Positions 1 through 64,000 of a DNA stretch of 64,000 nt are shown here, one piece after another (position 1 is the first letter of the stretch; every line of letters starts with the position of its first letter). Under the pieces are notes generated by a model. It was not told the origin of the DNA. It did not search any database and was given only the letters and a program-made list of their open reading frames with translations. Origin of the DNA: Ilex aquifolium (lineage: Eukaryota > Streptophyta > Magnoliopsida > Aquifoliales > Aquifoliaceae); the NCBI GenBank assembly GCA_951799425.1, contig OX637391.1, forward strand, positions 13,803,051 to 13,867,050, written 5' to 3'. The translations under genes were made by a program, and so were the position numbers.

Positions 1-209
1 CTTCAGCTCATAAATACTCGATAAGCTTCAAAGCTTATAAATGAAAGATGAGCTCTTCAGCTCATAAATACTCGATAAGCTTCAAAGCTTATAAACGTAG
101 ATGAGCTCTTCAGCTCATAAACAAGGATGAGCTTCAAAGCTTATACATGCAAGATGAGCTCTTCAACTCATAAACAAATAATAAGCTTCCAAGCTTGTAA
201 AAAGCAAGA
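1..209. repeat. Tandem array, about 52 bp x 4
   Basis: Four imperfect copies of a unit containing CTTCAGCTCATAAA and AAGCTTCAAAGCTTATA, 49-54 bp each, cut by the window edge. The array lies between the expected end of pol and the antisense genes, the same place as the 40-bp array in the 45362-56057 element. Tat and Ogre elements are known for fast-changing tandem repeats in this region. Confidence 0.8.
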
Positions 210-263
210 TGAGTCCTACAGCCCCTCAGCTCGTGTAAGCCTCGAGGCTGAAAAAGTTTAAGA

Positions 264-530
264 CTGAGCTCTTCTTGGAGACACCAACAGTCAAATTCAA
301 GCCTGAGCTCTTCTTGGAGACACCAACGGTCTTTCCCCCACGACTAGTGATCCTTGCGCACTACCTACATACTCAAAGACCTCAAAAGGTCTAGAACAGC
401 AGAGAACGCCTACGAAGTCAGCTGGGGATTAAGGTCAGTGCAAACATGATCTTCTGTTTTCCATCAATGTTCGCCGTCAGATCTCTGGAACTAGTGAGGG
501 ACTAAGGTCAGTGCAAACATGATCTTCTGT
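264..530. repeat. Two short direct-repeat pairs
   Basis: GAGCTCTTCTTGGAGACACC occurs twice about 40 bp apart (near 264 and 304). A second segment, containing AAGGTCAGTGCAAACATG, occurs twice about 78 bp apart (near 431 and 509). They look like remains of further local tandem duplication in the element's 3' region. Confidence 0.7.
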
Positions 531-679
531 TTCAAACACCAAGAGCCCATATAGGGACATGCATACTCAAGAGTGAGAAACCTAGAATTCAAAGTAACCA
601 AACGTTCGGAAAAATACAAAAAGAGTCATAGTCTGGTATCATTCAAGAAAAGAAAGAAAGATACAAGGAAACAAAGATC

Positions 680-1767
680 TTAGTTCTTCTTAAGCTGAGA
701 CTTCAGCTCGGCCATTTCCTTCTTCAGGCGAGCATTCTCTTCCTTCAGCTCATCTCTCTCTTGCTCGGCCTTATGGAGCGAATCAAGGAGCTTTTGACCT
801 GCTGGGGTGAGGAAGATAGTGGATAGAGAATCAGGGGAAAAAGAGCCATCCCTCCTGCGCCTCTTTGAGCTAGCTCCAGCATCCCCGTCCTCATCAGAAT
901 CCCCTTCCCCATCAGAATCAGAGAAAGAGGTCCCAGAAGAATAGGGGACGGAAGAAAACTCAAATTCAGTAGCCTCAGCCCCAAGAAGATAGAGGTTTGC
1001 GCTCGTCATCAGCTCAGAATAAGTCTTGGACTCAGCAAGCAGCAGCTCGTTGATATTCACCATCCCTGGCACGTCCAGATCAGGTGGACCTGCGCAACGA
1101 AAACATGGTAAGAGCATACCTTCAAAATGAAGTGTTCAAAAGAGCTCGGATTGAGCTTGCCAATGCGAGAGAAGCTCTTCCAGGACCGAGGGATCCTAGC
1201 TTTACGGAAGCAATCCTCAGGAGACCTCCAGGACTCTCCAGAGGCGAAGAAAAAACGCTTAGACCACCCTTCAGGATTGGAGGGAAGATCTAGAACCAAA
1301 TGGCGTAAACTGAAATTCCTCCAACGGAAGAAACTGAAGCAGGGGGCATCATCTTCTTCAATCTCGAAGAAGTATAGAAACTCAGAGACGAAGGGGAACC
1401 TGCCAAGGGCGTGCAGGCGGCAGAACAAGAAAAAGCTTACCATAGCAGCCCATCCTCGTGGAGAAATGCGAGAAGGACACAGGCCATAGTAGGCAAGAAC
1501 TCGCCCAACGGCCGGATGAATGGGAAGGCGAAGTCCCATGTCCAGAGCACCTTCAAAGAAGCAGACTTCCCCTCGAGGGAGGTAGTTGCAGGGCTCGTCG
1601 GGGGTAGGGACTCGCAAAGGCAAGTCAAGATCAGGAAAAAATCGTTTCTTGATATCCACCAAATCAGTAGATCCAAGTATTGAAGGAGACAGGTAGCGAC
1701 AGTGCCACTTCCATTCGATTTCAAAGGAGGTGCGTTCCTGGAACAGAGAAGAAGCAGAAGCAGCCAT
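680..1767 (-). CDS. Antisense accessory module 1: PF04195-like domain plus acidic coiled-coil part
   Basis: Two overlapping reading frames run opposite to the element's own sense strand. The first (1057-1767, about 236 residues) has the layout of the plant 'putative gypsy type transposon' domain (PF04195): GLRLPIHPAVGRVLAYYG, then CPSRISPRGW, then a hydrophobic stretch and FVSEFLYFFEI. The second (680-1117) begins around MVNINELLLAE. It carries an Asp/Glu/Ser-rich stretch, a basic KRRRR cluster that could be a nuclear signal, and a C-terminal heptad-rich segment ending KKEMAELKSQLKKN. The biochemical role is unknown. It is clearly different in sequence from the second module at 2934-5484, so it is not a recent duplicate. 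The domain assignment is from memory of the family, not a search. Confidence 0.55.
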
Positions 1768-1957
1768 CGGAAGTGCTGGTAAGGAAAAAGACGCAAGAAA
1801 TCAAGAAGAAAGGCAAGAATATTTCATGCAAGAAAAGGAAAGAGGAATTTAACAGATGGTAAGAAGCTTAGGAAAAGTTGGGAGCTTTTCAGGAAACCAA
1901 GAGTCAAGAAAGGGGGAAGCAGTTGCCTGTTTAGTTTCCTAATTAATAAAGGTAGTT

Positions 1958-2010
1958 GCGGTTATGGAAAGTGGATGCGGTTATGGAAAGTGGTCGCGGT
2001 TATGGAAAAC
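1958..2010. repeat. 19-bp tandem repeat x 3
   Basis: GCGGTTATGGAAAGTGG is repeated three times with a 19-bp period in the spacer between the two antisense modules. No coding function is seen. The surrounding 1770-2360 spacer holds no recognisable gene or LTR. Confidence 0.85.
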
Positions 2011-2368
2011 GATTGGGAGAAAAACGCGGGAAAAGAAATTGGTACAAGATCACTCCCTATTTGCACTCAAAACAACCTACAAGAATTCTGACCCCACCAA
2101 GCAACATGTCCTCCATATTTGAGCTCAGCCCAGTCAAAAACAAGAGCACTTGTGTAACAAGTCTTGAGGGCCTGCAATTCTAAGGGCCCTACTCACGTTG
2201 GAGAGGAAGAGTTCCTGCTGGATTCCTCGATTCCTCAAAGAAACTTAACAGCGTGTAAAAGTTCATAGCCTTGCTTAAAGAAGGCCTAAAGCACTCCTCA
2301 AAGCAAGGTGGGGGGAAGAGAAATGTGAAACGTAGAAGAAAATCTTTTATTCTCAGAAATATGGAGCA

Positions 2369-2660
2369 TTGAAATTTATTATCTATTTCAGACAAGAGAG
2401 CCATGAAGCTCAGAAAGAACCTTTAAAGTTCAGACAAAAGAGCCAAAAACCTCAGTCAGAGCTTTTAGGTTCAAAAGACGAACTGTATAGCTCAGCGAGA
2501 GCTCATAGGCTCGCAAACTCGAAGCTAAGTAGCTCAGAAGGAGCACACCAGTTCAGAATACCAAGCTGAGAGGCTCAGAATAAAGAAGAATAGGGACTGG
2601 ATCCCTAAGAAACCAACTACCGAGCTCAAAAGCTCAGGAGAAGCCGTTGAACATAGCACC
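2369..2660. repeat. Degenerate AGCTCAG-rich array
   Basis: Short units with the shared core AGCTCAG or AGAGCC (for example GAGCCATGAAGCTCAGA and TAGCTCAGAAGGAGC) recur with irregular spacing. The pattern is a decayed version of the AGAGCC...TAGCTCA array at 51537-51960, and it precedes the antisense coiled-coil gene in the same way. Confidence 0.6.
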
Positions 2661-2933
2661 AAGTCTCCTGTACTCTTCAAATCTAGTAATTTTGCTTCAA
2701 GAAGTACACAGCACCCCTCAAAGCAAAGGGGGAAAGAGGATATGTGTATAAAGCATAAAGCAAAACAAAGCAAAACAAGTAAGTGTGCAAGCGAAAGTCA
2801 GAGGTATATATGAATATGGTAAAACAGCAATGGAGAAACAAGATGAAGACCACAAAGTAGCACAAGGTCCTAGCCAAAGTCAAAGTTACATCTCAAAAAA
2901 TTCCTTACAAAAAAAAATTACAATTAAAAAGAG

Positions 2934-5484
2934 CTAAGTTTCTAGATGGGGAGTAATTGAAGGATCTCGCAGCTCAGCAGATGAGCCCTCAGCAACAGAA
3001 GCAAGGGAAACAGGAACAGCAGGATCTGCAGCTAGGAGCTCAGGAATCACCGTCGGAGGCTCAGAAAGTACGATAAGAGCTCCAGAGGTCCCAGGGGCAG
3101 GTATGTCTTGACTCAAGGCTGCAGCTGAAGGAACCGAGGCACCCTCCTCATTGTCAGAGCTAGACTCTTCCATTTCTTCTTCGGTGGGGATAGAGAAATT
3201 GAAGTCAAGGTCTGGAAAAGCTTTGATAGCCTTGCGCCTAAAGGCAAGCCAACCAGTAGCCCACAAGGTGGTGGCCTCATCTCTCAGCTCAGCGATCTCT
3301 TTGTCCCTCTGTTGGACCAAACCTTTCTGCTCATCGAGCTCCTCACAGAGTTTGTCGTTAGCCTCACTGAGAGCAAGATAATCTTGATTGGCCTGGATGA
3401 GCTCTTTCTTGGCATCAAAGGCCTCCTGGTTAGCCTTGGACCACGCCTCGACCTTAAGCTGCAGGTCTTCCTTAACCAACTTCAGCTCATCTCGAGCTTT
3501 CTTTTTCCCCTCCTCAGCTCTGACCTTGACTGTCAGTGTGTGTTTGAGGTCGGAGGCTTGCTTCACCGTCTGCTCGTTGAGGGTCTCCATCTGCTCTTTG
3601 AGGCTCTCCACCCGAGCTCTGAGATCTTCGTTCTCAAGAGACAATTCAGAAACCTTGGTCTTATACTTCTTCAAGACCTGAAAAGAGCTCTCTTGGGACC
3701 GAACCCGATGCAGTAGACCATTCACATGAAGGACAGCCTGAAAATGCGAAAGAACGCATGAGTCCACAAAACAAAAATAAGTGAAGAAGGAGAAGTGGTA
3801 GCGCTTACAACAACTGCTCCCTGAAGAGCTGAAGAAATAGACTCCTCAAGAGGCATAGAAGCAGCCTTCAGAACATCAGACTCAGAGAAAATAGAAGAGA
3901 GAGCCCCTGCAGCAAGATCCATGTTGTCAAAAAAGGAATCCTCATCTCCTTCAGATTTTCTCTCGGTCTTCCCAGAAGCAGTGTATGAGAACTTTCCGGG
4001 TTGGAGGTCAGGGATCACTCCCAAAGCTTCCTTATCCTCAGAGGAGGAAGGGGAAGCCTGATCTCCCTTTTGAGCAGGCCCCGACCCAGGATGGGCCACT
4101 GGAGGAGGAGAGATGACTGCATGTTGAGGAGTGCCGGATGAGGAGGGCGGTGCCTTGATGGGAACCAATTCTGTAGTAGCAGAAGGGGGAGAAGGCACTT
4201 CCAATCTGGGGATTTTAGCTTGAGTGTTTGGACTACTCCCAGAGCCGACCCGAGCCTTGCGCTTCCCAGACCTGCCACCCTCCATCAGCTCTGCAATTTT
4301 GGCCTGAAGCTCTTCTGGAGTAGCCTTCATGGTAGAAGGACCTGGGAGGTCTGGAAAAAGTAGGGAAATGTAAAAAAAAAAAAAAGAGAAGGAAAGATGA
4401 TGAAGAGAGGAAAGCAAGTGACGATGAAATTACCTTCGTCAGCCCCTAAAACAGATAATGGAATCGCTAAAGTCACCACAGGAAGGCTCATACCTAGCTG
4501 CACCAAATTTCTTGACTCAATCAGGTCAGCGTACTTCTCCGGCTTGATCTTCGCCAACTTCTCTAGCACCTTCTTATCTTCAGGGCTGAGCTCAAAACGT
4601 TCACCTGAAAAGAAGAAAGTGTGCAAGTAAGAAAAAGGCAAGAGGCCTATAAATTCCAGACCAGAGCTCATTCGACTCAAGAAAAGACTCACGCAAGTTG
4701 TCTGGTTCAACCCAAGCCGTAGGGATACCGAGAGTGTCTGTCTTATCAGCAGGATTATACTCCCAATTGGTGCCCCCGACAAAAAAGAAATGCTCCTTCC
4801 AGTGCTTATGAGAGAATGAAATGTTAGAAATAAGCTGCCTAACGTTGGCACGCTTAGAGGCATACAAGAAGCCTTCAGAGGTCGGCTTAACGTTAAAGAA
4901 CTCTAGAAATAGAGAAACGCTAGGAACCCCAAGTTTATGCTTCCTGAAGATGACTAGAAAACCAACCATGACACCATAGAAGTTGGGGGAAATCTGGGAA
5001 GGACACACATGAAAATGTTGCAGAACAGCCTTGATGAAGGGGTGTAGAGGAAAGCGAAGACCGTTATCAAAGGCGGCAAGAAAGAAGCAGACCCTATTGC
5101 GTACTTGTTCTACATAGTAGACGGATTTATATGGGCACCAGGGCTCGACCCCAGGAGGAAAACCATACCGAACCTTATAAACTTTCATTAGCTCAGGGGC
5201 TTCTCTACTGTAGCCCACAGACTCGGAATGCCTGAAGGCAGACCCCAAATACGAAATCTTTTCTTCAACCCCGACTCCACTCACCTTAACTTTGCCTTTA
5301 TCAGGTCTGGGGGGCATAGGAGAAGAGGAGGAGGGGGGTTCCTCGGTCCCGACCTCGGCCTCTCCAGCCCCCACACCGGGAAAGTTGTCAATTTCATCGC
5401 CAATATCCCCCAAATCGGTGTCTTCAGATCGACCCCCTAGTAGCGAAACAGAGGAGCGAGTGGCTCCAGAAGAAGCCGACATAG
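2934..5484 (-). CDS. Antisense accessory module 2: PF04195-like domain, Ser/Pro/Lys-rich linker, long coiled coil
   Basis: Four open blocks lie on the minus strand: about 4693-5484, 4434-4604, 3809-4350 and 2934-3737. The start is placed at MSASSGATRSSVSLLG because the 45362-56057 element has nearly the same peptide at the equivalent place. Frame upstream of it is open but not conserved. Block 1 has LRFPLHPFIKAVLQHF, CPSQISPNFYGVMVGF and LGVPSVSLFLEFFNV, typical of PF04195. Block 2 contains GERFELSPEDKKVLEKL. Block 3 is Ser/Pro-rich with a GKRKAR basic patch. Block 4 is a coiled coil of over 130 residues followed by GWLAFRR and an acidic tail with PDLDFNFSIPTEEE. The gaps between blocks begin GT and end AG on the minus strand. 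Extra antisense ORFs are known in plant Ty3/gypsy elements; their function is unknown. Confidence 0.65.
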
Positions 5485-6133
5485 TGGGAAGAGAAAAATG
5501 AAGACTAAAAGAGCGGTAGAGGGAAGGGGGACTGATCAAGCACTCTCCAATGACCCTTGGGTCAGCGCAGTAACTCCCGACGGCAAGAATGTGGACTATA
5601 GAGCTCCAATCTACGAAATGAGGAAGTGGGGCTAGGCAATGGTCACGATTCCAAAAGTAAAAGAACCGAAAGGCCCAAAAATGTAGCAACCACCTCGAAT
5701 CCGAGGGATCCAGAGCAGAGGAGGAGGTGAAAGGGGCGAAGAACGTACCTAACTCAGGAACAGCGGCAAACAGGAACTTGGAGCAAAATCGGGGGAAGGA
5801 GACGATGCGAGTCTTCAAGACGAAGGTTGGGAATTCGTTGTCAAGCAAGAAATCAGGAAAGTTCGGGTAAGATCGTCTGAAATCGCAAGGGGAATAGAGA
5901 CGAAGAGTGGAGAAGAAGATGAATAGTGCGCAGAAATGGTTCAGGTAGCCGTTTTGGGGCATTTAAAGCTTAGGGAACGTGGGCTGAGACATGCGCGGGA
6001 ATCGAGGAGAGTCATGATTTCTACTAACCGTAAAAAATCTTCAAGTCACGTGCTAGCCACGTGCATATTTAACTCTGACTGGAATACAGGTCAGCCCCTG
6101 CCTAAGATCCTAAGGCAAGGGCTGGGGGGCAAC

Positions 6134-6830
6134 TGATGATACTTAAAATAAACCCCAGACACGAGCTCAGGAAAAGAGCTCAGCTCTGGAGGACAGGGAA
6201 AATAAACCGAGCTCACCCAGCCACGATCTGAGCTCGACCAGTCAACACTTGTACTCCCAGCTGAAGACATAAGGCGATAAATGTTAAGAGGACAGCAAGT
6301 CGACAGCAGATATATTCATAATGGGAATTCAGCTAATCCAAGGCGCGTAACACATTACCAACAAGGATCCTCTCCTACAATCAAGGAGAGGATCCCATGA
6401 TAAAAGGCAAAAACCAAGCCATTTGGAGCCAGCTATAGGAAGTCTAGGTAACTCCGAGATTATAGATGAAGATAGGGAGCAATCCCTTCAATGTAGGATA
6501 TAATTCCGAATTAGAGGTAAGCATGAGGCTATAAAAAGGGAGGGACAACCTCCATTAAGGGAGATACCCCGAGTATTCTACTGTAACACGTTCGATTCAT
6601 CAATAAAGAGAAAGGAGCAAGAGCCTCCATTAGAGAGTGGACTAGCCGAGCTCGTTAGCCGGTGAACCACTATACTTCTACTGTCTCACACGCACTACAC
6701 ATCGGTTAATTAGAGCATTCGTCCATCGATACACGAGCCTTGTAGCTCAGATGCCACATCAAACCCCACACAGATCGTTCATACCACATAATCCAATCTC
6801 ATAGCTCATTCGCGCAGGTTTACACCATCA
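6134..6830 (+). repeat. 3' LTR of the 1-6830 element
   Basis: It is 697 bp, starts TGATGATAC directly after the polypurine tract and ends ACACCATCA. A TATA-like TATAAAAAGGGAGG sits near 6531. The start closely matches the LTR starts at 45362 and 55486. The terminal stretch, with CGAGCCTTGTAGCTCAGAT, also matches. Confidence 0.85.
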
Positions 6831-7498
6831 ATGCACATCATGAATTTATGTAGTGGCTACGAGTCCAAAGAACATGTATATAATGAATGATTATCTGAAA
6901 ACAAGACTGTCCTTCAGAATTTGAGTATGAAAACAAGACTGTCCAATTTAGTGTTAGTAAGTCAGTTGGATTTAAAAGAATACTCATTATTAACAGCTAA
7001 AAAGAATAGATTCCCATTTTATATCAAAGCCTCTTTAGAATCCATTTTTAATCAAAATTGACTATGAACAGTGGACATCAAAAAGATGAAAAACTAAAGT
7101 CGGAGAGAATCAAATAATTCTGTTGATCGCTTGAATAAGAAGGATCAGTGTCACTTTTGGCAGCATTCTAGAAGAAAAGGATCGGAGTTCTAGAAGAAAA
7201 GGATTTATATTAGAGATCAACTCTAATATTAATAATATTAATTTAATATTCATCCTCCTTCGACAAATGCCATCCTCCTTGACTGTGCTGGGGCTAGTCT
7301 AGAACTTGGAAATGCTTGTGGGAAGAACAGATTCTAGTATTCGGAATCCTCAATACTTGTTGGATATGATTCGTCCTCCCCCCCCCCCCCCCCCCCGGGC
7401 CCAAAAAAAAAGTTGGATATGATTCTACTGTGGGGAAAATTAGCATCTCTTTATATTATAGTCAACAATTAGATGCACATAACAATAAAAAAATTGAA
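6831..7498. other. Segmental copy A, left part
   Basis: There is no gene here. From about 6960 to 7340 the sequence aligns by eye with 21735-22060 (copy B); for example AATCCATTTTTAATCAAAAT and GGAAATGCTTGTGGGAAGAA occur in both. A 16-bp repeat GAAAACAAGACTGTCC occurs twice (near 6897 and 6929). The remainder is AT-rich spacer up to the foldback element at 7499. Confidence 0.75.
7373..7411. repeat. Poly-C/poly-A insert flanked by a 14-bp direct repeat
   Basis: A 39-bp stretch made of GTCCT, 19 C, GGGCCC and 9 A sits between two perfect copies of GTTGGATATGATTC (7359-7372 and 7412-7425). The A-tail and flanking duplication resemble a tiny retroposed insertion. A base-calling or assembly artefact at a homopolymer is also possible. 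Confidence 0.7.
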
Positions 7499-8046
7499 GG
7501 GTTAATTACACTAGAGGTCCCCAAAGTATGAGGTTTGTCTCATTTTCGTCTCTAATGTTTCAATTACATCATTTTGGTCCCTAAAGTATTGAATATATTT
7601 ATATATGATGCTTCAAGCAAACAGCGTCTAGATTGCTAACATTTTTTATCATAAATTTATCACGGAATACTTAAATATGAACAAAAAAATAATTTAGATA
7701 ATTCTTCACCAAATTTTTACTTAAATTTTGGTTAAATAGGTACCCAAATTACACAGTTTTGATTATGAGCTATCCAAATTTTGGTCAAAAGCTACCCATA
7801 TTACACATTTTTTGTCAAGAGCTATCCAAATTTTGTTTAAGAGTTATCAAAATTATTTTTTGTTCATATTTAGGTATTACGTGACAAGTTTATGATAAAA
7901 AATCGTTAACAATCTGAACATTGTCTAATTGAGGGACCATATAGAAACATATTCAATACTTTAGGGACCAAAATGATGCAATTGAAACATTGGGGACCAA
8001 AATGAGACAATTCTCACACTTTGGGGACCTCAAGTGCAATTAACCC
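7499..8046. mobile_element. Foldback MITE, Mutator-like
   Basis: The 548-bp element starts GGGTTAATTACACTAGAGG and ends with the inverse, CTCAAGTGCAATTAACCC. The inverted arms extend inward through TTTGGTCCCTAAAGTATTGAATA and its complement, so most of the element can fold on itself. The flanks are AAAATTGAA (7490-7498) and AAAATTAAA (8047-8055), a 9-bp duplication with one mismatch, which fits Mutator-like elements. It has no coding capacity. Confidence 0.8.
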
Positions 8047-8094
8047 AAAATTAAATATCAATCATAAATATTGTGGTATTCAATGTATATTTAA

Positions 8095-8748
8095 TGAAGG
8101 GGGTGGCTCCCTTTATTACACGTGTCATGTCATTAAATGAACCCACGTGAGATTGACAAGACAGTGCACGTGACAAGAACATCAGCTGCTCAAACAATTG
8201 AACTTAGCCGAACTAACTGACGAGTTCGGCAAAAGTAGCAAAAGAGCTCGGTTTGTACCAAACCAAGTTAATCAATCACTTCGGCAAGCATTGCGGGAGT
8301 CTGTCCATCATTATAGCCAAGCTGTTTGAAAGAGATATACAGAAGGATAGATATTCACCTAAAACTTCGGCATTCAGATAAGCAAATCAGCGAAATTGTT
8401 GAGATTAGAAGAAATTGCTGAAGAGAAATAAGAAACTTCCCAAAACTGAATCACTAAATTAAAGGAAGATGTGCCACCTTGAACCAAAAACTTCGGAAAC
8501 CCTAAGGAGGTAACGATCTATAAGAGGCAGAAAGGACTAAGAGAAAAGGTACGCTGAACACTCACAGTCTTCTTGCATCTATTCAATTCCATTACTAACT
8601 TAAGTATCGGAGTGCCTTCGATCGAAGCACTTCGATCTTGGGCAGTTTGTTCGTTTTGCAGGGAGGAGATTGGAAGCCAAGTTCAGAAAACACTCAGAAT
8701 TATCTATCTATCATCAGTAGGAGGTATTCTCAATTTTTACCTCTTACA
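8095..8748. mobile_element. Solo LTR
   Basis: A 654-bp segment starts TGAAGGGGGTGG and ends CTCTTACA, flanked by perfect TTTAA duplications (8090-8094 and 8749-8753). Inside are a TATA-like CTATAAGAGGC near 8518 and a transcript-start-like CT-rich stretch after it. No internal domain or second LTR is present, so it fits a single LTR left by LTR-LTR recombination. It is unlike the other LTRs in the window. Strand is probably plus, judged from the TATA-like box only. Confidence 0.7.
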
Positions 8749-8753
8749 TTTAA

Positions 8754-9002
8754 CATAATACAAAGTAGAATATATAATAATTAGAAAGAGCTGACATGTG
8801 AGATGTTTCAGATGTATAATAATTGTATTAAAACAGTTGTGTCTCCCACGTGAACTTGCTAATAGACATCAGCAGTTCCAAAATCCAACTCAGATACTCA
8901 CAACAACATCTCCTCAGGGGTCACATCCACTAGGAGGTACAAGTGAACCTAACTCGAATTGAAGTTGCCCGAATAAAATAATAGGAAGTAGAAATATAAA
9001 GG
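8754..9002. other. Segmental copy A spacer
   Basis: No gene. The stretch 8880-8985 (ACTCACAACA...GTCACATCCACTA...CCCGAATAAAAT) aligns with 22200-22300 in copy B. Confidence 0.65.
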
Positions 9003-9448
9003 TGTGTTTGTTTGCCGAATAGTATTTCTTGGTATTGGTAAATGCTATCCATACCAAACTTATCCAAAGGGAAATTAGCATCAGTATTAAATACAAATCC
9101 AATCTAACCTCTTGTTTGTTTGAGTATCAGTGGATTAAGTGGGGTCTATTACAAAAGAAAATATCAGGTGACGTCTTTCATGCAAAAAGACAATTTTAAC
9201 CTTAGATATTATATAGGAATGTGTACAAAGGGGTATTATGAACATTTTATAGCTTATACCGTCGGTGGGAATAATACCGCTCCATTTTACCATCTACTAT
9301 ATAATATTGAATATACCCATGTACATAGTTATATTGCTACTGTAGCAACTAGGTCAAGAAAAGGATCCGAAAAATAGTACTAAGGCCCCACATACTAATT
9401 TACTCTATCTCACCTCTTAATACCTAATATATCCGGCAAACAAACACA
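9003..9448. mobile_element. MITE with TGTGTTTGTTTGCCG ends
   Basis: The 15-bp terminal inverted repeat is TGTGTTTGTTTGCCG at the left end and its exact complement at 9434-9448. The arms continue with weaker pairing (GAATA/GGATA). No convincing target-site duplication is seen, so the superfamily is left open. It has no coding capacity: the short open frame inside (9120-9377) matches nothing I recognise. Confidence 0.6.
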
Positions 9449-9579
9449 ATGTGTGTAGAGATAGACTGGAATAAGTTGGCAGAAAACTTTGAAGGATAAA
9501 AACCATCTAGGTGAGGAAGACTATCACTGCAGAACCGAAAAATAGAAAGACTAGGTATCACGACTGGCATGATGTTAAA

Positions 9580-9721
9580 ATAGGAGGGCTAAGAGTGATC
9601 CACTAAAGTCATAATATGCGTGTTTATATAGCCTGCCCACAAAGCAATTATGGGCTTTTAAGAGCCCAATGGCTACTAGCAGTCCAAAGATTTAGAACAC
9701 CATAACAACCTATTAAAAGAG
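9580..9721. other. Segmental copy A spacer
   Basis: CATAATATGCGTGTTTATAT through CCTATTAAAAGAG aligns with 22325-22455 in copy B. The last nine bases (TTAAAAGAG) are the left target duplication of the Mutator-like element that follows. Confidence 0.75.
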
Positions 9722-11118
9722 CGGTAAATTGGAAGGGGTACATCAAATTAGAGTTAATTGTAAAAAAATATACAAAAAAAATATATAGAGAAAAAAAAGT
9801 CCTTAATTTTAGTTTTTATTTGTGTCCAAGTACATAATTTGAAATTTTCTGATTTTTCTTTGACATTTGTGTCCTCCCTTAATTCATGCGATTTATTTTT
9901 GAAAACTGATATTTTTTTTTCAGATTATATGTATGCATTAAAAATCTCCGAATTTAATGGAAGATTTGATCCTTCTATTTTTTTTTTTTGAAGATCAATG
10001 TATGCATTAAAAATCTCCTAATTTAATGGAAGATTTGATTTTTTGATTCTTCCATTTATTTTGAGGATAAATCAGTTGGTTTGAATTTTAAATTTTGCAT
10101 CAGTGTCTTTTGTTATCTTCTTCTTCTTCGGCCTAGAAGCCATTTATCAGTGCAAATCTGAAAACATTATTTCATCCTTATCATTCAATCTAAGCAATTA
10201 CAAGGTTTAAATTTCATGACTCCATTAGGTTTATATATGATATTTTAAAGGTGATTTTTTTGTTTTTTTAATACGCGAACACCATAACAATGTAACAATA
10301 TACTTACACAAAATATTACATTATTAGATTTTGTCAAACATATATTTACATATAATTTCATTCAAACAGTCTATCACTGTTTTGAATTTGTTACCACATC
10401 CACAAAATCACTGAACACTGTCTTTGTTACAGTGTATTGTTACACTGTTTTTGTTATTACACTATGAGGAAAACATAGTCAGCAGTTAGGAGATACACAT
10501 AATTTATTCACACACAATGAATTAATATGGCAGAAACATCGTATTTCACACAAGTCAACGATCAACTTTCAATAACTGATTCTGGTCTTCAAATGTCGAA
10601 GTTCGTACGTATCTTCAAATGGCGAACAAATCTTCAAAAAATAGATGTTGTTGACGATCTTACATCAAATGGGCTGAACAGTAGGATTTTCTCTTCAAAG
10701 ACGAAACCCTATAGATGTTCATAGAACAATTTTTTAGGACTTATCGCTAAGGAAGATGAAGTGATTTTTGGAGAAGAAGAAGAAACCCAAACATTTTTTG
10801 AAGATGAAGCGCTTCACGAATAAATATTCCTAAATTTCAGCTGTTAAACATTATCATTATGTATCTAATTAATTAATTAAGATATATTCCTAAAACCAAT
10901 TTAGGAAAGTAAATTTTAGGATGAAGAGATTCGAAAATAAATGTTCCAAACTTTCAGCGGTTAAGATAAATTCCTTGTTACAGTTTTTAGAAAAGAAAAT
11001 TTTACAAAATGGGCAGTTACATCTTTGTTTCTCAGCAGTGTACTTCTTTCAAAAATATTTTTTCTGTGTACTTTTTTACAATTATGTCTAATTTGGTGTA
11101 CCGGCTTCCAAATGACCC
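9722..11118. mobile_element. Non-autonomous Mutator-like element, 1.4 kb
   Basis: It is bounded by perfect 9-bp duplications TTAAAAGAG (9713-9721 and 11119-11127). The left arm CGGTAAATTGGAAGGGGTAC pairs imperfectly with the complement of the right end, GGGTCATTTGGAAGCCGGTA. Both continue through CAAATTAGA and AATTGTAAAAAA, about 60 bp of imperfect inverted repeat. Copy B (near 22440-22460) has the uninterrupted sequence with a single TTAAAAGAG-like site, which confirms the boundaries. The interior is AT-rich with no transposase. A 65-codon frame (10527-10724, MAETSYFTQVNDQ...) is not recognised; it might be captured host DNA, but nothing proves that. Confidence 0.85.
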
Positions 11119-11127
11119 TTAAAAGAG

Positions 11128-12713
11128 GCTATTGCAACTGACTCAATCTTTAAATAAAAAAAAATTATGAGTAGGTACCTTTTAAATTACTTAATTGTGA
11201 GAAAATATCTTGACTAAAATCTTTTGTAAATAAGTATCTTTGACTTGAAATGTATTGTAGTTAGGTACTCATTGACAGATTTTCAAATATTTTCTTCACT
11301 ATAATACCATTTTTGCTTATTTGAAGACCTGTTAGTTTTTTTTTTTAACAACAAAAGGCCTGTTAGTTTAGCAGTCCTATTTTTTATGGGATTTAATTTA
11401 TTATATTAATGGTTTCATATTTTAAAGAATTGAACATATTTTAAATTCAAAATTATATCACATGGAATATATCTTAACGGCCTGGCCAAAATTTTGAATT
11501 TTTTTTTATATTATTTTTTAATGTTAAATGGCTCTGATTGTTTTCAAATCTAACAACAACGTCACTTTGCAATGATACATAGTGATGTAACACTGCCATT
11601 TTTTAAAAATAATATATATGGATGTCATATTTGTGATGTCACATTTTGTGGTGCATACTATTTAGATTGTAAGTAGTTCTTACCTACTTAATATTGAAGA
11701 CTGAAAACGCTCAGTAATTAGGTTTTTTAATAAAATTTTATTTGACAAATTTGTCCCAATAATTTCTAAGCCCTAACACATATCTCCTTCATCCCCTCTG
11801 CCTCTTCTCCACAATCTCACACTTCTTCTTAGTTGACTCTGCCATCTCCTTCCAAACTACAGGTATGTTCTTCTTGTCTTCTTCCTCAATTCTTCCTCTT
11901 TTCCTCTTGATGCAACAACACACAAGCAAATTTTTTTTTTTTTTCAACCTAAAACTTCTCAGCTTTTTAATCTCTCTAAAAAGTAATATCACTTTGTATT
12001 TAACGAAAAATTCCACAAAGAAAAACAATATATTTGTATATTCAAAAGATGAATATCAAATTTTTCTACAAATCTTCAGCAGCATAAGAACTACTATCAA
12101 ATCGAGTCGGAGACACTTTTCACAAAGATTATTGATGTTCTCATGATACACTATGAGCATCTTCCCAGCTCAACGATCATATATACATAATTACCTCAAA
12201 AATTTTGCAGCAGAATCATCATCTGCCAGGATGTTTGGACTTTGTTTCGCGGTGGGTAATATATGAAACCTCAGAGAAAACCAAAGATAGACACACACAA
12301 GCAAATTAACTCATGCAACAACACACACAATCATACTTAAATACACACAGAATTAAATACACAAAATTAAACACACACACAGAGAATTAAATACACAAAA
12401 TTTAATATATTTTTAAATTAAAGAATGGAAGAGTAAAACTGAAAATTAATTTATTTTCACACGTCAGCTCTGTGTAGTTATCAAACAGTTTGGTTTAATT
12501 TAGTACTTAAATTTCGGTGAATACCAAACAGTTCACAAATTTAGCATTCAGCTTTCAGACTTCAGCTTTCAATTTTAACAAACACAACCTAAGTACTGCT
12601 TCACAAAAAGAAAAACCCTAAAATAAAATCAATAAAAATTAACTCAATAACATCTAAAACTGAATGAAAAAATAATTTAGCAGTTTTAAAAACTTTGACT
12701 TTATTCCAACATC
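11128..12713. other. AT-rich insertion in copy A; no gene seen
   Basis: Copy A sequence continues at 11128-11150 and again at about 12610-12713 (aligning with 22455-22566), so roughly 11158-12605 is extra. Its right end (12427-12597), read on the minus strand, matches the left end of the 56129-57175 element (TGTTTGTTAAAATTGAAAGC against TGTTTGATAAAAATGAAATC, then a stretch with AAATTTAAGTACT), so part is a relic of that MITE family. A CT-rich stretch with AACTACAGGTATGTTC near 11850 resembles an exon end with a splice donor, but no reading frame supports a gene. Confidence 0.5.
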
Positions 12714-13622
12714 TGATGATGCACAAATTGGTCTTCGTGCAAGATCAACAGTCGAATATATGTATGGATGCAATTAATGAGTAGTAAATAAGCAATCAAT
12801 GACAAAACAGTAAATATAGAGTCAACACAGAGATTTATAGTGGTTCGGTCCGGGTGACCTACTCCACTCTCGGGAACGACAACGGTGGCCTGTGGTGTTT
12901 TATTGATGAATAGGAGTCACCGGGAGAGTATGCTCCGATGGTGTTACAATGTTTCGGGAGAGAGAAGCTAGAGGTGTGTGGAGGTTTTCAGGGTGTGTAG
13001 GGATTACAACTTATAGAGGTCTCAAGCTCTCAAAAAGGTGATGCCCCCTATGTAGAGAGGGCTTACTTTATATAGGTGTAATGAGGCGGTGACTACAATT
13101 TAGTAAGTACAATTTAGGTAGGACTCCTCCACTTTGGCAAGTATACTCATGGTAGGATTTGATCTCCGGTGCGTATCCCGATATTTTCTCCCTCATGTCC
13201 CTATTCTGTCGGATGAGGACTCTGAGCTAGGTTGGACTTGATCCTGAGCTTGGACTTGTCTTGAGTTGGTGTGACTTGGACTTGAATTTGGATTGAAGTA
13301 TCAAGGTGAAGAGGAGCAAAGAGGGGAGGAGAGGACCAAGGAGGGAGGCCATGGGCGGCGCCCACTTGGAGACCAACATGGGCGGCGCCCCCCTTGGGTA
13401 CCCTTGGGCGACGCCCACTTGGGTCCCTTGGGCGGCGCCCACCCCCTTGGGATCCTTGAGATGCCTCTTGGTTCCTTTGGTGCCTTGGAGCTTTGGGTGT
13501 TGACCTCTTTAGTTCCTTTTGGATTTTCTCTCGATGGGTTGACCCAGTTCTGATTGGGCTCTTCTTTGGTCTTTCTCGGTTTATTTTTATTGGGCTTGAC
13601 CCAGTTAATTTCGGGCTCATCA
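12714..13622 (-). repeat. 3' LTR of the 12714-17816 element
   Basis: It is 909 bp, starts TGATGATGCACAAATTGG and ends TTTCGGGCTCATCA. Its right third contains several GGGCGGCGCCCACTTGG-like palindromic units (13353-13445). Open frames in this LTR on both strands are side effects of the GC-rich repeat, not genes. Confidence 0.9.
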
Positions 13623-14440
13623 TTTGCCCCCATGCCCCAAGCCTCTGACTTTTTTGTGAGAGGAAGGGGTTATGGGCATGTGCTTCGTCTTCATCTGGAT
13701 GAGTAGAAAATTTTCTTGCTTCGCATCATAGCTTGCTTTCCATTCTTTGGAGACTGGCCTGGCACCTTGGGCGACGCCAGGACTATTGGACAGGTGCCTT
13801 AGGCGAAGCCTGGAAGTTGGGCAGTTGCTTGGGCGACGCCAGAAGCTTTTATTTTCTGTGTGGGCGACGGCAGCACATATGTACTGTGTCTTGGTGGAAA
13901 AAAGGCAAAGTTATAATATAATATTGATAGTCAGTAAAAGCAAAGGCATATTATATTATAATAATGGCAATGTGATAGAAATATTATATTATAATAAGAG
14001 CAAGGTCATATGTACTGTTTTTTTTTTCTTTGGGCTTGGGCGCCGCCTCCTTGTTCTCTCCTTCTTTCTTTCTTTCTTTCTTTTTTTCTTTCTTGGTTTG
14101 CTTGCTAGGCACCGCCCCTTCTTCTTTCTCCTTTTTTTTTTCTTTGGGCGCCGCCTTCCTGGGCGCTGGCTTTTGCTTCTTTTTTTTTGTTTATTTTTCC
14201 TTTGGCTTGGGCGTCGCCCTCTTGGGCGTGGACTCCTTTTTTTTTTTTTTGGGTTGGGCGCCGCCCTCATGGCCTCTTTACTTGGGCGCTAACCTCTTAG
14301 TCCTCCTCTTTTTTTTTTGTGAGGAGGAACTTTGGCGAGGAGTTCATGAGCAGTGTGGGCGACGCCCTGTCACGTGCTGGCGGCTTGGGTCTTGCACTAG
14401 GCGGTCGTGAAGTTGAGATGGGAGACTGGGCGAGATGGGA
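13623..14440. other. Low-complexity interior with GGGCGNCGCC motifs and T-rich runs
   Basis: It begins with the element's purine tract (complement of TTTGCCCCCATGCCCCAAG). CTTGGGCGACGCC and CTTGGGCGCCGCC motifs are then scattered between long T runs such as CTTTCTTTCTTTCTTTC. Long open frames here (for example 13747-14292) are compositional and not credible genes. Confidence 0.7.
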
Positions 14441-14596
14441 GGACTCATTCCCATGGGCGACGCTTGTGCCTTACTGGGCGGTGCCTTCTTTGGTGCTTTG
14501 TCATTAGCTGACATTGTCTCTGATTACAGACGTCTTGTTGATAGGGCGATGATGGAGACTCTTTGTACTTTGAGGGCGGTGTCTTCTCCTCCTCCC

Positions 14597-14842
14597 AAGA
14601 AGGCGATGTTTGATGCCCCCAGTACTTCTTGGCCGAGGTCCGATGGCTGGGTTGCTTCCCGAGAGATGGGACCAAGTGGTGCCCCCACTCTTTCCCAGAC
14701 TGGGACTTCTGTGTATACCAAGAAGGCGATGTTTGATGCCCCCAGTACTTCTTGGCCGAGGTCTGATGGCTGGGTTGCTTCCCGAGAGATGGGACCCGGT
14801 GGTGCCCCCACTCTTTCCCAGATTGGGACTTCTGTGTATACT
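14597..14842. repeat. 123-bp tandem duplication, open in frame on the plus strand
   Basis: Two copies starting AAGAAGGCGATGTTTGATGC (14597 and 14720) differ at only a few bases. The length is a multiple of three, so a plus-strand frame (14435-14896) reads two copies of a 41-residue unit beginning KKAMFDAPSTSWPRSDGW. That frame is antisense to the element and precedes the coiled-coil trace, so it may belong to the antisense accessory gene. Confidence 0.8.
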
Positions 14843-15035
14843 AGAGCTAGCTGTTGTACTGCTGTAGGAGTTGAGACTCCAGTGCAGACGGCTTGAGTTT
14901 CGAAAGTGTACCTGGCAAAAACAATGTTATCTCAACATTATAATGTCTAACATGATTAACTAGAGAGAGAGGCAGACTGTTTGCATGAGAGCAAAGTCTG
15001 AGTTGTGGACGTCTCGAGAGAGGGCTGCATGAGCT

Positions 15036-15425
15036 GAGGCCGAGCTACGTATAGCGTCGGTGGATGGCTGCCGTGGCAGAGACTTGTAAGGTGACTACTT
15101 GCGCGAGAGCAGAGTCATAGAGGCCGAGCTACTTATAGCGTCGGGAGATGGCTGCCGTAGCAGAGGCTTACTAGGTGACTACTTGCGGGAGAGCAGAGTC
15201 ATAGACCGAGCTACGTATAGTCTCGGGAGATGGCTACCGTAGCAGAGGCTTACTAAGTGACTACTTGCGCGAGAGCAGAGTCATAGAGGTCAAGCTACGT
15301 ATAGTCTCGGGAGATGGCTGTCGTGGCAGAGGCTTACAAGGTGACTACTTGCGCGAGAGCAGAGTCATAGGCCGAGCTACGTATAGTCTCGGGAGATGGC
15401 TGGCGTGGCAGAGGCTTATAAGGTG
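15036..15425. repeat. Tandem array, about 88-90 bp x 4.5
   Basis: Units contain GCCGAGCTACGTATAG, CGGGAGATGGCTGCCGT and GTGACTACTTGCGCGAGAGC. Copies differ by a few bases each. The array lies between the 123-bp duplication and the coiled-coil trace. Confidence 0.85.
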
Positions 15426-15526
15426 TGTCCCGCACTCCCCTTTAGCTTTGTACTTGGCTTTCTTCCTTTATATTTTTGGCTTTGAATGCCTATAGGTGGC
15501 TGTTGTTTTGCCCTGCTTGTTTACAG

Positions 15527-15815
15527 ATACGCTGAAGATCAGGGAGGTAATCGATGGCCAGGCAGCGGAGAGGCGGACACATTAGACTGCTGAAGAGCAG
15601 TTAAGGTTTGTGCGGCAGACACGAGAGGATGTCGTGAAGCTGTTAGGGCTCGAGCGGCAGGCATGAGAGGATGCTGCTGAGAAGTTGAGGCTAGTGCATG
15701 AGAGGGCTGCTCAACTTGAGGCTGACCTTCGAGTAGCACTTGAGAGAGCTACTAGGCCAGAGGCTCACTCCATAGAGATAGAGGAGATGAGAGATGATGC
15801 AGAGGAGCTGGGCGC
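15527..15815 (+). pseudogene. Antisense coiled-coil accessory gene trace
   Basis: On the plus strand, opposite to the element's sense strand, one frame reads a heptad-rich, Glu/Arg/Ala/Leu-rich peptide: DTLKIREVIDGQAAERR, then EEQLRFVRQTREDVVKLLG, then ERAAQLEADLRVALERAT and IEEMRDDAEELGAW. It is preceded by a pyrimidine-rich TGTTTACAG that looks like a splice acceptor. Composition and position between pol and the 3' LTR match the coiled-coil part of the antisense genes in the Tat elements. It has about two breaks. The family link rests on position and heptad pattern, not sequence identity. Confidence 0.5.
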
Positions 15816-15819
15816 CTGG

Positions 15820-16340
15820 TGGGCCCCTACTACTGGGCGCCTTGTGCTGGGCATCAGCTGCTAGGCGCCTGAGGCTAGACGCCTGAGACTGGGTACCTGG
15901 TGCTGGGCACCTGTTTCTGGGCGCCTGAGATTGGGCGCCTGAGGCTGGGTGCCTGAGATTAGGCGTCTACTGCTGGGTGTCTGAGATTGAGCGTCTGGTG
16001 TTGGGCGCCTGAGGTTGGGTGCCTGGTGAGAGGGGGTGAGACCCCTCGTCTAGGCGACACCATGGGAGAGCTCAAGGTGAAGAAGGCAAGACCCTTCGTC
16101 GGCATCATGGGGGTGCCCAAGGTGGAAAGGGCGAGACCCCTTGTCTAGGCACCATGGGGGCGCCCAAGGTAGAGAGAGCGAGACCCCTTGTCTGGCGGCA
16201 TCATGGGGGCGCTCAAGGTGGAGAGGGCGAGACCCTTCGTCGGCATCTACTACTGAGGGCGCCTAAGATTGGGCGCCTGAGGCGCTGGGTGCCTGAGACT
16301 GGGCACCTGAGATTAGGCGCTGAGGCTGGGCGCCTGGTGA
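15820..16340. repeat. Short GGGCGCCTG repeats and a 50-bp repeat family
   Basis: From 15820 to 16020 and from 16260 to 16340 the motif TGGGCGCCTGAG recurs every 13-15 bp. Between them (16025-16250) are four units of about 50 bp with GGGCGAGACCCCTTGTCT and CATGGGGGCGCCCAAGGT. The block is strongly GC-biased compared with the flanking plant DNA. Confidence 0.8.
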
Positions 16341-16344
16341 TGTT

Positions 16345-16902
16345 CGCCTTTTGTCTACCTTGTTGTGAGGCCAAGTTCAGACTTTTGTAAGTTGTCTGTA
16401 AATTTTAGGAAAGCACAACAATTCTGGACACAATAATCTTCGCAGAAAGTTATTTCATAAAATAATAAATTACAGAATAGATAATCTAAAACAATAAAGG
16501 ATAGATGAGAGTCACTAGCATTCTCTCTCGTCCTCCTGTGCAGGTACATGAGGATGGGGAACACGTGAGTTCCCTGCGCGCTGAGGTGGGACTACTTGGC
16601 GTGGTCCTGGGGTGCTCTGGCGAGGGCCCCATGGCAGGGTGCTGCTTGGCTCCTTGAGTGATTAGGCTGTTGCTCCTCTCCTATTGGAGGGAGTGGGGCT
16701 CCTCCCACAGGGTGAGGGGTGACGCCTCCTTAGAGCAGTTGCATGGTCTGTAGGAGCTGTTGCCCGACGACGGGGGTCGCCGTAGCAGATGGCTCCGAGG
16801 GTGCGAGGGGAGGCAGAGCCTCCTCCTAGTGTGCCGGGTTGTTGACTCATTGATCGGGTAGTGAATGTCATGGAATAACAAGGTGGTAGAACACTTAGTC
16901 GG
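16345..16902. other. 5' leader of the 12714-17816 element; no gene seen
   Basis: On the minus strand this is the untranslated leader after the primer site. The short frames here start without any recognisable gag motif. No gag-like domain was found. Confidence 0.6.
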
Positions 16903-16922
16903 TTCCCACAGACGGCGCCAAA
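16903..16922 (-). promoter_or_regulatory. Primer binding site
   Basis: The complement reads TTTGGCGCCGTCTGTGGGAA, directly next to the LTR. It is shared almost exactly with the 45362-56057 element. A tRNA ending ...ACGGCGCCA would prime it; the exact tRNA is not identified here. Confidence 0.85.
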
Positions 16923-16923
16923 C

Positions 16924-17816
16924 TGATGATGCACAAATTGGTCTTTGTGCAAGATCAACAGTCGAATATATGTATGGATGCAATTAATGAGTAGTAAATA
17001 AGCAATCAATGACAAAACAGTAAATATAGAGTCAACACAGAGATTTATAGTGGTTCGGTCCGGGTGACCTACTCCACTCTCGGGAACGACAACGGTGGCC
17101 TGTGGTGTTTTATTGATGAATAGGAGTCACCGGAGAGTATGCTCCGATGGTGTTACAATGTTTCGGGAGAGAGAAGCTAGAGGTGTGTGGAGGTTTTTAG
17201 GGTGTGTAGGGATTACAACTTGTAGAGGTCTCAAGCTCTCAAAAAGGTGATGCCCCATATGTAGAGAGGGCTTACTTTATATAGGTGTAATGAGGCGGTC
17301 ACTACAATTTAGGTAGGACTCCTCCACTTTGGCAAGTATACTCATGGTAGGATTTGATCTCCGGTGCGTATCCCGATATTTTCTCCCTCATGTCCCTATT
17401 CTGTCGGAGGAGGACTCTGAGCTAGGTTGGACTTGATCCTGAGCTTGGACTTGTCTTGAGTTGGTGTGACTTGGACTTGAATTTGGATTGAAGTATCAAG
17501 GTGAAGAGGAGCAAAGAGGGGAGGAGAGGACCAAGGAGGGAGGCCATGGGCGGCGCCCACTTGGAGACCAACATGGGCGGCGCCCCCCTTGGGTACCCTT
17601 GGGCGACGCCCACTTGGGTCCCTTGGGCGGCGCCCACCCCTTTGGGATCCTTGAGATGCCTCTTGGTTCCCTTGGTGCCTTGGAGCTTTGGGTGTTGACC
17701 TCTTTAGTTCCTTTTGGATTTTCTCTCGATGGGTTGACCCAGTTCTGATTGGGCTCTTCTTTGGGCTTTCTCGTTTGTTTTTATTGGGCTTGACCCAGTT
17801 AATTTCGGGCTCATCA
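16924..17816 (-). repeat. 5' LTR of the 12714-17816 element
   Basis: It is 893 bp and starts and ends like its partner at 12714-13622, in the same orientation. It lacks a 14-bp stretch present in the partner near 13100. Confidence 0.9.
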
Positions 17817-17821
17817 ACATC

Positions 17822-19110
17822 TATTACGAAAAGTAGAATCTAGAACGATTCTAGTCTTCTAGAAACAAATCGCACTAGTTGAAAATAATGTTATGCAATC
17901 CTTATGAGAAAATGAATGTTTCTATAATATTTTACATTTCTTTTTTACGAAAAAAAAGCCCAAACTTGCCTGTGAACAGACTTGATAATTGTCTGGTTGA
18001 ATGTCACAAATTACACAGCTGCTAACCAAATCAAAAATATATTGGCATAGATTCATACTAAGTTAAAAAATGCTGGGGATCATGCAGATGAAAGTGAGTT
18101 CATGCAGGTGTTATAGTTGGCAACAAAACAACAAAATATTATATTTTTGAGAAAGGTAGAAAATATATAAAGAAATAGTAAGATATCTACTCATGGATTA
18201 AGCCTTCATAGGTATAAACTGAAATACATAGACTAACCTAATTGATTAATTCAATAGAAATTACATATTTGAACTAACTCTGAAGAACTAGAATGCCGAG
18301 AAGGACTTGTGTAACTGTTTAGGGCATCGATGAACTTAAGAGATTAGATCACTTCCATTTCTATAGCAAACTGACAAGTGTTTCACCTCCATGTGGTCTG
18401 TTAGTGCATCTATGAGATTGAGAAACTAATGTGGGTGTGCGTGTGTGTTTTGATGTACCAATGTGTCTATTAAGAATTTTAATTATTTTATTGGTTAATC
18501 GGTTTAACACAACCCATTATAACTCATTTATTAAGAGAGTGAAAAATGGATTGGATTTATTTTAGCCCAATCCAATTTAACCCAACCCACCCATTTGCCA
18601 CCCCTACTCTAAAGGCTAGACATGCTCTTAAACAAGCATTTATCAAATGCGGAATCAATACAAAGTTACGGAGGAGCATAGAGGTAGTATAATAATATTG
18701 CAGTAAAAAGTTAAAAGTCATATATAGGGAATGGAGTGCCCGTACACACTGTAGAATTCTAAATGACCAAAACGAGAAGTTCATGTGCAAAAGGCTTGAG
18801 AACAAAAAAGGGCTCATTTCTAAATTCAAAAAGACCAAACAGAGAAGTTCTTGTTGAAAAGGATTGAGAACTAAAAAGGGGCTCATTTCTGAATTCAGAA
18901 AGACCAACTGAATTCATCAACATCTCTAAAATATCTCACAGTGAATGACAATAACCAGAAAACCAGATATTATTCTAGAATTAAGTCTCAAATGCAAACT
19001 TCCCTGACATCAACATGTACAGAATACAAGATCAGAACAAAACTTGATCGAAGGAGGTGCCACACAGTGACTAAATTTTGCAATGAGCAAACCTAGAAAT
19101 TGTCACTTTG
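17822..19110. other. Segmental copy A, middle part
   Basis: No gene. The stretch 17822-18070 aligns with 22567-22820 (B) and 61475-61690 (C). The stretch 18080-18420 aligns with 33680-34080 (B) and 61720-62080 (C). The stretch 18600-19110 aligns with 34740-35250 (B) and 62900-63320 (C). Between 18430 and 18600 is A-specific sequence with TTTAGCCCAATCCAATTTAA. It ends in CTACTCTAAAGGCTAG, which equals the right end of the copy B MITE at 34578-34744, so A once held that MITE. Confidence 0.8.
18757..18906. repeat. 72-bp tandem duplication shared by copies A and B
   Basis: AATTCTAAATGACCAAA...GAGAAGTTC...AAAAAGGGCTCATTTCT repeats about 2.1 times with a 72-bp period. Copy B has the same duplication (34905-35055). 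Copy C has a single unit (62992-63075), so the duplication arose in the A/B ancestor. Confidence 0.8.
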
Positions 19111-19270
19111 TTTTTTTTCAACGGCTAGGGGTGTTTCGGTCACTTTACGCGCATCTCGACTAATTATTTTCCAGCAGGCCATCCATGTATGGACTAGAAT
19201 ATTCATGAGAGATAAATCTCTTATAGTCTGACCCCAAGAAATTGTCAAGATTTAAATTCAGGACGTCTGG
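19111..19270 (-). mobile_element. Au-like SINE, copy A
   Basis: The minus-strand copy ends in an A tail (seen as TTTTTTTT at its left). The internal sequence, read on the minus strand, includes TAAGAGATTTATCTCTCATG and GAGATGCGCGTAAAGTGACC, which I recognise as typical of the Au SINE family of plants. A box-B-like TTTAAATC lies near the other end. It is shared with copy B at the same site; copy C has the empty site near 63315-63345. The flanking duplication is worn on the left side. Confidence 0.75.
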
Positions 19271-19322
19271 AATTATCAATACACATTGTCATAGCTAATA
19301 CAAACTGAAGTGGCATGATTAA

Positions 19323-19664
19323 TCTATATAATAAAACACATAGGAAGTTGAATTTTATCTCCTATACATTTTTTTCCTCCAAAACCATCACATCACTCAT
19401 TTTTATCACATGTTCATTTATTTAATATTTGATTAATTTGTAGTTTAATATAATTTTTATTTCAGACATTATTCATACACAATAGTATACATATGTTGAG
19501 AAAATTTTGTCAATATTTTTAAGAAAATAATGGGTAAAAATAAATTTTGAATAATATAATCAAATAAATAAATGAAAAAATTATTATTTAATATAGTAAA
19601 ATTAATATTTTGGGGGTTCGAATTTTATATTCTATCGTACTTTCAAGCACGAGTTATAACTAGT
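19323..19664 (+). mobile_element. Non-autonomous Helitron, 342 bp
   Basis: It starts TCTATATAATAAAACACA and ends CTAGT. Just before the end lies a hairpin, CGTACTT-TC-AAGCACG, about 10 bp upstream of CTAGT. It is inserted exactly between A and T with no target duplication: copies B (near 35488) and C (near 63382) read GATTAATTACTCA straight through. It encodes nothing. Confidence 0.9.
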
Positions 19665-20415
19665 TTCTCAATGTTAAAGAATTACAACTAGTGAATAGAT
19701 GGGCATCTTTTTCACTAGCACAATCTGGCATTATCAAAACTTAAGTGTCAAAGTTAAAAAGCTCGTTAAACCAATGTTCCCAACCAACATGTTTGTTACT
19801 CATATTAAAGCGAGTGAATAAATGGGCCCGTTTTCATTGACACACTAACATTATTATACCACTAGTCTCTCAGAATATCTCAAAGAATGCCCCAAACTTA
19901 CAGAAAAGATTGAAAACAGAGAGAATCAAAAACTTGGTCATTGATAGTGACCAATTAATTCATCCCATAACATGCATTATCATAACGAAAGACTAAAAGT
20001 TCCTACACACCTATGAATCAGACCCCTGATACTGTTTCTGCGGTATCTAGGAACGTCCATGTGTAAAGATTTAGTCAAATATATGACAAATGTTGGTTGA
20101 GGAGTTCCTCACTGTTTTTCCTTGTTCTTCAGATTCTTTAAAAAAATATGTTTATATGCACACATTTATAAATCAAAAAAAAAGGGGGAAAAAACCAAAA
20201 AAAGTCTAAAAACATTTGGTGAACAGTTCAGCCACAAAAAGTTTTTAAACATATACTTTAAGGAGACAACGGTAATGATTGTTCATTTACTTGAGTTAAT
20301 TAAGAACAAAACTCAATTAAATAAAGGGGGCATTGTTTGGACATAAAAAAAAAATTCTAAAATCATTTGATGCATGTGTTGTTGGCAAGCTTAAAATCAT
20401 TAAAGGATTGCCTAG
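19665..20415. other. Segmental copy A, right part
   Basis: No gene. The stretch 19670-20130 aligns with 35495-35984 (B) and 63390-63720 (C). Copy A continues to about 20230 (TTCTTTAAAAAAATATG...) and aligns with 44058-44130 on the far side of a large insertion in B. After about 20230 the copies diverge. Confidence 0.75.
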
Positions 20416-20990
20416 TGTTAAGATCTGAAGAAAATGCGAGAAGCGATCAGCCACAACTTTAGTTTAAAAGAGGAAATAACTATCTCAGAGTTACAAAACT
20501 AATTAATCGTCGAAAAGGAAAAAACCGTCAAAAGAAGTGGTTATAAAAAGAGGAAAAGACGGAGTTGTGAGACAAATCAAACCCCCCATAAGTCCCACGA
20601 TCAAGGCATTTAGAAGGAATCTGCCTTTATTGATTCATTATTCTGTGTGTTTATCGCTTTAAGAATTCATTCAAGCAAGCCCTGAAACAAGGCATTTGAA
20701 CCGATCCACAAGCAATCACCTGAGAACTATCTATCGATTGAGGCATTTCTGTCGATTGCAACAGATTTTGGAGCAACAATTATAAGTTTATTCGAGTTAG
20801 TGATTAATCCTGCCCAAAGATTTACACCCATTGATTGTCTCTATAAACCCAAGGCAATCCAATTGATGAGATATCTCTGATAATTAATCAAACGTTAAAG
20901 TCTCCTACTCTGTTTCTCTCTCTCCCTACATAACGTTGAAAGGATTTTGTGTTGTGGAAACTCGGTATTAATTCCTATTGTGTAACAACA
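20416..20990 (+). mobile_element. Possible solo LTR
   Basis: The segment starts TGTTAAGATCTG and ends TGTAACAACA. It has a TATA box (GGTTATAAAAAGAGG near 20540) with LTR-like spacing and a CT-rich 3' end. No target duplication is clear, and no partner LTR or primer site is present. One piece (TTAGTGATTAATCCTGCCCA and following) also occurs near 62450 in copy C. It could instead be an unrelated insertion. Confidence 0.35.
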
Positions 20991-21119
20991 CCATACTGCT
21001 CAAACAATCGAAAAAAAGACGATTTTTGGATTCTAAAGTACGTGAAATATCCTCAAACGGTATTTAAGATTAAAGCGAATAAAGTATGTATTTGATCCTG
21101 CACTTCTGCATATATATGC

Positions 21120-21690
21120 GATTCCCAACACTTTGAAATCCTCTCTACTCTATTCCATTCTTCGGTAGTTGGAATCACTCAACTATAAATGAATAAAAGC
21201 ACGATGATTAAAAAGAGCACTCTCAAACATAATATAAGTTGAGTTTCATCTAGTAGGAACATATCCTCGCAAACCTTTTATACCATCTATAGAAACTTGT
21301 GCAACACAATCAAAGAACATGTTTTTCCTTCCCAATAAACCTTTAACATATTTAATGCTCTCTCGAATATTTTTCACCAAGTCATCAGTTTCTTTAAGTC
21401 CATCTTGAACAGTTAAGTTAAGAATATGTGCACAACAACGAATGTAAAATAAATCACCATTCCTTAAGAGAGCATTTTTCAAATTAAGTTGACTCTTTAA
21501 GATTTCAATAAAGCAATCATTATTGGAAACATTATCTAAGGTCAAAAAAAACAATTTCCTATCAATTCCCCACTCGATCAACAATATGTAAATTTTCTCA
21601 GATAAAGTGAGCTATGAGAGTAAGATATCCATCAATCCCTATAGAGCTCCACAAATCAAGATGTCAAGCAAATTCTACCAGCAAAGGAAT
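21120..21690 (-). pseudogene. hAT-superfamily transposase fragment
   Basis: A minus-strand frame (21246-21584) gives part of the catalytic domain of a plant hAT (Tam3/RICESLEEPER-type) transposase. It shows FLTLDNVSNND with the catalytic Asp, then IRCCAHILNLTVQDGLK, one of the most conserved hAT motifs. Similarity runs on in both directions: upstream to LDLWSSIGIDGYLTLIAHF, after a stop and a frame change near 21600, and downstream past YVPTR, where the expected Trp is a stop (TGA), to NSTYIMFESALFNHRAF and, in another frame, EEWNRVERISKCWE. The BED zinc finger, the other catalytic acids and the C-terminal dimerisation domain are absent. It is a dead fragment, and no inverted ends were found. 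Confidence 0.85.
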
Positions 21691-22840
21691 TCAACAATGT
21701 CTTAAGATTCTCCTAGTAAAGGAATTCAACAATGTCTTTACAGCTAAAAAGAACAGATTCCCAATTTAAATCAAAGCCTCTTTAGAATCCATTTTTAATC
21801 AAAATTGAGTATGAACAGTGGACATCATAAAGATGTCGAAAGTTAAAGTCACGTAGAATCAAATGAGTTTGTAGATCGCTTGACTAAGAAGGATCAGTTG
21901 CACTTTTGCCAACATTCTAGAAGAAAAGGATTAATATTAGAGATGATCTCTAATATTAATACTCATCCTCCTTCGACAAATACCATCCTCCTTGACTGTG
22001 TTGGGGGTAGTCTGGAACTTGGAAATGCTTGTGGGAAGAACATATTCTAGTATTGAGGATTATAAACATGCATAATATGACGTCAGTGTGATCAGTCTTT
22101 AGCCCTCATATTTTATTTGGGTAACTTTGATTCGAATCAAATTCACTCATATTTCTTAGTGGACAGTGTGATCCAACCCAAATACTCACAACAGTGCCTC
22201 TAAAATCTAACCCAAATACTCACAATAGCACTGCCTCAGGATCACGTCCACTAAGAAGTATGAGTGAATCTGACTCGAATCAAAGTTGTCCGAATAAAAT
22301 ATGACGGCTAAAGGCTGATCACACAGACATCATATTATGCATGTTTATATAGCTTGCCCACAAAACTTAGCAGTTATGGGCTTCTAAGAGCCCAATGGCT
22401 AGTAGCATTCCAAGGATTACAACATCATAGCAATCTATTAAAAGAGTCAATTGCAACTGACCCAACCATTAAAATAAATCAATGAAAATTAGCTCAATAA
22501 CATCTGAAACTGAACAATAAAATAATTGAGAAGTTTTAAAAACTCTGATTTTATTCCAACATCTACTACAAAAAGTAGAATCTGGAACGGTTTCAGTCTT
22601 TCCGAAACAAATCGTACTTGTTGAAAATTTTGCAATCTTTCTGAGAAAAGGAATGTTTCTACAATATTCTACAATTCTTTTTGACGAAAAAAAGAGCCTA
22701 AACTTGTCTGTGAACGAACATGGTAATTGTCTGGATGAATGTCACAAATTACACAGCTGCTAACAAATCAAAAATATATTGGCTTAGATTCATACCAAGT
22801 TAAAAATGTTGAAGATCATTTTTTGATGGATTATGGGTAC
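21675..22840. other. Segmental copy B, left part
   Basis: No gene. It opens with a 39-bp-spaced direct repeat (AAAGGAATTCAACAATGTCTT, near 21684 and 21722). It then aligns with copy A: 21735-22060, 22170-22300, 22325-22475 and 22476-22820. A local inverted pair (TTCGAATCAAATTCACTCAT near 22130 and ATGAGTGAATCTGACTCGAA near 22260) surrounds the middle. Confidence 0.75.
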
Positions 22841-23672
22841 TGGTGGGACATTAGGCCGCTTGCCAATAGAAAATTGACACATGGACACCCACATTTGTCA
22901 AAACGCACACAACTCACTAGAAAGAGGAGCCGAGAAGTTATGACAAATGGGGGTGAGTGTGCCCCTCGGAGCCCAGCATTAAATGAGACCTGGAAGCTTA
23001 TTAGTGTAGGTTTTGATTGGTTTGACAGATTATTAATGAGTGTCTAGATCCTCGAAGAATGTGGAGACAGTCATCATTAGGAGGCATTAATGGCCACCAT
23101 GCCGACATGGAGACCTCGGTGGATCCCGAAAGTAATAGTTTCCTCCTCATGAAAGCTTGGGCGTAAGTTCCGAGCGACAATGCGAAGCATTTAATGACCG
23201 GGGATCTATGCTTGAAAGTGAACACAAACCATTTGGACCTAAAAATTTGACCTAATTTGTTGACATAATGATGTGGCATCATAGGAACCATTAGATCAAC
23301 ACCAAGTTCCAATGTTTGATGGAATCTACAATGAATCCAAAGGTCACAGTGAATTAGGTCAGCAAATTATGTTAGTAAATTAGGTCCCAATAGTATTGCT
23401 CAACCATTAAACTCTAGGATGAGACTCAGGGTTAGGGTCATCATTATAAATCCAGGAATAAATATCTCTCAAAAAGCTAAGCTAAGGTACGCAATCTTGA
23501 ATGAAGAATACACTGTGCATTGAGACCTACATGCCGACTGACTTGAGCTTCAGAGGGGATTAGTTGGGTACACACTCAGCCCTTTTTCTAATCCTTTAAT
23601 TGTTTCATGTTCATCATTCAGGATCACTCAGCGGGTTGCTATCTCAACACATTGCAGGAATCCACTAGTGCA
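22841..23672 (+). repeat. 5' LTR of the 22841-33664 element
   Basis: It is 832 bp, starts TGGTGGGACATTAGG and ends CCACTAGTGCA. It contains a 169-bp MITE (23233-23401) absent from the 3' LTR, which explains much of the length difference. Confidence 0.85.
23233..23401. mobile_element. MITE nested in an LTR
   Basis: The 169-bp insert sits between copies of AACCAT (23227-23232 and 23402-23407). The 3' LTR of the same element has a single, uninterrupted AACCAT (near 33395). Inside, ATTTGACCTAATTTGTTGAC near the left and the complement of GAATTAGGTCAGCAAATTA near the right form subterminal inverted repeats. It belongs to the same family as the MITE at 34578-34744, whose ends read GAGCAATGCTAT. 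Confidence 0.75.
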
Positions 23673-23675
23673 ATC

Positions 23676-23692
23676 TGGCGCCGTCTATTGGA
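23676..23692 (+). promoter_or_regulatory. Primer binding site
   Basis: TGGCGCCGTCTATTGGAA lies three bases after the 5' LTR. It is a variant of the site shared by the other large elements in the window. Confidence 0.75.
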
Positions 23693-23729
23693 AATTCCTT
23701 AGACCAAATTTCCCCGCAGCGACATTATC

Positions 23730-25240
23730 ATGGTTAACACACGATATCAGGGTGAGGTGGGGGTCAGCCTACGAGTGAGAAATCCAAAAGCTAGCCATCT
23801 TCCCGCAGTCACTGAATCTCACTCCTTGAACCAATCAGATGGGGTTTGGCGCAATTCACAGCAAACACTACTGGTGGACCAAAGCCTGGGGGGACAAGGT
23901 GTCCTGGCTAGGGAAATTGTTGAGTTGATGGAGAAGCAGATGGGAGGCCTTTTGAGACAACTCGAAAAAAATAATGCTTAACGTATAGACCCGGCTCGAC
24001 AACTTCAAGCGGCCAGAGGAAACCAGTTGACAAACTAGCAGGCGTGAAGACAGGATTATCCATCGGAGCTACACCTGGGATACTACGCAAGAAATCCCGG
24101 GACGAGGCTTGTATCAATGCCTAGGTGAGAAGTGTGAGCTCCATGGTCATGGGGAGCATGTCCACCGAGGATAAGCCTGAAGGAAGTACGAAGCATAGGC
24201 GGGCCCTGTCCCGCGAAGATCTCCACCATAGACTCTCCAGGGTTGTAGAGGCGGCAAAATCATACACGGACTCAACGGTCAGGGGACCCAAAGACAAGGG
24301 GTCCCAAGAGGATCTTCGGTCTCTCCTCGACACCAAACACAGAAAAGCCCTCTGAAGGGAGAGTGAAGACACGGAGGATGAGCAAATCATGTCGCCGTTC
24401 ATCCGAGCTATTAGGGAAATGGAAATGCAAAGGAAATTCATCGTGCCCAATTTCAAGGTCTACAACGGGAGGACAGATCCCGAGAGTCATCTACTGCAGT
24501 ATAAGCAACTTATGTCTATATACGATATTGACCATAAACTGTTGTCACACGTGCTCCCCATGAGCCTCGGAGACACTACCATGAGAGCTTGGCTCCAGAA
24601 AGTATCAAATCTTAGAAGCAAATGACCGAACTAGCAAAAGGCCAAAGGATATCGGTGCCCTGTTGACACTCAAACAGAGGAGTGGGGAGACATTCCGGCA
24701 GTATGCAATCTGGTATTGGGAGGAGATGGGCGAGGTTGAGGCATGTTCCAAGACCATGGCGGCAGCAACCTTTAGACTTGGTTTATCCCGGGACAACAAC
24801 TTGTATTGATCCTTGACAAAACAGACTCCCGTGGACATGAAGAACCTAATGCCTCATATCCACAAGTATGCCAAGGTTGAAGAGGAATCTGTCGTTCCCG
24901 AATCCAAGGCTGCCGATCCGAGGAAGCGAGACAAAGAGGCCCCCACCAGGAGGGGGTGCCGGGACCAACCCCAAGTCATATATCCTTCCAAGGAGTGAGC
25001 ACTGTCTTCAAAGAACCCATCTACAAAGATACTTCATAAGATAAAGAATGATCCCTTCTTCAAATGGCCGCCTAAGATGTAAGGAGATCCTTCCACCCGG
25101 AATATGACTTCTTGGTGCTATTACCACCGAGACGTTGGGCATCTAACCGAGGACTATAGAGCATACAATTTTTTTGTGGAGCAGTTGGTTCAAATGGCAA
25201 GTCAAGGGGCAGTAACCGTGATCGAAGTGATACATGCTTG
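23730..25240 (+). pseudogene. gag region of the 22841-33664 element
   Basis: It is recognisable by capsid-type sequence (FKVYNGRTDPESHLLQYKQL) and a downstream nucleocapsid-like zinc motif (WCYYHRDVGHLTEDYRAY). It corresponds to the gag of the 46006-47628 region. It begins about 60 bases after the primer site with MVNTRYQGEVG, similar to the MVSTRNMSR start of the younger element. It has several breaks. Confidence 0.75.
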
Positions 25241-25289
25241 CACAGTCAAGAGACCTACTTATAATTCACTTCGAGCTGACCTTCAAAGG

Positions 25290-25744
25290 GTGGGGTGATC
25301 GAGAAATATGATGTGAAAAGGATCCTAGTTGACTTGGGAAGTTCATTTGAGGTAATTTACGACAGTCTCTTCCGTAAGATAGGATTCACAAAAAAAGATT
25401 TGAAGCCTATGAAGACCGCTCTTATGGGATTCAACGGTTCGTATGCCCTTTCTCTTGGGAAAGTTACTCTCATGGTCACTACTAGAGTCGTCGTTGTTCC
25501 TATTGAGTTTGTGGTTCTAGACTCTAACTCTCCTTATAATACCCTCATGGGCAGGACGTGGCTACACTCCATGAAGGAGTTACATGCATCCTACCACCAG
25601 AAAATCAAGTTCCCTACACCGAAGGAAATCATGGAGATCTACGACAATCAGGCTTCGTTGAAGAGCTATTTCTACGCAACGATAAAAACCGGGGTTAATG
25701 CCAAGGCCCAAGAGCATGACCCCGAGATGGTGTTGACCAAATAG
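25290..25744 (+). pseudogene. Protease region of the 22841-33664 element
   Basis: A retropepsin-like block contains KRILVDLGSSFEVIYDSLF, in the position of the aspartic protease flap and active site of Tat elements, followed by LMGFNGSYALSLGKVTLMV. It aligns with the protease of the younger element (RVLIDNGSSVDLIFASAF). Confidence 0.7.
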
Positions 25745-25939
25745 CAGTCATAGTTCGGTCGGCTGGGTATTGATGAGCCTATTATAAATCCAGCTGATCG
25801 ATCGATGGAGGCCTTGGTTAAGGTCTTTCTCAATCCTAGCGACGAGGAAAGATTTTTTCTAGTGGGAACATCGCTGGGGGGCACCGAAAGGTCTGTAATG
25901 GCAAGTTTCCTCCGTCAAAATGCAGACATGTTTTCCTGA

Positions 25940-27250
25940 ACACATGTCGAGATGACGGGGATAAGTCCTGAGGTGATCTGCCATCGGCTGCATGTTGATC
26001 CAACCTTCAAACTTGTGAAGCAAAAGGCTCGGCGGTTGGCGCCTCATCACGTGCAGGTGGTAGACGAGGAGGTGGATTAATTGCTTGGGGCGGGGTCAAT
26101 TAGAGAGGTCCAATTCCCTGAATGGATATCCAACATGGTTTGCACCAAGAAGAAAAGCAGGAAGTGGCGGGTTTGTGTAGACTTCATGGATCTTAACAAG
26201 TCATACCCTAAGGATGAGTACCCGCTACCGAAGGTTGACCAGCTTGTCGATGCGACCGCAGGCCATGCAGTCATGTTTACCTGGATACTTGCCAAGATGA
26301 CGGGGATAAGTCCTGAGGTGATCTGTCATCTGCTACATGTTGATCCGACCTTCAAACCTATGGAGGAAAAGGCTCGGCGGTCGGCCCCTCATCACGTGCA
26401 GACGGTTGACGAGGAGCTGGACCGACTACTCAGGGCGGGGTCAACTAGAGAGGTCCAATTCCCCGAGTGGCTATCTAACACGGTTTGCGCCAAGAAGAAA
26501 AGTGGGAAGTGGCGGGTCTGTGTAGACTTCATAGACCTTAACAAGGCATGCCCCAAAGATGAATACCCACTGCTGAAGGTTGACTAGCTTGTCAATGCGA
26601 CCGTGGGCCATGAAAAAATCACCTTTATGGATGCCCAAGCAGGTTATCATCAAATTCCTTTACACAAATATAATTAAGAGAAAATGGAATTTATCACACC
26701 CCGGGGGATTTATTACTACACAGTAATGCCATTCGGTTTGAAGTACGTTGGCGCCACATACCAACGCCTGATGAACAAGATGTTCAAGGACCAACTCAGC
26801 ACCACTATGGAAGTTTATATCGATGATATGTTGGTAAAGAGCACGGTGAAAGCCGACCATCTTTGGGATCTCGGGACAACCTTCGCTGTGATCCATGAGT
26901 ACGGCCGGAAGCTTAATGCTTCGAAATGCACAGTTAGGGTAAGCTCGGGTATATTTCTAGGCTATCTGGTTACTCATTAGGGCATAGAAGCCAATCCCGA
27001 TCAAATATAGGCCGTACAGGGCATCCAAAAGCTGAGGACCATCAAGGACATACAAAAGCTCACCGGGATGCTAGCAGCCCTCAACCGATTTATTTTCAAG
27101 TCCTCGGATAGGTGTAAGTCATTCTTCTCCATGCTTAAAGGGGTGGCAAAGGGCTCCTGGATGAGGAATGTGATCAGGCCCTAGAAGGAATCAAGGAATA
27201 TTTGAAATCCCCTCCTATTTTATCTATTCTGGTAGCCGGTGAAGTTTTGA
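25940..27250 (+). pseudogene. Reverse transcriptase region of the 22841-33664 element
   Basis: Motifs seen are KWRVCVDFIDLNKACPKDEY, TPRGIYYYTVMPFGLKYVGA and the polymerase box MEVYIDDMLVKS, all typical of Ty3/gypsy reverse transcriptase. It is broken in several places. A direct repeat of about 343 bp (25949-26291 and 26292-26634) lies within it. Confidence 0.8.
25949..26634. repeat. Direct repeat of about 343 bp within pol
   Basis: GATGACGGGGATAAGTCCTG starts both units (near 25952 and 26295). The units stay similar to the end, around TTGACTAGCTTGTC/TTGACCAGCTTGTC, with scattered differences, so the duplication is not recent. Confidence 0.75.
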
Positions 27251-27259
27251 GCCTCTACC

Positions 27260-28070
27260 TGTCTGTTGCATAATGCACGGTCAATGGGACACTGGTGAGA
27301 GAGCTTGACAGCATGCAGAAACCAATGTATTATGTTAGCAAGACCCTGCTTGATATCAAGACAAGGTATTCTCCGATGGAGAAGCTCATACTTGCTCTGG
27401 TTGTTTCGGTGAGAAAGCTGACACACTATTTTCAAGTCCATCCTATTGAGGTCTTAGCAGACTAGCCTTTTAGGCCCATACTTTATAAAGCAGACATGTC
27501 AGGAAGAGTCGGAAAAAGGGCCCTGGAGCTGGGAGAGTTCGAAATAAGATATAAACCTCATACTTCCATCAAGGAGTAAGTCTTGGCCGATTTCATTGTT
27601 GAGTTCTCTGTATCCGAGTCTCCTGTGGAGGAGATCCCAATAGCTCCCGACGATAATGCCATTTGGACTTTACACGTGGATGGATCCTCGAACGCAAGGG
27701 GGCAGGAGTGGGTATAGTCCTTTGAATAATTTTGGAGGAATTGCAATGAAACAAGCCATTAGACTCGGATTTAAAGCATCCAACAACGAGGTCGAGTACG
27801 AGTCGCTATTGGCTAGACTCGGCATTGCTCTCTCAGTCAAGTTTAGGCACCTTCATGTTTTCTATGATTCCTAATTAATGGGGACTTCAAGACCCGAGAT
27901 GACAGAATGAAAGCCTATTACCAGAGGGCGAAGTAAAAAATGGAGAAGTTCGAAAAGATAGAAATGTCGCAAATCTTTGGGGATCACAATAGCCACGCTG
28001 ATGCATTTGTTTGCCTCACCTCGGCACTGGCTTCGGAGGTTACTCAGCATATTACTATCGAGTACCTTGA
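27260..28070 (+). pseudogene. RNase H plus archaeal-type RNase H region of the 22841-33664 element
   Basis: The first part keeps fragments of the standard gypsy RNase H (MYYVSKTLLDIKTRYSPMEK-like, after conceptual reading). The second part has [12 protein letters not shown], then [19 protein letters not shown], which is the archaeal-type RNase H seen in the Tat lineage. It has several breaks. Confidence 0.7.
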
Positions 28071-28279
28071 GAATCCAAGCATAAGGGACTTGGTTGCCGA
28101 GAAGATACTTCCGATAGGCGCCCAAGATATTAAGCAAAGTTGGATGGACCCTGTAATCAAATATCTAATAGACGGGACACTCCCCGAGTACGTCAAAGAA
28201 GCCAGGAAGATCAAACTGAAAGCTCCCAGATTTTGGGTATCCCCTGACCAAAAGTTATACAAGAGATCCTTCTCGGGAC

Positions 28280-29379
28280 TATACCTATTGTGTCTTCCCG
28301 AGGATAAGATTGAGCCATTGTTGTATGAAATTCATGAATAGATCTATGGAAGTCACACAGGAGGGAGGTCCCTCGCACACCGTACGATGTCTCAAAGGTA
28401 TTGGTGGTCATATATGTAGAAGGACGCCAAGGGGTATGTTCAGAAGTGTGACAAGTGCAAGAAATTTGCCCCCATTATCCGTTAGCCGGCAGGGGACCTG
28501 AACCCTTTGACAAGTCCATGGCCTTTTTCCTAGTAGGGCATGGATATAGTGGGGCCACTACCAAAGGCGCCTTTAGGAAAGAAGTTCATCCTGGTCGCCA
28601 CTGATTACTTCACGAAATGGATCGAAGCCGAGCCCTTAATCCGTATTCAGAATGTTGAGACCAAGAGATTTGTATGGCAGAGTATCATCACTCGGTTTGG
28701 AATTCCACGCGCCATCGTGTCAGGCAACGGCATCTAATTTAACAGCGGACCATTTAGGGAGTTATGCTCGGGGTTCAGAATACATAACTATTACTCCAAC
28801 TTGGCATATTCTCAATGTAATGGGCAGGCAAAAGTCTCCAATAAGACAGTTTTGGCTGGAATAAAGAAGATATTAGAAAGGGCTAAAGGCAGATAGACCG
28901 AGGAATTGCTAAACGTTCTATGGGCGTATAGGACCACCCCAAGAACTTCTACAAGGGAAAATTCTTACACCATGACGTATGGAGTAGAAGTTTTCATACC
29001 TCTAGAGGTAGGGCTCCGGATGATACGAAAATAGGCCTTCGAATCAGGGAATAATGATCAAACCCTAGCCAGGGATCTCAATTTGGCCAAGGAAATGAGA
29101 GAACTAGCATCCATACAGCTAGCCAAATACCAAGGGGAGTTATCCAAATAGTATCAGAAGAACATCCAAATGAGGAGCTTTCAAGTGGGGGACCTAGTGC
29201 TACGCAAGGTAGTTGGTGGCACTCAAAAACCAACCGATGGGAAACTTTTCCCTAATTAGGAGGGTCCATATAAAGTTACTACCGTAGGGAACACGGGATC
29301 ATATAGGCTACAAGATATGGGGGGAAAAGATGTAAACGGATGGTGGAATGTATCAAATTTGAAGAAATATTATTACTAA
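28280..29379 (+). pseudogene. Integrase region of the 22841-33664 element
   Basis: It shows a worn zinc-binding part, then MDIVGPLPKAPLGKKFILVA with the first catalytic Asp, the DYFTKWIEAEPL stretch, a recognisable middle, and the C-terminal part SFQVGDLVLRKVVGG and DGKLFPN common to Ty3/gypsy integrases. It has several breaks. Confidence 0.75.
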
Positions 29380-29417
29380 GTGGCTTTCAAGAACCAAAAT
29401 TGAAGAAATCAAGTAAT

Positions 29418-30030
29418 AACACGAACCTCGGGCTCGACCGTTAGGGATAAGGCCCCGAGGGGGTAAGCCTCCACCCTTGGAGCACCTCCCTCGAAAATGT
29501 TAACACGAGTCTCGGGCTCGTTCGTTAGGGGTAAGGCCCCGAGATCCACCCTTGGAACACCGCCCTCGAAAAGCTTAACACAAGCCTTGGGCTCGGTCGT
29601 TAGGGGTAAGGCCCCGAGAGGGTAAGCCTCCACCATTGGAGCACCGCCCTCGAAAAGTTTAACACGAGCCTCGGGCTCATTCATTATGGGTAAGGCCTCG
29701 AGAGGGGTAAGCTTTCGCCCTTGGAGCACCGCCCTCGAAAAGCTTAACATGAACCTCGGTCTCTGTCGTTAGAGGTAAGGCCTAGAGAGGGGTAAGCCTC
29801 CACCCTAAGAGCACCACCCTCGAAAAGTTTAACACAAGTCTCGGTCTTGGTCGTTCGGGGTAAGGCCCCGAGAGGGATAAGCCTTCATCCTTGGAGCACT
29901 ACCCTCGAAAAGTCTAACACGAGCCTCGCACTCGGTCGTTAGGGGTAAGCCCCGAGAGGGGTAAACCTCCATCCTTAGAGTAACGCTTTTGAAAAAGTTA
30001 ATGAGCCTCGGGCTCGGTCATTAGGTGACC
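29418..30030. repeat. Tandem array, about 85 bp x 7
   Basis: Units contain ACACGAGCCTCGGGCTCGGT, CGTTAGGGGTAAGGCCCCGA and GGAGCACCGCCCTCGAAAAG, starting near 29418, 29502, 29577, 29660, 29747, 29831, 29916 and 30001. The array sits directly after integrase. An open minus-strand frame through it (29409-29750) is a by-product of the repeat. Confidence 0.9.
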
Positions 30031-30399
30031 CCGCACGCAGCACAATTCATAAACATTTTTAATATACCGACATAAAAATGCATTGACAAAAGGGAGGTTG
30101 TGCGTGTTCCAAGCATACAAGAAAAGGAAAAGAAGCAAAGTTAGTCCTATCAAGGCCCTAGGGGTTCCCGGTCCTGGCCTCATCACTAAGGTCGCCACTG
30201 AGCTCCACATCGCCGAGCCCCGCCTAATGCCTCCTCAAAGAGCCTTCCCCACCAAGGTCGGTAAGCATGTCCTCAAGTTCCCCGAATTCGACCCTACTCA
30301 GATTGATAATTGGGGTTTCAGGGATTGAAAGGTCCCGAGGATGCATAGGGAGTCAGAGAGGGGACATTTCCTCTGAATCACCATCGTTTAACTATCACG

Positions 30400-32735
30400 G
30401 GCGCTCCCCCCCTCCCCCCCCCCCCCGAGTATTCTCAACAGAAGCCACTGGGATCATCGAATCAGTACTCTCGGCTGGGCATCTTTGGGTGTCGTGGAAA
30501 CATCAGCTCCCTGTTGGGGCAGATAAGTGTGCCTCGAAAAGAGCTCGAAGTCGGCAGCCGCCCCCGACAGCTTGAAACGCCTCATCCTAACCCTTTTTGA
30601 AGGACTTCTTTTGCCCCTCATCAAAGGTCAGGATGAAATGCTTTTGACATTTCTTGTAGATGTCCATGCAGGTTGTGTTCATCCTCCCCCCTTCCCCAGC
30701 CTTTTCATCCTCGACCACCTCCACTTTCGAGGTCAGCATCGCGTAGTTATCCTCGGCCTCCAACAACTTGGTCTCCGCAGCAGAGATCTTAAGTTCGGCC
30801 TCTTCCATTCTTCTCATGGCCTCGGCCTTAGACGCCTTGCTCTTTTCCAGCTCGGAGGATAAGCCCTCGGCTCTTCGGATGATGTTGGCAATGTTCTTTG
30901 ATTAATCAGAGACCATTCTTTCCACTTGGCCAATGTGGCAGTCTTTTTTCTCTAACTCGGCCTGGGACTTCTCAACTTTGGTCCGATAGTCCCAGAAATG
31001 GTCGATGATAACCCTCATTTGTTGACAGGCCTAGAAAGAACAAGTGTGAGAAAAGGTATAAGGCATGGGAGGGCATAGAAGAAGAAGAATCCAAAAGAGC
31101 ACACCACCAGGTTGTGTTGAACCACCCCTTGAAAAAGGTGGTTATCCCCATACTCTTCCAATATCGTCATATCAGCGTCGAAGTGCATGGTCCCGCTGAC
31201 GGCAAGGGCCATGTCAGGAGAGTAGAGGATGGAGTCAGACTCTAGGACGATTTTCCCCCTCCTGGTAACTTCTCGGGGGGGCATTCAACTGGGTCGGAAG
31301 GCACCGAGACATCATGCCAATGTTTCACTCGGCGTTCGATAGACGAGTCATCTTTTCATCCACGGCGCTGTCCTTGACAGTCTCCGCTTCGGTCCGAGGG
31401 GGGATCTCGGCGATTTTTTCGTTTGTTGTTAGACCCTTGGCGGGGCTTGTCGTTGCTATTGCTGCTGTCGTGGCTGCCATTCTTGTTGTTGCTGCCGAGG
31501 TGGTTATGGAGACAAAAGCGGAGGGATAATGGTGGCCGCGGTCCCAGAAGAGCTATCGGGCCCCAAGGCCGGAGCCCACCTAGCTACAAAAGCGGCCTCC
31601 AAACTCTCTGAGGTGATTGGGGGAATGCGAAACATGTCTGTTTCGAAGGTGGAGTTGTATGCCAAGTGGGTGGCATCAGAGTCACGATCTGGGTCGTCCT
31701 CAGGGTTAGCCTTTTCTTCCTCCTCGGTACAGCGGTCTACCTAGATTGAGGGGTCAAAAGGTGAAGGAACTTGAGAGAAATGAGTGTATGCGGGACGGTA
31801 ATCGAGGAGCACGTGTGCTGCTCGAGCAAAAGGATCTCCAGGGTTGAAAGCCCACACCTTTAGGAGGTCGTCGAAAGCAATAGAGGCTTTCGGAGGCTGG
31901 GCAGCGTCCCTCTTATATCTGTTTGCAAAGAAAAACATATGATTAGCAACAAAAATATTGATCGAATGGCGATGAAGTCGGTGAAGTGCGCACCTGGTCC
32001 CCTTGGTGCCTTGAGACAGTAGAAGCCATCATACTCAGATCCCTTACCCGTCTCCCATCTACCACCGTGGATGATGAGATCTCGGGTGTATCCTTTGTCT
32101 GAGTCAGGGATGTGTGTCACCAAGTACATGGAGGGGTCCTGTGACTTCAAGTAGTACTTGCCATTACTGACCAGCTTCAAGTCACTGCAAAATAGTATCT
32201 CATCCACCCCAAGGTTCATTCCAAGCCGAGCGTTCAAGGCAACCACGCCCATGACTACCCTAAAAAGGTTAATACAACACTGGAGAGGGAATAGTCTCAA
32301 GCACATGAGGACTTGAAGCAAAAGAGGGGGGAGAGGGAACCTAACCCCTCCCTCCATGATAGCCTTGGTGTGGAAGGACATGAGGTCAACACTGCCCATA
32401 TCTATCCTATGGTATTGGGGATCAAAAAGGAAGGTGAAGACATGCTCAGGAATTCCGTAGGTGGACCTAAAGGCCTCTATAAAGGTGTAATTCACCTGGG
32501 TTTTCCTTAATTTTCCCGTGTTTCTAGGCCTGTTTGACCCCCTCGAGAACCCTAGTTTTGCGTATATTGGCCATTGGAATTTTGTAGAAGGAGATGAAAG
32601 AAAGGGAATACTTACAATCCAATGTCTTCGAAGGACCCCATCGAAGGAGCTGCTCGGGAGTAAAAGGAGAAGCTGCTCGGGAGAATATTGAAGCTTAAGA
32701 GTTCGAATGTCCAAAGAGTCTCGAATGAGCAGCAA
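30400..32735 (-). pseudogene. Antisense accessory gene region of the 22841-33664 element
   Basis: On the minus strand, 31860-32735 holds a PF04195-like region: VRFPLPPLLLQVLMCLRLFP, then LFRVVMGVVALNARLGMNLG. Further on, 30587-31000 holds a heptad-rich coiled coil (MRRMEEAELKISAAETKLLE, MLTSKVEVVEDEK). The order, domain block first and coiled coil last, is the same as in the other two Tat elements, though the sequence is far diverged. It is broken in several places. A C-rich run (30405-30426) lies near its 3' side. Confidence 0.6.
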
Positions 32736-32922
32736 GCTTCCCTATTAATATTGGTTGGAACGTGAGCGAGAATTGAGGAGACACAGGCCATCAATTGAAA
32801 TTCGAAATTAGGCGCCAGACGTGCAAGTAACCGCCCCTAATAACCAGGAGTGTTAAGGAAGCCTCCACTCTTCGTGCACCACCTGTCCCATAACGCGAGA
32901 AAAATGGATGTTGGGGGGTAGT

Positions 32923-33664
32923 TGAAGGGACATTGAGTAGCTCGCCAATAGAAAATTGACACGTGGACACCCACAGCTGTCAAAATGCACAACTCACTAG
33001 AAAGAGGAGCCGAGAAGTTATGACAAACGGGGGCGAGTGCACCCCTCGGAACCCAGCATTAAATGAGACCTAGCAACTCATTAATGTGGGGTTTTGATTG
33101 GTTTGACATATTATTAATGAGTGTCTAGATCCTCGAAGAATGTGAAAACAGTCATCATTAGGAGGCATTAATGGCCACCATGCCAATATGGAGACCTCGG
33201 TGGATCCCAAGAGTAATAGTTTCCTCCTCATGAAAGCTCGGGCGTAAGTTCCGAGTGTCGATGCGAAGCATTTAATGACCGGGGATCAAGCCATGAATGC
33301 TTGGTGTTTCCCGAGAAAATATCCATTTGTCCAAGCAGATTAGTCTTAATGAGACTAGACAGAATGGCACTCATTATGCTAGAAAAGTGAACACAAACCA
33401 TTAAACTCTAGGATGGGACTCAGGATCAGGGCCATCATTACAAATCCAAGTATAAATATCTCTCAAAAAGCTAAGCTAAGGTACACAATCTTTAATGAAG
33501 AATACACTGTGCATTGAAACCTACATACCGACTAACTTGAGCTTTGCAGGGGATTAGCTGGTACACACCCGGCCCCTTTCCTAATCCTTTAATTGTTTCA
33601 GGTTCATCGTTAGGATCACTCAGCGGGTCGCTATCTCAACACATTACAGGAATCCACCCATTCA
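32923..33664 (+). repeat. 3' LTR of the 22841-33664 element
   Basis: It is 742 bp and follows the purine tract GGATGTTGGGGGGTAGT (32906-32922). It starts TGAAGGGACATTGAG and ends CCACCCATTCA. It carries about 90 bp (33289-33390) not present in the 5' LTR. Confidence 0.85.
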
Positions 33665-35252
33665 GGTACAACAAATTTGTTTCAGGAAATAACAGCTTGA
33701 TTTTCAAAATATGAAAGTGAGTTCATGCAATTGTTAGTTAGCAAACAACAACAAAATATTATATTTTTCGAGAAAAATGGAAAATATATAAAAAAAAATA
33801 GAAAGATAATCTACTAATGGATTAAGCCTGATAGGCATAAATTAAACTACATAGACCTATTTGATTAATTCAAAAGAAACTACATATTTGAAGGTACTCT
33901 GAAGAACCAGAGTGCCCATAAGAACTCCTTAGGGCATCAACCACCAAAAGCTCAATAAACATGTGTAACTGTTTAGGGCATCAACGGACTTCAGAGATTA
34001 GAGCACTTCCATTTCTGTAGCAAACTACCAAAAGTGTTTCGCTTCCATGTGGTCTGTTACTGCATCTATGACTATGAGATTGAGAAACTCAAATTTGAGT
34101 TAATATCTGAGCAAAAAACTTAATTTGATACAAAACACTCTAAATATTATCCTTATATCTTTGGGTAAGAGATTTGAGTCTCTCTTAATTTTTGTCAAAA
34201 ATTTGATCTTCCCTTAATTTAGTATAAATTTGAACCCACTATCTTTTTGATAACAAAACCCTCGACCAAGAGATTAACCCAAAATGAGTGATTCATGTTG
34301 TTGGCTGCCCACACCTCTTTCGAGCTCAAGTCAAGAAAAGGGCCTCTTCACCGCTTGTCAAAATGGGATGTTTTGTGTTCTTTTGATTTGTCGGCGGCAA
34401 TAAATTGTTTTCCACTGTCGTTTCAGTGAGCGAAAATAAAAAACAAGGGCTGTTCAATTTAGAGACAGTATTTGCTTGGTTGCTCTCGGGGCATGGAATG
34501 GGTAAATAATGGAAGATGGTTTTCCGAGCATTTTCAATCAAAATTTAAATTTGAGTCTAGAATTAGATAAAGGCTAGGAGCAATGCTATAAATACCTAAT
34601 TTGCTGACCTAATTTATTATAACATTTGGATTGACTTTGAACCCATTAAATATTAGAAATTTGTGTTAATCTAATGGTTATAATGAAACCAAATTATTAG
34701 GTCAACAAATTAAGTCAATTTTTTAAGTTTTAATAACATTACTCTAAAGGCTAGACATGCTCTTAGACAAGCATTTTATCAAATGCAGAATCAACTCTTA
34801 TGAATACAACGTTATGGAGGAGCATAGAGGTAGTATAATAATATTGCAGTCAACAGCTATAGTCATATATAGGGAATGTAGTGCCGGTACACACTTTAGA
34901 ATTCTAAATGACCAAACCGAGAAGTTCATGTGAAAAAGGCTTGAGAACAAAAAAGGGCTTATTGCTAAATTCAAAAAGACCAAACAGAGAAGTTCTTGTT
35001 GAAAAGGATTGAGAACTAAAAAGGGGCTCATTTCTAAATTCAGAAAGACCAACTGAATTCATCATCATCTCTAAAATATCTCACAGTGAATGACAATAAC
35101 CAGATATTATTCTAGAAGTAAGTCTCAAATGCAAACTTCCCTCACATCAACATGTACAGAATACAAGATCAGAACAAAACTTGATAGAAGTGGGTGCTAC
35201 ACACTGATTAAAATTTTCAGTTAGCAAACCTAGAAATTGTCGGTACACATTG
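33665..35252. other. Segmental copy B, middle part
   Basis: No gene. It aligns with copy A at 33680-34080 and 34740-35250, and with copy C. Between about 34095 and 34560 is B-specific AT-rich sequence flanked by AAATTTGAGT-like motifs, which I cannot assign. The 72-bp tandem duplication shared with A is at 34905-35055. Confidence 0.75.
34578..34744. mobile_element. MITE, 167 bp, hAT-like
   Basis: The ends GAGCAATGCTAT and the complement GAGTAATGTTAT form an imperfect inverted repeat. The flanks are perfect TAAAGGCTAG duplications (34568-34577 and 34745-34754). The interior has ACCTAATTTGCTGACCTAAT. It is the same family as the insert at 23233-23401. Eight bases of the duplication would suit a hAT element; the two extra matches may be chance. 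Confidence 0.8.
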
Positions 35253-35428
35253 TTTTTTTGGTTCAACGGTTGGGGGTATTTGGGTCAGCTTATGCGTATC
35301 TCGATTAATCATCTCTCCGATCTGGTCAAAGGCAGGTCATCCACATCAGGACTAGAGTATTCATGAGAGATAAATCTCTTATAGTTTGACTCCAAGAAAT
35401 TGTCAAGATTCGAATTCAAGACGTCTAG
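35253..35428 (-). mobile_element. Au-like SINE, copy B
   Basis: The 176-bp insert on the minus strand has its A tail at the left (TTTTTTT). It is flanked by an 18-bp duplication, AATTGTCGGTACACATTG and AATTGTCAGTACACATTG (35235-35252 and 35429-35446, one mismatch). On the minus strand it contains GAATTCGAATCTTG (box B-like), AAGAGATTTATCTCTCATGA and GAGATACGCATAAGCTGACC. Copy C has one uninterrupted site. The box A region is missing, so it is probably 5'-truncated. Confidence 0.85.
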
Positions 35429-35429
35429 A

Positions 35430-35984
35430 ATTGTCAGTACACATTGTAATAACATGATAGCTAATACAAACTGAAGTGGCATGATTAATTACTCAATATT
35501 AAAGAATTACAACTAGTGAATAAATGGACATCTTTTTCACCAGCACAATCTGGCATTATCAAACTGTAAGTGTCAAAGTTAAAAAGCTCGTTAAACCAAT
35601 ATTGCCAACCAACATGGTTGTTACTCCTATTAAAGCGAGTGAATAAATGGGCTCGTTTTCATCGACACACTAACATTATCACTACTAGTCTCTCAGAATA
35701 TCTAAAAGAATGCCCCAAACTTACCGAAAATATTGAAAACAGAGAGAATCAACAACTTGGTTATTAATACCTTTGTATGACCAATTAATTCATCTCACAC
35801 AAAAAATTTGGAGGAAGATGCATCATCATAACAACTAAAGACTAAAAGTTCCACATACACACCTATGTAATCAGACCCCTGATACTATTTCTGCGTTATC
35901 GAGGAACGTCCATGTGTAAAGATTTAGTCAAATATATGACAAATGTTGGCTGTTGAGTTCCTCATTGTTTTTCCATGTTCTTCA
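35430..35984. other. Segmental copy B spacer
   Basis: No gene. It aligns with 19272-20130 in A without the Helitron and with 63340-63720 in C. The last five bases (CTTCA) are the left target duplication of the next element. Confidence 0.8.
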
Positions 35985-36490
35985 TGTGTGGGCAAAAATT
36001 CGCATAATCACTGAAATGGTGAAGGTGCGCCCTTGATCTTCGGATATCCTACAGTCCATGAGTTGCAAAAACAGAGAGAGGTTAGAGGGACCCCCGACGT
36101 TGGGCTAGGGGAGGCCCCTCCGATGGCTAAGTCAGTATTGCGATCAATACATGAATAGGCTAGTGTGTAAAACTTAAAAGATGAACAAAAGTGTGTGTGT
36201 GGAGTATGGAGACGAGATGCTCATACTTGAGGCCTCCCTACCTTTGGGTCTTCACCCATCTTTATAGAGAAAGTGGAGAGTTACTTACCGTGGAGAGGTC
36301 ATACTCCTTGAGTTGATACATTATTGAGATATGTGTCTCTGCAGGTATTAAAAATTGTGCTTGACTACAATTGGTTAATCAACAAGGCTGTCAGCTCTGA
36401 ATTGTCTTGAGAAGATAAATCTTGGGTCTTTATTATGATACACCCATGTGATGTGGGGCCCTCCCTAGTGATGCAAAATATGGTCCATCA
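35985..36490 (-). repeat. 3' LTR of the 35985-44052 element
   Basis: It is 506 bp, starts TGTGTGGGCAAAAATTCGC and ends TATGGTCCATCA. The adjoining purine tract is the complement of ACTGGCCCCCAGC (36491-36503). Confidence 0.9.
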
Positions 36491-36503
36491 ACTGGCCCCC
36501 AGC

Positions 36504-37509
36504 TTTTATGTCCTTCGTAATACTAAAAGGGATGAAAGCTACGAAGAATATTCATGTTGCCTCTACTAAGATATAGCTTAGGATAGATACGTCAAAATCT
36601 ACCATATGTCATCAAAGCGATCATGAAGCCCGAATTAAATAGATAATAGCATGCACAAAGTCATAATGCACTTTTCTTTCCTAACAAAATACCAAGATCA
36701 ATATATGTAGAGCTCGAAGATTCTATAATCAACGAATTATAATCTCAATAATCGGAACAATGCGTCTGTCAGATATCGTAGTTGATCTTTTCACGCTCGA
36801 TCTAAAGGATAAGAATATTATAATAGTAGGCCTGACTAATAACAATTATCATACAAGAAATCCCTCACGCCGAGCAATAATGAGGTGTTCCACTAAAAGT
36901 CAGAATAATGGAATCCCAAGCATAATCATAAGATGTTGCCAGAGAGAGCTGAGCATTATTGAAATGCCTCATTAATGGGATGGATAAAAGAATACCAAAT
37001 ATAACCATAAGACGTCGCTGGAGAGAGTCAAGTCCTAAATAGGACGACCATAATTGAACCTCAATCGCATCCAAAGAAGATAAAAATATTCGACTCCCGA
37101 GAAGGACAATAACTGAATCCCAACAAACGATCGCGAGGTGTTGTCCGAGGAAGACCCGACCACTGGCCATTAGAAATGGCCCAAATAAATCTGTCCACTT
37201 AGAGAAAAATCGAGTAAACTTGGCCCATTGAGGTCATAAGAGAAGGCTCAAACATATATGTCCCTTGGCCTCGATAATATCAAGCTGGCAATGAACTCGA
37301 CAATGAGTCTTGTCTTTTCCTGTCATGTTCAAGTAACATTTAAATAAAAGTGTACCTTGTGAAATCGAGTCATGAACATACTAAGCATGTGGTTAGACGA
37401 TTCAAGGGTCTCTCAAATTCTGCTTGCGAGAATATTTACATCTGACCTCTGAACATGCAAGTTGATGTTGGGCCAGTTCTTTTCCTCATAGTTGTATGAC
37501 ATCATGTCA
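36504..37509. other. Interior spacer; no gene seen
   Basis: AT-rich, with loosely repeated phrases such as ATAACCATAAGACGTCGCTGG and CATAATCATAAGATGTTGCC (near 36920 and 37000), which suggest decayed tandem duplication of about 80 bp. No reading frame is credible. Confidence 0.5.
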
Positions 37510-38130
37510 AGGGTCTCACCCAGAGTCTCGTGTCACCTCCCTAAGCAAGGAATACACCCCAATGCAGGTTCTTGAACCCATCTCCAAGAGTATTTATGTT
37601 TCCAATAAGATTTTATGTGCTTTGGCCATGCAAAGGCTTACCCATTTCTAGGGCCCGGAGCCCTTCCAAGTGCCTAAACATGTAGGGCTTCTGGTGCTTT
37701 GGCCATGCAAAGACTTACCCGTGTTCGGGACATAACCCCGGGTCTTATGTCACCTCCTTAAACAAGGAGTACTTCCGAGTCCAAGTTCTTGAACCTGTTC
37801 TCAAGAGGTTTTATGCCTACATTAGGAATTTTAGTACTTTGGCCGAGCAAAGGCTTACCCGTTTCTAGGGTTTGGAGCCCATCAAATGACTAATCACATA
37901 GAGCTTTAGGTGCTTTGGCCATGCAAAGACTTACCCATGTTTGAGGTCTGACCCCAAGTCTCATGTCACCTACTTCAACAAGGAGTACTCCCGAGCCCAA
38001 GTTCATGAACTTGTCCCCAAGAGGTTTTATGCCTACATTAGGACTTTAAGTGCTTTGGTCGAGCAAAGGCTTACCCGTGTTCAAGGCCTGTAGCCCACTA
38101 GGTGTCCACGTGTACTCCTTTTACTCCATC
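37510..38130. repeat. Tandem array, about 217 bp x 2.7
   Basis: Units contain GTCACCTCC, AAGGAGTAC, TCTTGAACC, AAGAGGTTTTATGCCTACAT and two versions each of CTTTGGCCATGCAAAG and CTTACCCGT. They start near 37533, 37748 and 37967. Within each unit the GCTTTGG...GCTTACCCGT phrase occurs twice, a higher-order structure. Confidence 0.85.
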
Positions 38131-39640
38131 AGGAAGAAATGTGTTCCAAAGACTTGCTCGATCTGAGGTTCTTGTCCCCTGTGTGCACAGTGGCTCACAT
38201 GATTCATGATCTGGATATGTCATTTGGCATAGGCTATTCATAAAAAACTTGGCCTAGTGCCCCCATACTGATGTTAGAATCCAAGGAAAGTTGTAAAGCA
38301 ATATTTCATTGTGCTGATCTGAGATCGACCACCCTTCTTCTTGAGTCTGAATATTGCTGGCCATTTCACTCCATTTGTATAGGATAAGGAAGATGATTCC
38401 TACCTTTGACCGAGACTATTGGGCTTTTCCGAGCCACTGATCATTTTTGTGTAATTGTCGAGTACCTCTTCATGTGGATGTGTCCCTTCAAAACCCAATG
38501 ATTTTTTATGGCTGGGAGCTTCACTCATTTTTTCTGATACAAACAATAGGCAGGTCCCTGTAGATCACCTCAAAGGCAAGGTCATTGGAGTGTATCGAGG
38601 TACAAGAACCACCATAACAAATATTTATGGTGTTCGGTGAAATGCCCTAATGAGAAACTTCTTTGAGATTCGGATACTATTTCTACTTGTCTTTGTCGAA
38701 AAATGGTGATAATCCGCAAGTGATCACAAAATGACCTCTCGACCAATCTTGGGTGATGGATCAACCACCTGGGACCAATCATTGATGCCGATGGATGAGA
38801 CTAAGTACCTCGGTATGAAAAACCATTCACATGGCACCATCTATCACTTGCTTGACTTAAATAGCCCAAGAGAATCCTTGAGCCCCGAGGACAAACCATA
38901 ACCTGCTGCTTGATGTGAAGTCGAGCACCACTTGAAGAGAGTTTTGTTCAACTGACACCAAGGTCGAAATAGTGTCGTTAGTTGCAGAGAGACATTCAAG
39001 AAAGGAGACCGAGCAAGGTCTCTTGTCTGGAGGCGGTGCCAACCACCACTTGATGGGCTGACCACCCAAAAATATTCTGGGTTTAGATAATGCCGAGAAC
39101 CATAGTTGAGGCCAACTACCTGAGAGGCCTTGTTCCGAGAACGCGTGGCTTTGGGACATACCCCCACTGTGAGCAATCCCCCGATGCCATGCCAAAATAA
39201 GGAGACTTTTGCGGCTGAGATGCCTTGATGATGCCAAGAAGTTAGATGCTACAAAATGAGTCCTCAGACGAGTTTACACTCGGGATGTGCTAGCTTCCAG
39301 TTAGCTCTGGATTAGTAAGCCGACCATTCCAAACTGTTGTGTGTTATTGGTCATGATGTTGATTAACGTACAACGGCTCCGACCACCATTTAAGCGATGC
39401 TGAGGATGATTGTTTTCTCGGGGAAATGGAGTATATGCCGAGAGATTTCTAAAGACGGAGAGCCCGAGGAATGACATCAAATGATTAGCTTTGGTTGGCA
39501 TTTTAGTTTCCGTAGGCATGAATTTTTGTTTATCAAATGGCTTCCGACAGTATCATTGACGGCTACTTTGAGTACTCCAGATGCTACAGACTGAGCCATC
39601 TTAGGTGATAGATTGATCGTTTGATAGATTAACTTCCTCG
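38131..39640. other. Interior spacer; no gene seen
   Basis: Mixed-composition sequence with several short open frames on both strands (for example 38857-39237 minus). None has a recognisable domain or codon pattern. It is the antisense-gene position by analogy with the Tat elements, but neither the PF04195-like motifs nor a coiled coil is seen. Confidence 0.5.
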
Positions 39641-42262
39641 GGTTGATATTATTTTTTGTGGTATTCCAAATATAGTAAAATCACTTATTGAAATTTCTGA
39701 TATTGTGTAACTTATAATAAAACAATAACAGTCAAGTGCGAAACAGCTACACAGAATATTGAAACCGTTACAGAAGAACTAACGAAACACTTACAATATT
39801 CTTAACGAAACAGTTACATGTAACTGCTTATCAAACCAATATAAATACTAACCCGGTTGCAGAACAGGAACTGTTATTGAACTTTATGTAGATCAAGGCT
39901 AGTGTTTGACACTATGTCCTTAAGACAGATTTCGCCCCCACACACAGTGCTTATGGAATATAAAGCATCTACGTCCCAAGATACAAGGATCATCACACGA
40001 ATAGAAGTAGCACTCCAATCTACCCATCCAGCGAACCAGAAATAGTGTTGTGTACTCTCCAAATGCAGATTGCCTTAACGCCAAAATGCAATGCACTAAT
40101 GTCTGGCTTAACTCTAAAAAATGGAATGATGAATGAATGAATGCAGAATGGTAATGAGAGCCTGTGTATTTATAGACAGTCTGGTGACTGTTCCGGACAG
40201 TCACCATACTAAAAGACACAACCCATAAGACAAATACAATAGTCAGAAGACACTACTTGTGTAACTATTCTTTATGAACAGACATAACTCAAAATTTCGT
40301 ACTGAAGGAAATTACCCTCCGAACCAGTACAAATTCAAATAACAGGTACCGAAATTTAATTTCGGTTCAAAAATTCTCCCCCAGTTAATTAAAAAAAAAT
40401 TCTCTAAAAAGATAGGGCTTGATCACACCCACACCCGTGCCCGGTCGGACCGGGTCGTGGTGTGATGAGGCAGGCGTGCAGCATGCGCGCATGTGTGGTA
40501 GAACTGAAAGCATGTAGATGCTCACTTCGCTCATAAAATTGTGGTACCCCTTGGGGCCCAATCTCATAGAACAAATTTGGCCTATATATGCCCATATAGA
40601 ATTTCTTCCTCAACTAATGTGGGATTGGTGTCAAATCCCACATTGCACAACCTCTATTTTCACATTTCAAGAGGGTCACTTTGGAGCCTATTTTCTCATT
40701 CATTTCTTACTTGATCTGAGCAAGTGAATATACTACATTATTCTCCTCACGGATTAAAATACGAACCCACGAAATTTTACTCGAAACAACGAACAGGTCC
40801 CACTTTAATTTTGGCTCAAAGTTGACCAAAAATTCAGTTTTTACACTTAAAAAACTGTTTTGGTCCAACAATCCCCCGCATGAATGAAAAATTGGCTGTT
40901 AGTATGAAAATGATAATGTGACACACTATAGAGAGTACATCTTTGGAAAGATCATGCATCTAGATAGGTAGCTTTTGGCCTTGAACCTTTCCTAGTGAAA
41001 GCCCATCGGACTTATTGGCTAAATAGTGAACGTGATGTCTTGAACTATTCAGCTGTTTGAAAAATCAAATCGAGTAGATTTCACACAGTCTCTTTCCTAA
41101 TACAATTGATTCTCATGATTGTGTTCATTTTGACCCTAAACAACTCCTGGTTTTCATAAGTGCTTTAGAGAATTCTGCCTTTATAAATTCTCACAGAAGC
41201 GGCCCCTTCACACCCATATAGGTGCCTCTTATTAGAAATATCCTTCAATATCCCAAAGTATAAAAGTCATTAAAAGCATAACTTACCCTAATAAATTATG
41301 CAGGCAGCACTAGGTTATCATAGGAATAGGTAGGAGAGATTATCTCCTTAGTGCTTCTTTTGAATCACGCATAATTCGGTTGTCCCTTTGAACCTAGATC
41401 TTGGGATCTCCAATCAACTAAATTGGGTTGCCATTAAGGTGAATCTTGTGTCATAGGCTTTAGTCTCATTCCCCTTGATGTGCAATTTACTTGTTCTCTC
41501 GTCAAACCTTTAGTAAACGGATCCGCTAGATTATCCTTTAATTTTATATAATCAATAGAAATAATCTCATTCGAGAGTAATTGTCTAACGGTATTATGTC
41601 TACGACGTATATGTCTAGACTTATCATTATACATGTCACTCTGTGCCCTACCAATTGTAGATTGGCTATCGCAATGTATACAAATAATTGGTATAGGTTT
41701 AGGTCATATTAGAATATCCTTTAGAAATTGGTGAAGCCACTCAACTTCCTCTCCTGTTTTATCTAAAGCAATAAATTCAGATTTCATTGTGGATCTAGCA
41801 ATACACGTTTACTTAGAACATTTTTAAGATACAGCTGCACCACCAAGTGTAAAGACATAACCACTTGTGGATTTTGTATCCTTCATATCAGATATCCAGT
41901 TTGCATCATTATACCCTTCACGTATAGCTAGATATCTTATATAGTGCAATCCATAATTCAGAGTATATCTTAAGTATCTAAGAACCCTGATAATTGTCTT
42001 CCAATTGTCTACTTCCGGATTACTCGTATATCTACTCAATTTACTAACTGAGTATGCTATATCCGGTCTAATGCAGTTCATGACATATATTAGACTTCCA
42101 ATAATATGAGAGTATTCCAATTGTGATATGCTTTGGCCAGTATTTTTAGACAAATGAAGATTTATATCAACTGGTGTTCTAGCAATATTGTTTTCATTTT
42201 TGTCGAACTTCTCAAGTATTTTCTCAATATAATGTGATTGAGATAATATAAGTCCACCAGAT
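39640..42262 (-). mobile_element. Ty1/copia relic, minus strand, with two LTR-like segments
   Basis: On the minus strand, 41434-42262 contains Ty1/copia reverse transcriptase/RNase H sequence: [31 protein letters not shown]-like text, [15 protein letters not shown], then SRHIRRRHNTVRQL and DNLADPFTKGL. Next comes a purine tract (complement of ATCCCCCGCATG at 40871) and an LTR-like segment ending CCAACA at 40870. A second purine tract (complement of AATTCTCCCCCAGTT near 40376) and a second LTR-like segment (about 39650-40371, with a minus-strand TATA box near 40170) follow, so two elements may be stacked. The gag, protease, integrase and 5' LTR parts are missing. It is broken. Confidence 0.65.
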
Positions 42263-43530
42263 GCGATTCGAGTTCGCCGACCACCCTTTTGGCCATGCTG
42301 ACGGTGGCGAGACGAAACCCAGTTGAGTTCAAAACCCATAACTAAGTCCTGTAATACTCAGACAATAAAAAAAAAAATCGTGTGCTTATGTATACATGTA
42401 TGAGTTCCCCAAGTGAATAAGTGTTGTTTTTGTCAAATGCTACTGGAGTAAAATGTGGCAACCATGCTGGTTTTTAGGAATAATAAGTTTCTTCCCATTA
42501 AACTACTGTGGTTCTCAAAGAGGGAGGTGGCCAGAGACTTGGCTCATGCAAGGTCGTTTTTCTTTTCTTTTTCTTTTTTTATTTTGGGCCTGCATTTTAC
42601 TCATGCTAGTAGCGGCCGAGAGAGATTGAAAGACCAACCGGCTCATTTCTAAAGCCAAAGGCAGAGAAAATGACATAACTGAGCGAATGACATCATGTAT
42701 TGTGATATTGCCGGGGAGTGCAACCAGAGTGTAAGTTATCATGTGAAGTTGTGTATAGCATGGATTCCTTATGCATAGGCATATTTTTACGAACAAATGA
42801 GGGCAGTAATTGTGCGATGAAACATGTTACTTATCTTTTTATTTGTCGAACACCATATGTGGACATATAATGAGTGACTAGGCAAGTAATTAAAGTGCTC
42901 TCAGACTGGATCGTCTGGCTCCAGTTTGCTGAGGACAATGGACTGGTCGGCATCACGGGGATCCTTCACTATTTTCGGCAAACTCTGAGCGTGAGATCCA
43001 TAAAGCCCGAGCTTTTATATATGCTGAGGTGGGTTAGCACATGCTCAGTGTCGGCGCGGAAGGAAGAGCTTGGCCACTGCTAACGGTGAGACCGAAATCG
43101 TTTCCCACACCTTGTATGCTTGCAATGGAACACTCATAGAGAGGTAAAAGACTTTCCTTCGCCAAAGTACAAACACTAGTCATCTGTTCTAGGAAACAAC
43201 ATACTTTGGGTGTTATGAAGGAAGTCATTTTTATGCCCACCACAAAAGAAACCACTGGTGCAGGAGACTAGGAACACTAGAACTCTATGAATAAAGCTTG
43301 GTGTAAAGATGGTGGGGCCTTTATGCTACTGACTCGTATTGACGTGGATCTGGGATTAACATTCCACCCCATGAATAAACATATACCAGAGACCAAATCT
43401 CATATGGTGAGAAAGTGTGAAACACTGAATGACTGAGTGCTAGAAGACCGAAATACATGAATGGTTCGAAACTTAAGCAGGGCTCACGAATTGGGTAATA
43501 TGAAGATTTAGGGGACACACATGCTTCGTT
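42263..43530. other. 5' interior of the 35985-44052 element; no gene seen
   Basis: On the minus strand this follows the primer site, where gag would lie. The short frames (42515-42796, 43034-43255, 43321-43620 minus) show no gag, zinc-finger or protease motif. Confidence 0.55.
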
Positions 43531-43548
43531 TCCCACGAACGGCGCCAA
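43531..43548 (-). promoter_or_regulatory. Primer binding site
   Basis: The complement reads TTTGGCGCCGTTCGTGGGA next to the right LTR. It is one of four closely similar primer sites in this window. Confidence 0.85.
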
Positions 43549-43550
43549 AT

Positions 43551-44052
43551 TGTGTGGGCAAAAATTCGCACAATCACTGAAATGGTGAAGATGCGCCCCT
43601 GGTCTTCGGATATCCTCCAATCCATGAGTTGCAAAACCAGATAAAAGTTAGAGGGACCCTCGACATTGGGTCAGGGGAGGCCCCTCCAATGCTTAAGTCA
43701 GTATTGCGATCAATACATGAATAGGCTAGTGTGTAAAGCTTAAAAGATGAACAAAAGTGTGTGTGGAGTATGGAGCCAAGATGCTCATACTTGAGGCCTC
43801 CCTACCTTTGGGTCTTCACCTATCTTTATAGGGAAAGTGGAGAGCTACTTACCGTGGAGAGGTCATACTCCGTGAGTTGATACCTTCTTGACATGTGTCT
43901 CTACAGGTATTAAAAATTGTGCTCGACTCCAATTAGTCAATCAACAAGGCTGTCAGCTCTGAGTTGTCTTGAGAAGATAAATCTTGGGTCTTTATTATGA
44001 TACACCCATGTGATGTGGGGCCCTCTTCATTGATGCAAAATATGGTTCATCA
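43551..44052 (-). repeat. 5' LTR of the 35985-44052 element
   Basis: It is 502 bp, starts TGTGTGGGCAAAAATTCGC and ends TATGGTTCATCA, the partner of 35985-36490. Differences cluster in the first 150 bp. Confidence 0.9.
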
Positions 44053-44057
44053 CTTCA

Positions 44058-44929
44058 TATTCTTTAAAAATATATATATTTATACGCATTTATACATCAA
44101 AAAAAAGGAAAAAAGACGAAAAAATCTAGGTGGAAAAATTGAGCAAAGAAAAAGGCATATGAGAGATCTTAAATAAGAAACTAGTATAAGAGCTACTGCG
44201 TGGCTCCATTCTGTCTGCCTATTTGTCTGTAAGGTCTAATTAGTAAGCTACATAAGTAAGTTACATAAGAAATATACTAATTTTCTTCTCCAGCAACAAG
44301 CTTGATGTGAGCCTATTTAGGGCATCGATCAATCTATCACTCAATCAAATACCGCTCTGTCATTGTTTGATTTTTGGTTTTCTGGTCACACTCGCAAGAG
44401 TTCTCCAAATTATACCATTCACATTAAGATTGCACGAAAATGACTTTCGATTAGTATATTTCTTAGAAGGCCAGTTTGATCATTGAATGAAAAACAGAAG
44501 AAAGAAATGGTTACTTTGCGTCCATTGTTTCCCATCAAGAATCCTCTAGTCCTCTTCTTCCTTCTTAATTTACATATCTTCTATTCATAGATGACTCTGT
44601 ATGTCTATTTCTCTCTTACTTGAGCTTTCCTTAGGCCCTTCTCTCTACAAGAGAGAGGTAAGAGAGGAAGGATGGGCAGGGCCGAATTTACAAAGGGGGC
44701 AGCTTTGAAAAATTTTGGGAGTAGTTTGAAATTTTAGAATATGGTAGAGATTGCCCCACTGAAAATTTTTTAAACTTAAGAGTAGTCATGTATTTGCTAA
44801 AATTCTTGGAGTTCCTTTAGACATTAGATAAAGTAAAAGTATCAGGTCACAGGTTTCTCTTTATCATCAGGTCATGTATTTTTGTATGTCTCCTCTTTGG
44901 TCTCTCTTTGTCGACTTCTAGACCTTTGC
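44058..44929. other. Segmental copy B, right part
   Basis: No gene. The stretch 44058-44350 aligns with 63710-63990 in copy C, for example TGGCTCCATTCTGTCTGCCT in both. Beyond that no counterpart is visible in the window. Around 44680-44760 the sequence (AGGGCCGAATTTACAAAGGG) is transposon-like but unassigned. Confidence 0.7.
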
Positions 44930-45243
44930 TCTCTTGACACTGATATCATAGGTGAACAGTGATTATGGTTGAAACTTCATATACTGCTTTGGACCATCAT
45001 CTACACCATATTTGGTTTCAGGCTTCCAATCCCAAGGGGTAAGGAACGAATTATCAGCTTTTAAGGCCACGAATATTGAGTAATCATCCTTGAACTCTCC
45101 ACATTATCCATTTGTTTCTATTGTTGTTCTTGTTGTCGTTTTTCTCATTCTTGATCTTCTTGTCTCTGTTCTTGCTGATATTTTAGTTGCTGATCTTGAT
45201 CTGACTTATATTGTTGCAATTGGAGCAAACGTTGCACTCCGAA
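44930..45243 (-). pseudogene. Scrap of an unidentified host-like gene
   Basis: On the minus strand, a Gln/Lys-rich, probably helical stretch (LQLQQYKSDQDQQLKYQQEQ) is followed, after stops and one frame change, by an open stretch of about 41 codons. That stretch reads EFKDDYSIFVALKADNSF, then LTPWDWKPETKYGVDDG and KQYMKFQP, with a proper TAA stop. The Trp/Asp/Pro-rich tail looks like a real protein C-terminus and not random translation. I do not recognise the family. No start, promoter or intron is visible, so it is a truncated, frameshifted remnant, either of a resident gene or of DNA carried by a transposon. Confidence 0.45.
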
Positions 45244-45361
45244 GGGAAATAAGAATACATCATCCATGATTGAAAAGCTTGAATATGTAGAATTGAGAAT
45301 ATCACCCTCTGCCAAAATTTTATTATTGTATGTTTTTAATTTCTAGGGCAGTAATTAGGGT

Positions 45362-45943
45362 TGTTGATACCTAAAATAAGTTCCAGACATGAGCTCAGGA
45401 GAAGAGGTCAGATCGGGAGGTCGGGCTAGACACACAGAGTTCAGAAAACCAGAGCTAAAGCTCTACCCCGGAAAAGATAATAGCAAGAGTAACTAGGGGG
45501 TAGCTGGATAATAGCCAGCACCCCCAACGGAGTGGAAAGCTAGAATCAAGGCGAATAACTCTCAACTAATCAAGATCCTCTCCTGAAATCTAGGAGAATC
45601 ATACGAATGACAGGCAAGGGTCTCGGCGAAGTCTTACAGAATAGGGAACAACCCTATAAAAACTAGGTAACGCCTCCATTGAAAGGGACGACACAAATTG
45701 TACTGAGGAGGACCATCAAAATTCTAAGAACGATCAATAAAGAAAAAGGGAGGAGGAAGAGCCTCCATTGAAGAGTGTACTAGCTGAGCTTCAGGGCCGG
45801 CGAACCACTATACTTTGTCTGTGCGAATCACCCCAATCCCCCAAGTCTTTTATTGCGAACCCCATGAGCCTTGAAGCTCAGATCCATCTTGTCCAAAACA
45901 ATTCACGCACCTTCTGCTCATCCACATAAAAATAGCATCATCA
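45362..45943 (+). repeat. 5' LTR of the 45362-56057 element
   Basis: It is 582 bp, starts TGTTGATACCTAAAATAAG and ends AATAGCATCATCA. A likely promoter/start region includes CCCTATAAAAACTAGG near 45650. A polyadenylation-like AATAAAGAAAAAGGG lies near 45738. Confidence 0.92.
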
Positions 45944-45946
45944 GTT

Positions 45947-45963
45947 TGGCGCCGTCTGTGGGA
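45947..45963 (+). promoter_or_regulatory. Primer binding site
   Basis: TGGCGCCGTCTGTGGGAA lies three bases after the 5' LTR. It is identical over its length to the site of the minus-strand element at 12714-17816. Confidence 0.9.
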
Positions 45964-46005
45964 ACGACAATTCCTGTTACAAATACGCTGATCTTTCAGT
46001 GACTG

Positions 46006-47628
46006 ATGGTCTCAACTCGCAACATGAGTAGAAGTCAAGCAAACTTACCACAAATGCAGAACCAACAAGAAACCACCAACAGTAGACAGCCGCAGGATGT
46101 CCCAGAGGTCAACCCTCCCATGGGGAATCTCTCCACCAATAATGAGTTGGAGGCTCTTCGCCTAGCCAATCAACGCTTGCTACAGTAGAATGAGGAGCTC
46201 TTGAAGCTCCTGCAACGACCGCAGGAGGCACGACCCGCCCAAGAAGGCCAGAATAACCCCTATCGCAGGGAACAACAACACCTCAATCCCCTCCGGGAGG
46301 TCAATGAAGGAAGGGAAAATAGCCAGACCATGGGGCAGGATGCCCATCTGCCCCCTAGGAATGGCCACAATGAAGAAGTGCAAATCCAAAACAATGGAGG
46401 AGAGAGGGATGATTTCTTCCCCTATCAACAGGAAGGGAAAGAGCAGTATTGGGAGCAGCGCTTCAGGGGCATCCAGCAAGAGCTCAACCACATGAAGGAG
46501 GTTGTAAAGAGCAAGGTTCCGGTCACAATGGACGCACTAGTACAGCAGACTGAATCCCCTTTCACCACGGGGATATTGCACTTCTCCCTTCCACCGAAAT
46601 TCAGAATGTCGCAGGTGGAAGCCTTTGATGGAACAAAAGACCCTATGGACCACCTCAATACTTACAAAAATCAAATGGAGCTGCACGGGTACCAGGACCC
46701 AGTCCGTTGCAGAGCCTTCGCTATCACGTTGAAAGGATCGGCCCTGGCCTGGTTTAATAGGTTCCCCCTGGCCTCGATCTCCTCCTTCAAGGAACTTTCA
46801 ATCTCTTTTGTATCTCACTTCATAAGAGCGCGAACCTACAGAAAACCGAGTTATCACCTGTTAAACGTGAAGCAAAGATCTGATGAGAACCTTCGGTCCT
46901 ATGTCCAGAGGTTCAATGCAGAATCATTGAAAGTAGATGTCCCAGACGAGAAATTCACCATCACTGCTTTCATCGCAGGACTTGGAGTACAATCAAAGGA
47001 TCTGATGTTCTCTATATCAAAGAACCCCCAGGCAAGCATGGCCGAGGTGTTGGCCAAAGCAGAGAAGTATATAAACGGCAAGGAAGCGCTCCTCTCTAAG
47101 GTAGGGAGCTCGTCATCATCACGAAAGGAGAAAAGGAGAGAGGAGAAGAAAATGGACCGAAGTCCCAGGAAAGAAAGAGAGCAGGATAGGTCTCCAAGGA
47201 GAGACAGGGAACGGTCCCCAAAAAGAAGGGGTAGTGTTAGGGATCGACTAGGCCCTCCATAGCCAGAATTGCAACTGAGGTATGCACCTCGGCAGCTCAC
47301 TCCCCTGACCGCCTCGGTGTCTCAAATCCTATGCGAGGTGCAGAACGAGAAGTTCCTAAGATGGCCTCCCCGAATGAAGGCGGACCCAGTAACGAGAGAC
47401 CCGACCAAGTACTGTGATTACCACCGAGATCATGGCCATCATACCGATGATTGTATCCAGCTAAGAAAGGAAATAGAATTTCTGATTCAACGAGGGCAGT
47501 TGCGTCACTTTGTGGCCCGAGATAATCAAAACCGAGCTCTTCCACCCCCACCACCTCAGCAACAGGCACCAGCACCACACCAACAGCCACTAGGGGAAAT
47601 TAGAGTCATCTCTGGGGGATTCGCATGA
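46006..47628 (+). pseudogene. gag region of the 45362-56057 element
   Basis: It starts MVSTRNMSRSQANLPQ about 45 bases after the primer site. A Gln/Asn-rich N-terminal part with GPQE-like charged text precedes the retrotransposon capsid domain (FRMSQVEAFDGTKDPMDHLN, GSALAWFNRFPLASISSF, FNAESLKVDVPDEKF). A basic Arg/Lys/Ser tail (SPRRDRERSPKRR) follows, then a nucleocapsid zinc motif of the form CDYHRDHGHHTDDC. It provides the structural protein of the virus-like particle. It is nearly whole, with about two breaks. Confidence 0.85.
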
Positions 47629-47699
47629 GGAGGAGAATCCAGCTCAGCCAGGAAAGCTCACCTACGAAGAGTCAGAGCCGAGGAAGCTCACGAGGTATA

Positions 47700-48170
47700 T
47701 ACTGTGTCCAAGGTCCCGCGCCTAGACACAGCTATCACCTTCTCAGATTTAGACTTGGAAGGCTGTCAACTCCCCCATGACGACCCTTTGGTGGTAAGGG
47801 TTGTAGTAGCAAACAGAACTGTTCATCGAGTTCTAATTGACAATGGCAGCTCTGTAGACCTCATCTTTGCGTCAGCATTTGATAAAATGGACATCGGAAG
47901 GGAGAAGCTGGAACCGGTGAGTGCACATCTGCTGGGATTCTCAGGGGAGAGGGTGTTACCCCTAGGATCAATTCAGCTCGTGCTTACTATGGGAGACCCC
48001 CCTGTCAAGTCACCACAACAGTGAGATTTCTGGTGGTTGACACTCTTTCTGCATACAATATGCTGCTCGGAAGGCCTTCCATCAACGCAATAAGAGCTGT
48101 CCCTTCTGCCTATCATCTAGTTATGAAATTTCCCACTGAGAACGGAGTTGGAATAGTCCGAGGAGATTAG
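47700..48170 (+). pseudogene. Protease region of the 45362-56057 element
   Basis: A retropepsin-like domain shows VLIDNGSSVDLIFASAF at the active-site position, LLGFSGERVLPLGSIQLVL and, further on, MLLGRPSINAIRAVPSAYH. The DNGSS form in place of DTG or DSG is common in Tat elements. It would cleave the polyprotein. Confidence 0.8.
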
Positions 48171-48173
48171 CGT

Positions 48174-49346
48174 GTGGCCAGGGAATGCTACATGGCTTCT
48201 GTGAAGCAAAAAGAAGTTAAAAATATCCAGCTGGACGAGCTCGACATAAGGGACGAGCTGGACACCAGACCGACCCCATTGGAAGAGCTGGAGCCTGTTC
48301 AGCTCGATCACGAGCCAGAGCACCTTGTTTACATCGGAACCAAGCTAAGCAAAGAAGTCAATGACCTCCTTATTCAATTCCTGAAGAGAAACATGGAAGT
48401 GTTTGCCTTGAAACAGGAAGACATGGAAGGTATAGACCCCTTGGTTATCACACACAAACTGAACGTGAATCCCGCTAGCAAACCTGTCAAACAAAGGTGA
48501 AGAAGCTTCACCCCAGAACGGCAAAAGATAATCAATGAGGAGGTCAGCAAACTCCTCCATGCCAAAGCCATTAGGGATGTGGATTACCCTCTTTGGTTAG
48601 CAAATGTGGTCCTCGTCAAGAAGACCAATGGAAAATGGCGACTCTGCATTGATTTCACAGACCTCAACCGAGCCTGTCCCAAAGATAGTTTTCCTCTACC
48701 TCGGATTGACCTAATAGTGGACGCCTTCTTAGGCTACAATCAGATCAGGATGGACCTTAACGACCAAGAAAGGACCTCCTTTGTCACTGAACAAGGAACA
48801 TACTATTACCAGGTCATGCCTTTTGGGTTGAAGAATGCAGGGGCCACATACCAACGTCTGGTGAATCGGATGTTCCGAAAGCAGATTGGGACGTCCATGG
48901 AAGTTTACATTGACGACATGCTGGTAAAGTCTCTCAAAGAAAAACTTCACATCCAGCACCTAGCAGAATCATTCGAGGTCCTCAAGGAATACAAGATGAA
49001 ACTCAATCCCGCTAAATGTGCTTTTGGAGTATCAGTAGGAAAATTCATGGGTTTCATAGTCAACAGTAAAGGAATTGAGGCTAACCCAGAAAAGGTAAAA
49101 GCAGTACTGGACATGCAGCCGCCATTAGATACGAGAGAGATCCAACGTCTGACGGGAAGAATAGCTGCCCTGAGTCGTTTTGTGTCCCGATCGAGTGATA
49201 AATGCCAGCCTTTCTTTCGAATCTTGAGGAAAGCGTTTGAATGGGATGCTCAATATGAAGAGGCATTTAAGTCACTAAAGGAGTATCTGAGCTCTCCTCC
49301 ATCCTGGTATGCCCCAGGGAAGGTGAGGTGCTTACTTTATATCTAG
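48174..49346 (+). pseudogene. Reverse transcriptase region of the 45362-56057 element
   Basis: After a linker rich in LDE repeats (IQLDELDIRDELDTRPTPLE) comes the polymerase: WRLCIDFTDLNRACPKDSFP, QVMPFGLKNAGATYQRLVNR, then the catalytic box VYIDDMLVKS and LNPAKCAFGVSVGKFMGFIV. These match Ty3/gypsy reverse transcriptase in order and spacing. It has about two breaks. Confidence 0.9.
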
Positions 49347-50130
49347 CGGTCTCAGATTACTCGACAAGCGCAGCGCTTGTGATAGAGCAGGAAAGAGCTC
49401 AGCAACCCGTATACTACTGTAGCAGAGCTCTTAGGGGGGGCAGAAAAAAGGTACCCGAAGATGGAAAAACTTGTTTTAGCTCTGGTCACAACGGCGAGGA
49501 GGATTAGACCATAATTTCAGGCTCACACTATCGAGGTTCCAACGGATCAACCAATGAAGCAGGTGTTACATAGACCAGAGTCCTCGGGAAGGCTGGTCAA
49601 ATGGGCCATTGAACTCAGCGAGTTTGATATCAGGTACAAGCCAAGAGCAGCCATCAAAGGACAAATATTGACAGATTTCATCACAGAATTTACAACAGCA
49701 GCGCCTACGGAGGCGACCCGGCTAGTGCCTGACCTCCCCATTTGGAGACTTTCAGTGGATGGAGCAGCCAATGCCCATGGGAGTGGTGCAGGCTTAATTC
49801 TGACCTCCCCGGATGGAGTAGATGTCGAATACGCCCTTAGGTTCGGGTTCAAGGCTTCAAACAATGAGACGGAGTACGAAGCTGTCATTGTCGGTCTCAC
49901 TCTTGCACACTCAATGGAGGCAGAACAGCTAGAGGTCTGCAGTGACTCCCAGCTCGTTGTAAAACAGATAGAAGAATCTTATGAGGCCAGGAGTGAGAAA
50001 ATGGCCATTTACCTCAGGAAGGTGCAGGAACTGATCAAGAAGTTTGTGCAAGTTGAGGTCAGACATGTCCCAAGATCTGAAAATTCACGAGGAGACGCCC
50101 TAGCAAGGCTGGCAACGGCTTCGCAAGAAA
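49347..50130 (+). pseudogene. RNase H and archaeal-type RNase H region of the 45362-56057 element
   Basis: The first 200 bases are a worn gypsy RNase H (AVSDYSTSAALVIEQE-like). The second domain is well kept: LSVDGAANAHGSGAGLILTS, then [38 protein letters not shown] and a final HVPRSENSRGDALARLA. The D...E...D...D pattern of an archaeal-type RNase H is present. Possession of two RNase H domains is a known mark of the Tat lineage. Confidence 0.88.
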
Positions 50131-50369
50131 ATTTAGACAGGTTGGTTCCAGTAGAACACTTGGCACAACCATCTGTGTACATTGAGAATGAAGAAGTACT
50201 ACTAGTACAGACCCTAACGAGCTGGATGGACCCTATCATAGGGTTTCTACAAAACGGGACTTTGCCAGAGGATCCCAAAGAAGCCGCAAAGCTAAGAACC
50301 AGATCAGCTAGGTTTTCCATTTTGCAAGGGAACTTGTACAAACGAGGTTTTTCGATGCCTCTTCTAAGA

Positions 50370-51458
50370 TGTGTGGGAGAGGAGGATGCTGATTACATAT
50401 TAAGGAAAATTCATGAGGGAATATGTGGCAACCATATTGGAGCTAGAGCACTGGCAGGGAAGGCTTTGAGGCAAGGATATTACTGGCCTACTATGCTGAG
50501 GGATACCACCAATCTGGTTAGAAGGTGTAAGGTCTGCCAGGTGCATGCCAACATTTCACACTGCCCGCCAGAGCTCCTAACCTCGGTGGTAAGTCTCTGG
50601 CCCTTTCAACAGTGGGGATTGGACATTCTTGGCCCTCTACCCACCAGCACAGGACAATGTAAGTTCGTCATCATTGGAGTGGATTATTTCACTAAATGGG
50701 CGGAGGCAGAGCCACTGGCAACAATCACGGAGCAGAAGGTTCAAAACTTCACTTGGAAGTCAATAATCTGTAGATTTGGAGTACCTAGGGCATTTGTCTA
50801 TGACAACGGAAAGCAATTTGACAATCCTAAGTTCAAAAAGTTTTGCACAGAGCTCGGAATAATGAACTATTTTTCTGTCCCAGCTCATCCGCAATCCAAT
50901 GGGCAAGCTGAGGTGACTATCAGGACAATTAAAGCGGCCTTGAAGACCAAACTCGAGTCACTAAAAGGGAAATGGGTAGAGTATCTTTCAGAGGTCTTAT
51001 GGGTCTACAGGACGACCTCCAGAGTGGCAACTCAGGAAACACAGTTTGCTTTGGCTTTCGGGACTGAAGCAGTGTCACCAATGGAGATAGGACACCCCTC
51101 CCCTAGAACTGAGTTTGCTGAGCCCGGGCATAACGATGAATCCCTTCTATTAAATCTTGATCTCTTAGAAGAGAAAAGATAAAGATCTCTGCAGAACATT
51201 CAGAGATATTAGAGGAAGACCGCAAGGTACTACAACAGGAAGGTCAAGCGGAGGAGCCTCAAGGTAGGAGATTTGGTACTTAGAAAGCTTTCGCCCGCGA
51301 GAAAGGATCCCACTGATGGCAAATTGAGACCCAATTGGGAGGGCCCCTACATCATCTCAAAAATAATTAGGCCTGGAAACTATGAGCTGCAAATAGAAGA
51401 AGGAAAAGTCCTGCCTCATTCTTGGAACGCAGAACACCTTAAGAAATTTTTTCAGTAA
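50370..51458 (+). pseudogene. Integrase region of the 45362-56057 element
   Basis: Zinc-binding HHCC parts (HEGICGNHIGARAL, VRRCKVCQVH) are followed by the DDE core: GLDILGPLPTSTGQCKFVII, FVYDNGKQFDNPKFKKF and AHPQSNGQAEVTIRTIKAAL. The C-terminal part (LKVGDLVLRKLSPA, PNWEGPYIISKI, HSWNAEHLKKFFQ) ends at 51458. It would insert the cDNA into the genome. It has about one break. Confidence 0.88.
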
Positions 51459-51536
51459 GTTTCCCTTGTAATGAGATTATTTTCAATAAAATAACCAAGT
51501 TTTCGATTCATGCCTGCTTGTTTCCATGAAGAAGCT

Positions 51537-51960
51537 AAAAAGAGTCATGTAGCTCACGATGAATTCCTTAATTCAGGAAAAGAGCCCTGTAGCTCACAAT
51601 GAATTCATTAATTCAGGAAAAGAGCCCTGCAGCTCATGATGAGTTCTTTAATTCATAAAAAGAGCCATGTGGCTCACGACCAATTCTTTAATTCAGGAAA
51701 AGAGCCATGTAGCTCACAATGAATTCTTTAATTCATAAAAAGAGCCCTGTAGCTCACGACCAATTCCTTAATTCAGGAAAAGAGCCATGTAGCTCACAAT
51801 GAATTCATTAATTCAGGAAAAGAGCCCTATAGCTCACAATGAATTCCTTAATTCAGGAAAAGAGCCCTGCAGCTCATGATGAGTTCTTTAATTCATAAAA
51901 GAGCCCTGTAGCTCACGACCAATTCCTTAATTCAGGAGAAGAGCCCTGCAGCTCATAAAG
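51537..51960. repeat. Tandem array, 40 bp x 10
   Basis: Units read AGAGCCCTGTAGCTCACAAT followed by GAATTCNTTAATTCAGGAAA, with variants TTCATAA and CGACCAATTC. Pairs of neighbouring variants recur, which suggests an older two- or three-unit higher-order period. The array starts about 80 bases after integrase and ends before the antisense gene. Confidence 0.92.
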
Positions 51961-52182
51961 TCAATGATTTTGCTTTAAGAAGAACTGAAGTACTTCTCGA
52001 AGCAATGGGGGCAAGGAGAACATAAAGCAAAGGAAAGCATAATTATGTTTCAAACCAAAAGTCACATTACATTTCGAAGCGAAAGTTCATAACAGAAATT
52101 ATTTTTCAAAGTTTGTATTTCAGAGTACAGGGTCAAAGTACATTAAACATGAAATTAGAGTCACATGAACATGGAGAGAGCT

Positions 52183-54854
52183 CTAAGTGTCTAAGGAAGG
52201 TATAAGTGAAGGATTCTGCAACTCAGCAGATGAGCCTTCGACAGTAGGCAGAAGAGGAGAACTTCCAGAGGTGCCAGCTACATGGATCTCTGCTCCTATT
52301 GATGACGAATTCTGAGCAAGGGCCTCACTCACAAGATCAGCCGAGAACAATACAGTGGCAAAAACAGCAGAAGTTACAGCTGGGAGCTCAGGAATTGCAA
52401 TAACAGAGCCTGTCCCAGTAGAAAGGGCTTCAGAGGTCTCAGCAGGAGGGATGGACATCTCAACACCTTCTAAGGTAAAGTCTGGAGGAGCCAAGCTGTC
52501 CCCCTCACCATCTGTATCCGTCTCCTCCAGCTCCTCCTCAGTGGGAATAGTAAAGGTGAAGTCAAGGTCTGGATAGGTCTTTGCTGCTCAGCGTTTGAAG
52601 GCAAGCCATCCTGAGGCCCACTGGGTGGTGACGTCATCCCTCAACTCAACAATAACATCATCTTTTTCCTTGACAAGAGTTTTCTGCGCCTCGAGCTCGA
52701 AGCAGAGTGCAGCATTTGCCTCAGTCATAGCGAGATAGTCCTTTTTTATGCTCTTCAAAGAGCTCTGGGCTTCAAAGGCTTCTTGACTGGCCTTAGCCCA
52801 GGCCTCGGATTTAAGTTTTAGCTCTTCCCTGGCCATTCTTAGCTCATCCCTGGCTTTCCTTTCTCTTTCTTCGGCATTATCTTTTGCCGCTTGTAAGCCC
52901 TGAAGGGAAGAAGCCTGGTTCTCCAATTTCTCTTTGAAACCTATCACCTGAGCTCGAAGGTCATCATTGTCCAAGGCGAGTTGGGCAACCTTAACCTCGT
53001 ATGCCTTTAAAGCTTTGACAGAACTCTCCGAGGATTGGATCCTACTCACCAAACCCTTTACGTGGAGAGCCAGCTGGGGACAGGAGAGAAAGCGAGAAAA
53101 GGTAAGCATAAGGTTATGACGTAAAGATAAATGGATGTACGAGAATGTAAGAACTTACGGCAGTTGTTCCCTGAAGAGCTGAGCTGATGGTCTACTCAAG
53201 AGGCATAGAAGAAGCCTTTTGAACGTCAGAATCAGTAAGAACAGAGGAAATGGCCCCAGCAGCGAGCTCCCTGTTCTCAAAAAAGGAGTCCACACTCTCC
53301 TCCACCTTGGGGCGCTTTTCTTCATCACACCCAGGTTTCATCGGAAAGAATTCGATAATCTTCCCAGAAGGACTATAAGAGAAAGTACCAGGTTGAAGGT
53401 TGGGGACCAACCCCAAGGTTTCCTTGACCTCAGACGAGGAAGGAGAAGCCTCGCCTGGCTCATGAGTTCGCCCTGAAGCAGGTTGAACCCCTGAGGGGAG
53501 GCAGGCCTCAACGACTTGTGGGGTGTTCAACGGTTGGACCTGCTTTGTTGAAGTCGAAGTTGGAAAAGAAGAGGGCACCCCCAACTTTTGAATCTTAGCC
53601 CGAGTAACAGGGCTACTTCCAGAGCCGACCACAGCTTTCCGTTTGCTACCTTTCCCACTCTTCGCTAACTGATCGATCTTGGCCTGGAGTTCCTCAGGGG
53701 TGGGCTTCATTATGGAAAAACCTGGAAGAGCTAAACTGGGCGAGTTTAAAAAAAAGAAGAAAAAGAAGAAAGAGATGGAATTAAAGGCAATAAAGTCAAC
53801 CAAGTGGACACTAACTTCCACTCCTTCAGCGCTGACAGCTGAAAGTGGGATGGCTACCGTCACCGCGGGGGGGCTCAGCCCTTGATCCACCAAAACCCAG
53901 GGCTGGATGAGTTCAGAATATCTCTTTGGCTTGCACTTCTCCAACTTTAGCAGCACCTGCTCATCTTCAGCACTAAGCTCAAAGCGCTTACCTGAGGAGT
54001 GATGAAGGCAGAATGAAGTCAGGGGAGGGGGCAAATAAAAAATCTGATCTCAGGCAACTCGGCTGAGAACTTACCCATGTTATCTGGGGCAGACCACGCT
54101 CTAGGAATTGGGAGGGTGTCTGTCCTATCTGTAGGGTCTTACTCCCGTTGAATGTCTCCCACAAAGAAGTAATGCTTTTTCCAGCCCTTGTGGGAGCTCG
54201 GGAGCTCGGATATGATCAACTTGGCTGATGCCCGTTTTGAAATGTATAAAAAGCCCTCAGAAGAGTTGTGTTTAACGTTAAAAAGCTCCATAAGTATGGG
54301 AACAGTGGGCACTCCAAGCTTATGGGTCTTAAAGTAAACAAGGAGACCTACTAGCACACCCCAGAAGTTAGGAGAGAGTTGGGCAGGACAAATGTTAAAG
54401 TGTTGCAAAACGCCCTTAATGAAGGGATGCATTGGAAAGCGAAGGCCGTTCTCAAAGGCGACCACAAAGAAACAGACCTTCTTATGAACTTGGGTGACAT
54501 ATGAGTTAGATGCATCAGGGCTCCAGAGTTGAACTCCATGAGGAAACCCATAGCGGGCCCCGAGAGCCTTCAGGAAAGAGGGAGGTCACGCGCTCTGCAT
54601 AACTGAAGGCAGCTCCTATGCCCGCAGAAGGGATTCCCACCTCACTCACCTTGCCCTTACCTTTACTAGGCTTAGGGGGCACAGGAGCGGATGTTGAGGG
54701 AGGTTCCCCAACATTTACCCCCACATCAATAGAATCTACGGCCGGGAAGTTGTCGATTTCAACACCTACATCTCCTAGGTCAGTATCCTCCTCGGCAGAT
54801 TTGCAGCCTAGGAGGGAAACAGAGGAAGGGGTGGCTCCAGAGGAAACAGACATG
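52183..54854 (-). pseudogene. Antisense accessory gene of the 45362-56057 element
   Basis: Four blocks lie on the minus strand: about 54075-54854, 53816-53991, 53159-53721 and 52183-53073. Block 1 starts MSVSSGATPSSVSLLG and has the PF04195-like text LRFPMHPFIKGVLQHFNICP and NFWGVLVGLLVYFKTHKLGV. Block 2 has GKRFELSAEDEQVLLKLEK. Block 3 is Ser/Pro-rich with GKGSKRKAV. Block 4 is a coiled coil (VKALKAYEVKVAQLALDNDD...) with GWLAFKR and an acidic tail. The gaps have GT...AG borders in the same places as in the 2934-5484 gene, including the consensus-like donor GTAAGTTC. It has about two breaks. Role unknown; the basic patches suggest nuclear entry. Confidence 0.7.
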
Positions 54855-55466
54855 ATGGGACAAGAGAAGGGCAAATTGAAAGAGCGGTAGAGAGGGGGAA
54901 TGCTAATTAAGCTCTCCCTAATAACCCTAGGGTCAGCGCAGTAGCTCCCAACGCCGAGGATTCCCACAATAGAACACCAGTCCACGAAGAGGGGAAGAGG
55001 GGACAAGCAATAGTCCCGATTCCAGAAATAAAAGAACCGAAAAGCCCAAAAGTACAACAACCACCTTGAACTCGAGGGATCCAGAACGAGAAAAGAGGTG
55101 AAAAATGACAAGAAACGTACCTAGCTTAAGATGAACAACGAGCCGCAACCCAGTGAGAAATCACAGGAGAAGGGCAATGAGAATATTTGAATCGAACCGA
55201 GGAAACTCGACTTTGAGCAGGAAGCCAAGGAATCGAAAGGAGATGTACAAAGAGGGAAGTTAAACAGAAGAAAAAGGGGGGTTCTGATAGCCGTTTGGGC
55301 ATTTATAACTTGAAAGGTGTGGGCTGTAACGTGCGCGGGAATCGAGGAGGCCATGATTACAGAAAACCGTCACAAAGCAACTCCCATGTGCAAGTTAGGA
55401 CCAGCCACATGCTGGGCTAGCCCAGTAAAAAAAAAAGGCTCAGCCCTTACCCAAGCTCGCTTGGAC
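54855..55466. other. Upstream region of the antisense gene / 3' untranslated region of the element
   Basis: On the minus strand this would hold the promoter and leader of the antisense gene. A GCATTTATAACTTG near 55300 contains, on the minus strand, a TATA-like TTATAAATGCCC. The matching place in the first element (5950-5965, GCATTTAAAGC) is similar. The open minus frame running through it (to 55111) is not conserved upstream of MSVSSGAT. Confidence 0.5.
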
Positions 55467-55481
55467 CAAGGGCTGGGGGGG
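55467..55481 (+). promoter_or_regulatory. Polypurine tract
   Basis: CCAAGGGCTGGGGGGGC lies just before the 3' LTR; AAC separates it from the LTR TG. It is nearly the same as AAGGGCTGGGGGGC in the first element. Confidence 0.85.
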
Positions 55482-55485
55482 CAAC

Positions 55486-56057
55486 TGTTGATACCTAAAA
55501 TAAGTTCCAGACAAGAAGAGGTCAGATCGGGAGGTCGGGCTAGACACACAGAGTTCAGAAAACCAGAACTAAAGCTCTACCCCGGAAAAGATAATAGCAA
55601 GAGTAACTAGGGGGTAGCTAGATAACAGCCAGCACCCCCAGCGGAGTGGAAAGCTAGAATCAAGGCGAATAACTCTCAACTAATCAAGATCCTCTCCTGA
55701 AATCTAGGAGAATCATATGAATGACAGGCAAGGATCTCGACGAAGTCTTACAGAATAGGGAACAACCCTATAAAAACTAGGTAATGCCTCCATTGAAAGG
55801 GACGACCCAAATTGTACTGAGGAGGACCATCAAAATTCTAAGAACGATCAATAAAGAAAAAGGGAGGAGGAAGAGCCTCCATTGAAGAGTGGACTAGCTG
55901 AGCTTTAGAACCGGCGAACCACTATACTTTGTCTGTGTGAATCACCCCAATCCCCCAAGTCTTTTATTGCGAACCCCATGAGCCTTGAAGCTCAGATCCA
56001 TCTTGTCCAAAACAATCCAAGCACCTTCTGCTCATCTACATAAAAATAGCATCATCA
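55486..56057 (+). repeat. 3' LTR of the 45362-56057 element
   Basis: It is 572 bp and starts and ends like its partner. It lacks 10 bp near its start that the 5' LTR has (TGAGCTCAGG). Confidence 0.92.
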
Positions 56058-56359
56058 AGGGTTATGGTAAAAATTGGTCAATTTTTACCATAACTTTTGA
56101 TTGATTGGGGTTAAATAATTGATACTAAGGTGGTGTTTGATAAAAATGAAATCTGAAATCTGAAAACTCAAAGTTAAAGTGTGAAAGTTGAATGGTGAAT
56201 GGTGAAAGCTGAATTTGTGGACTGTTTGATACCTACTGAAATTTAAGTACTGAATTAAATCAAACTGTTTGATAACTGCACAGAATTGACGTTTGAAAAC
56301 AAATTAATTTGAAGTTTACCCTTTCACTCTTTAATTTGAAAATATTTATAAAATATGCA

Positions 56360-56740
56360 CAATAAGTGAATAATATCATATGATCAAAAAAAATAATAAT
56401 AATTATAAATAATCGAATAACAATAAGTGAACAATAATAAATTGAATAACACAATAAGTGAACAATAACATCTGATCAAAAAAAAAAACAACAACAAATA
56501 AATAATCGAATCACAATAAGTGAACAATAACAAATTAAATAACACAATAAGTGAACAACAATATCTGATCAAAAAAATAACATCTGAATAACAAAATAAG
56601 TCAACAATAACATCTGATCAATAATAATAATAATAACTAATAAATAATCAAATAACAATAAGTGAACAATAATAAATTGAATAACACAATAACTTAACAA
56701 TAACATCTAACAAAAAAATAACTAATAAATAATCGAATTA
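56360..56740. repeat. AT-rich tandem array inside the MITE
   Basis: Units built from AATAACAATAAGTGAACAA and ACATCTGATCAAAAAAAATA recur every 50-65 bp, about six times. Minus-strand frames here (56260-56572) are by-products. Confidence 0.8.
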
Positions 56741-56767
56741 AAAAAATAAATTAATTTAAATTTCATT

Positions 56768-56825
56768 AGCAATATGTTGTGTGTTTGTGTGTGTATATGT
56801 GTGTTGTGGTATGTGTGTTTGCAGC
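56768..56825. repeat. GT-rich microsatellite
   Basis: An interrupted (TG)n stretch (GTGTGTTTGTGTGTGTATAT...) within the MITE. Confidence 0.8.
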
Positions 56826-57178
56826 AGACAAGAGAAGGAAAAAAAAAAAGAAGAAGAACGGCTGAACCTCTCGTTGTAGAAGACGATCGACAAGGAGGAT
56901 AGATAGGTTAGAGATTTTGGAGAGAAGACTAATTAGAGTTTTAATAACATTGTAAAATATTTCGAGGTATAATTGTCATATTGTAAATATTATTAAAAAT
57001 AATTTTACTGAACTTTCAGAATTAAGTAAGAGATCTTCTACTTAATATTATAGTCTATTTTTAAGAAGCACTTAATCTATTAAGAGATTTTAAATTTTAG
57101 TTATCAAACGGACTTAATTAATAAATGCCGAATATATTCATTTTAAGTGCTAAATTTCGATTAACAAACACACCTTAA

Positions 57179-58411
57179 GTTTGTGTTTGACTAAATAATT
57201 AACTTTGGATCATCAAGGAATAAATTTCTTAAGGGAAAATACTAATGAAAAATTTTCATATAATGAGCTTTATTTGTTGGCCCTTTTGTATATCGCTTGA
57301 AAATATGGGTTGTTTCATTAGTTGGCATTTTTTTAATGAAACCATACTTTTGTGAAAACAATGTTAACATTTAGAGTTTGGGTATTTTAATGTTTAAAGT
57401 TGCCTCCACTTAAATGCTCTCTTTGGTAGAAATGATGAAAAGTAGAAGGGATACACTTTCTATCCTTCAAGGAAGAAAAGTAAGAATGATACAATTTCCT
57501 TCCTTTGTGTTTGGTTGGATGGATGGAAAATAAAAATGACTATTTTTTTTTTTTTTTTGCGCTGGCTAAGATTAGGAGTGATAATCAAGTCGTGTCGTGT
57601 CGTGTCTTGTCAGATTTGTGTTGAGTCATTATAAGTTTGTGTCGAACATTAGTCAAATCTAACACAACTCATTTAACTAATTGTGTCGTATCGAGTTGCG
57701 AGTTGACCTATTTTTTTTTTTTTTTTTAAATTTTATTTTAAAATTTATTTATATATATATACATATTTTATCATTGTATTTTTATATGAAATTAATGCAT
57801 ATATAATATATGTATATATTAAAAGATATATAAACTAATAAGATACATCTCAACACAAATAATTAACTTTCCTTCCGATTTTGGAGGGATTAATTTTGGT
57901 GAGTTGGAAGAAAAGTTAATTCATCCACTTTTTCATATTTCCTACTTTTCTTCCTTACCAAACATGATGTTTTATCTATCTCTCCCACTTTCCATCCTTC
58001 CAACTTTTCATTCTTCTATTTTTCTATCGTACCAAACGAAGTAAAAAAATTGTTTGGCTCCACCCTAGGGATGGGGAAAAGGTTTGAAAGAACAGTCCAA
58101 CAAAAAAGAGGAAGAGGATGTTTTGTTCATGAGGATTGTTTTCACAGGTTTCGTACTTTTTTGGCTTGAATTGATTATTAATGTATAGTAGTTTTGGAAT
58201 TTTCTTTACCCAAATATTATTATTTCAAATTTATTTCAAAAAGTACATCACATACAAAGCCAAACCAAGTAGCCGAGCTGACCAGTAATCAATGTTTACC
58301 CTAAGGTGACAACACTATTTGTATTTGATAGGATATATTATCACGTGATATATAGAAAATGTCAACTAATATTATTTAATTGATTGCTATAGATAGTTTA
58401 CAGATTCTACT
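57179..58411. other. AT-rich spacer with a likely nested MITE pair; no gene
   Basis: CTCTTTGGTAGAAATGATGA at 57420 and the complement of TTTTTCTATCGTACCAAACG near 58040 are imperfect inverted ends of a roughly 620-bp element. Inside it, 57540-57740 holds T-runs and GTCGTGTCGTGTCGTGTC, a motif common in another plant miniature family. No target duplications were secure. The rest shows nothing. Confidence 0.45.
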
Positions 58412-61400
58412 TGTTGGAATGCCCAAAAATGTGTACAATAATTAATTTGTACATACTCATTGAAGTTTTAAAGACAAAACAAACGAATTAGGATTAATGA
58501 TGTCGTTTTACATGTCTTTTCAAAAAAAAATAGTCTTCCTATGTATGTTCAAACAATCAAACACGGATCACTAACTCACAGTAGGTGTGACTGTGTGAAG
58601 CTAATGCAAGCCAAACTCATATTTTTTGTTGTTCTAAAACCTTCAGCTTGGTCTTCAATGGAAGAATGAAGAGAGCACACAGAGAGAATGATGACTTCCT
58701 TTCTAGCAATATTTTTGAGAGTTGATTTATAATTTGTTTCACCTTGGAAAGAACCAGATAAGTACATAAATTAGGGAGAAGAGAGAGGGTGTAGTGGGGC
58801 TTGTTATTATCTTGTTATTATTATGTGGTTATCTCCCACTATCCTAGTGGGAGTTAACCAATAGTTTGAACTAGTCAAACTCCTTCAATCCACCAACATC
58901 TTATCGGGTCATGTCCACCCATGGGCATCCCGACCTGACTCCATACCGTAAATTCCTACATCTCCCACTAACACATGGTAGGGATGACGTAGAATCTCTC
59001 AACATTCACTGCCATTAAGACCATCTATACAAGCTAAAACAACAGTGTGATTGCTAAGTCCACCTGCAATTGGGAGCTACTATACTAGAAACCCGAGAGG
59101 GCCAACAAAGAGACATTAACCCTTAAAAGATAAAGAAGCAATGTGATTCATTATGCCTCAGACCTATTTTAATCATACCCATTTAAGTATCTCTAGTACC
59201 TCAAAGAGCCATACTTAACTTTTCATTCATTTGCATTATACTCATAATTATGCCACCTGCTACTTTGGCATGTTACCTACGAGGGTGTATGATTCCTTGT
59301 TTCAAGGCATTTTTGGGAAAATGGTTGGTTTGGAATTGAGTGACATTAGGACAAAGGGATGACTATTCACTCACCTCCATGTCTAGGTCGCTAAGCACAT
59401 GTAATATGAAGTACATTCTATGGTAGAGAATCTCATTCCAATGAGGATATGTCTCCCTAATTAATATCATGTCTTACTGAACTTAGACAAGTCACTCCCT
59501 GAGCATATAATCTGGGTCCTCTATTTGTCCATCTGTCAAAGTGACAAACTAAAGTCTCACACTAGCTATTCAACCAGGCTCATATAAATCGTGGGGTCAT
59601 TCATATACAGTCTCAGTTTCTCACTATAATTATAGACCTCATAATGGTTCCAACAAAGGCGGCAATAACTAATGTATATATAATGTTTCATTCTTTGTTC
59701 AATATCTCAAGCACCAAAAAATGGCTTTATATATAATGTCTCATTTGTGCTCATTATGCGCCACAAAGGTGATTGCTTTTGTGAGTAAGTCAATCGGCCT
59801 GTTGACATACTTTTAAACAAAGAATGATGAACATATATGTGCTAATTAACATTCACGCCACATAAACAAGATATGAAAACCAAAATGTCATGCGCTTGAA
59901 TGATAGCAAAATGTCTAAAACACAAATAAACAAAGTACATCCCATAAGTGATCAACTAGGAACAAATCATATCCTATGCAACCCTAAAGCCCTAACATGA
60001 ACCATAAATTCATCTCTAGGAATGGGCTTAGTCAAGGGATTAGCTACTATCTGGTTCGTGGGAATATTTTGCAAGACCACATCCTTTTGTGCCACGGCTT
60101 CTCGAATGAAGTTATCCCTCCAGTCAATGTGTTAGGTCCTCCCACAGTACTTGAGGTCTTTGGTAAAAGCAAGTGCTGCCATAATATCACAATGAATTGT
60201 CACTAAATCCAAATCATGACATTCCTAGATCCTCAAGGAACATCCTTAACCAAATAACCTCTTGAACTACTGTTGTATATGAAATGAACTCCACCTCCAT
60301 GATAGATGGGCATATGCATGTTGTTTTTTTCTACTCCAAGTTATGGCGAGATGATCAAGCAAGAAAGTATATTCAAAGGTCGATTTATGCTCATCTAGGT
60401 CACCACCCCAATCAGCATCACTATATAATCTATAGTGCCTTTAAGATAATAGTGTATCCTCTTTGTTGTTTGTCAATGAACCACTTCAGGGTTTGTTTGA
60501 TATCGATTGACTAACCCGACAGCATAACATATGTCAAGTCGTATGCACATCATAACATACATCAGCTTGCCAACTACATTGGCATATGGGAGACGAGACA
60601 TATTTTTTCTTTTCTTCATGAGTTAAGGAATTTTTGCAGACCCAAGTGTTGGTCCTTAGGTGCAAGGGTGTCAAATGGGCTTGCAAGTATGCATTTGGAA
60701 ATGTTCAGGGACTTTTTTTCATATAAGTCTCCTAGGACATACCAAGAAGTTTTCCTCAACAATCCCTAAAGATCTTCACTCCAAGCACGCATAACTTGCT
60801 GCACCTATGTTCATCATTTCAAAGTGTGAGGACAATTACTCTTTAGTGGTAACAATCACCTCCTTATCATTTCCAGCCAAAAGTATGTTGTTTACATACA
60901 ATGAAAGAATAAGGTAACTTTCCTTGGATCGTTTAATATAGACAAAATGGTCTACTTCAATCATTGTGAACCCAACATTAATAATGGCTCGATGAAATCT
61001 AAGATACCACTTCTAGATAACTGCTTCAAGTCATATATAGATCGATTAAGCTTGAAGACTTTGCACTCTTGACCCTCTACAACGAAGTCACTGATTGATC
61101 CATATAAATCTCTTCATCCAGTTCTCCGTTGAGAAATGATGTCTTATCATCCATTTTGGTAATGTTCCAAAACCAAATGTGCGACAACAGCCAAAATGAG
61201 ACGAAGAGAAGAAAACCTCACTATGGGTTAGAATGTTTCTTCATGATCTATACCTGCAAGCTGAGTATAGCTCTTAGCTACAAGATGTGTCTTGTATCTA
61301 TTAATGGAATTATCGTCCTTAAATTTAACTTTGAGAACCCAATTTTTTTCCAATAGTACTACACACAAGAAGAAGATCAACTAAGCCCCAGGCTTGATTA

Positions 61401-61474
61401 TTCTTCATGAACTTCTTCTTAAATCATAATATTCATCCATTCTTTGTTAGCATTGGATGAGATAGCCTGTAAAA
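58412..61474 (-). mobile_element. Ty1/copia retrotransposon relic, 3' half, minus strand
   Basis: A probable 3' LTR (58412-58960: TGTTGGAATGCC...AATTCCTACA) is bordered by a purine tract (complement of TCTCCCACTAACACATGG). To the right, reading on the minus strand, are RNase H and reverse transcriptase traces of Ty1/copia: MYVMMCIRLDICYAVG-like, YLKGTIDYI and KMDDKTSFLNGELDEEIYMD near 61080-61160. gag, protease, integrase and the 5' LTR are not found. It is heavily broken (well over ten breaks) and old. The right end meets copy C at about 61475. Confidence 0.75.
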
Positions 61475-64000
61475 ACATATGGTACTTGTTGAAAACCATG
61501 TTCTGCAATCCTTCTAGGGAAAGGAATGTTTCTACAATTATTTTCTACGAAAAAGGAGCCTAAACTTAACTATGATCAAACTTGGTAACTATTCAAATGA
61601 ATGTCACAAATTACATAACTTCTAACAAGTGAAAAATATGTTGGCATAGATTCATACTAAGTTAAAAATGCGGAAGATCTGGTTTTGATGGATTATGGAT
61701 ACAAATTTGTCTCAGAAAATAACAGCGTGAATTCCATAATGTGAAAGTGAGTTCATCCAGGTATCAGTTGGCAAAAAACAACAAAGTAGTATTGTTAGAT
61801 ATATCCGACAAGCATGTTTTCGAGATTTGTACAAAAATATAAAGAAATAGTAAGATAATCTACTAATGGAGTAAGCCTGATGGGTATAAACTAAAATACA
61901 TAGACTAGGATATTTGATTAATTCAAAAGAAACTACATACTTGAAGGTACTCTGAAGAACCAAGGTGCCCAGAATGACTCTTTAAGGCATTAATTGACTT
62001 AATAGATTGGATTCATTCCATTTCTGCAGGAAATTGACAAAGGGTTTCACCTTGATGTGGTCGGTTAGTGCATCTATTGATGTGTGCCAACGTGCCATAA
62101 TAAACTACAGTTTCATGCAATTTCTTTAACATACATACAAACTGAGGGAAAAAACTGAATGCTTCAGATAATCGATATTCCTCACTCATATCACCAGATC
62201 GAATGGCAATAGAATGCCAGGATTTCTATGCTATGTGGTTTCATGAAACTCTTAAACCAAAATCACCATGATTTCATGATCTTCTATCTTGCCATTTTAA
62301 ATCATATACTTTGACATGCCCAAGTCGAGTCTCTTTGGCAAATGTAGCAAGAAATTTTTCGGCAATCCACCATCTAAAGACCATACAAATTTTTCTATTT
62401 CTACTACAATTTGGATCAAAATGAGTTATAGGGTGTCAATGTATTCAAGTTAATGATTAATCCTGCCCAAAGATTTACAAAACATGAAGATATTTGTAAC
62501 TGGAGAATATATGATGGTTGTAATTGCTAGCACAAACATCGCATGGAGAGGCATCAATTGAAATGATCATACTCTGCCAAAACAGAGGAGCTTCTAAATC
62601 ATGACATGTTTGTCAAATTTGACCATCTCAAATCAATCATTGGAACAGGGGCACATCCACTCGAATATATTTCTTCAATTTTTATGCTTAGATTGTAATC
62701 ATGAAGGAACATAGATTTGTAACCAAAATTTCCAAATCAAAAGGGAAAAAACAAATCAACCATGAGAAGAATTTAAGGTACTGGGAATCAAACATTATTT
62801 TATAGGCAGCTCAACCATGTATAGTCTTATACTCTCAGCTTTTATTGCTAACACTTTCCAACTGTTCAAAATCTGAAGGGGAATTCCCCATTAGACAAGC
62901 TTTATATGAAGTTGAGAGGCAGAGGGCTAGTATAGTGATGCAGTGAATTGTTAAATTTCTATATATGGGATGTAGGGCTAGCACAGTGTAGAATTCTAAA
63001 TGACCAAACAGAGAAGTTCAAGAGAAAATGAATTGAAAACAGAAATGAGTTTATTTTTTATTAAGGCCAACGGAATTCATAAACAGCTCTAAAATTTCAA
63101 CTCACACAGAATGACAATAACCAGATATTGTCTTAAGTGAAAACTTCCCTAACATCGATATGTACATAATACACAATCAAAACAAAACTTGAGAGAAATC
63201 ATTACAAAGTTTTATTGAAATTGACATAAAATTGTATTTCCTCGTCGTAGTATGACAGCTAATGCAAACTGAAGTGGGTGCAACACAATGACTATATACC
63301 AAATTTAGTCAAAAAAATTTAGAAATTGTGAGTACACATTGTCATAGCATGATTGCTAATGCAAACTTAAATGGCATGATTAATTACTCATATTAAAGCT
63401 TGTGAACAACTAGGACTCTTTTTCACTAACACACTCTTGACATTATCATTACCAACCTGTCAAAACTTACAGAAAATATGAAAACAGAGAGAATCAACAA
63501 CTTGGGCATTGATACCTATGTATAACCAATTTATTCATCCTATACAGAAAACATGGAGGACTGGATAATCAGACAACTGAAAACTAAAAGGTCCACATAC
63601 ACATCTATGTAATCAGACCCTTGATTGTGTTTCCACATTACCCCGGAACGTCCATGTGTAAAGATTTCATGACAAATGTTGGCTGATGAGTTTCTCATTT
63701 CTTTTCCTTGTTCTTCAGATTCTTTAAAAACATATGTTTATATGCATTTATAGATTGAAAAAAGGGAAAACAGAAGAATTCTAGTAGGGAAATTTGAGAA
63801 AAGAAAAAAGTTTATGAGAGATCTTAAAGAACAAACTAGTATAAAGTTATTGCCTGGCTCCATTCTGTCTGCCTATTTGTCTACAAGGTCTAATTGGTAA
63901 GCTATATAAGCAACATATTGATTTTTTTCTCCAACAAAAGGCTCGATGCCAACCTTCTTCAGGCGTCAATCAATCTATCACTCAATCATAAGTCACTCTG
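61475..64000. other. Segmental copy C, cut by the window edge
   Basis: No gene. It aligns with copies A and B at 61475-61690, 61720-62080, 62900-63380 and 63390-63790, and with B at 63760-63990. The stretch 62085-62880 has no counterpart except ATTAATCCTGCCCAAAGATT near 62455, shared with 20800. It lacks the SINE, the 72-bp duplication, the Helitron and all LTR insertions, so it is the cleanest view of the ancestral segment. Confidence 0.75.

Follow-up and report, generated by a model that had tools for sequence, protein, structure and literature searches.

What is encoded on the strand opposite gag-pol in plant LTR elements, between integrase and the 3' LTR? The question is raised by three elements lying in a window of 64,000 nucleotides of the Ilex aquifolium (holly) genome. 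The best explanation of the whole, which we hold with moderate confidence, is one or two antisense, independently transcribed and intron-bearing TRP28 genes producing a nuclear accessory protein. Element 1 is represented by its right part (1-6830, + strand), which includes the right LTR (6134-6830); its left LTR and gag-pol lie to the left of the window (in L009, with RT and INT on the + strand), and the LTR pair (L009:3371-4067 and 6134-6830 of the window) shows 99.28% identity over 697 bp. This element is young, and the youngest of the three. The LTRs of element 2 (22845-23665 and 32927-33657) match in two pieces at 90.6% and 90.2%, and those of element 3 (45362-45943 and 55486-56057) are 95.4% identical. 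RT and INT matches fall on the + strand in all three elements, each of which has an antisense ORF after integrase and before the 3' LTR, the arrangement termed aORF-3R. The LTR pairs, the + strand RT and INT matches and the antisense domain described below confirm the original prediction of an antisense gene at this site in every element.

Measured from where the INT match ends, the 3' LTR begins about 4.3 kb further on in element 3 and 3.8 kb in element 2, within the published Retand range of 2.9-6.6 kb, and about 6.9 kb in element 1, which exceeds it. A tandem repeat array of about 40-bp units lies between pol and the antisense gene of element 3 (51496-51940). RNase H of the same element was read as one stretch, where RVT_3 (82-199) and RNase_H (81-198) overlap ahead of the INT domains of 49515-51182.

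The antisense domain was expected to resemble PF04195. Searches with the Pfam profile placed it on the antisense strand of element 1 twice, in what we call gene A (4601-5962, 39.8 bits) and gene B (1057-1800, 40.5 bits), and once in element 3 (54139-54585, 37.8 bits), against a gathering cut-off of 26.2 bits. Both genes of element 1, and gene A of element 3, belong to the TRP28 (PF04195) family. The antisense block of element 2 (31860-32741) gave no Pfam match at E <= 1, and there the predicted likeness became visible only by profile-profile comparison: family D, to which this copy belongs, aligned with families A-C by hhalign (alignment A4 against A3) with 97.8% probability and an E-value of 7e-13 over 179 columns. 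In alignment A1, 15 of 21 domains matched PF04195 at E <= 5, and the remaining six are probably members of family D.

The model of the gene A domain was of moderate confidence (pLDDT 73.8, pTM 0.75) and that of gene B was poor (pLDDT 53.4). Foldseek searches with the gene A model returned no hit at E <= 0.001 (the best had E 3.0 in PDB and E 0.33 in BFVD), and a sequence search of solved structures gave one chance match (E 1.3) and none that was related.

The conserved blocks recognised in the original prediction are real, and they appear to be exons of one spliced, intron-bearing TRP28-family gene. Gene A of element 1, read on the minus strand, can be assembled into four exons separated by three GT-AG introns, with 768 intact codons. 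Exon 1 (4693-5482) carries the PF04195 domain and the first ATG at 5482; exon 2 (4434-4604), which contains RFELSPED, is flanked by GT-AG introns in phase 1 on both sides; exon 3 (3809-4350) bears a basic SGKRKAR patch; and exon 4 (2934-3737) holds the coiled coil, GWLAFRR, PDLDFNFSIPTEEE, an acidic tail and the stop. Donors of introns 1, 2 and 3 were found at homologous sites in 33/33, 32/33 and 33/33 aligned rows, and the acceptor AG of each intron in all 33 (the rows represent 32 distinct copies, L002 and L029 being the same place). The position and phase of intron 1 are identical across the four diverged families A, B, C and D. Its unspliced junction occurs at 270 places in the genome and its spliced junction at none. 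Three junction patterns, only the first of them paired with a count of unspliced sites, were used to look for retroprocessed, intron-less copies, and none was found in the genome. Introns would survive in this orientation because the genomic RNA that is reverse transcribed is the sense strand, on which the splice sites are not read.

The same four exons make up gene A of element 3 (52184-54853, minus strand), a decayed copy with four in-frame stops in aligned codons and an intron 2 donor without GT. In element 2 the family D gene (30209-32456, minus strand) comprises a domain exon, a match to exon 2 (31956-31525) and a coiled coil (31093-30209), and is interrupted by stops. Coiled-coil-like segments follow the domain in element 1 (2934-3737) and element 3 (52186-53067), as had been proposed, and the segment of element 2 is degraded (tblastn E 7e-36 to a relative). 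The coiled coil was called by eye and with a crude heptad score; this reached 6.5, where shuffles averaged 3.46, but the best of 300 shuffles equalled the 6.5.

Element 1 also holds a second, diverged paralogous antisense gene, gene B (1767-680), downstream of gene A on the same strand and overlooked in the original prediction. Its first exon (1161-1767) encodes the second PF04195 domain, and its second (680-1089) a KRRRR patch and a short leucine coiled coil. Both genes are present in at least 64 of the 74 related copies; in element 3 a gene B match was not found. The donor of the gene B intron (1160-1090) is GC in the window copy and GT in all 19 other copies read. Not every copy is likely to be functional, because the donor of gene B in the window is GC and intron 2 of element 3 lacks GT.

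Gene A and gene B proteins are both under purifying selection. Codon models fitted to families within this one genome gave omega values of 0.19, 0.30, 0.37 and 0.27 for exons 1-4 of gene A and of 0.27 and 0.20 for the two exons of gene B. Twice the log-likelihood difference from omega = 1 ranged from 38 to 382 over these exons, values that are only indicative, because the likelihood of the GY2K null fits did not change between two fixed kappas. Selection on the protein had been predicted, with a dN/dS near 1 or a first block unlike PF04195 named as findings that would speak against it; the exon values of 0.19-0.37 bear the prediction out, and the first block resembles PF04195, except that the block of element 2 misses Pfam's model.

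We then asked where the gene A protein begins. All of the motifs quoted in the original prediction are present, but the MSxSSGAT sequence taken as the start, at the first ATG, is preceded by constrained codons. The region from -243 to -1 relative to this ATG (81 codons, including four upstream of the CTG described here) had an omega of 0.162 (lnL -1320.6, against -1379.4 at omega 1), and the adjoining leader from -405 to -264 had an omega of 1.04. By sequence, coding starts some 77 codons upstream of this ATG (extension 5483-5713, minus strand). An in-frame CTG at -231 (5713-5711), in good initiation context (-3 purine, +4 G), was present in 19/19 copies, and the leader downstream of -455 was free of ATG in 16/19. 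At this site the genome has 508 CTG codons and 20 CTA or CTT (TTN codons were excluded from the count); ATG replaced CTG in two single copies, taken as chance. The first six codons past the CTG vary in amino acid. A CUG start giving long and short isoforms appears to explain the upstream coding best. A comparable extension was not detected for gene B, where upstream codon periodicity was absent in five little-diverged copies.

Alternatively, the upstream coding could be an exon joined to an AUG exon further upstream, for instance within the 3' LTR read antisense, with no CUG start at all. This is consistent with a conserved splice-donor-like GTACGT (5743-5748, minus strand; GGTACGT starts 34-37 nt before the CTG in 19/19 copies), at which splicing could remove the CTG, and with an AG at -213/-212 in the window copy, where by eye strong amino-acid conservation starts. 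However, joining that donor to that AG would create a 55-nt intron, which is short for plants, and by eye would place an in-frame TGA just upstream in the window copy. Indels among copies moreover break the frame between GTACGT and the CTG, and the CTG and its context are kept in all 19 copies. We consider this account unlikely, and favour the CUG start.

Upstream of the extension lies a candidate promoter, a TATA-like TTTAAAT 485 nt before the ATG (5961-5967, minus strand). Of the 19 aligned copies, 14 have the pattern T(A/T)TAAA(T/A) within the interval from -520 to -430 and five lack it; a smaller scan gave 10/14. Transcription of gene A would start from this promoter just inside the 3' LTR, and the antisense transcript would be spliced and translated into a nuclear, self-associating coiled-coil protein that might work in trans upon the DNA or chromatin of the element itself, in transcription, silencing or integration, in the manner of certain antisense accessory genes of retroviruses. 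A nuclear accessory regulator is our best guess for its function. The DNA- or chromatin-related role suggested originally is likewise a guess, for which support comes from the related protein Grande GENE23, nuclear according to a review (PMC7264820).

In the 19-residue hydropathy profile of the gene A protein the highest mean, 1.86, falls in exon 2, a poor fit to a purely nuclear soluble protein. A membrane anchor in the extension was not supported (peak 1.25, under the usual threshold of 1.6).

The basic patches and coiled coils, and purifying selection like that on pol-encoded proteins, would also suit a pre-integration or particle factor, involved in nuclear import or target-site tethering and not in transcription. 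We regard such a factor as somewhat improbable: its own promoter and antisense orientation would uncouple the protein from gag-pol, and neither Pfam profiles nor a sequence search of solved structures gave an integrase- or gag-like match. That the antisense unit acts mainly as RNA, pairing with genomic RNA and tuning silencing or packaging around an incidental ORF, is already disfavoured and very improbable. In its favour, review passages state that antisense transcription of LTR elements can supply dsRNA for silencing; against it, omega is well under 1 in six exons and the extension, four of the extension's five other frames are at about 1 or above, and the reading frame is exact across introns.

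We put at slightly below even the chance of a joint reading in which the lineage has kept spliceosomal introns by antisense coding throughout the family's history, together with a co-inherited A/B duplication and a longer, CUG-started gene A protein. It offers a simple reason for the antisense placement, in that introns can outlast retrotransposition there.

Among known systems, MLV glyco-Gag has a CUG start upstream of its AUG start; gene and strand differ from those of gene A, and the likeness is one of analogy only. The plant mobile domain (PMD, PF10536), known from ORFs of Ogre-type elements and from MAIL1/MAIN, is described as a plant extra domain on Ty3/gypsy elements, but PF10536 was rejected as a distant TRP28 relative, profile similarity being absent (hhalign probability 0.2% over 21 columns, with a profile built from seven holly PMD sequences). 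Antisense nuclear accessory proteins are also made by retroviral genes such as HTLV-1 HBZ, a parallel drawn in PMC11963269 and taken here purely as analogy. Grande gene23 of maize, likened here by its description in PMC7264820, is an antisense gene between pol and the 3' LTR with reported antisense transcripts, its own promoter and nuclear localisation; the corresponding features seen in holly gene A are a TATA-like box and basic patches. Closest are the antisense TRP28 ORFs of Retand, which have the same site (pol to 3' LTR), strand and domain, as well as tandem repeats, and are reported in 97% of recent Retand clusters (Vicient 2025, PMC11963269), an earlier survey having given Transposase_28 in 23% of Retand elements (PMC6317226). 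The antisense gene family is already known and our observation is in that respect largely known; the original prediction was right, by this literature, that extra ORFs are known and their job is not. The Retand ORFs come from ORF Finder, the main text of that study contains none of the words intron, selection or purifying, and the parts of it consulted describe neither a second TRP28 gene per element nor upstream non-AUG coding. Surveys of uninterrupted ORFs break the antisense gene into pieces, its ends may escape them, and earlier work may have passed over the introns, the second gene copy and the hidden start further upstream. Once the exon-intron structure, the partner gene and the likely start are known, the right protein can be cloned, tagged and tested, and the question of what the antisense TRP28 gene does becomes directly testable.

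The window was placed at G000:C1:13803051-13867050 (contig C1 of the 800-Mb genome, that of a plant judging by content), and the three LTR-element insertions of the original prediction were all borne out by LTR pairs: element 1 (right LTR 6134-6830, its partner lying left of the window at L009:3371-4067; 99.28% identical), element 2 (22845-33657; LTR pieces 90.6% and 90.2% identical) and element 3 (45362-56057; LTRs 95.4% identical). Pfam domains for Gag, RT, RNase H and integrase were detected on the + strand of element 3, and elements 1 and 2 gave + strand matches to RT and integrase. In the interval from integrase to the 3' LTR, the - strand carried Pfam PF04195 (TRP28) twice in element 1 (4601-5962 and 1057-1800) and once in element 3 (54139-54585). 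Elsewhere in the window, direct repeat blocks about 4.2 kb apart (12713-13402 and 16923-17597; 96-100% identity) resemble the paired LTRs of a non-autonomous element that is short and young, and a 300-bp stretch of the element 2 RT region (25920-26564) is duplicated at 85%. Two - strand ORFs, one at 21246-21611 that has the look of a hAT transposase fragment from its motif and one at 41824-42357 that by eye resembles copia reverse transcriptase/RNase H, matched nothing in Pfam at E <= 0.01.

The antisense blocks that had been described in element 1 are present but are not separate; they form the four exons of one predicted spliced gene, gene A (- strand; 5482-4693, 4604-4434, 4350-3809 and 3737-2934). 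Its three introns (88, 83 and 71 nt; phases 1, 1 and 0) are each GT-AG, and the joined exons give 768 codons with no internal stop. Splice sites were read in every locus in which exon 2 was found (33 rows; L002 and L029 are one place, leaving 32 distinct copies). L025, L031, L032 and L035, where exon 2 had no match, are outside this count. The acceptor AG was present in 33/33 rows at each intron and the donor GT in 33/33, 32/33 and 33/33 rows at introns 1, 2 and 3, the intron-2 donor being absent from element 3. Outside element 1's own group, exon 1 was only 58-69% identical to element 1.

By sequence comparison, coding starts upstream of the first ATG of gene A (5482). In an alignment of 19 copies (18 of the 33 splice-site rows and L044), codon periodicity in the ATG frame was present from -264 to 0 (mismatch 0.18, 0.17, 0.37) and absent from -400 to -264 (0.34, 0.38, 0.35). 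Among seven group representatives, pairwise omega for -243 to 0 was 0.06-0.24 in 18 of 21 pairs, with three saturated. The two other forward frames and two of three reverse frames mostly gave omega near 1 or higher. The remaining reverse frame, which shares third positions with the true frame, was also low at 0.09-0.52 but carried 3-7 stops in each copy. A codon model of the 19 copies returned omega 0.162 for -243 to 0 (lnL -1320.6 vs -1379.4); over the leader, from -405 to -264, it returned 1.04. The upstream frame was open in 17/19 copies (L012 and L036 have one stop each) and contained no in-frame ATG in any of the 19, and the leader was free of ATG past -455 in 16. All 19 copies have CTG at exactly -231, where -3 is always a purine and +4 always G; genome-wide, the same motif held CTG 508 times, CTA or CTT 20 times and ATG twice. 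CUG initiation is probably the likeliest cause of this coding stretch, and we favor it with some reserve over the rival account, an exon further upstream; GGTACGT starts 34-37 nt ahead of the CTG in 19/19 copies.

The original prediction also proposed selection on the antisense protein, and the dN/dS analysis agreed. GY2K omega was 0.19-0.37 over six exons (0.19, 0.30, 0.37 and 0.27 for gene A exons 1-4; 0.27 and 0.20 for exons 1-2 of its paralog, gene B) in 18, 18, 18, 15, 12 and 12 copies selected among those available; omega = 1 fitted worse (2dlnL 38-382), and the MG codon model gave 0.17-0.34. Nei-Gojobori values between groups, where pairs with saturated dS yield none, were 0.10-0.20 (gene A exon 1), 0.15-0.39 (short exon 2), 0.12-0.33 (exons 3 and 4) and 0.10-0.19 (gene B exon 2). 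Closer pairs were higher (exons 3 and 4 0.24-0.45; exon 2 0.76 once; L026-L028 up to 1.05), as expected where copies decay once inserted.

Gene B (- strand; exons 1767-1161 and 1089-680) is the second antisense gene of element 1. Most comparisons put its TRP28 domain at 31-37% identity to the gene A domain; a KRRRR patch and a short coiled coil of leucine type are encoded as well. Gene A lay upstream on the same strand in 18/19 loci picked from gene-B matches (L010-L028), and in L025 it is reduced to an exon 4 remnant. From the gene A side, at least 64 of 74 listed exact junctions of intron 1 had gene B on the same strand, 2.8-5.3 kb downstream, a lower bound with the gene-B set being the best 150 matches. 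No gene B match was found in element 3. Separately, comparison of 680-5482 with L020 revealed strong mosaicism (dS 0.04 in gene B exon 1, 0.89 in exon 2, and 0.05 to 0.39 across gene A exons), which suggests recombination between subfamilies, perhaps through template switching.

Element 2 had been called PF04195-like; Pfam's own model gives no match on its - strand between integrase and the 3' LTR, but the label is kept because six separately aligned domains of its family (D) matched 12 of families A-C in profile-profile comparison (97.8% probability, E 7e-13, 179 columns). Family D has at least 150 genome matches, element 2 included; in element 2 itself exon 2 and the coiled coil are still recognisable, interrupted by stops. 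Family C genes (L031, L032, L035) carry extended N-terminal regions of repetitive, low-complexity sequence that share the reading frame of the domain.

The gene B intron, also phase 1, lies past the same domain end at the site corresponding to gene A intron 1; its donor is GT in 19/19 other copies and GC in the window copy. By eye, family C (L031, L032, L035) and family D (element 2 itself as L037, plus L038 and L040-L043) have a phase-1 GT-AG intron at this site. The simplest reading is that intron 1 predates the A/B/C/D split and would have been carried through all later rounds of retrotransposition. Its survival agrees with the antisense position, since the sense-strand RNA is the one copied. 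Genome-wide, the unspliced exon-intron junction of the element 1 group occurred at 270 places (150 + 120; <=2 mismatches) and the spliced junction at none, in support of this reading; two further spliced junctions, counted without matched unspliced junctions, were also at zero.

The long gene A product would begin with an extension rich in aromatic residues and an acidic segment rich in serine, followed by the TRP28 domain (net charge +6), the exon 2 hydrophobic stretch, a proline- and serine-rich region that carries SGKRKAR, a coiled coil and an acidic tail. The conserved domain covers about 180 residues vs 69 positions in the Pfam model; its AlphaFold model was moderately confident (pLDDT 73.8, pTM 0.75), and a search for fold matches found none. 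The hydrophobic stretch LGMSLPVVTLAIPLSVLGA (4434-4604, - strand) has the protein's maximum 19-residue mean hydropathy, 1.86. The gene B N-terminus FFPDLDLPLRVPTPDE (1640-1590, - strand) is similar to the gene A tail FPDLDFNFSIPTEEE (3215-3175, - strand), a resemblance that may reflect either a common short motif or chance. Profile comparison of TRP28 with the plant mobile domain PF10536 (147 genome matches listed, some being two pieces of one gene) gave no relationship. Given the basic patches and likely coiled coil, our best guess, evenly poised, is a candidate nuclear accessory regulator; a pre-integration factor ranks second and seems rather unlikely. A review describes Grande GENE23 as nuclear with its own promoter (PMC7264820), and TRP28 is predicted to bind DNA (PMC11963269).

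Reported frequencies of the domain differ widely: PMC6317226 gives Transposase_28 in 23% of Retand elements, far under the 97% of recent clusters in PMC11963269 (Vicient 2025). The latter counts 57 antisense TRP28 ORFs in 63 clusters, and its parts consulted here do not describe two per element. Among the top open-literature matches listed, no paper deals with antisense TRP28 genes that have introns or a non-AUG start; the novelty of these features is provisional. Introns are generally absent from plant LTR elements according to PMC12786077, which names Ogre and EVADE as exceptions.
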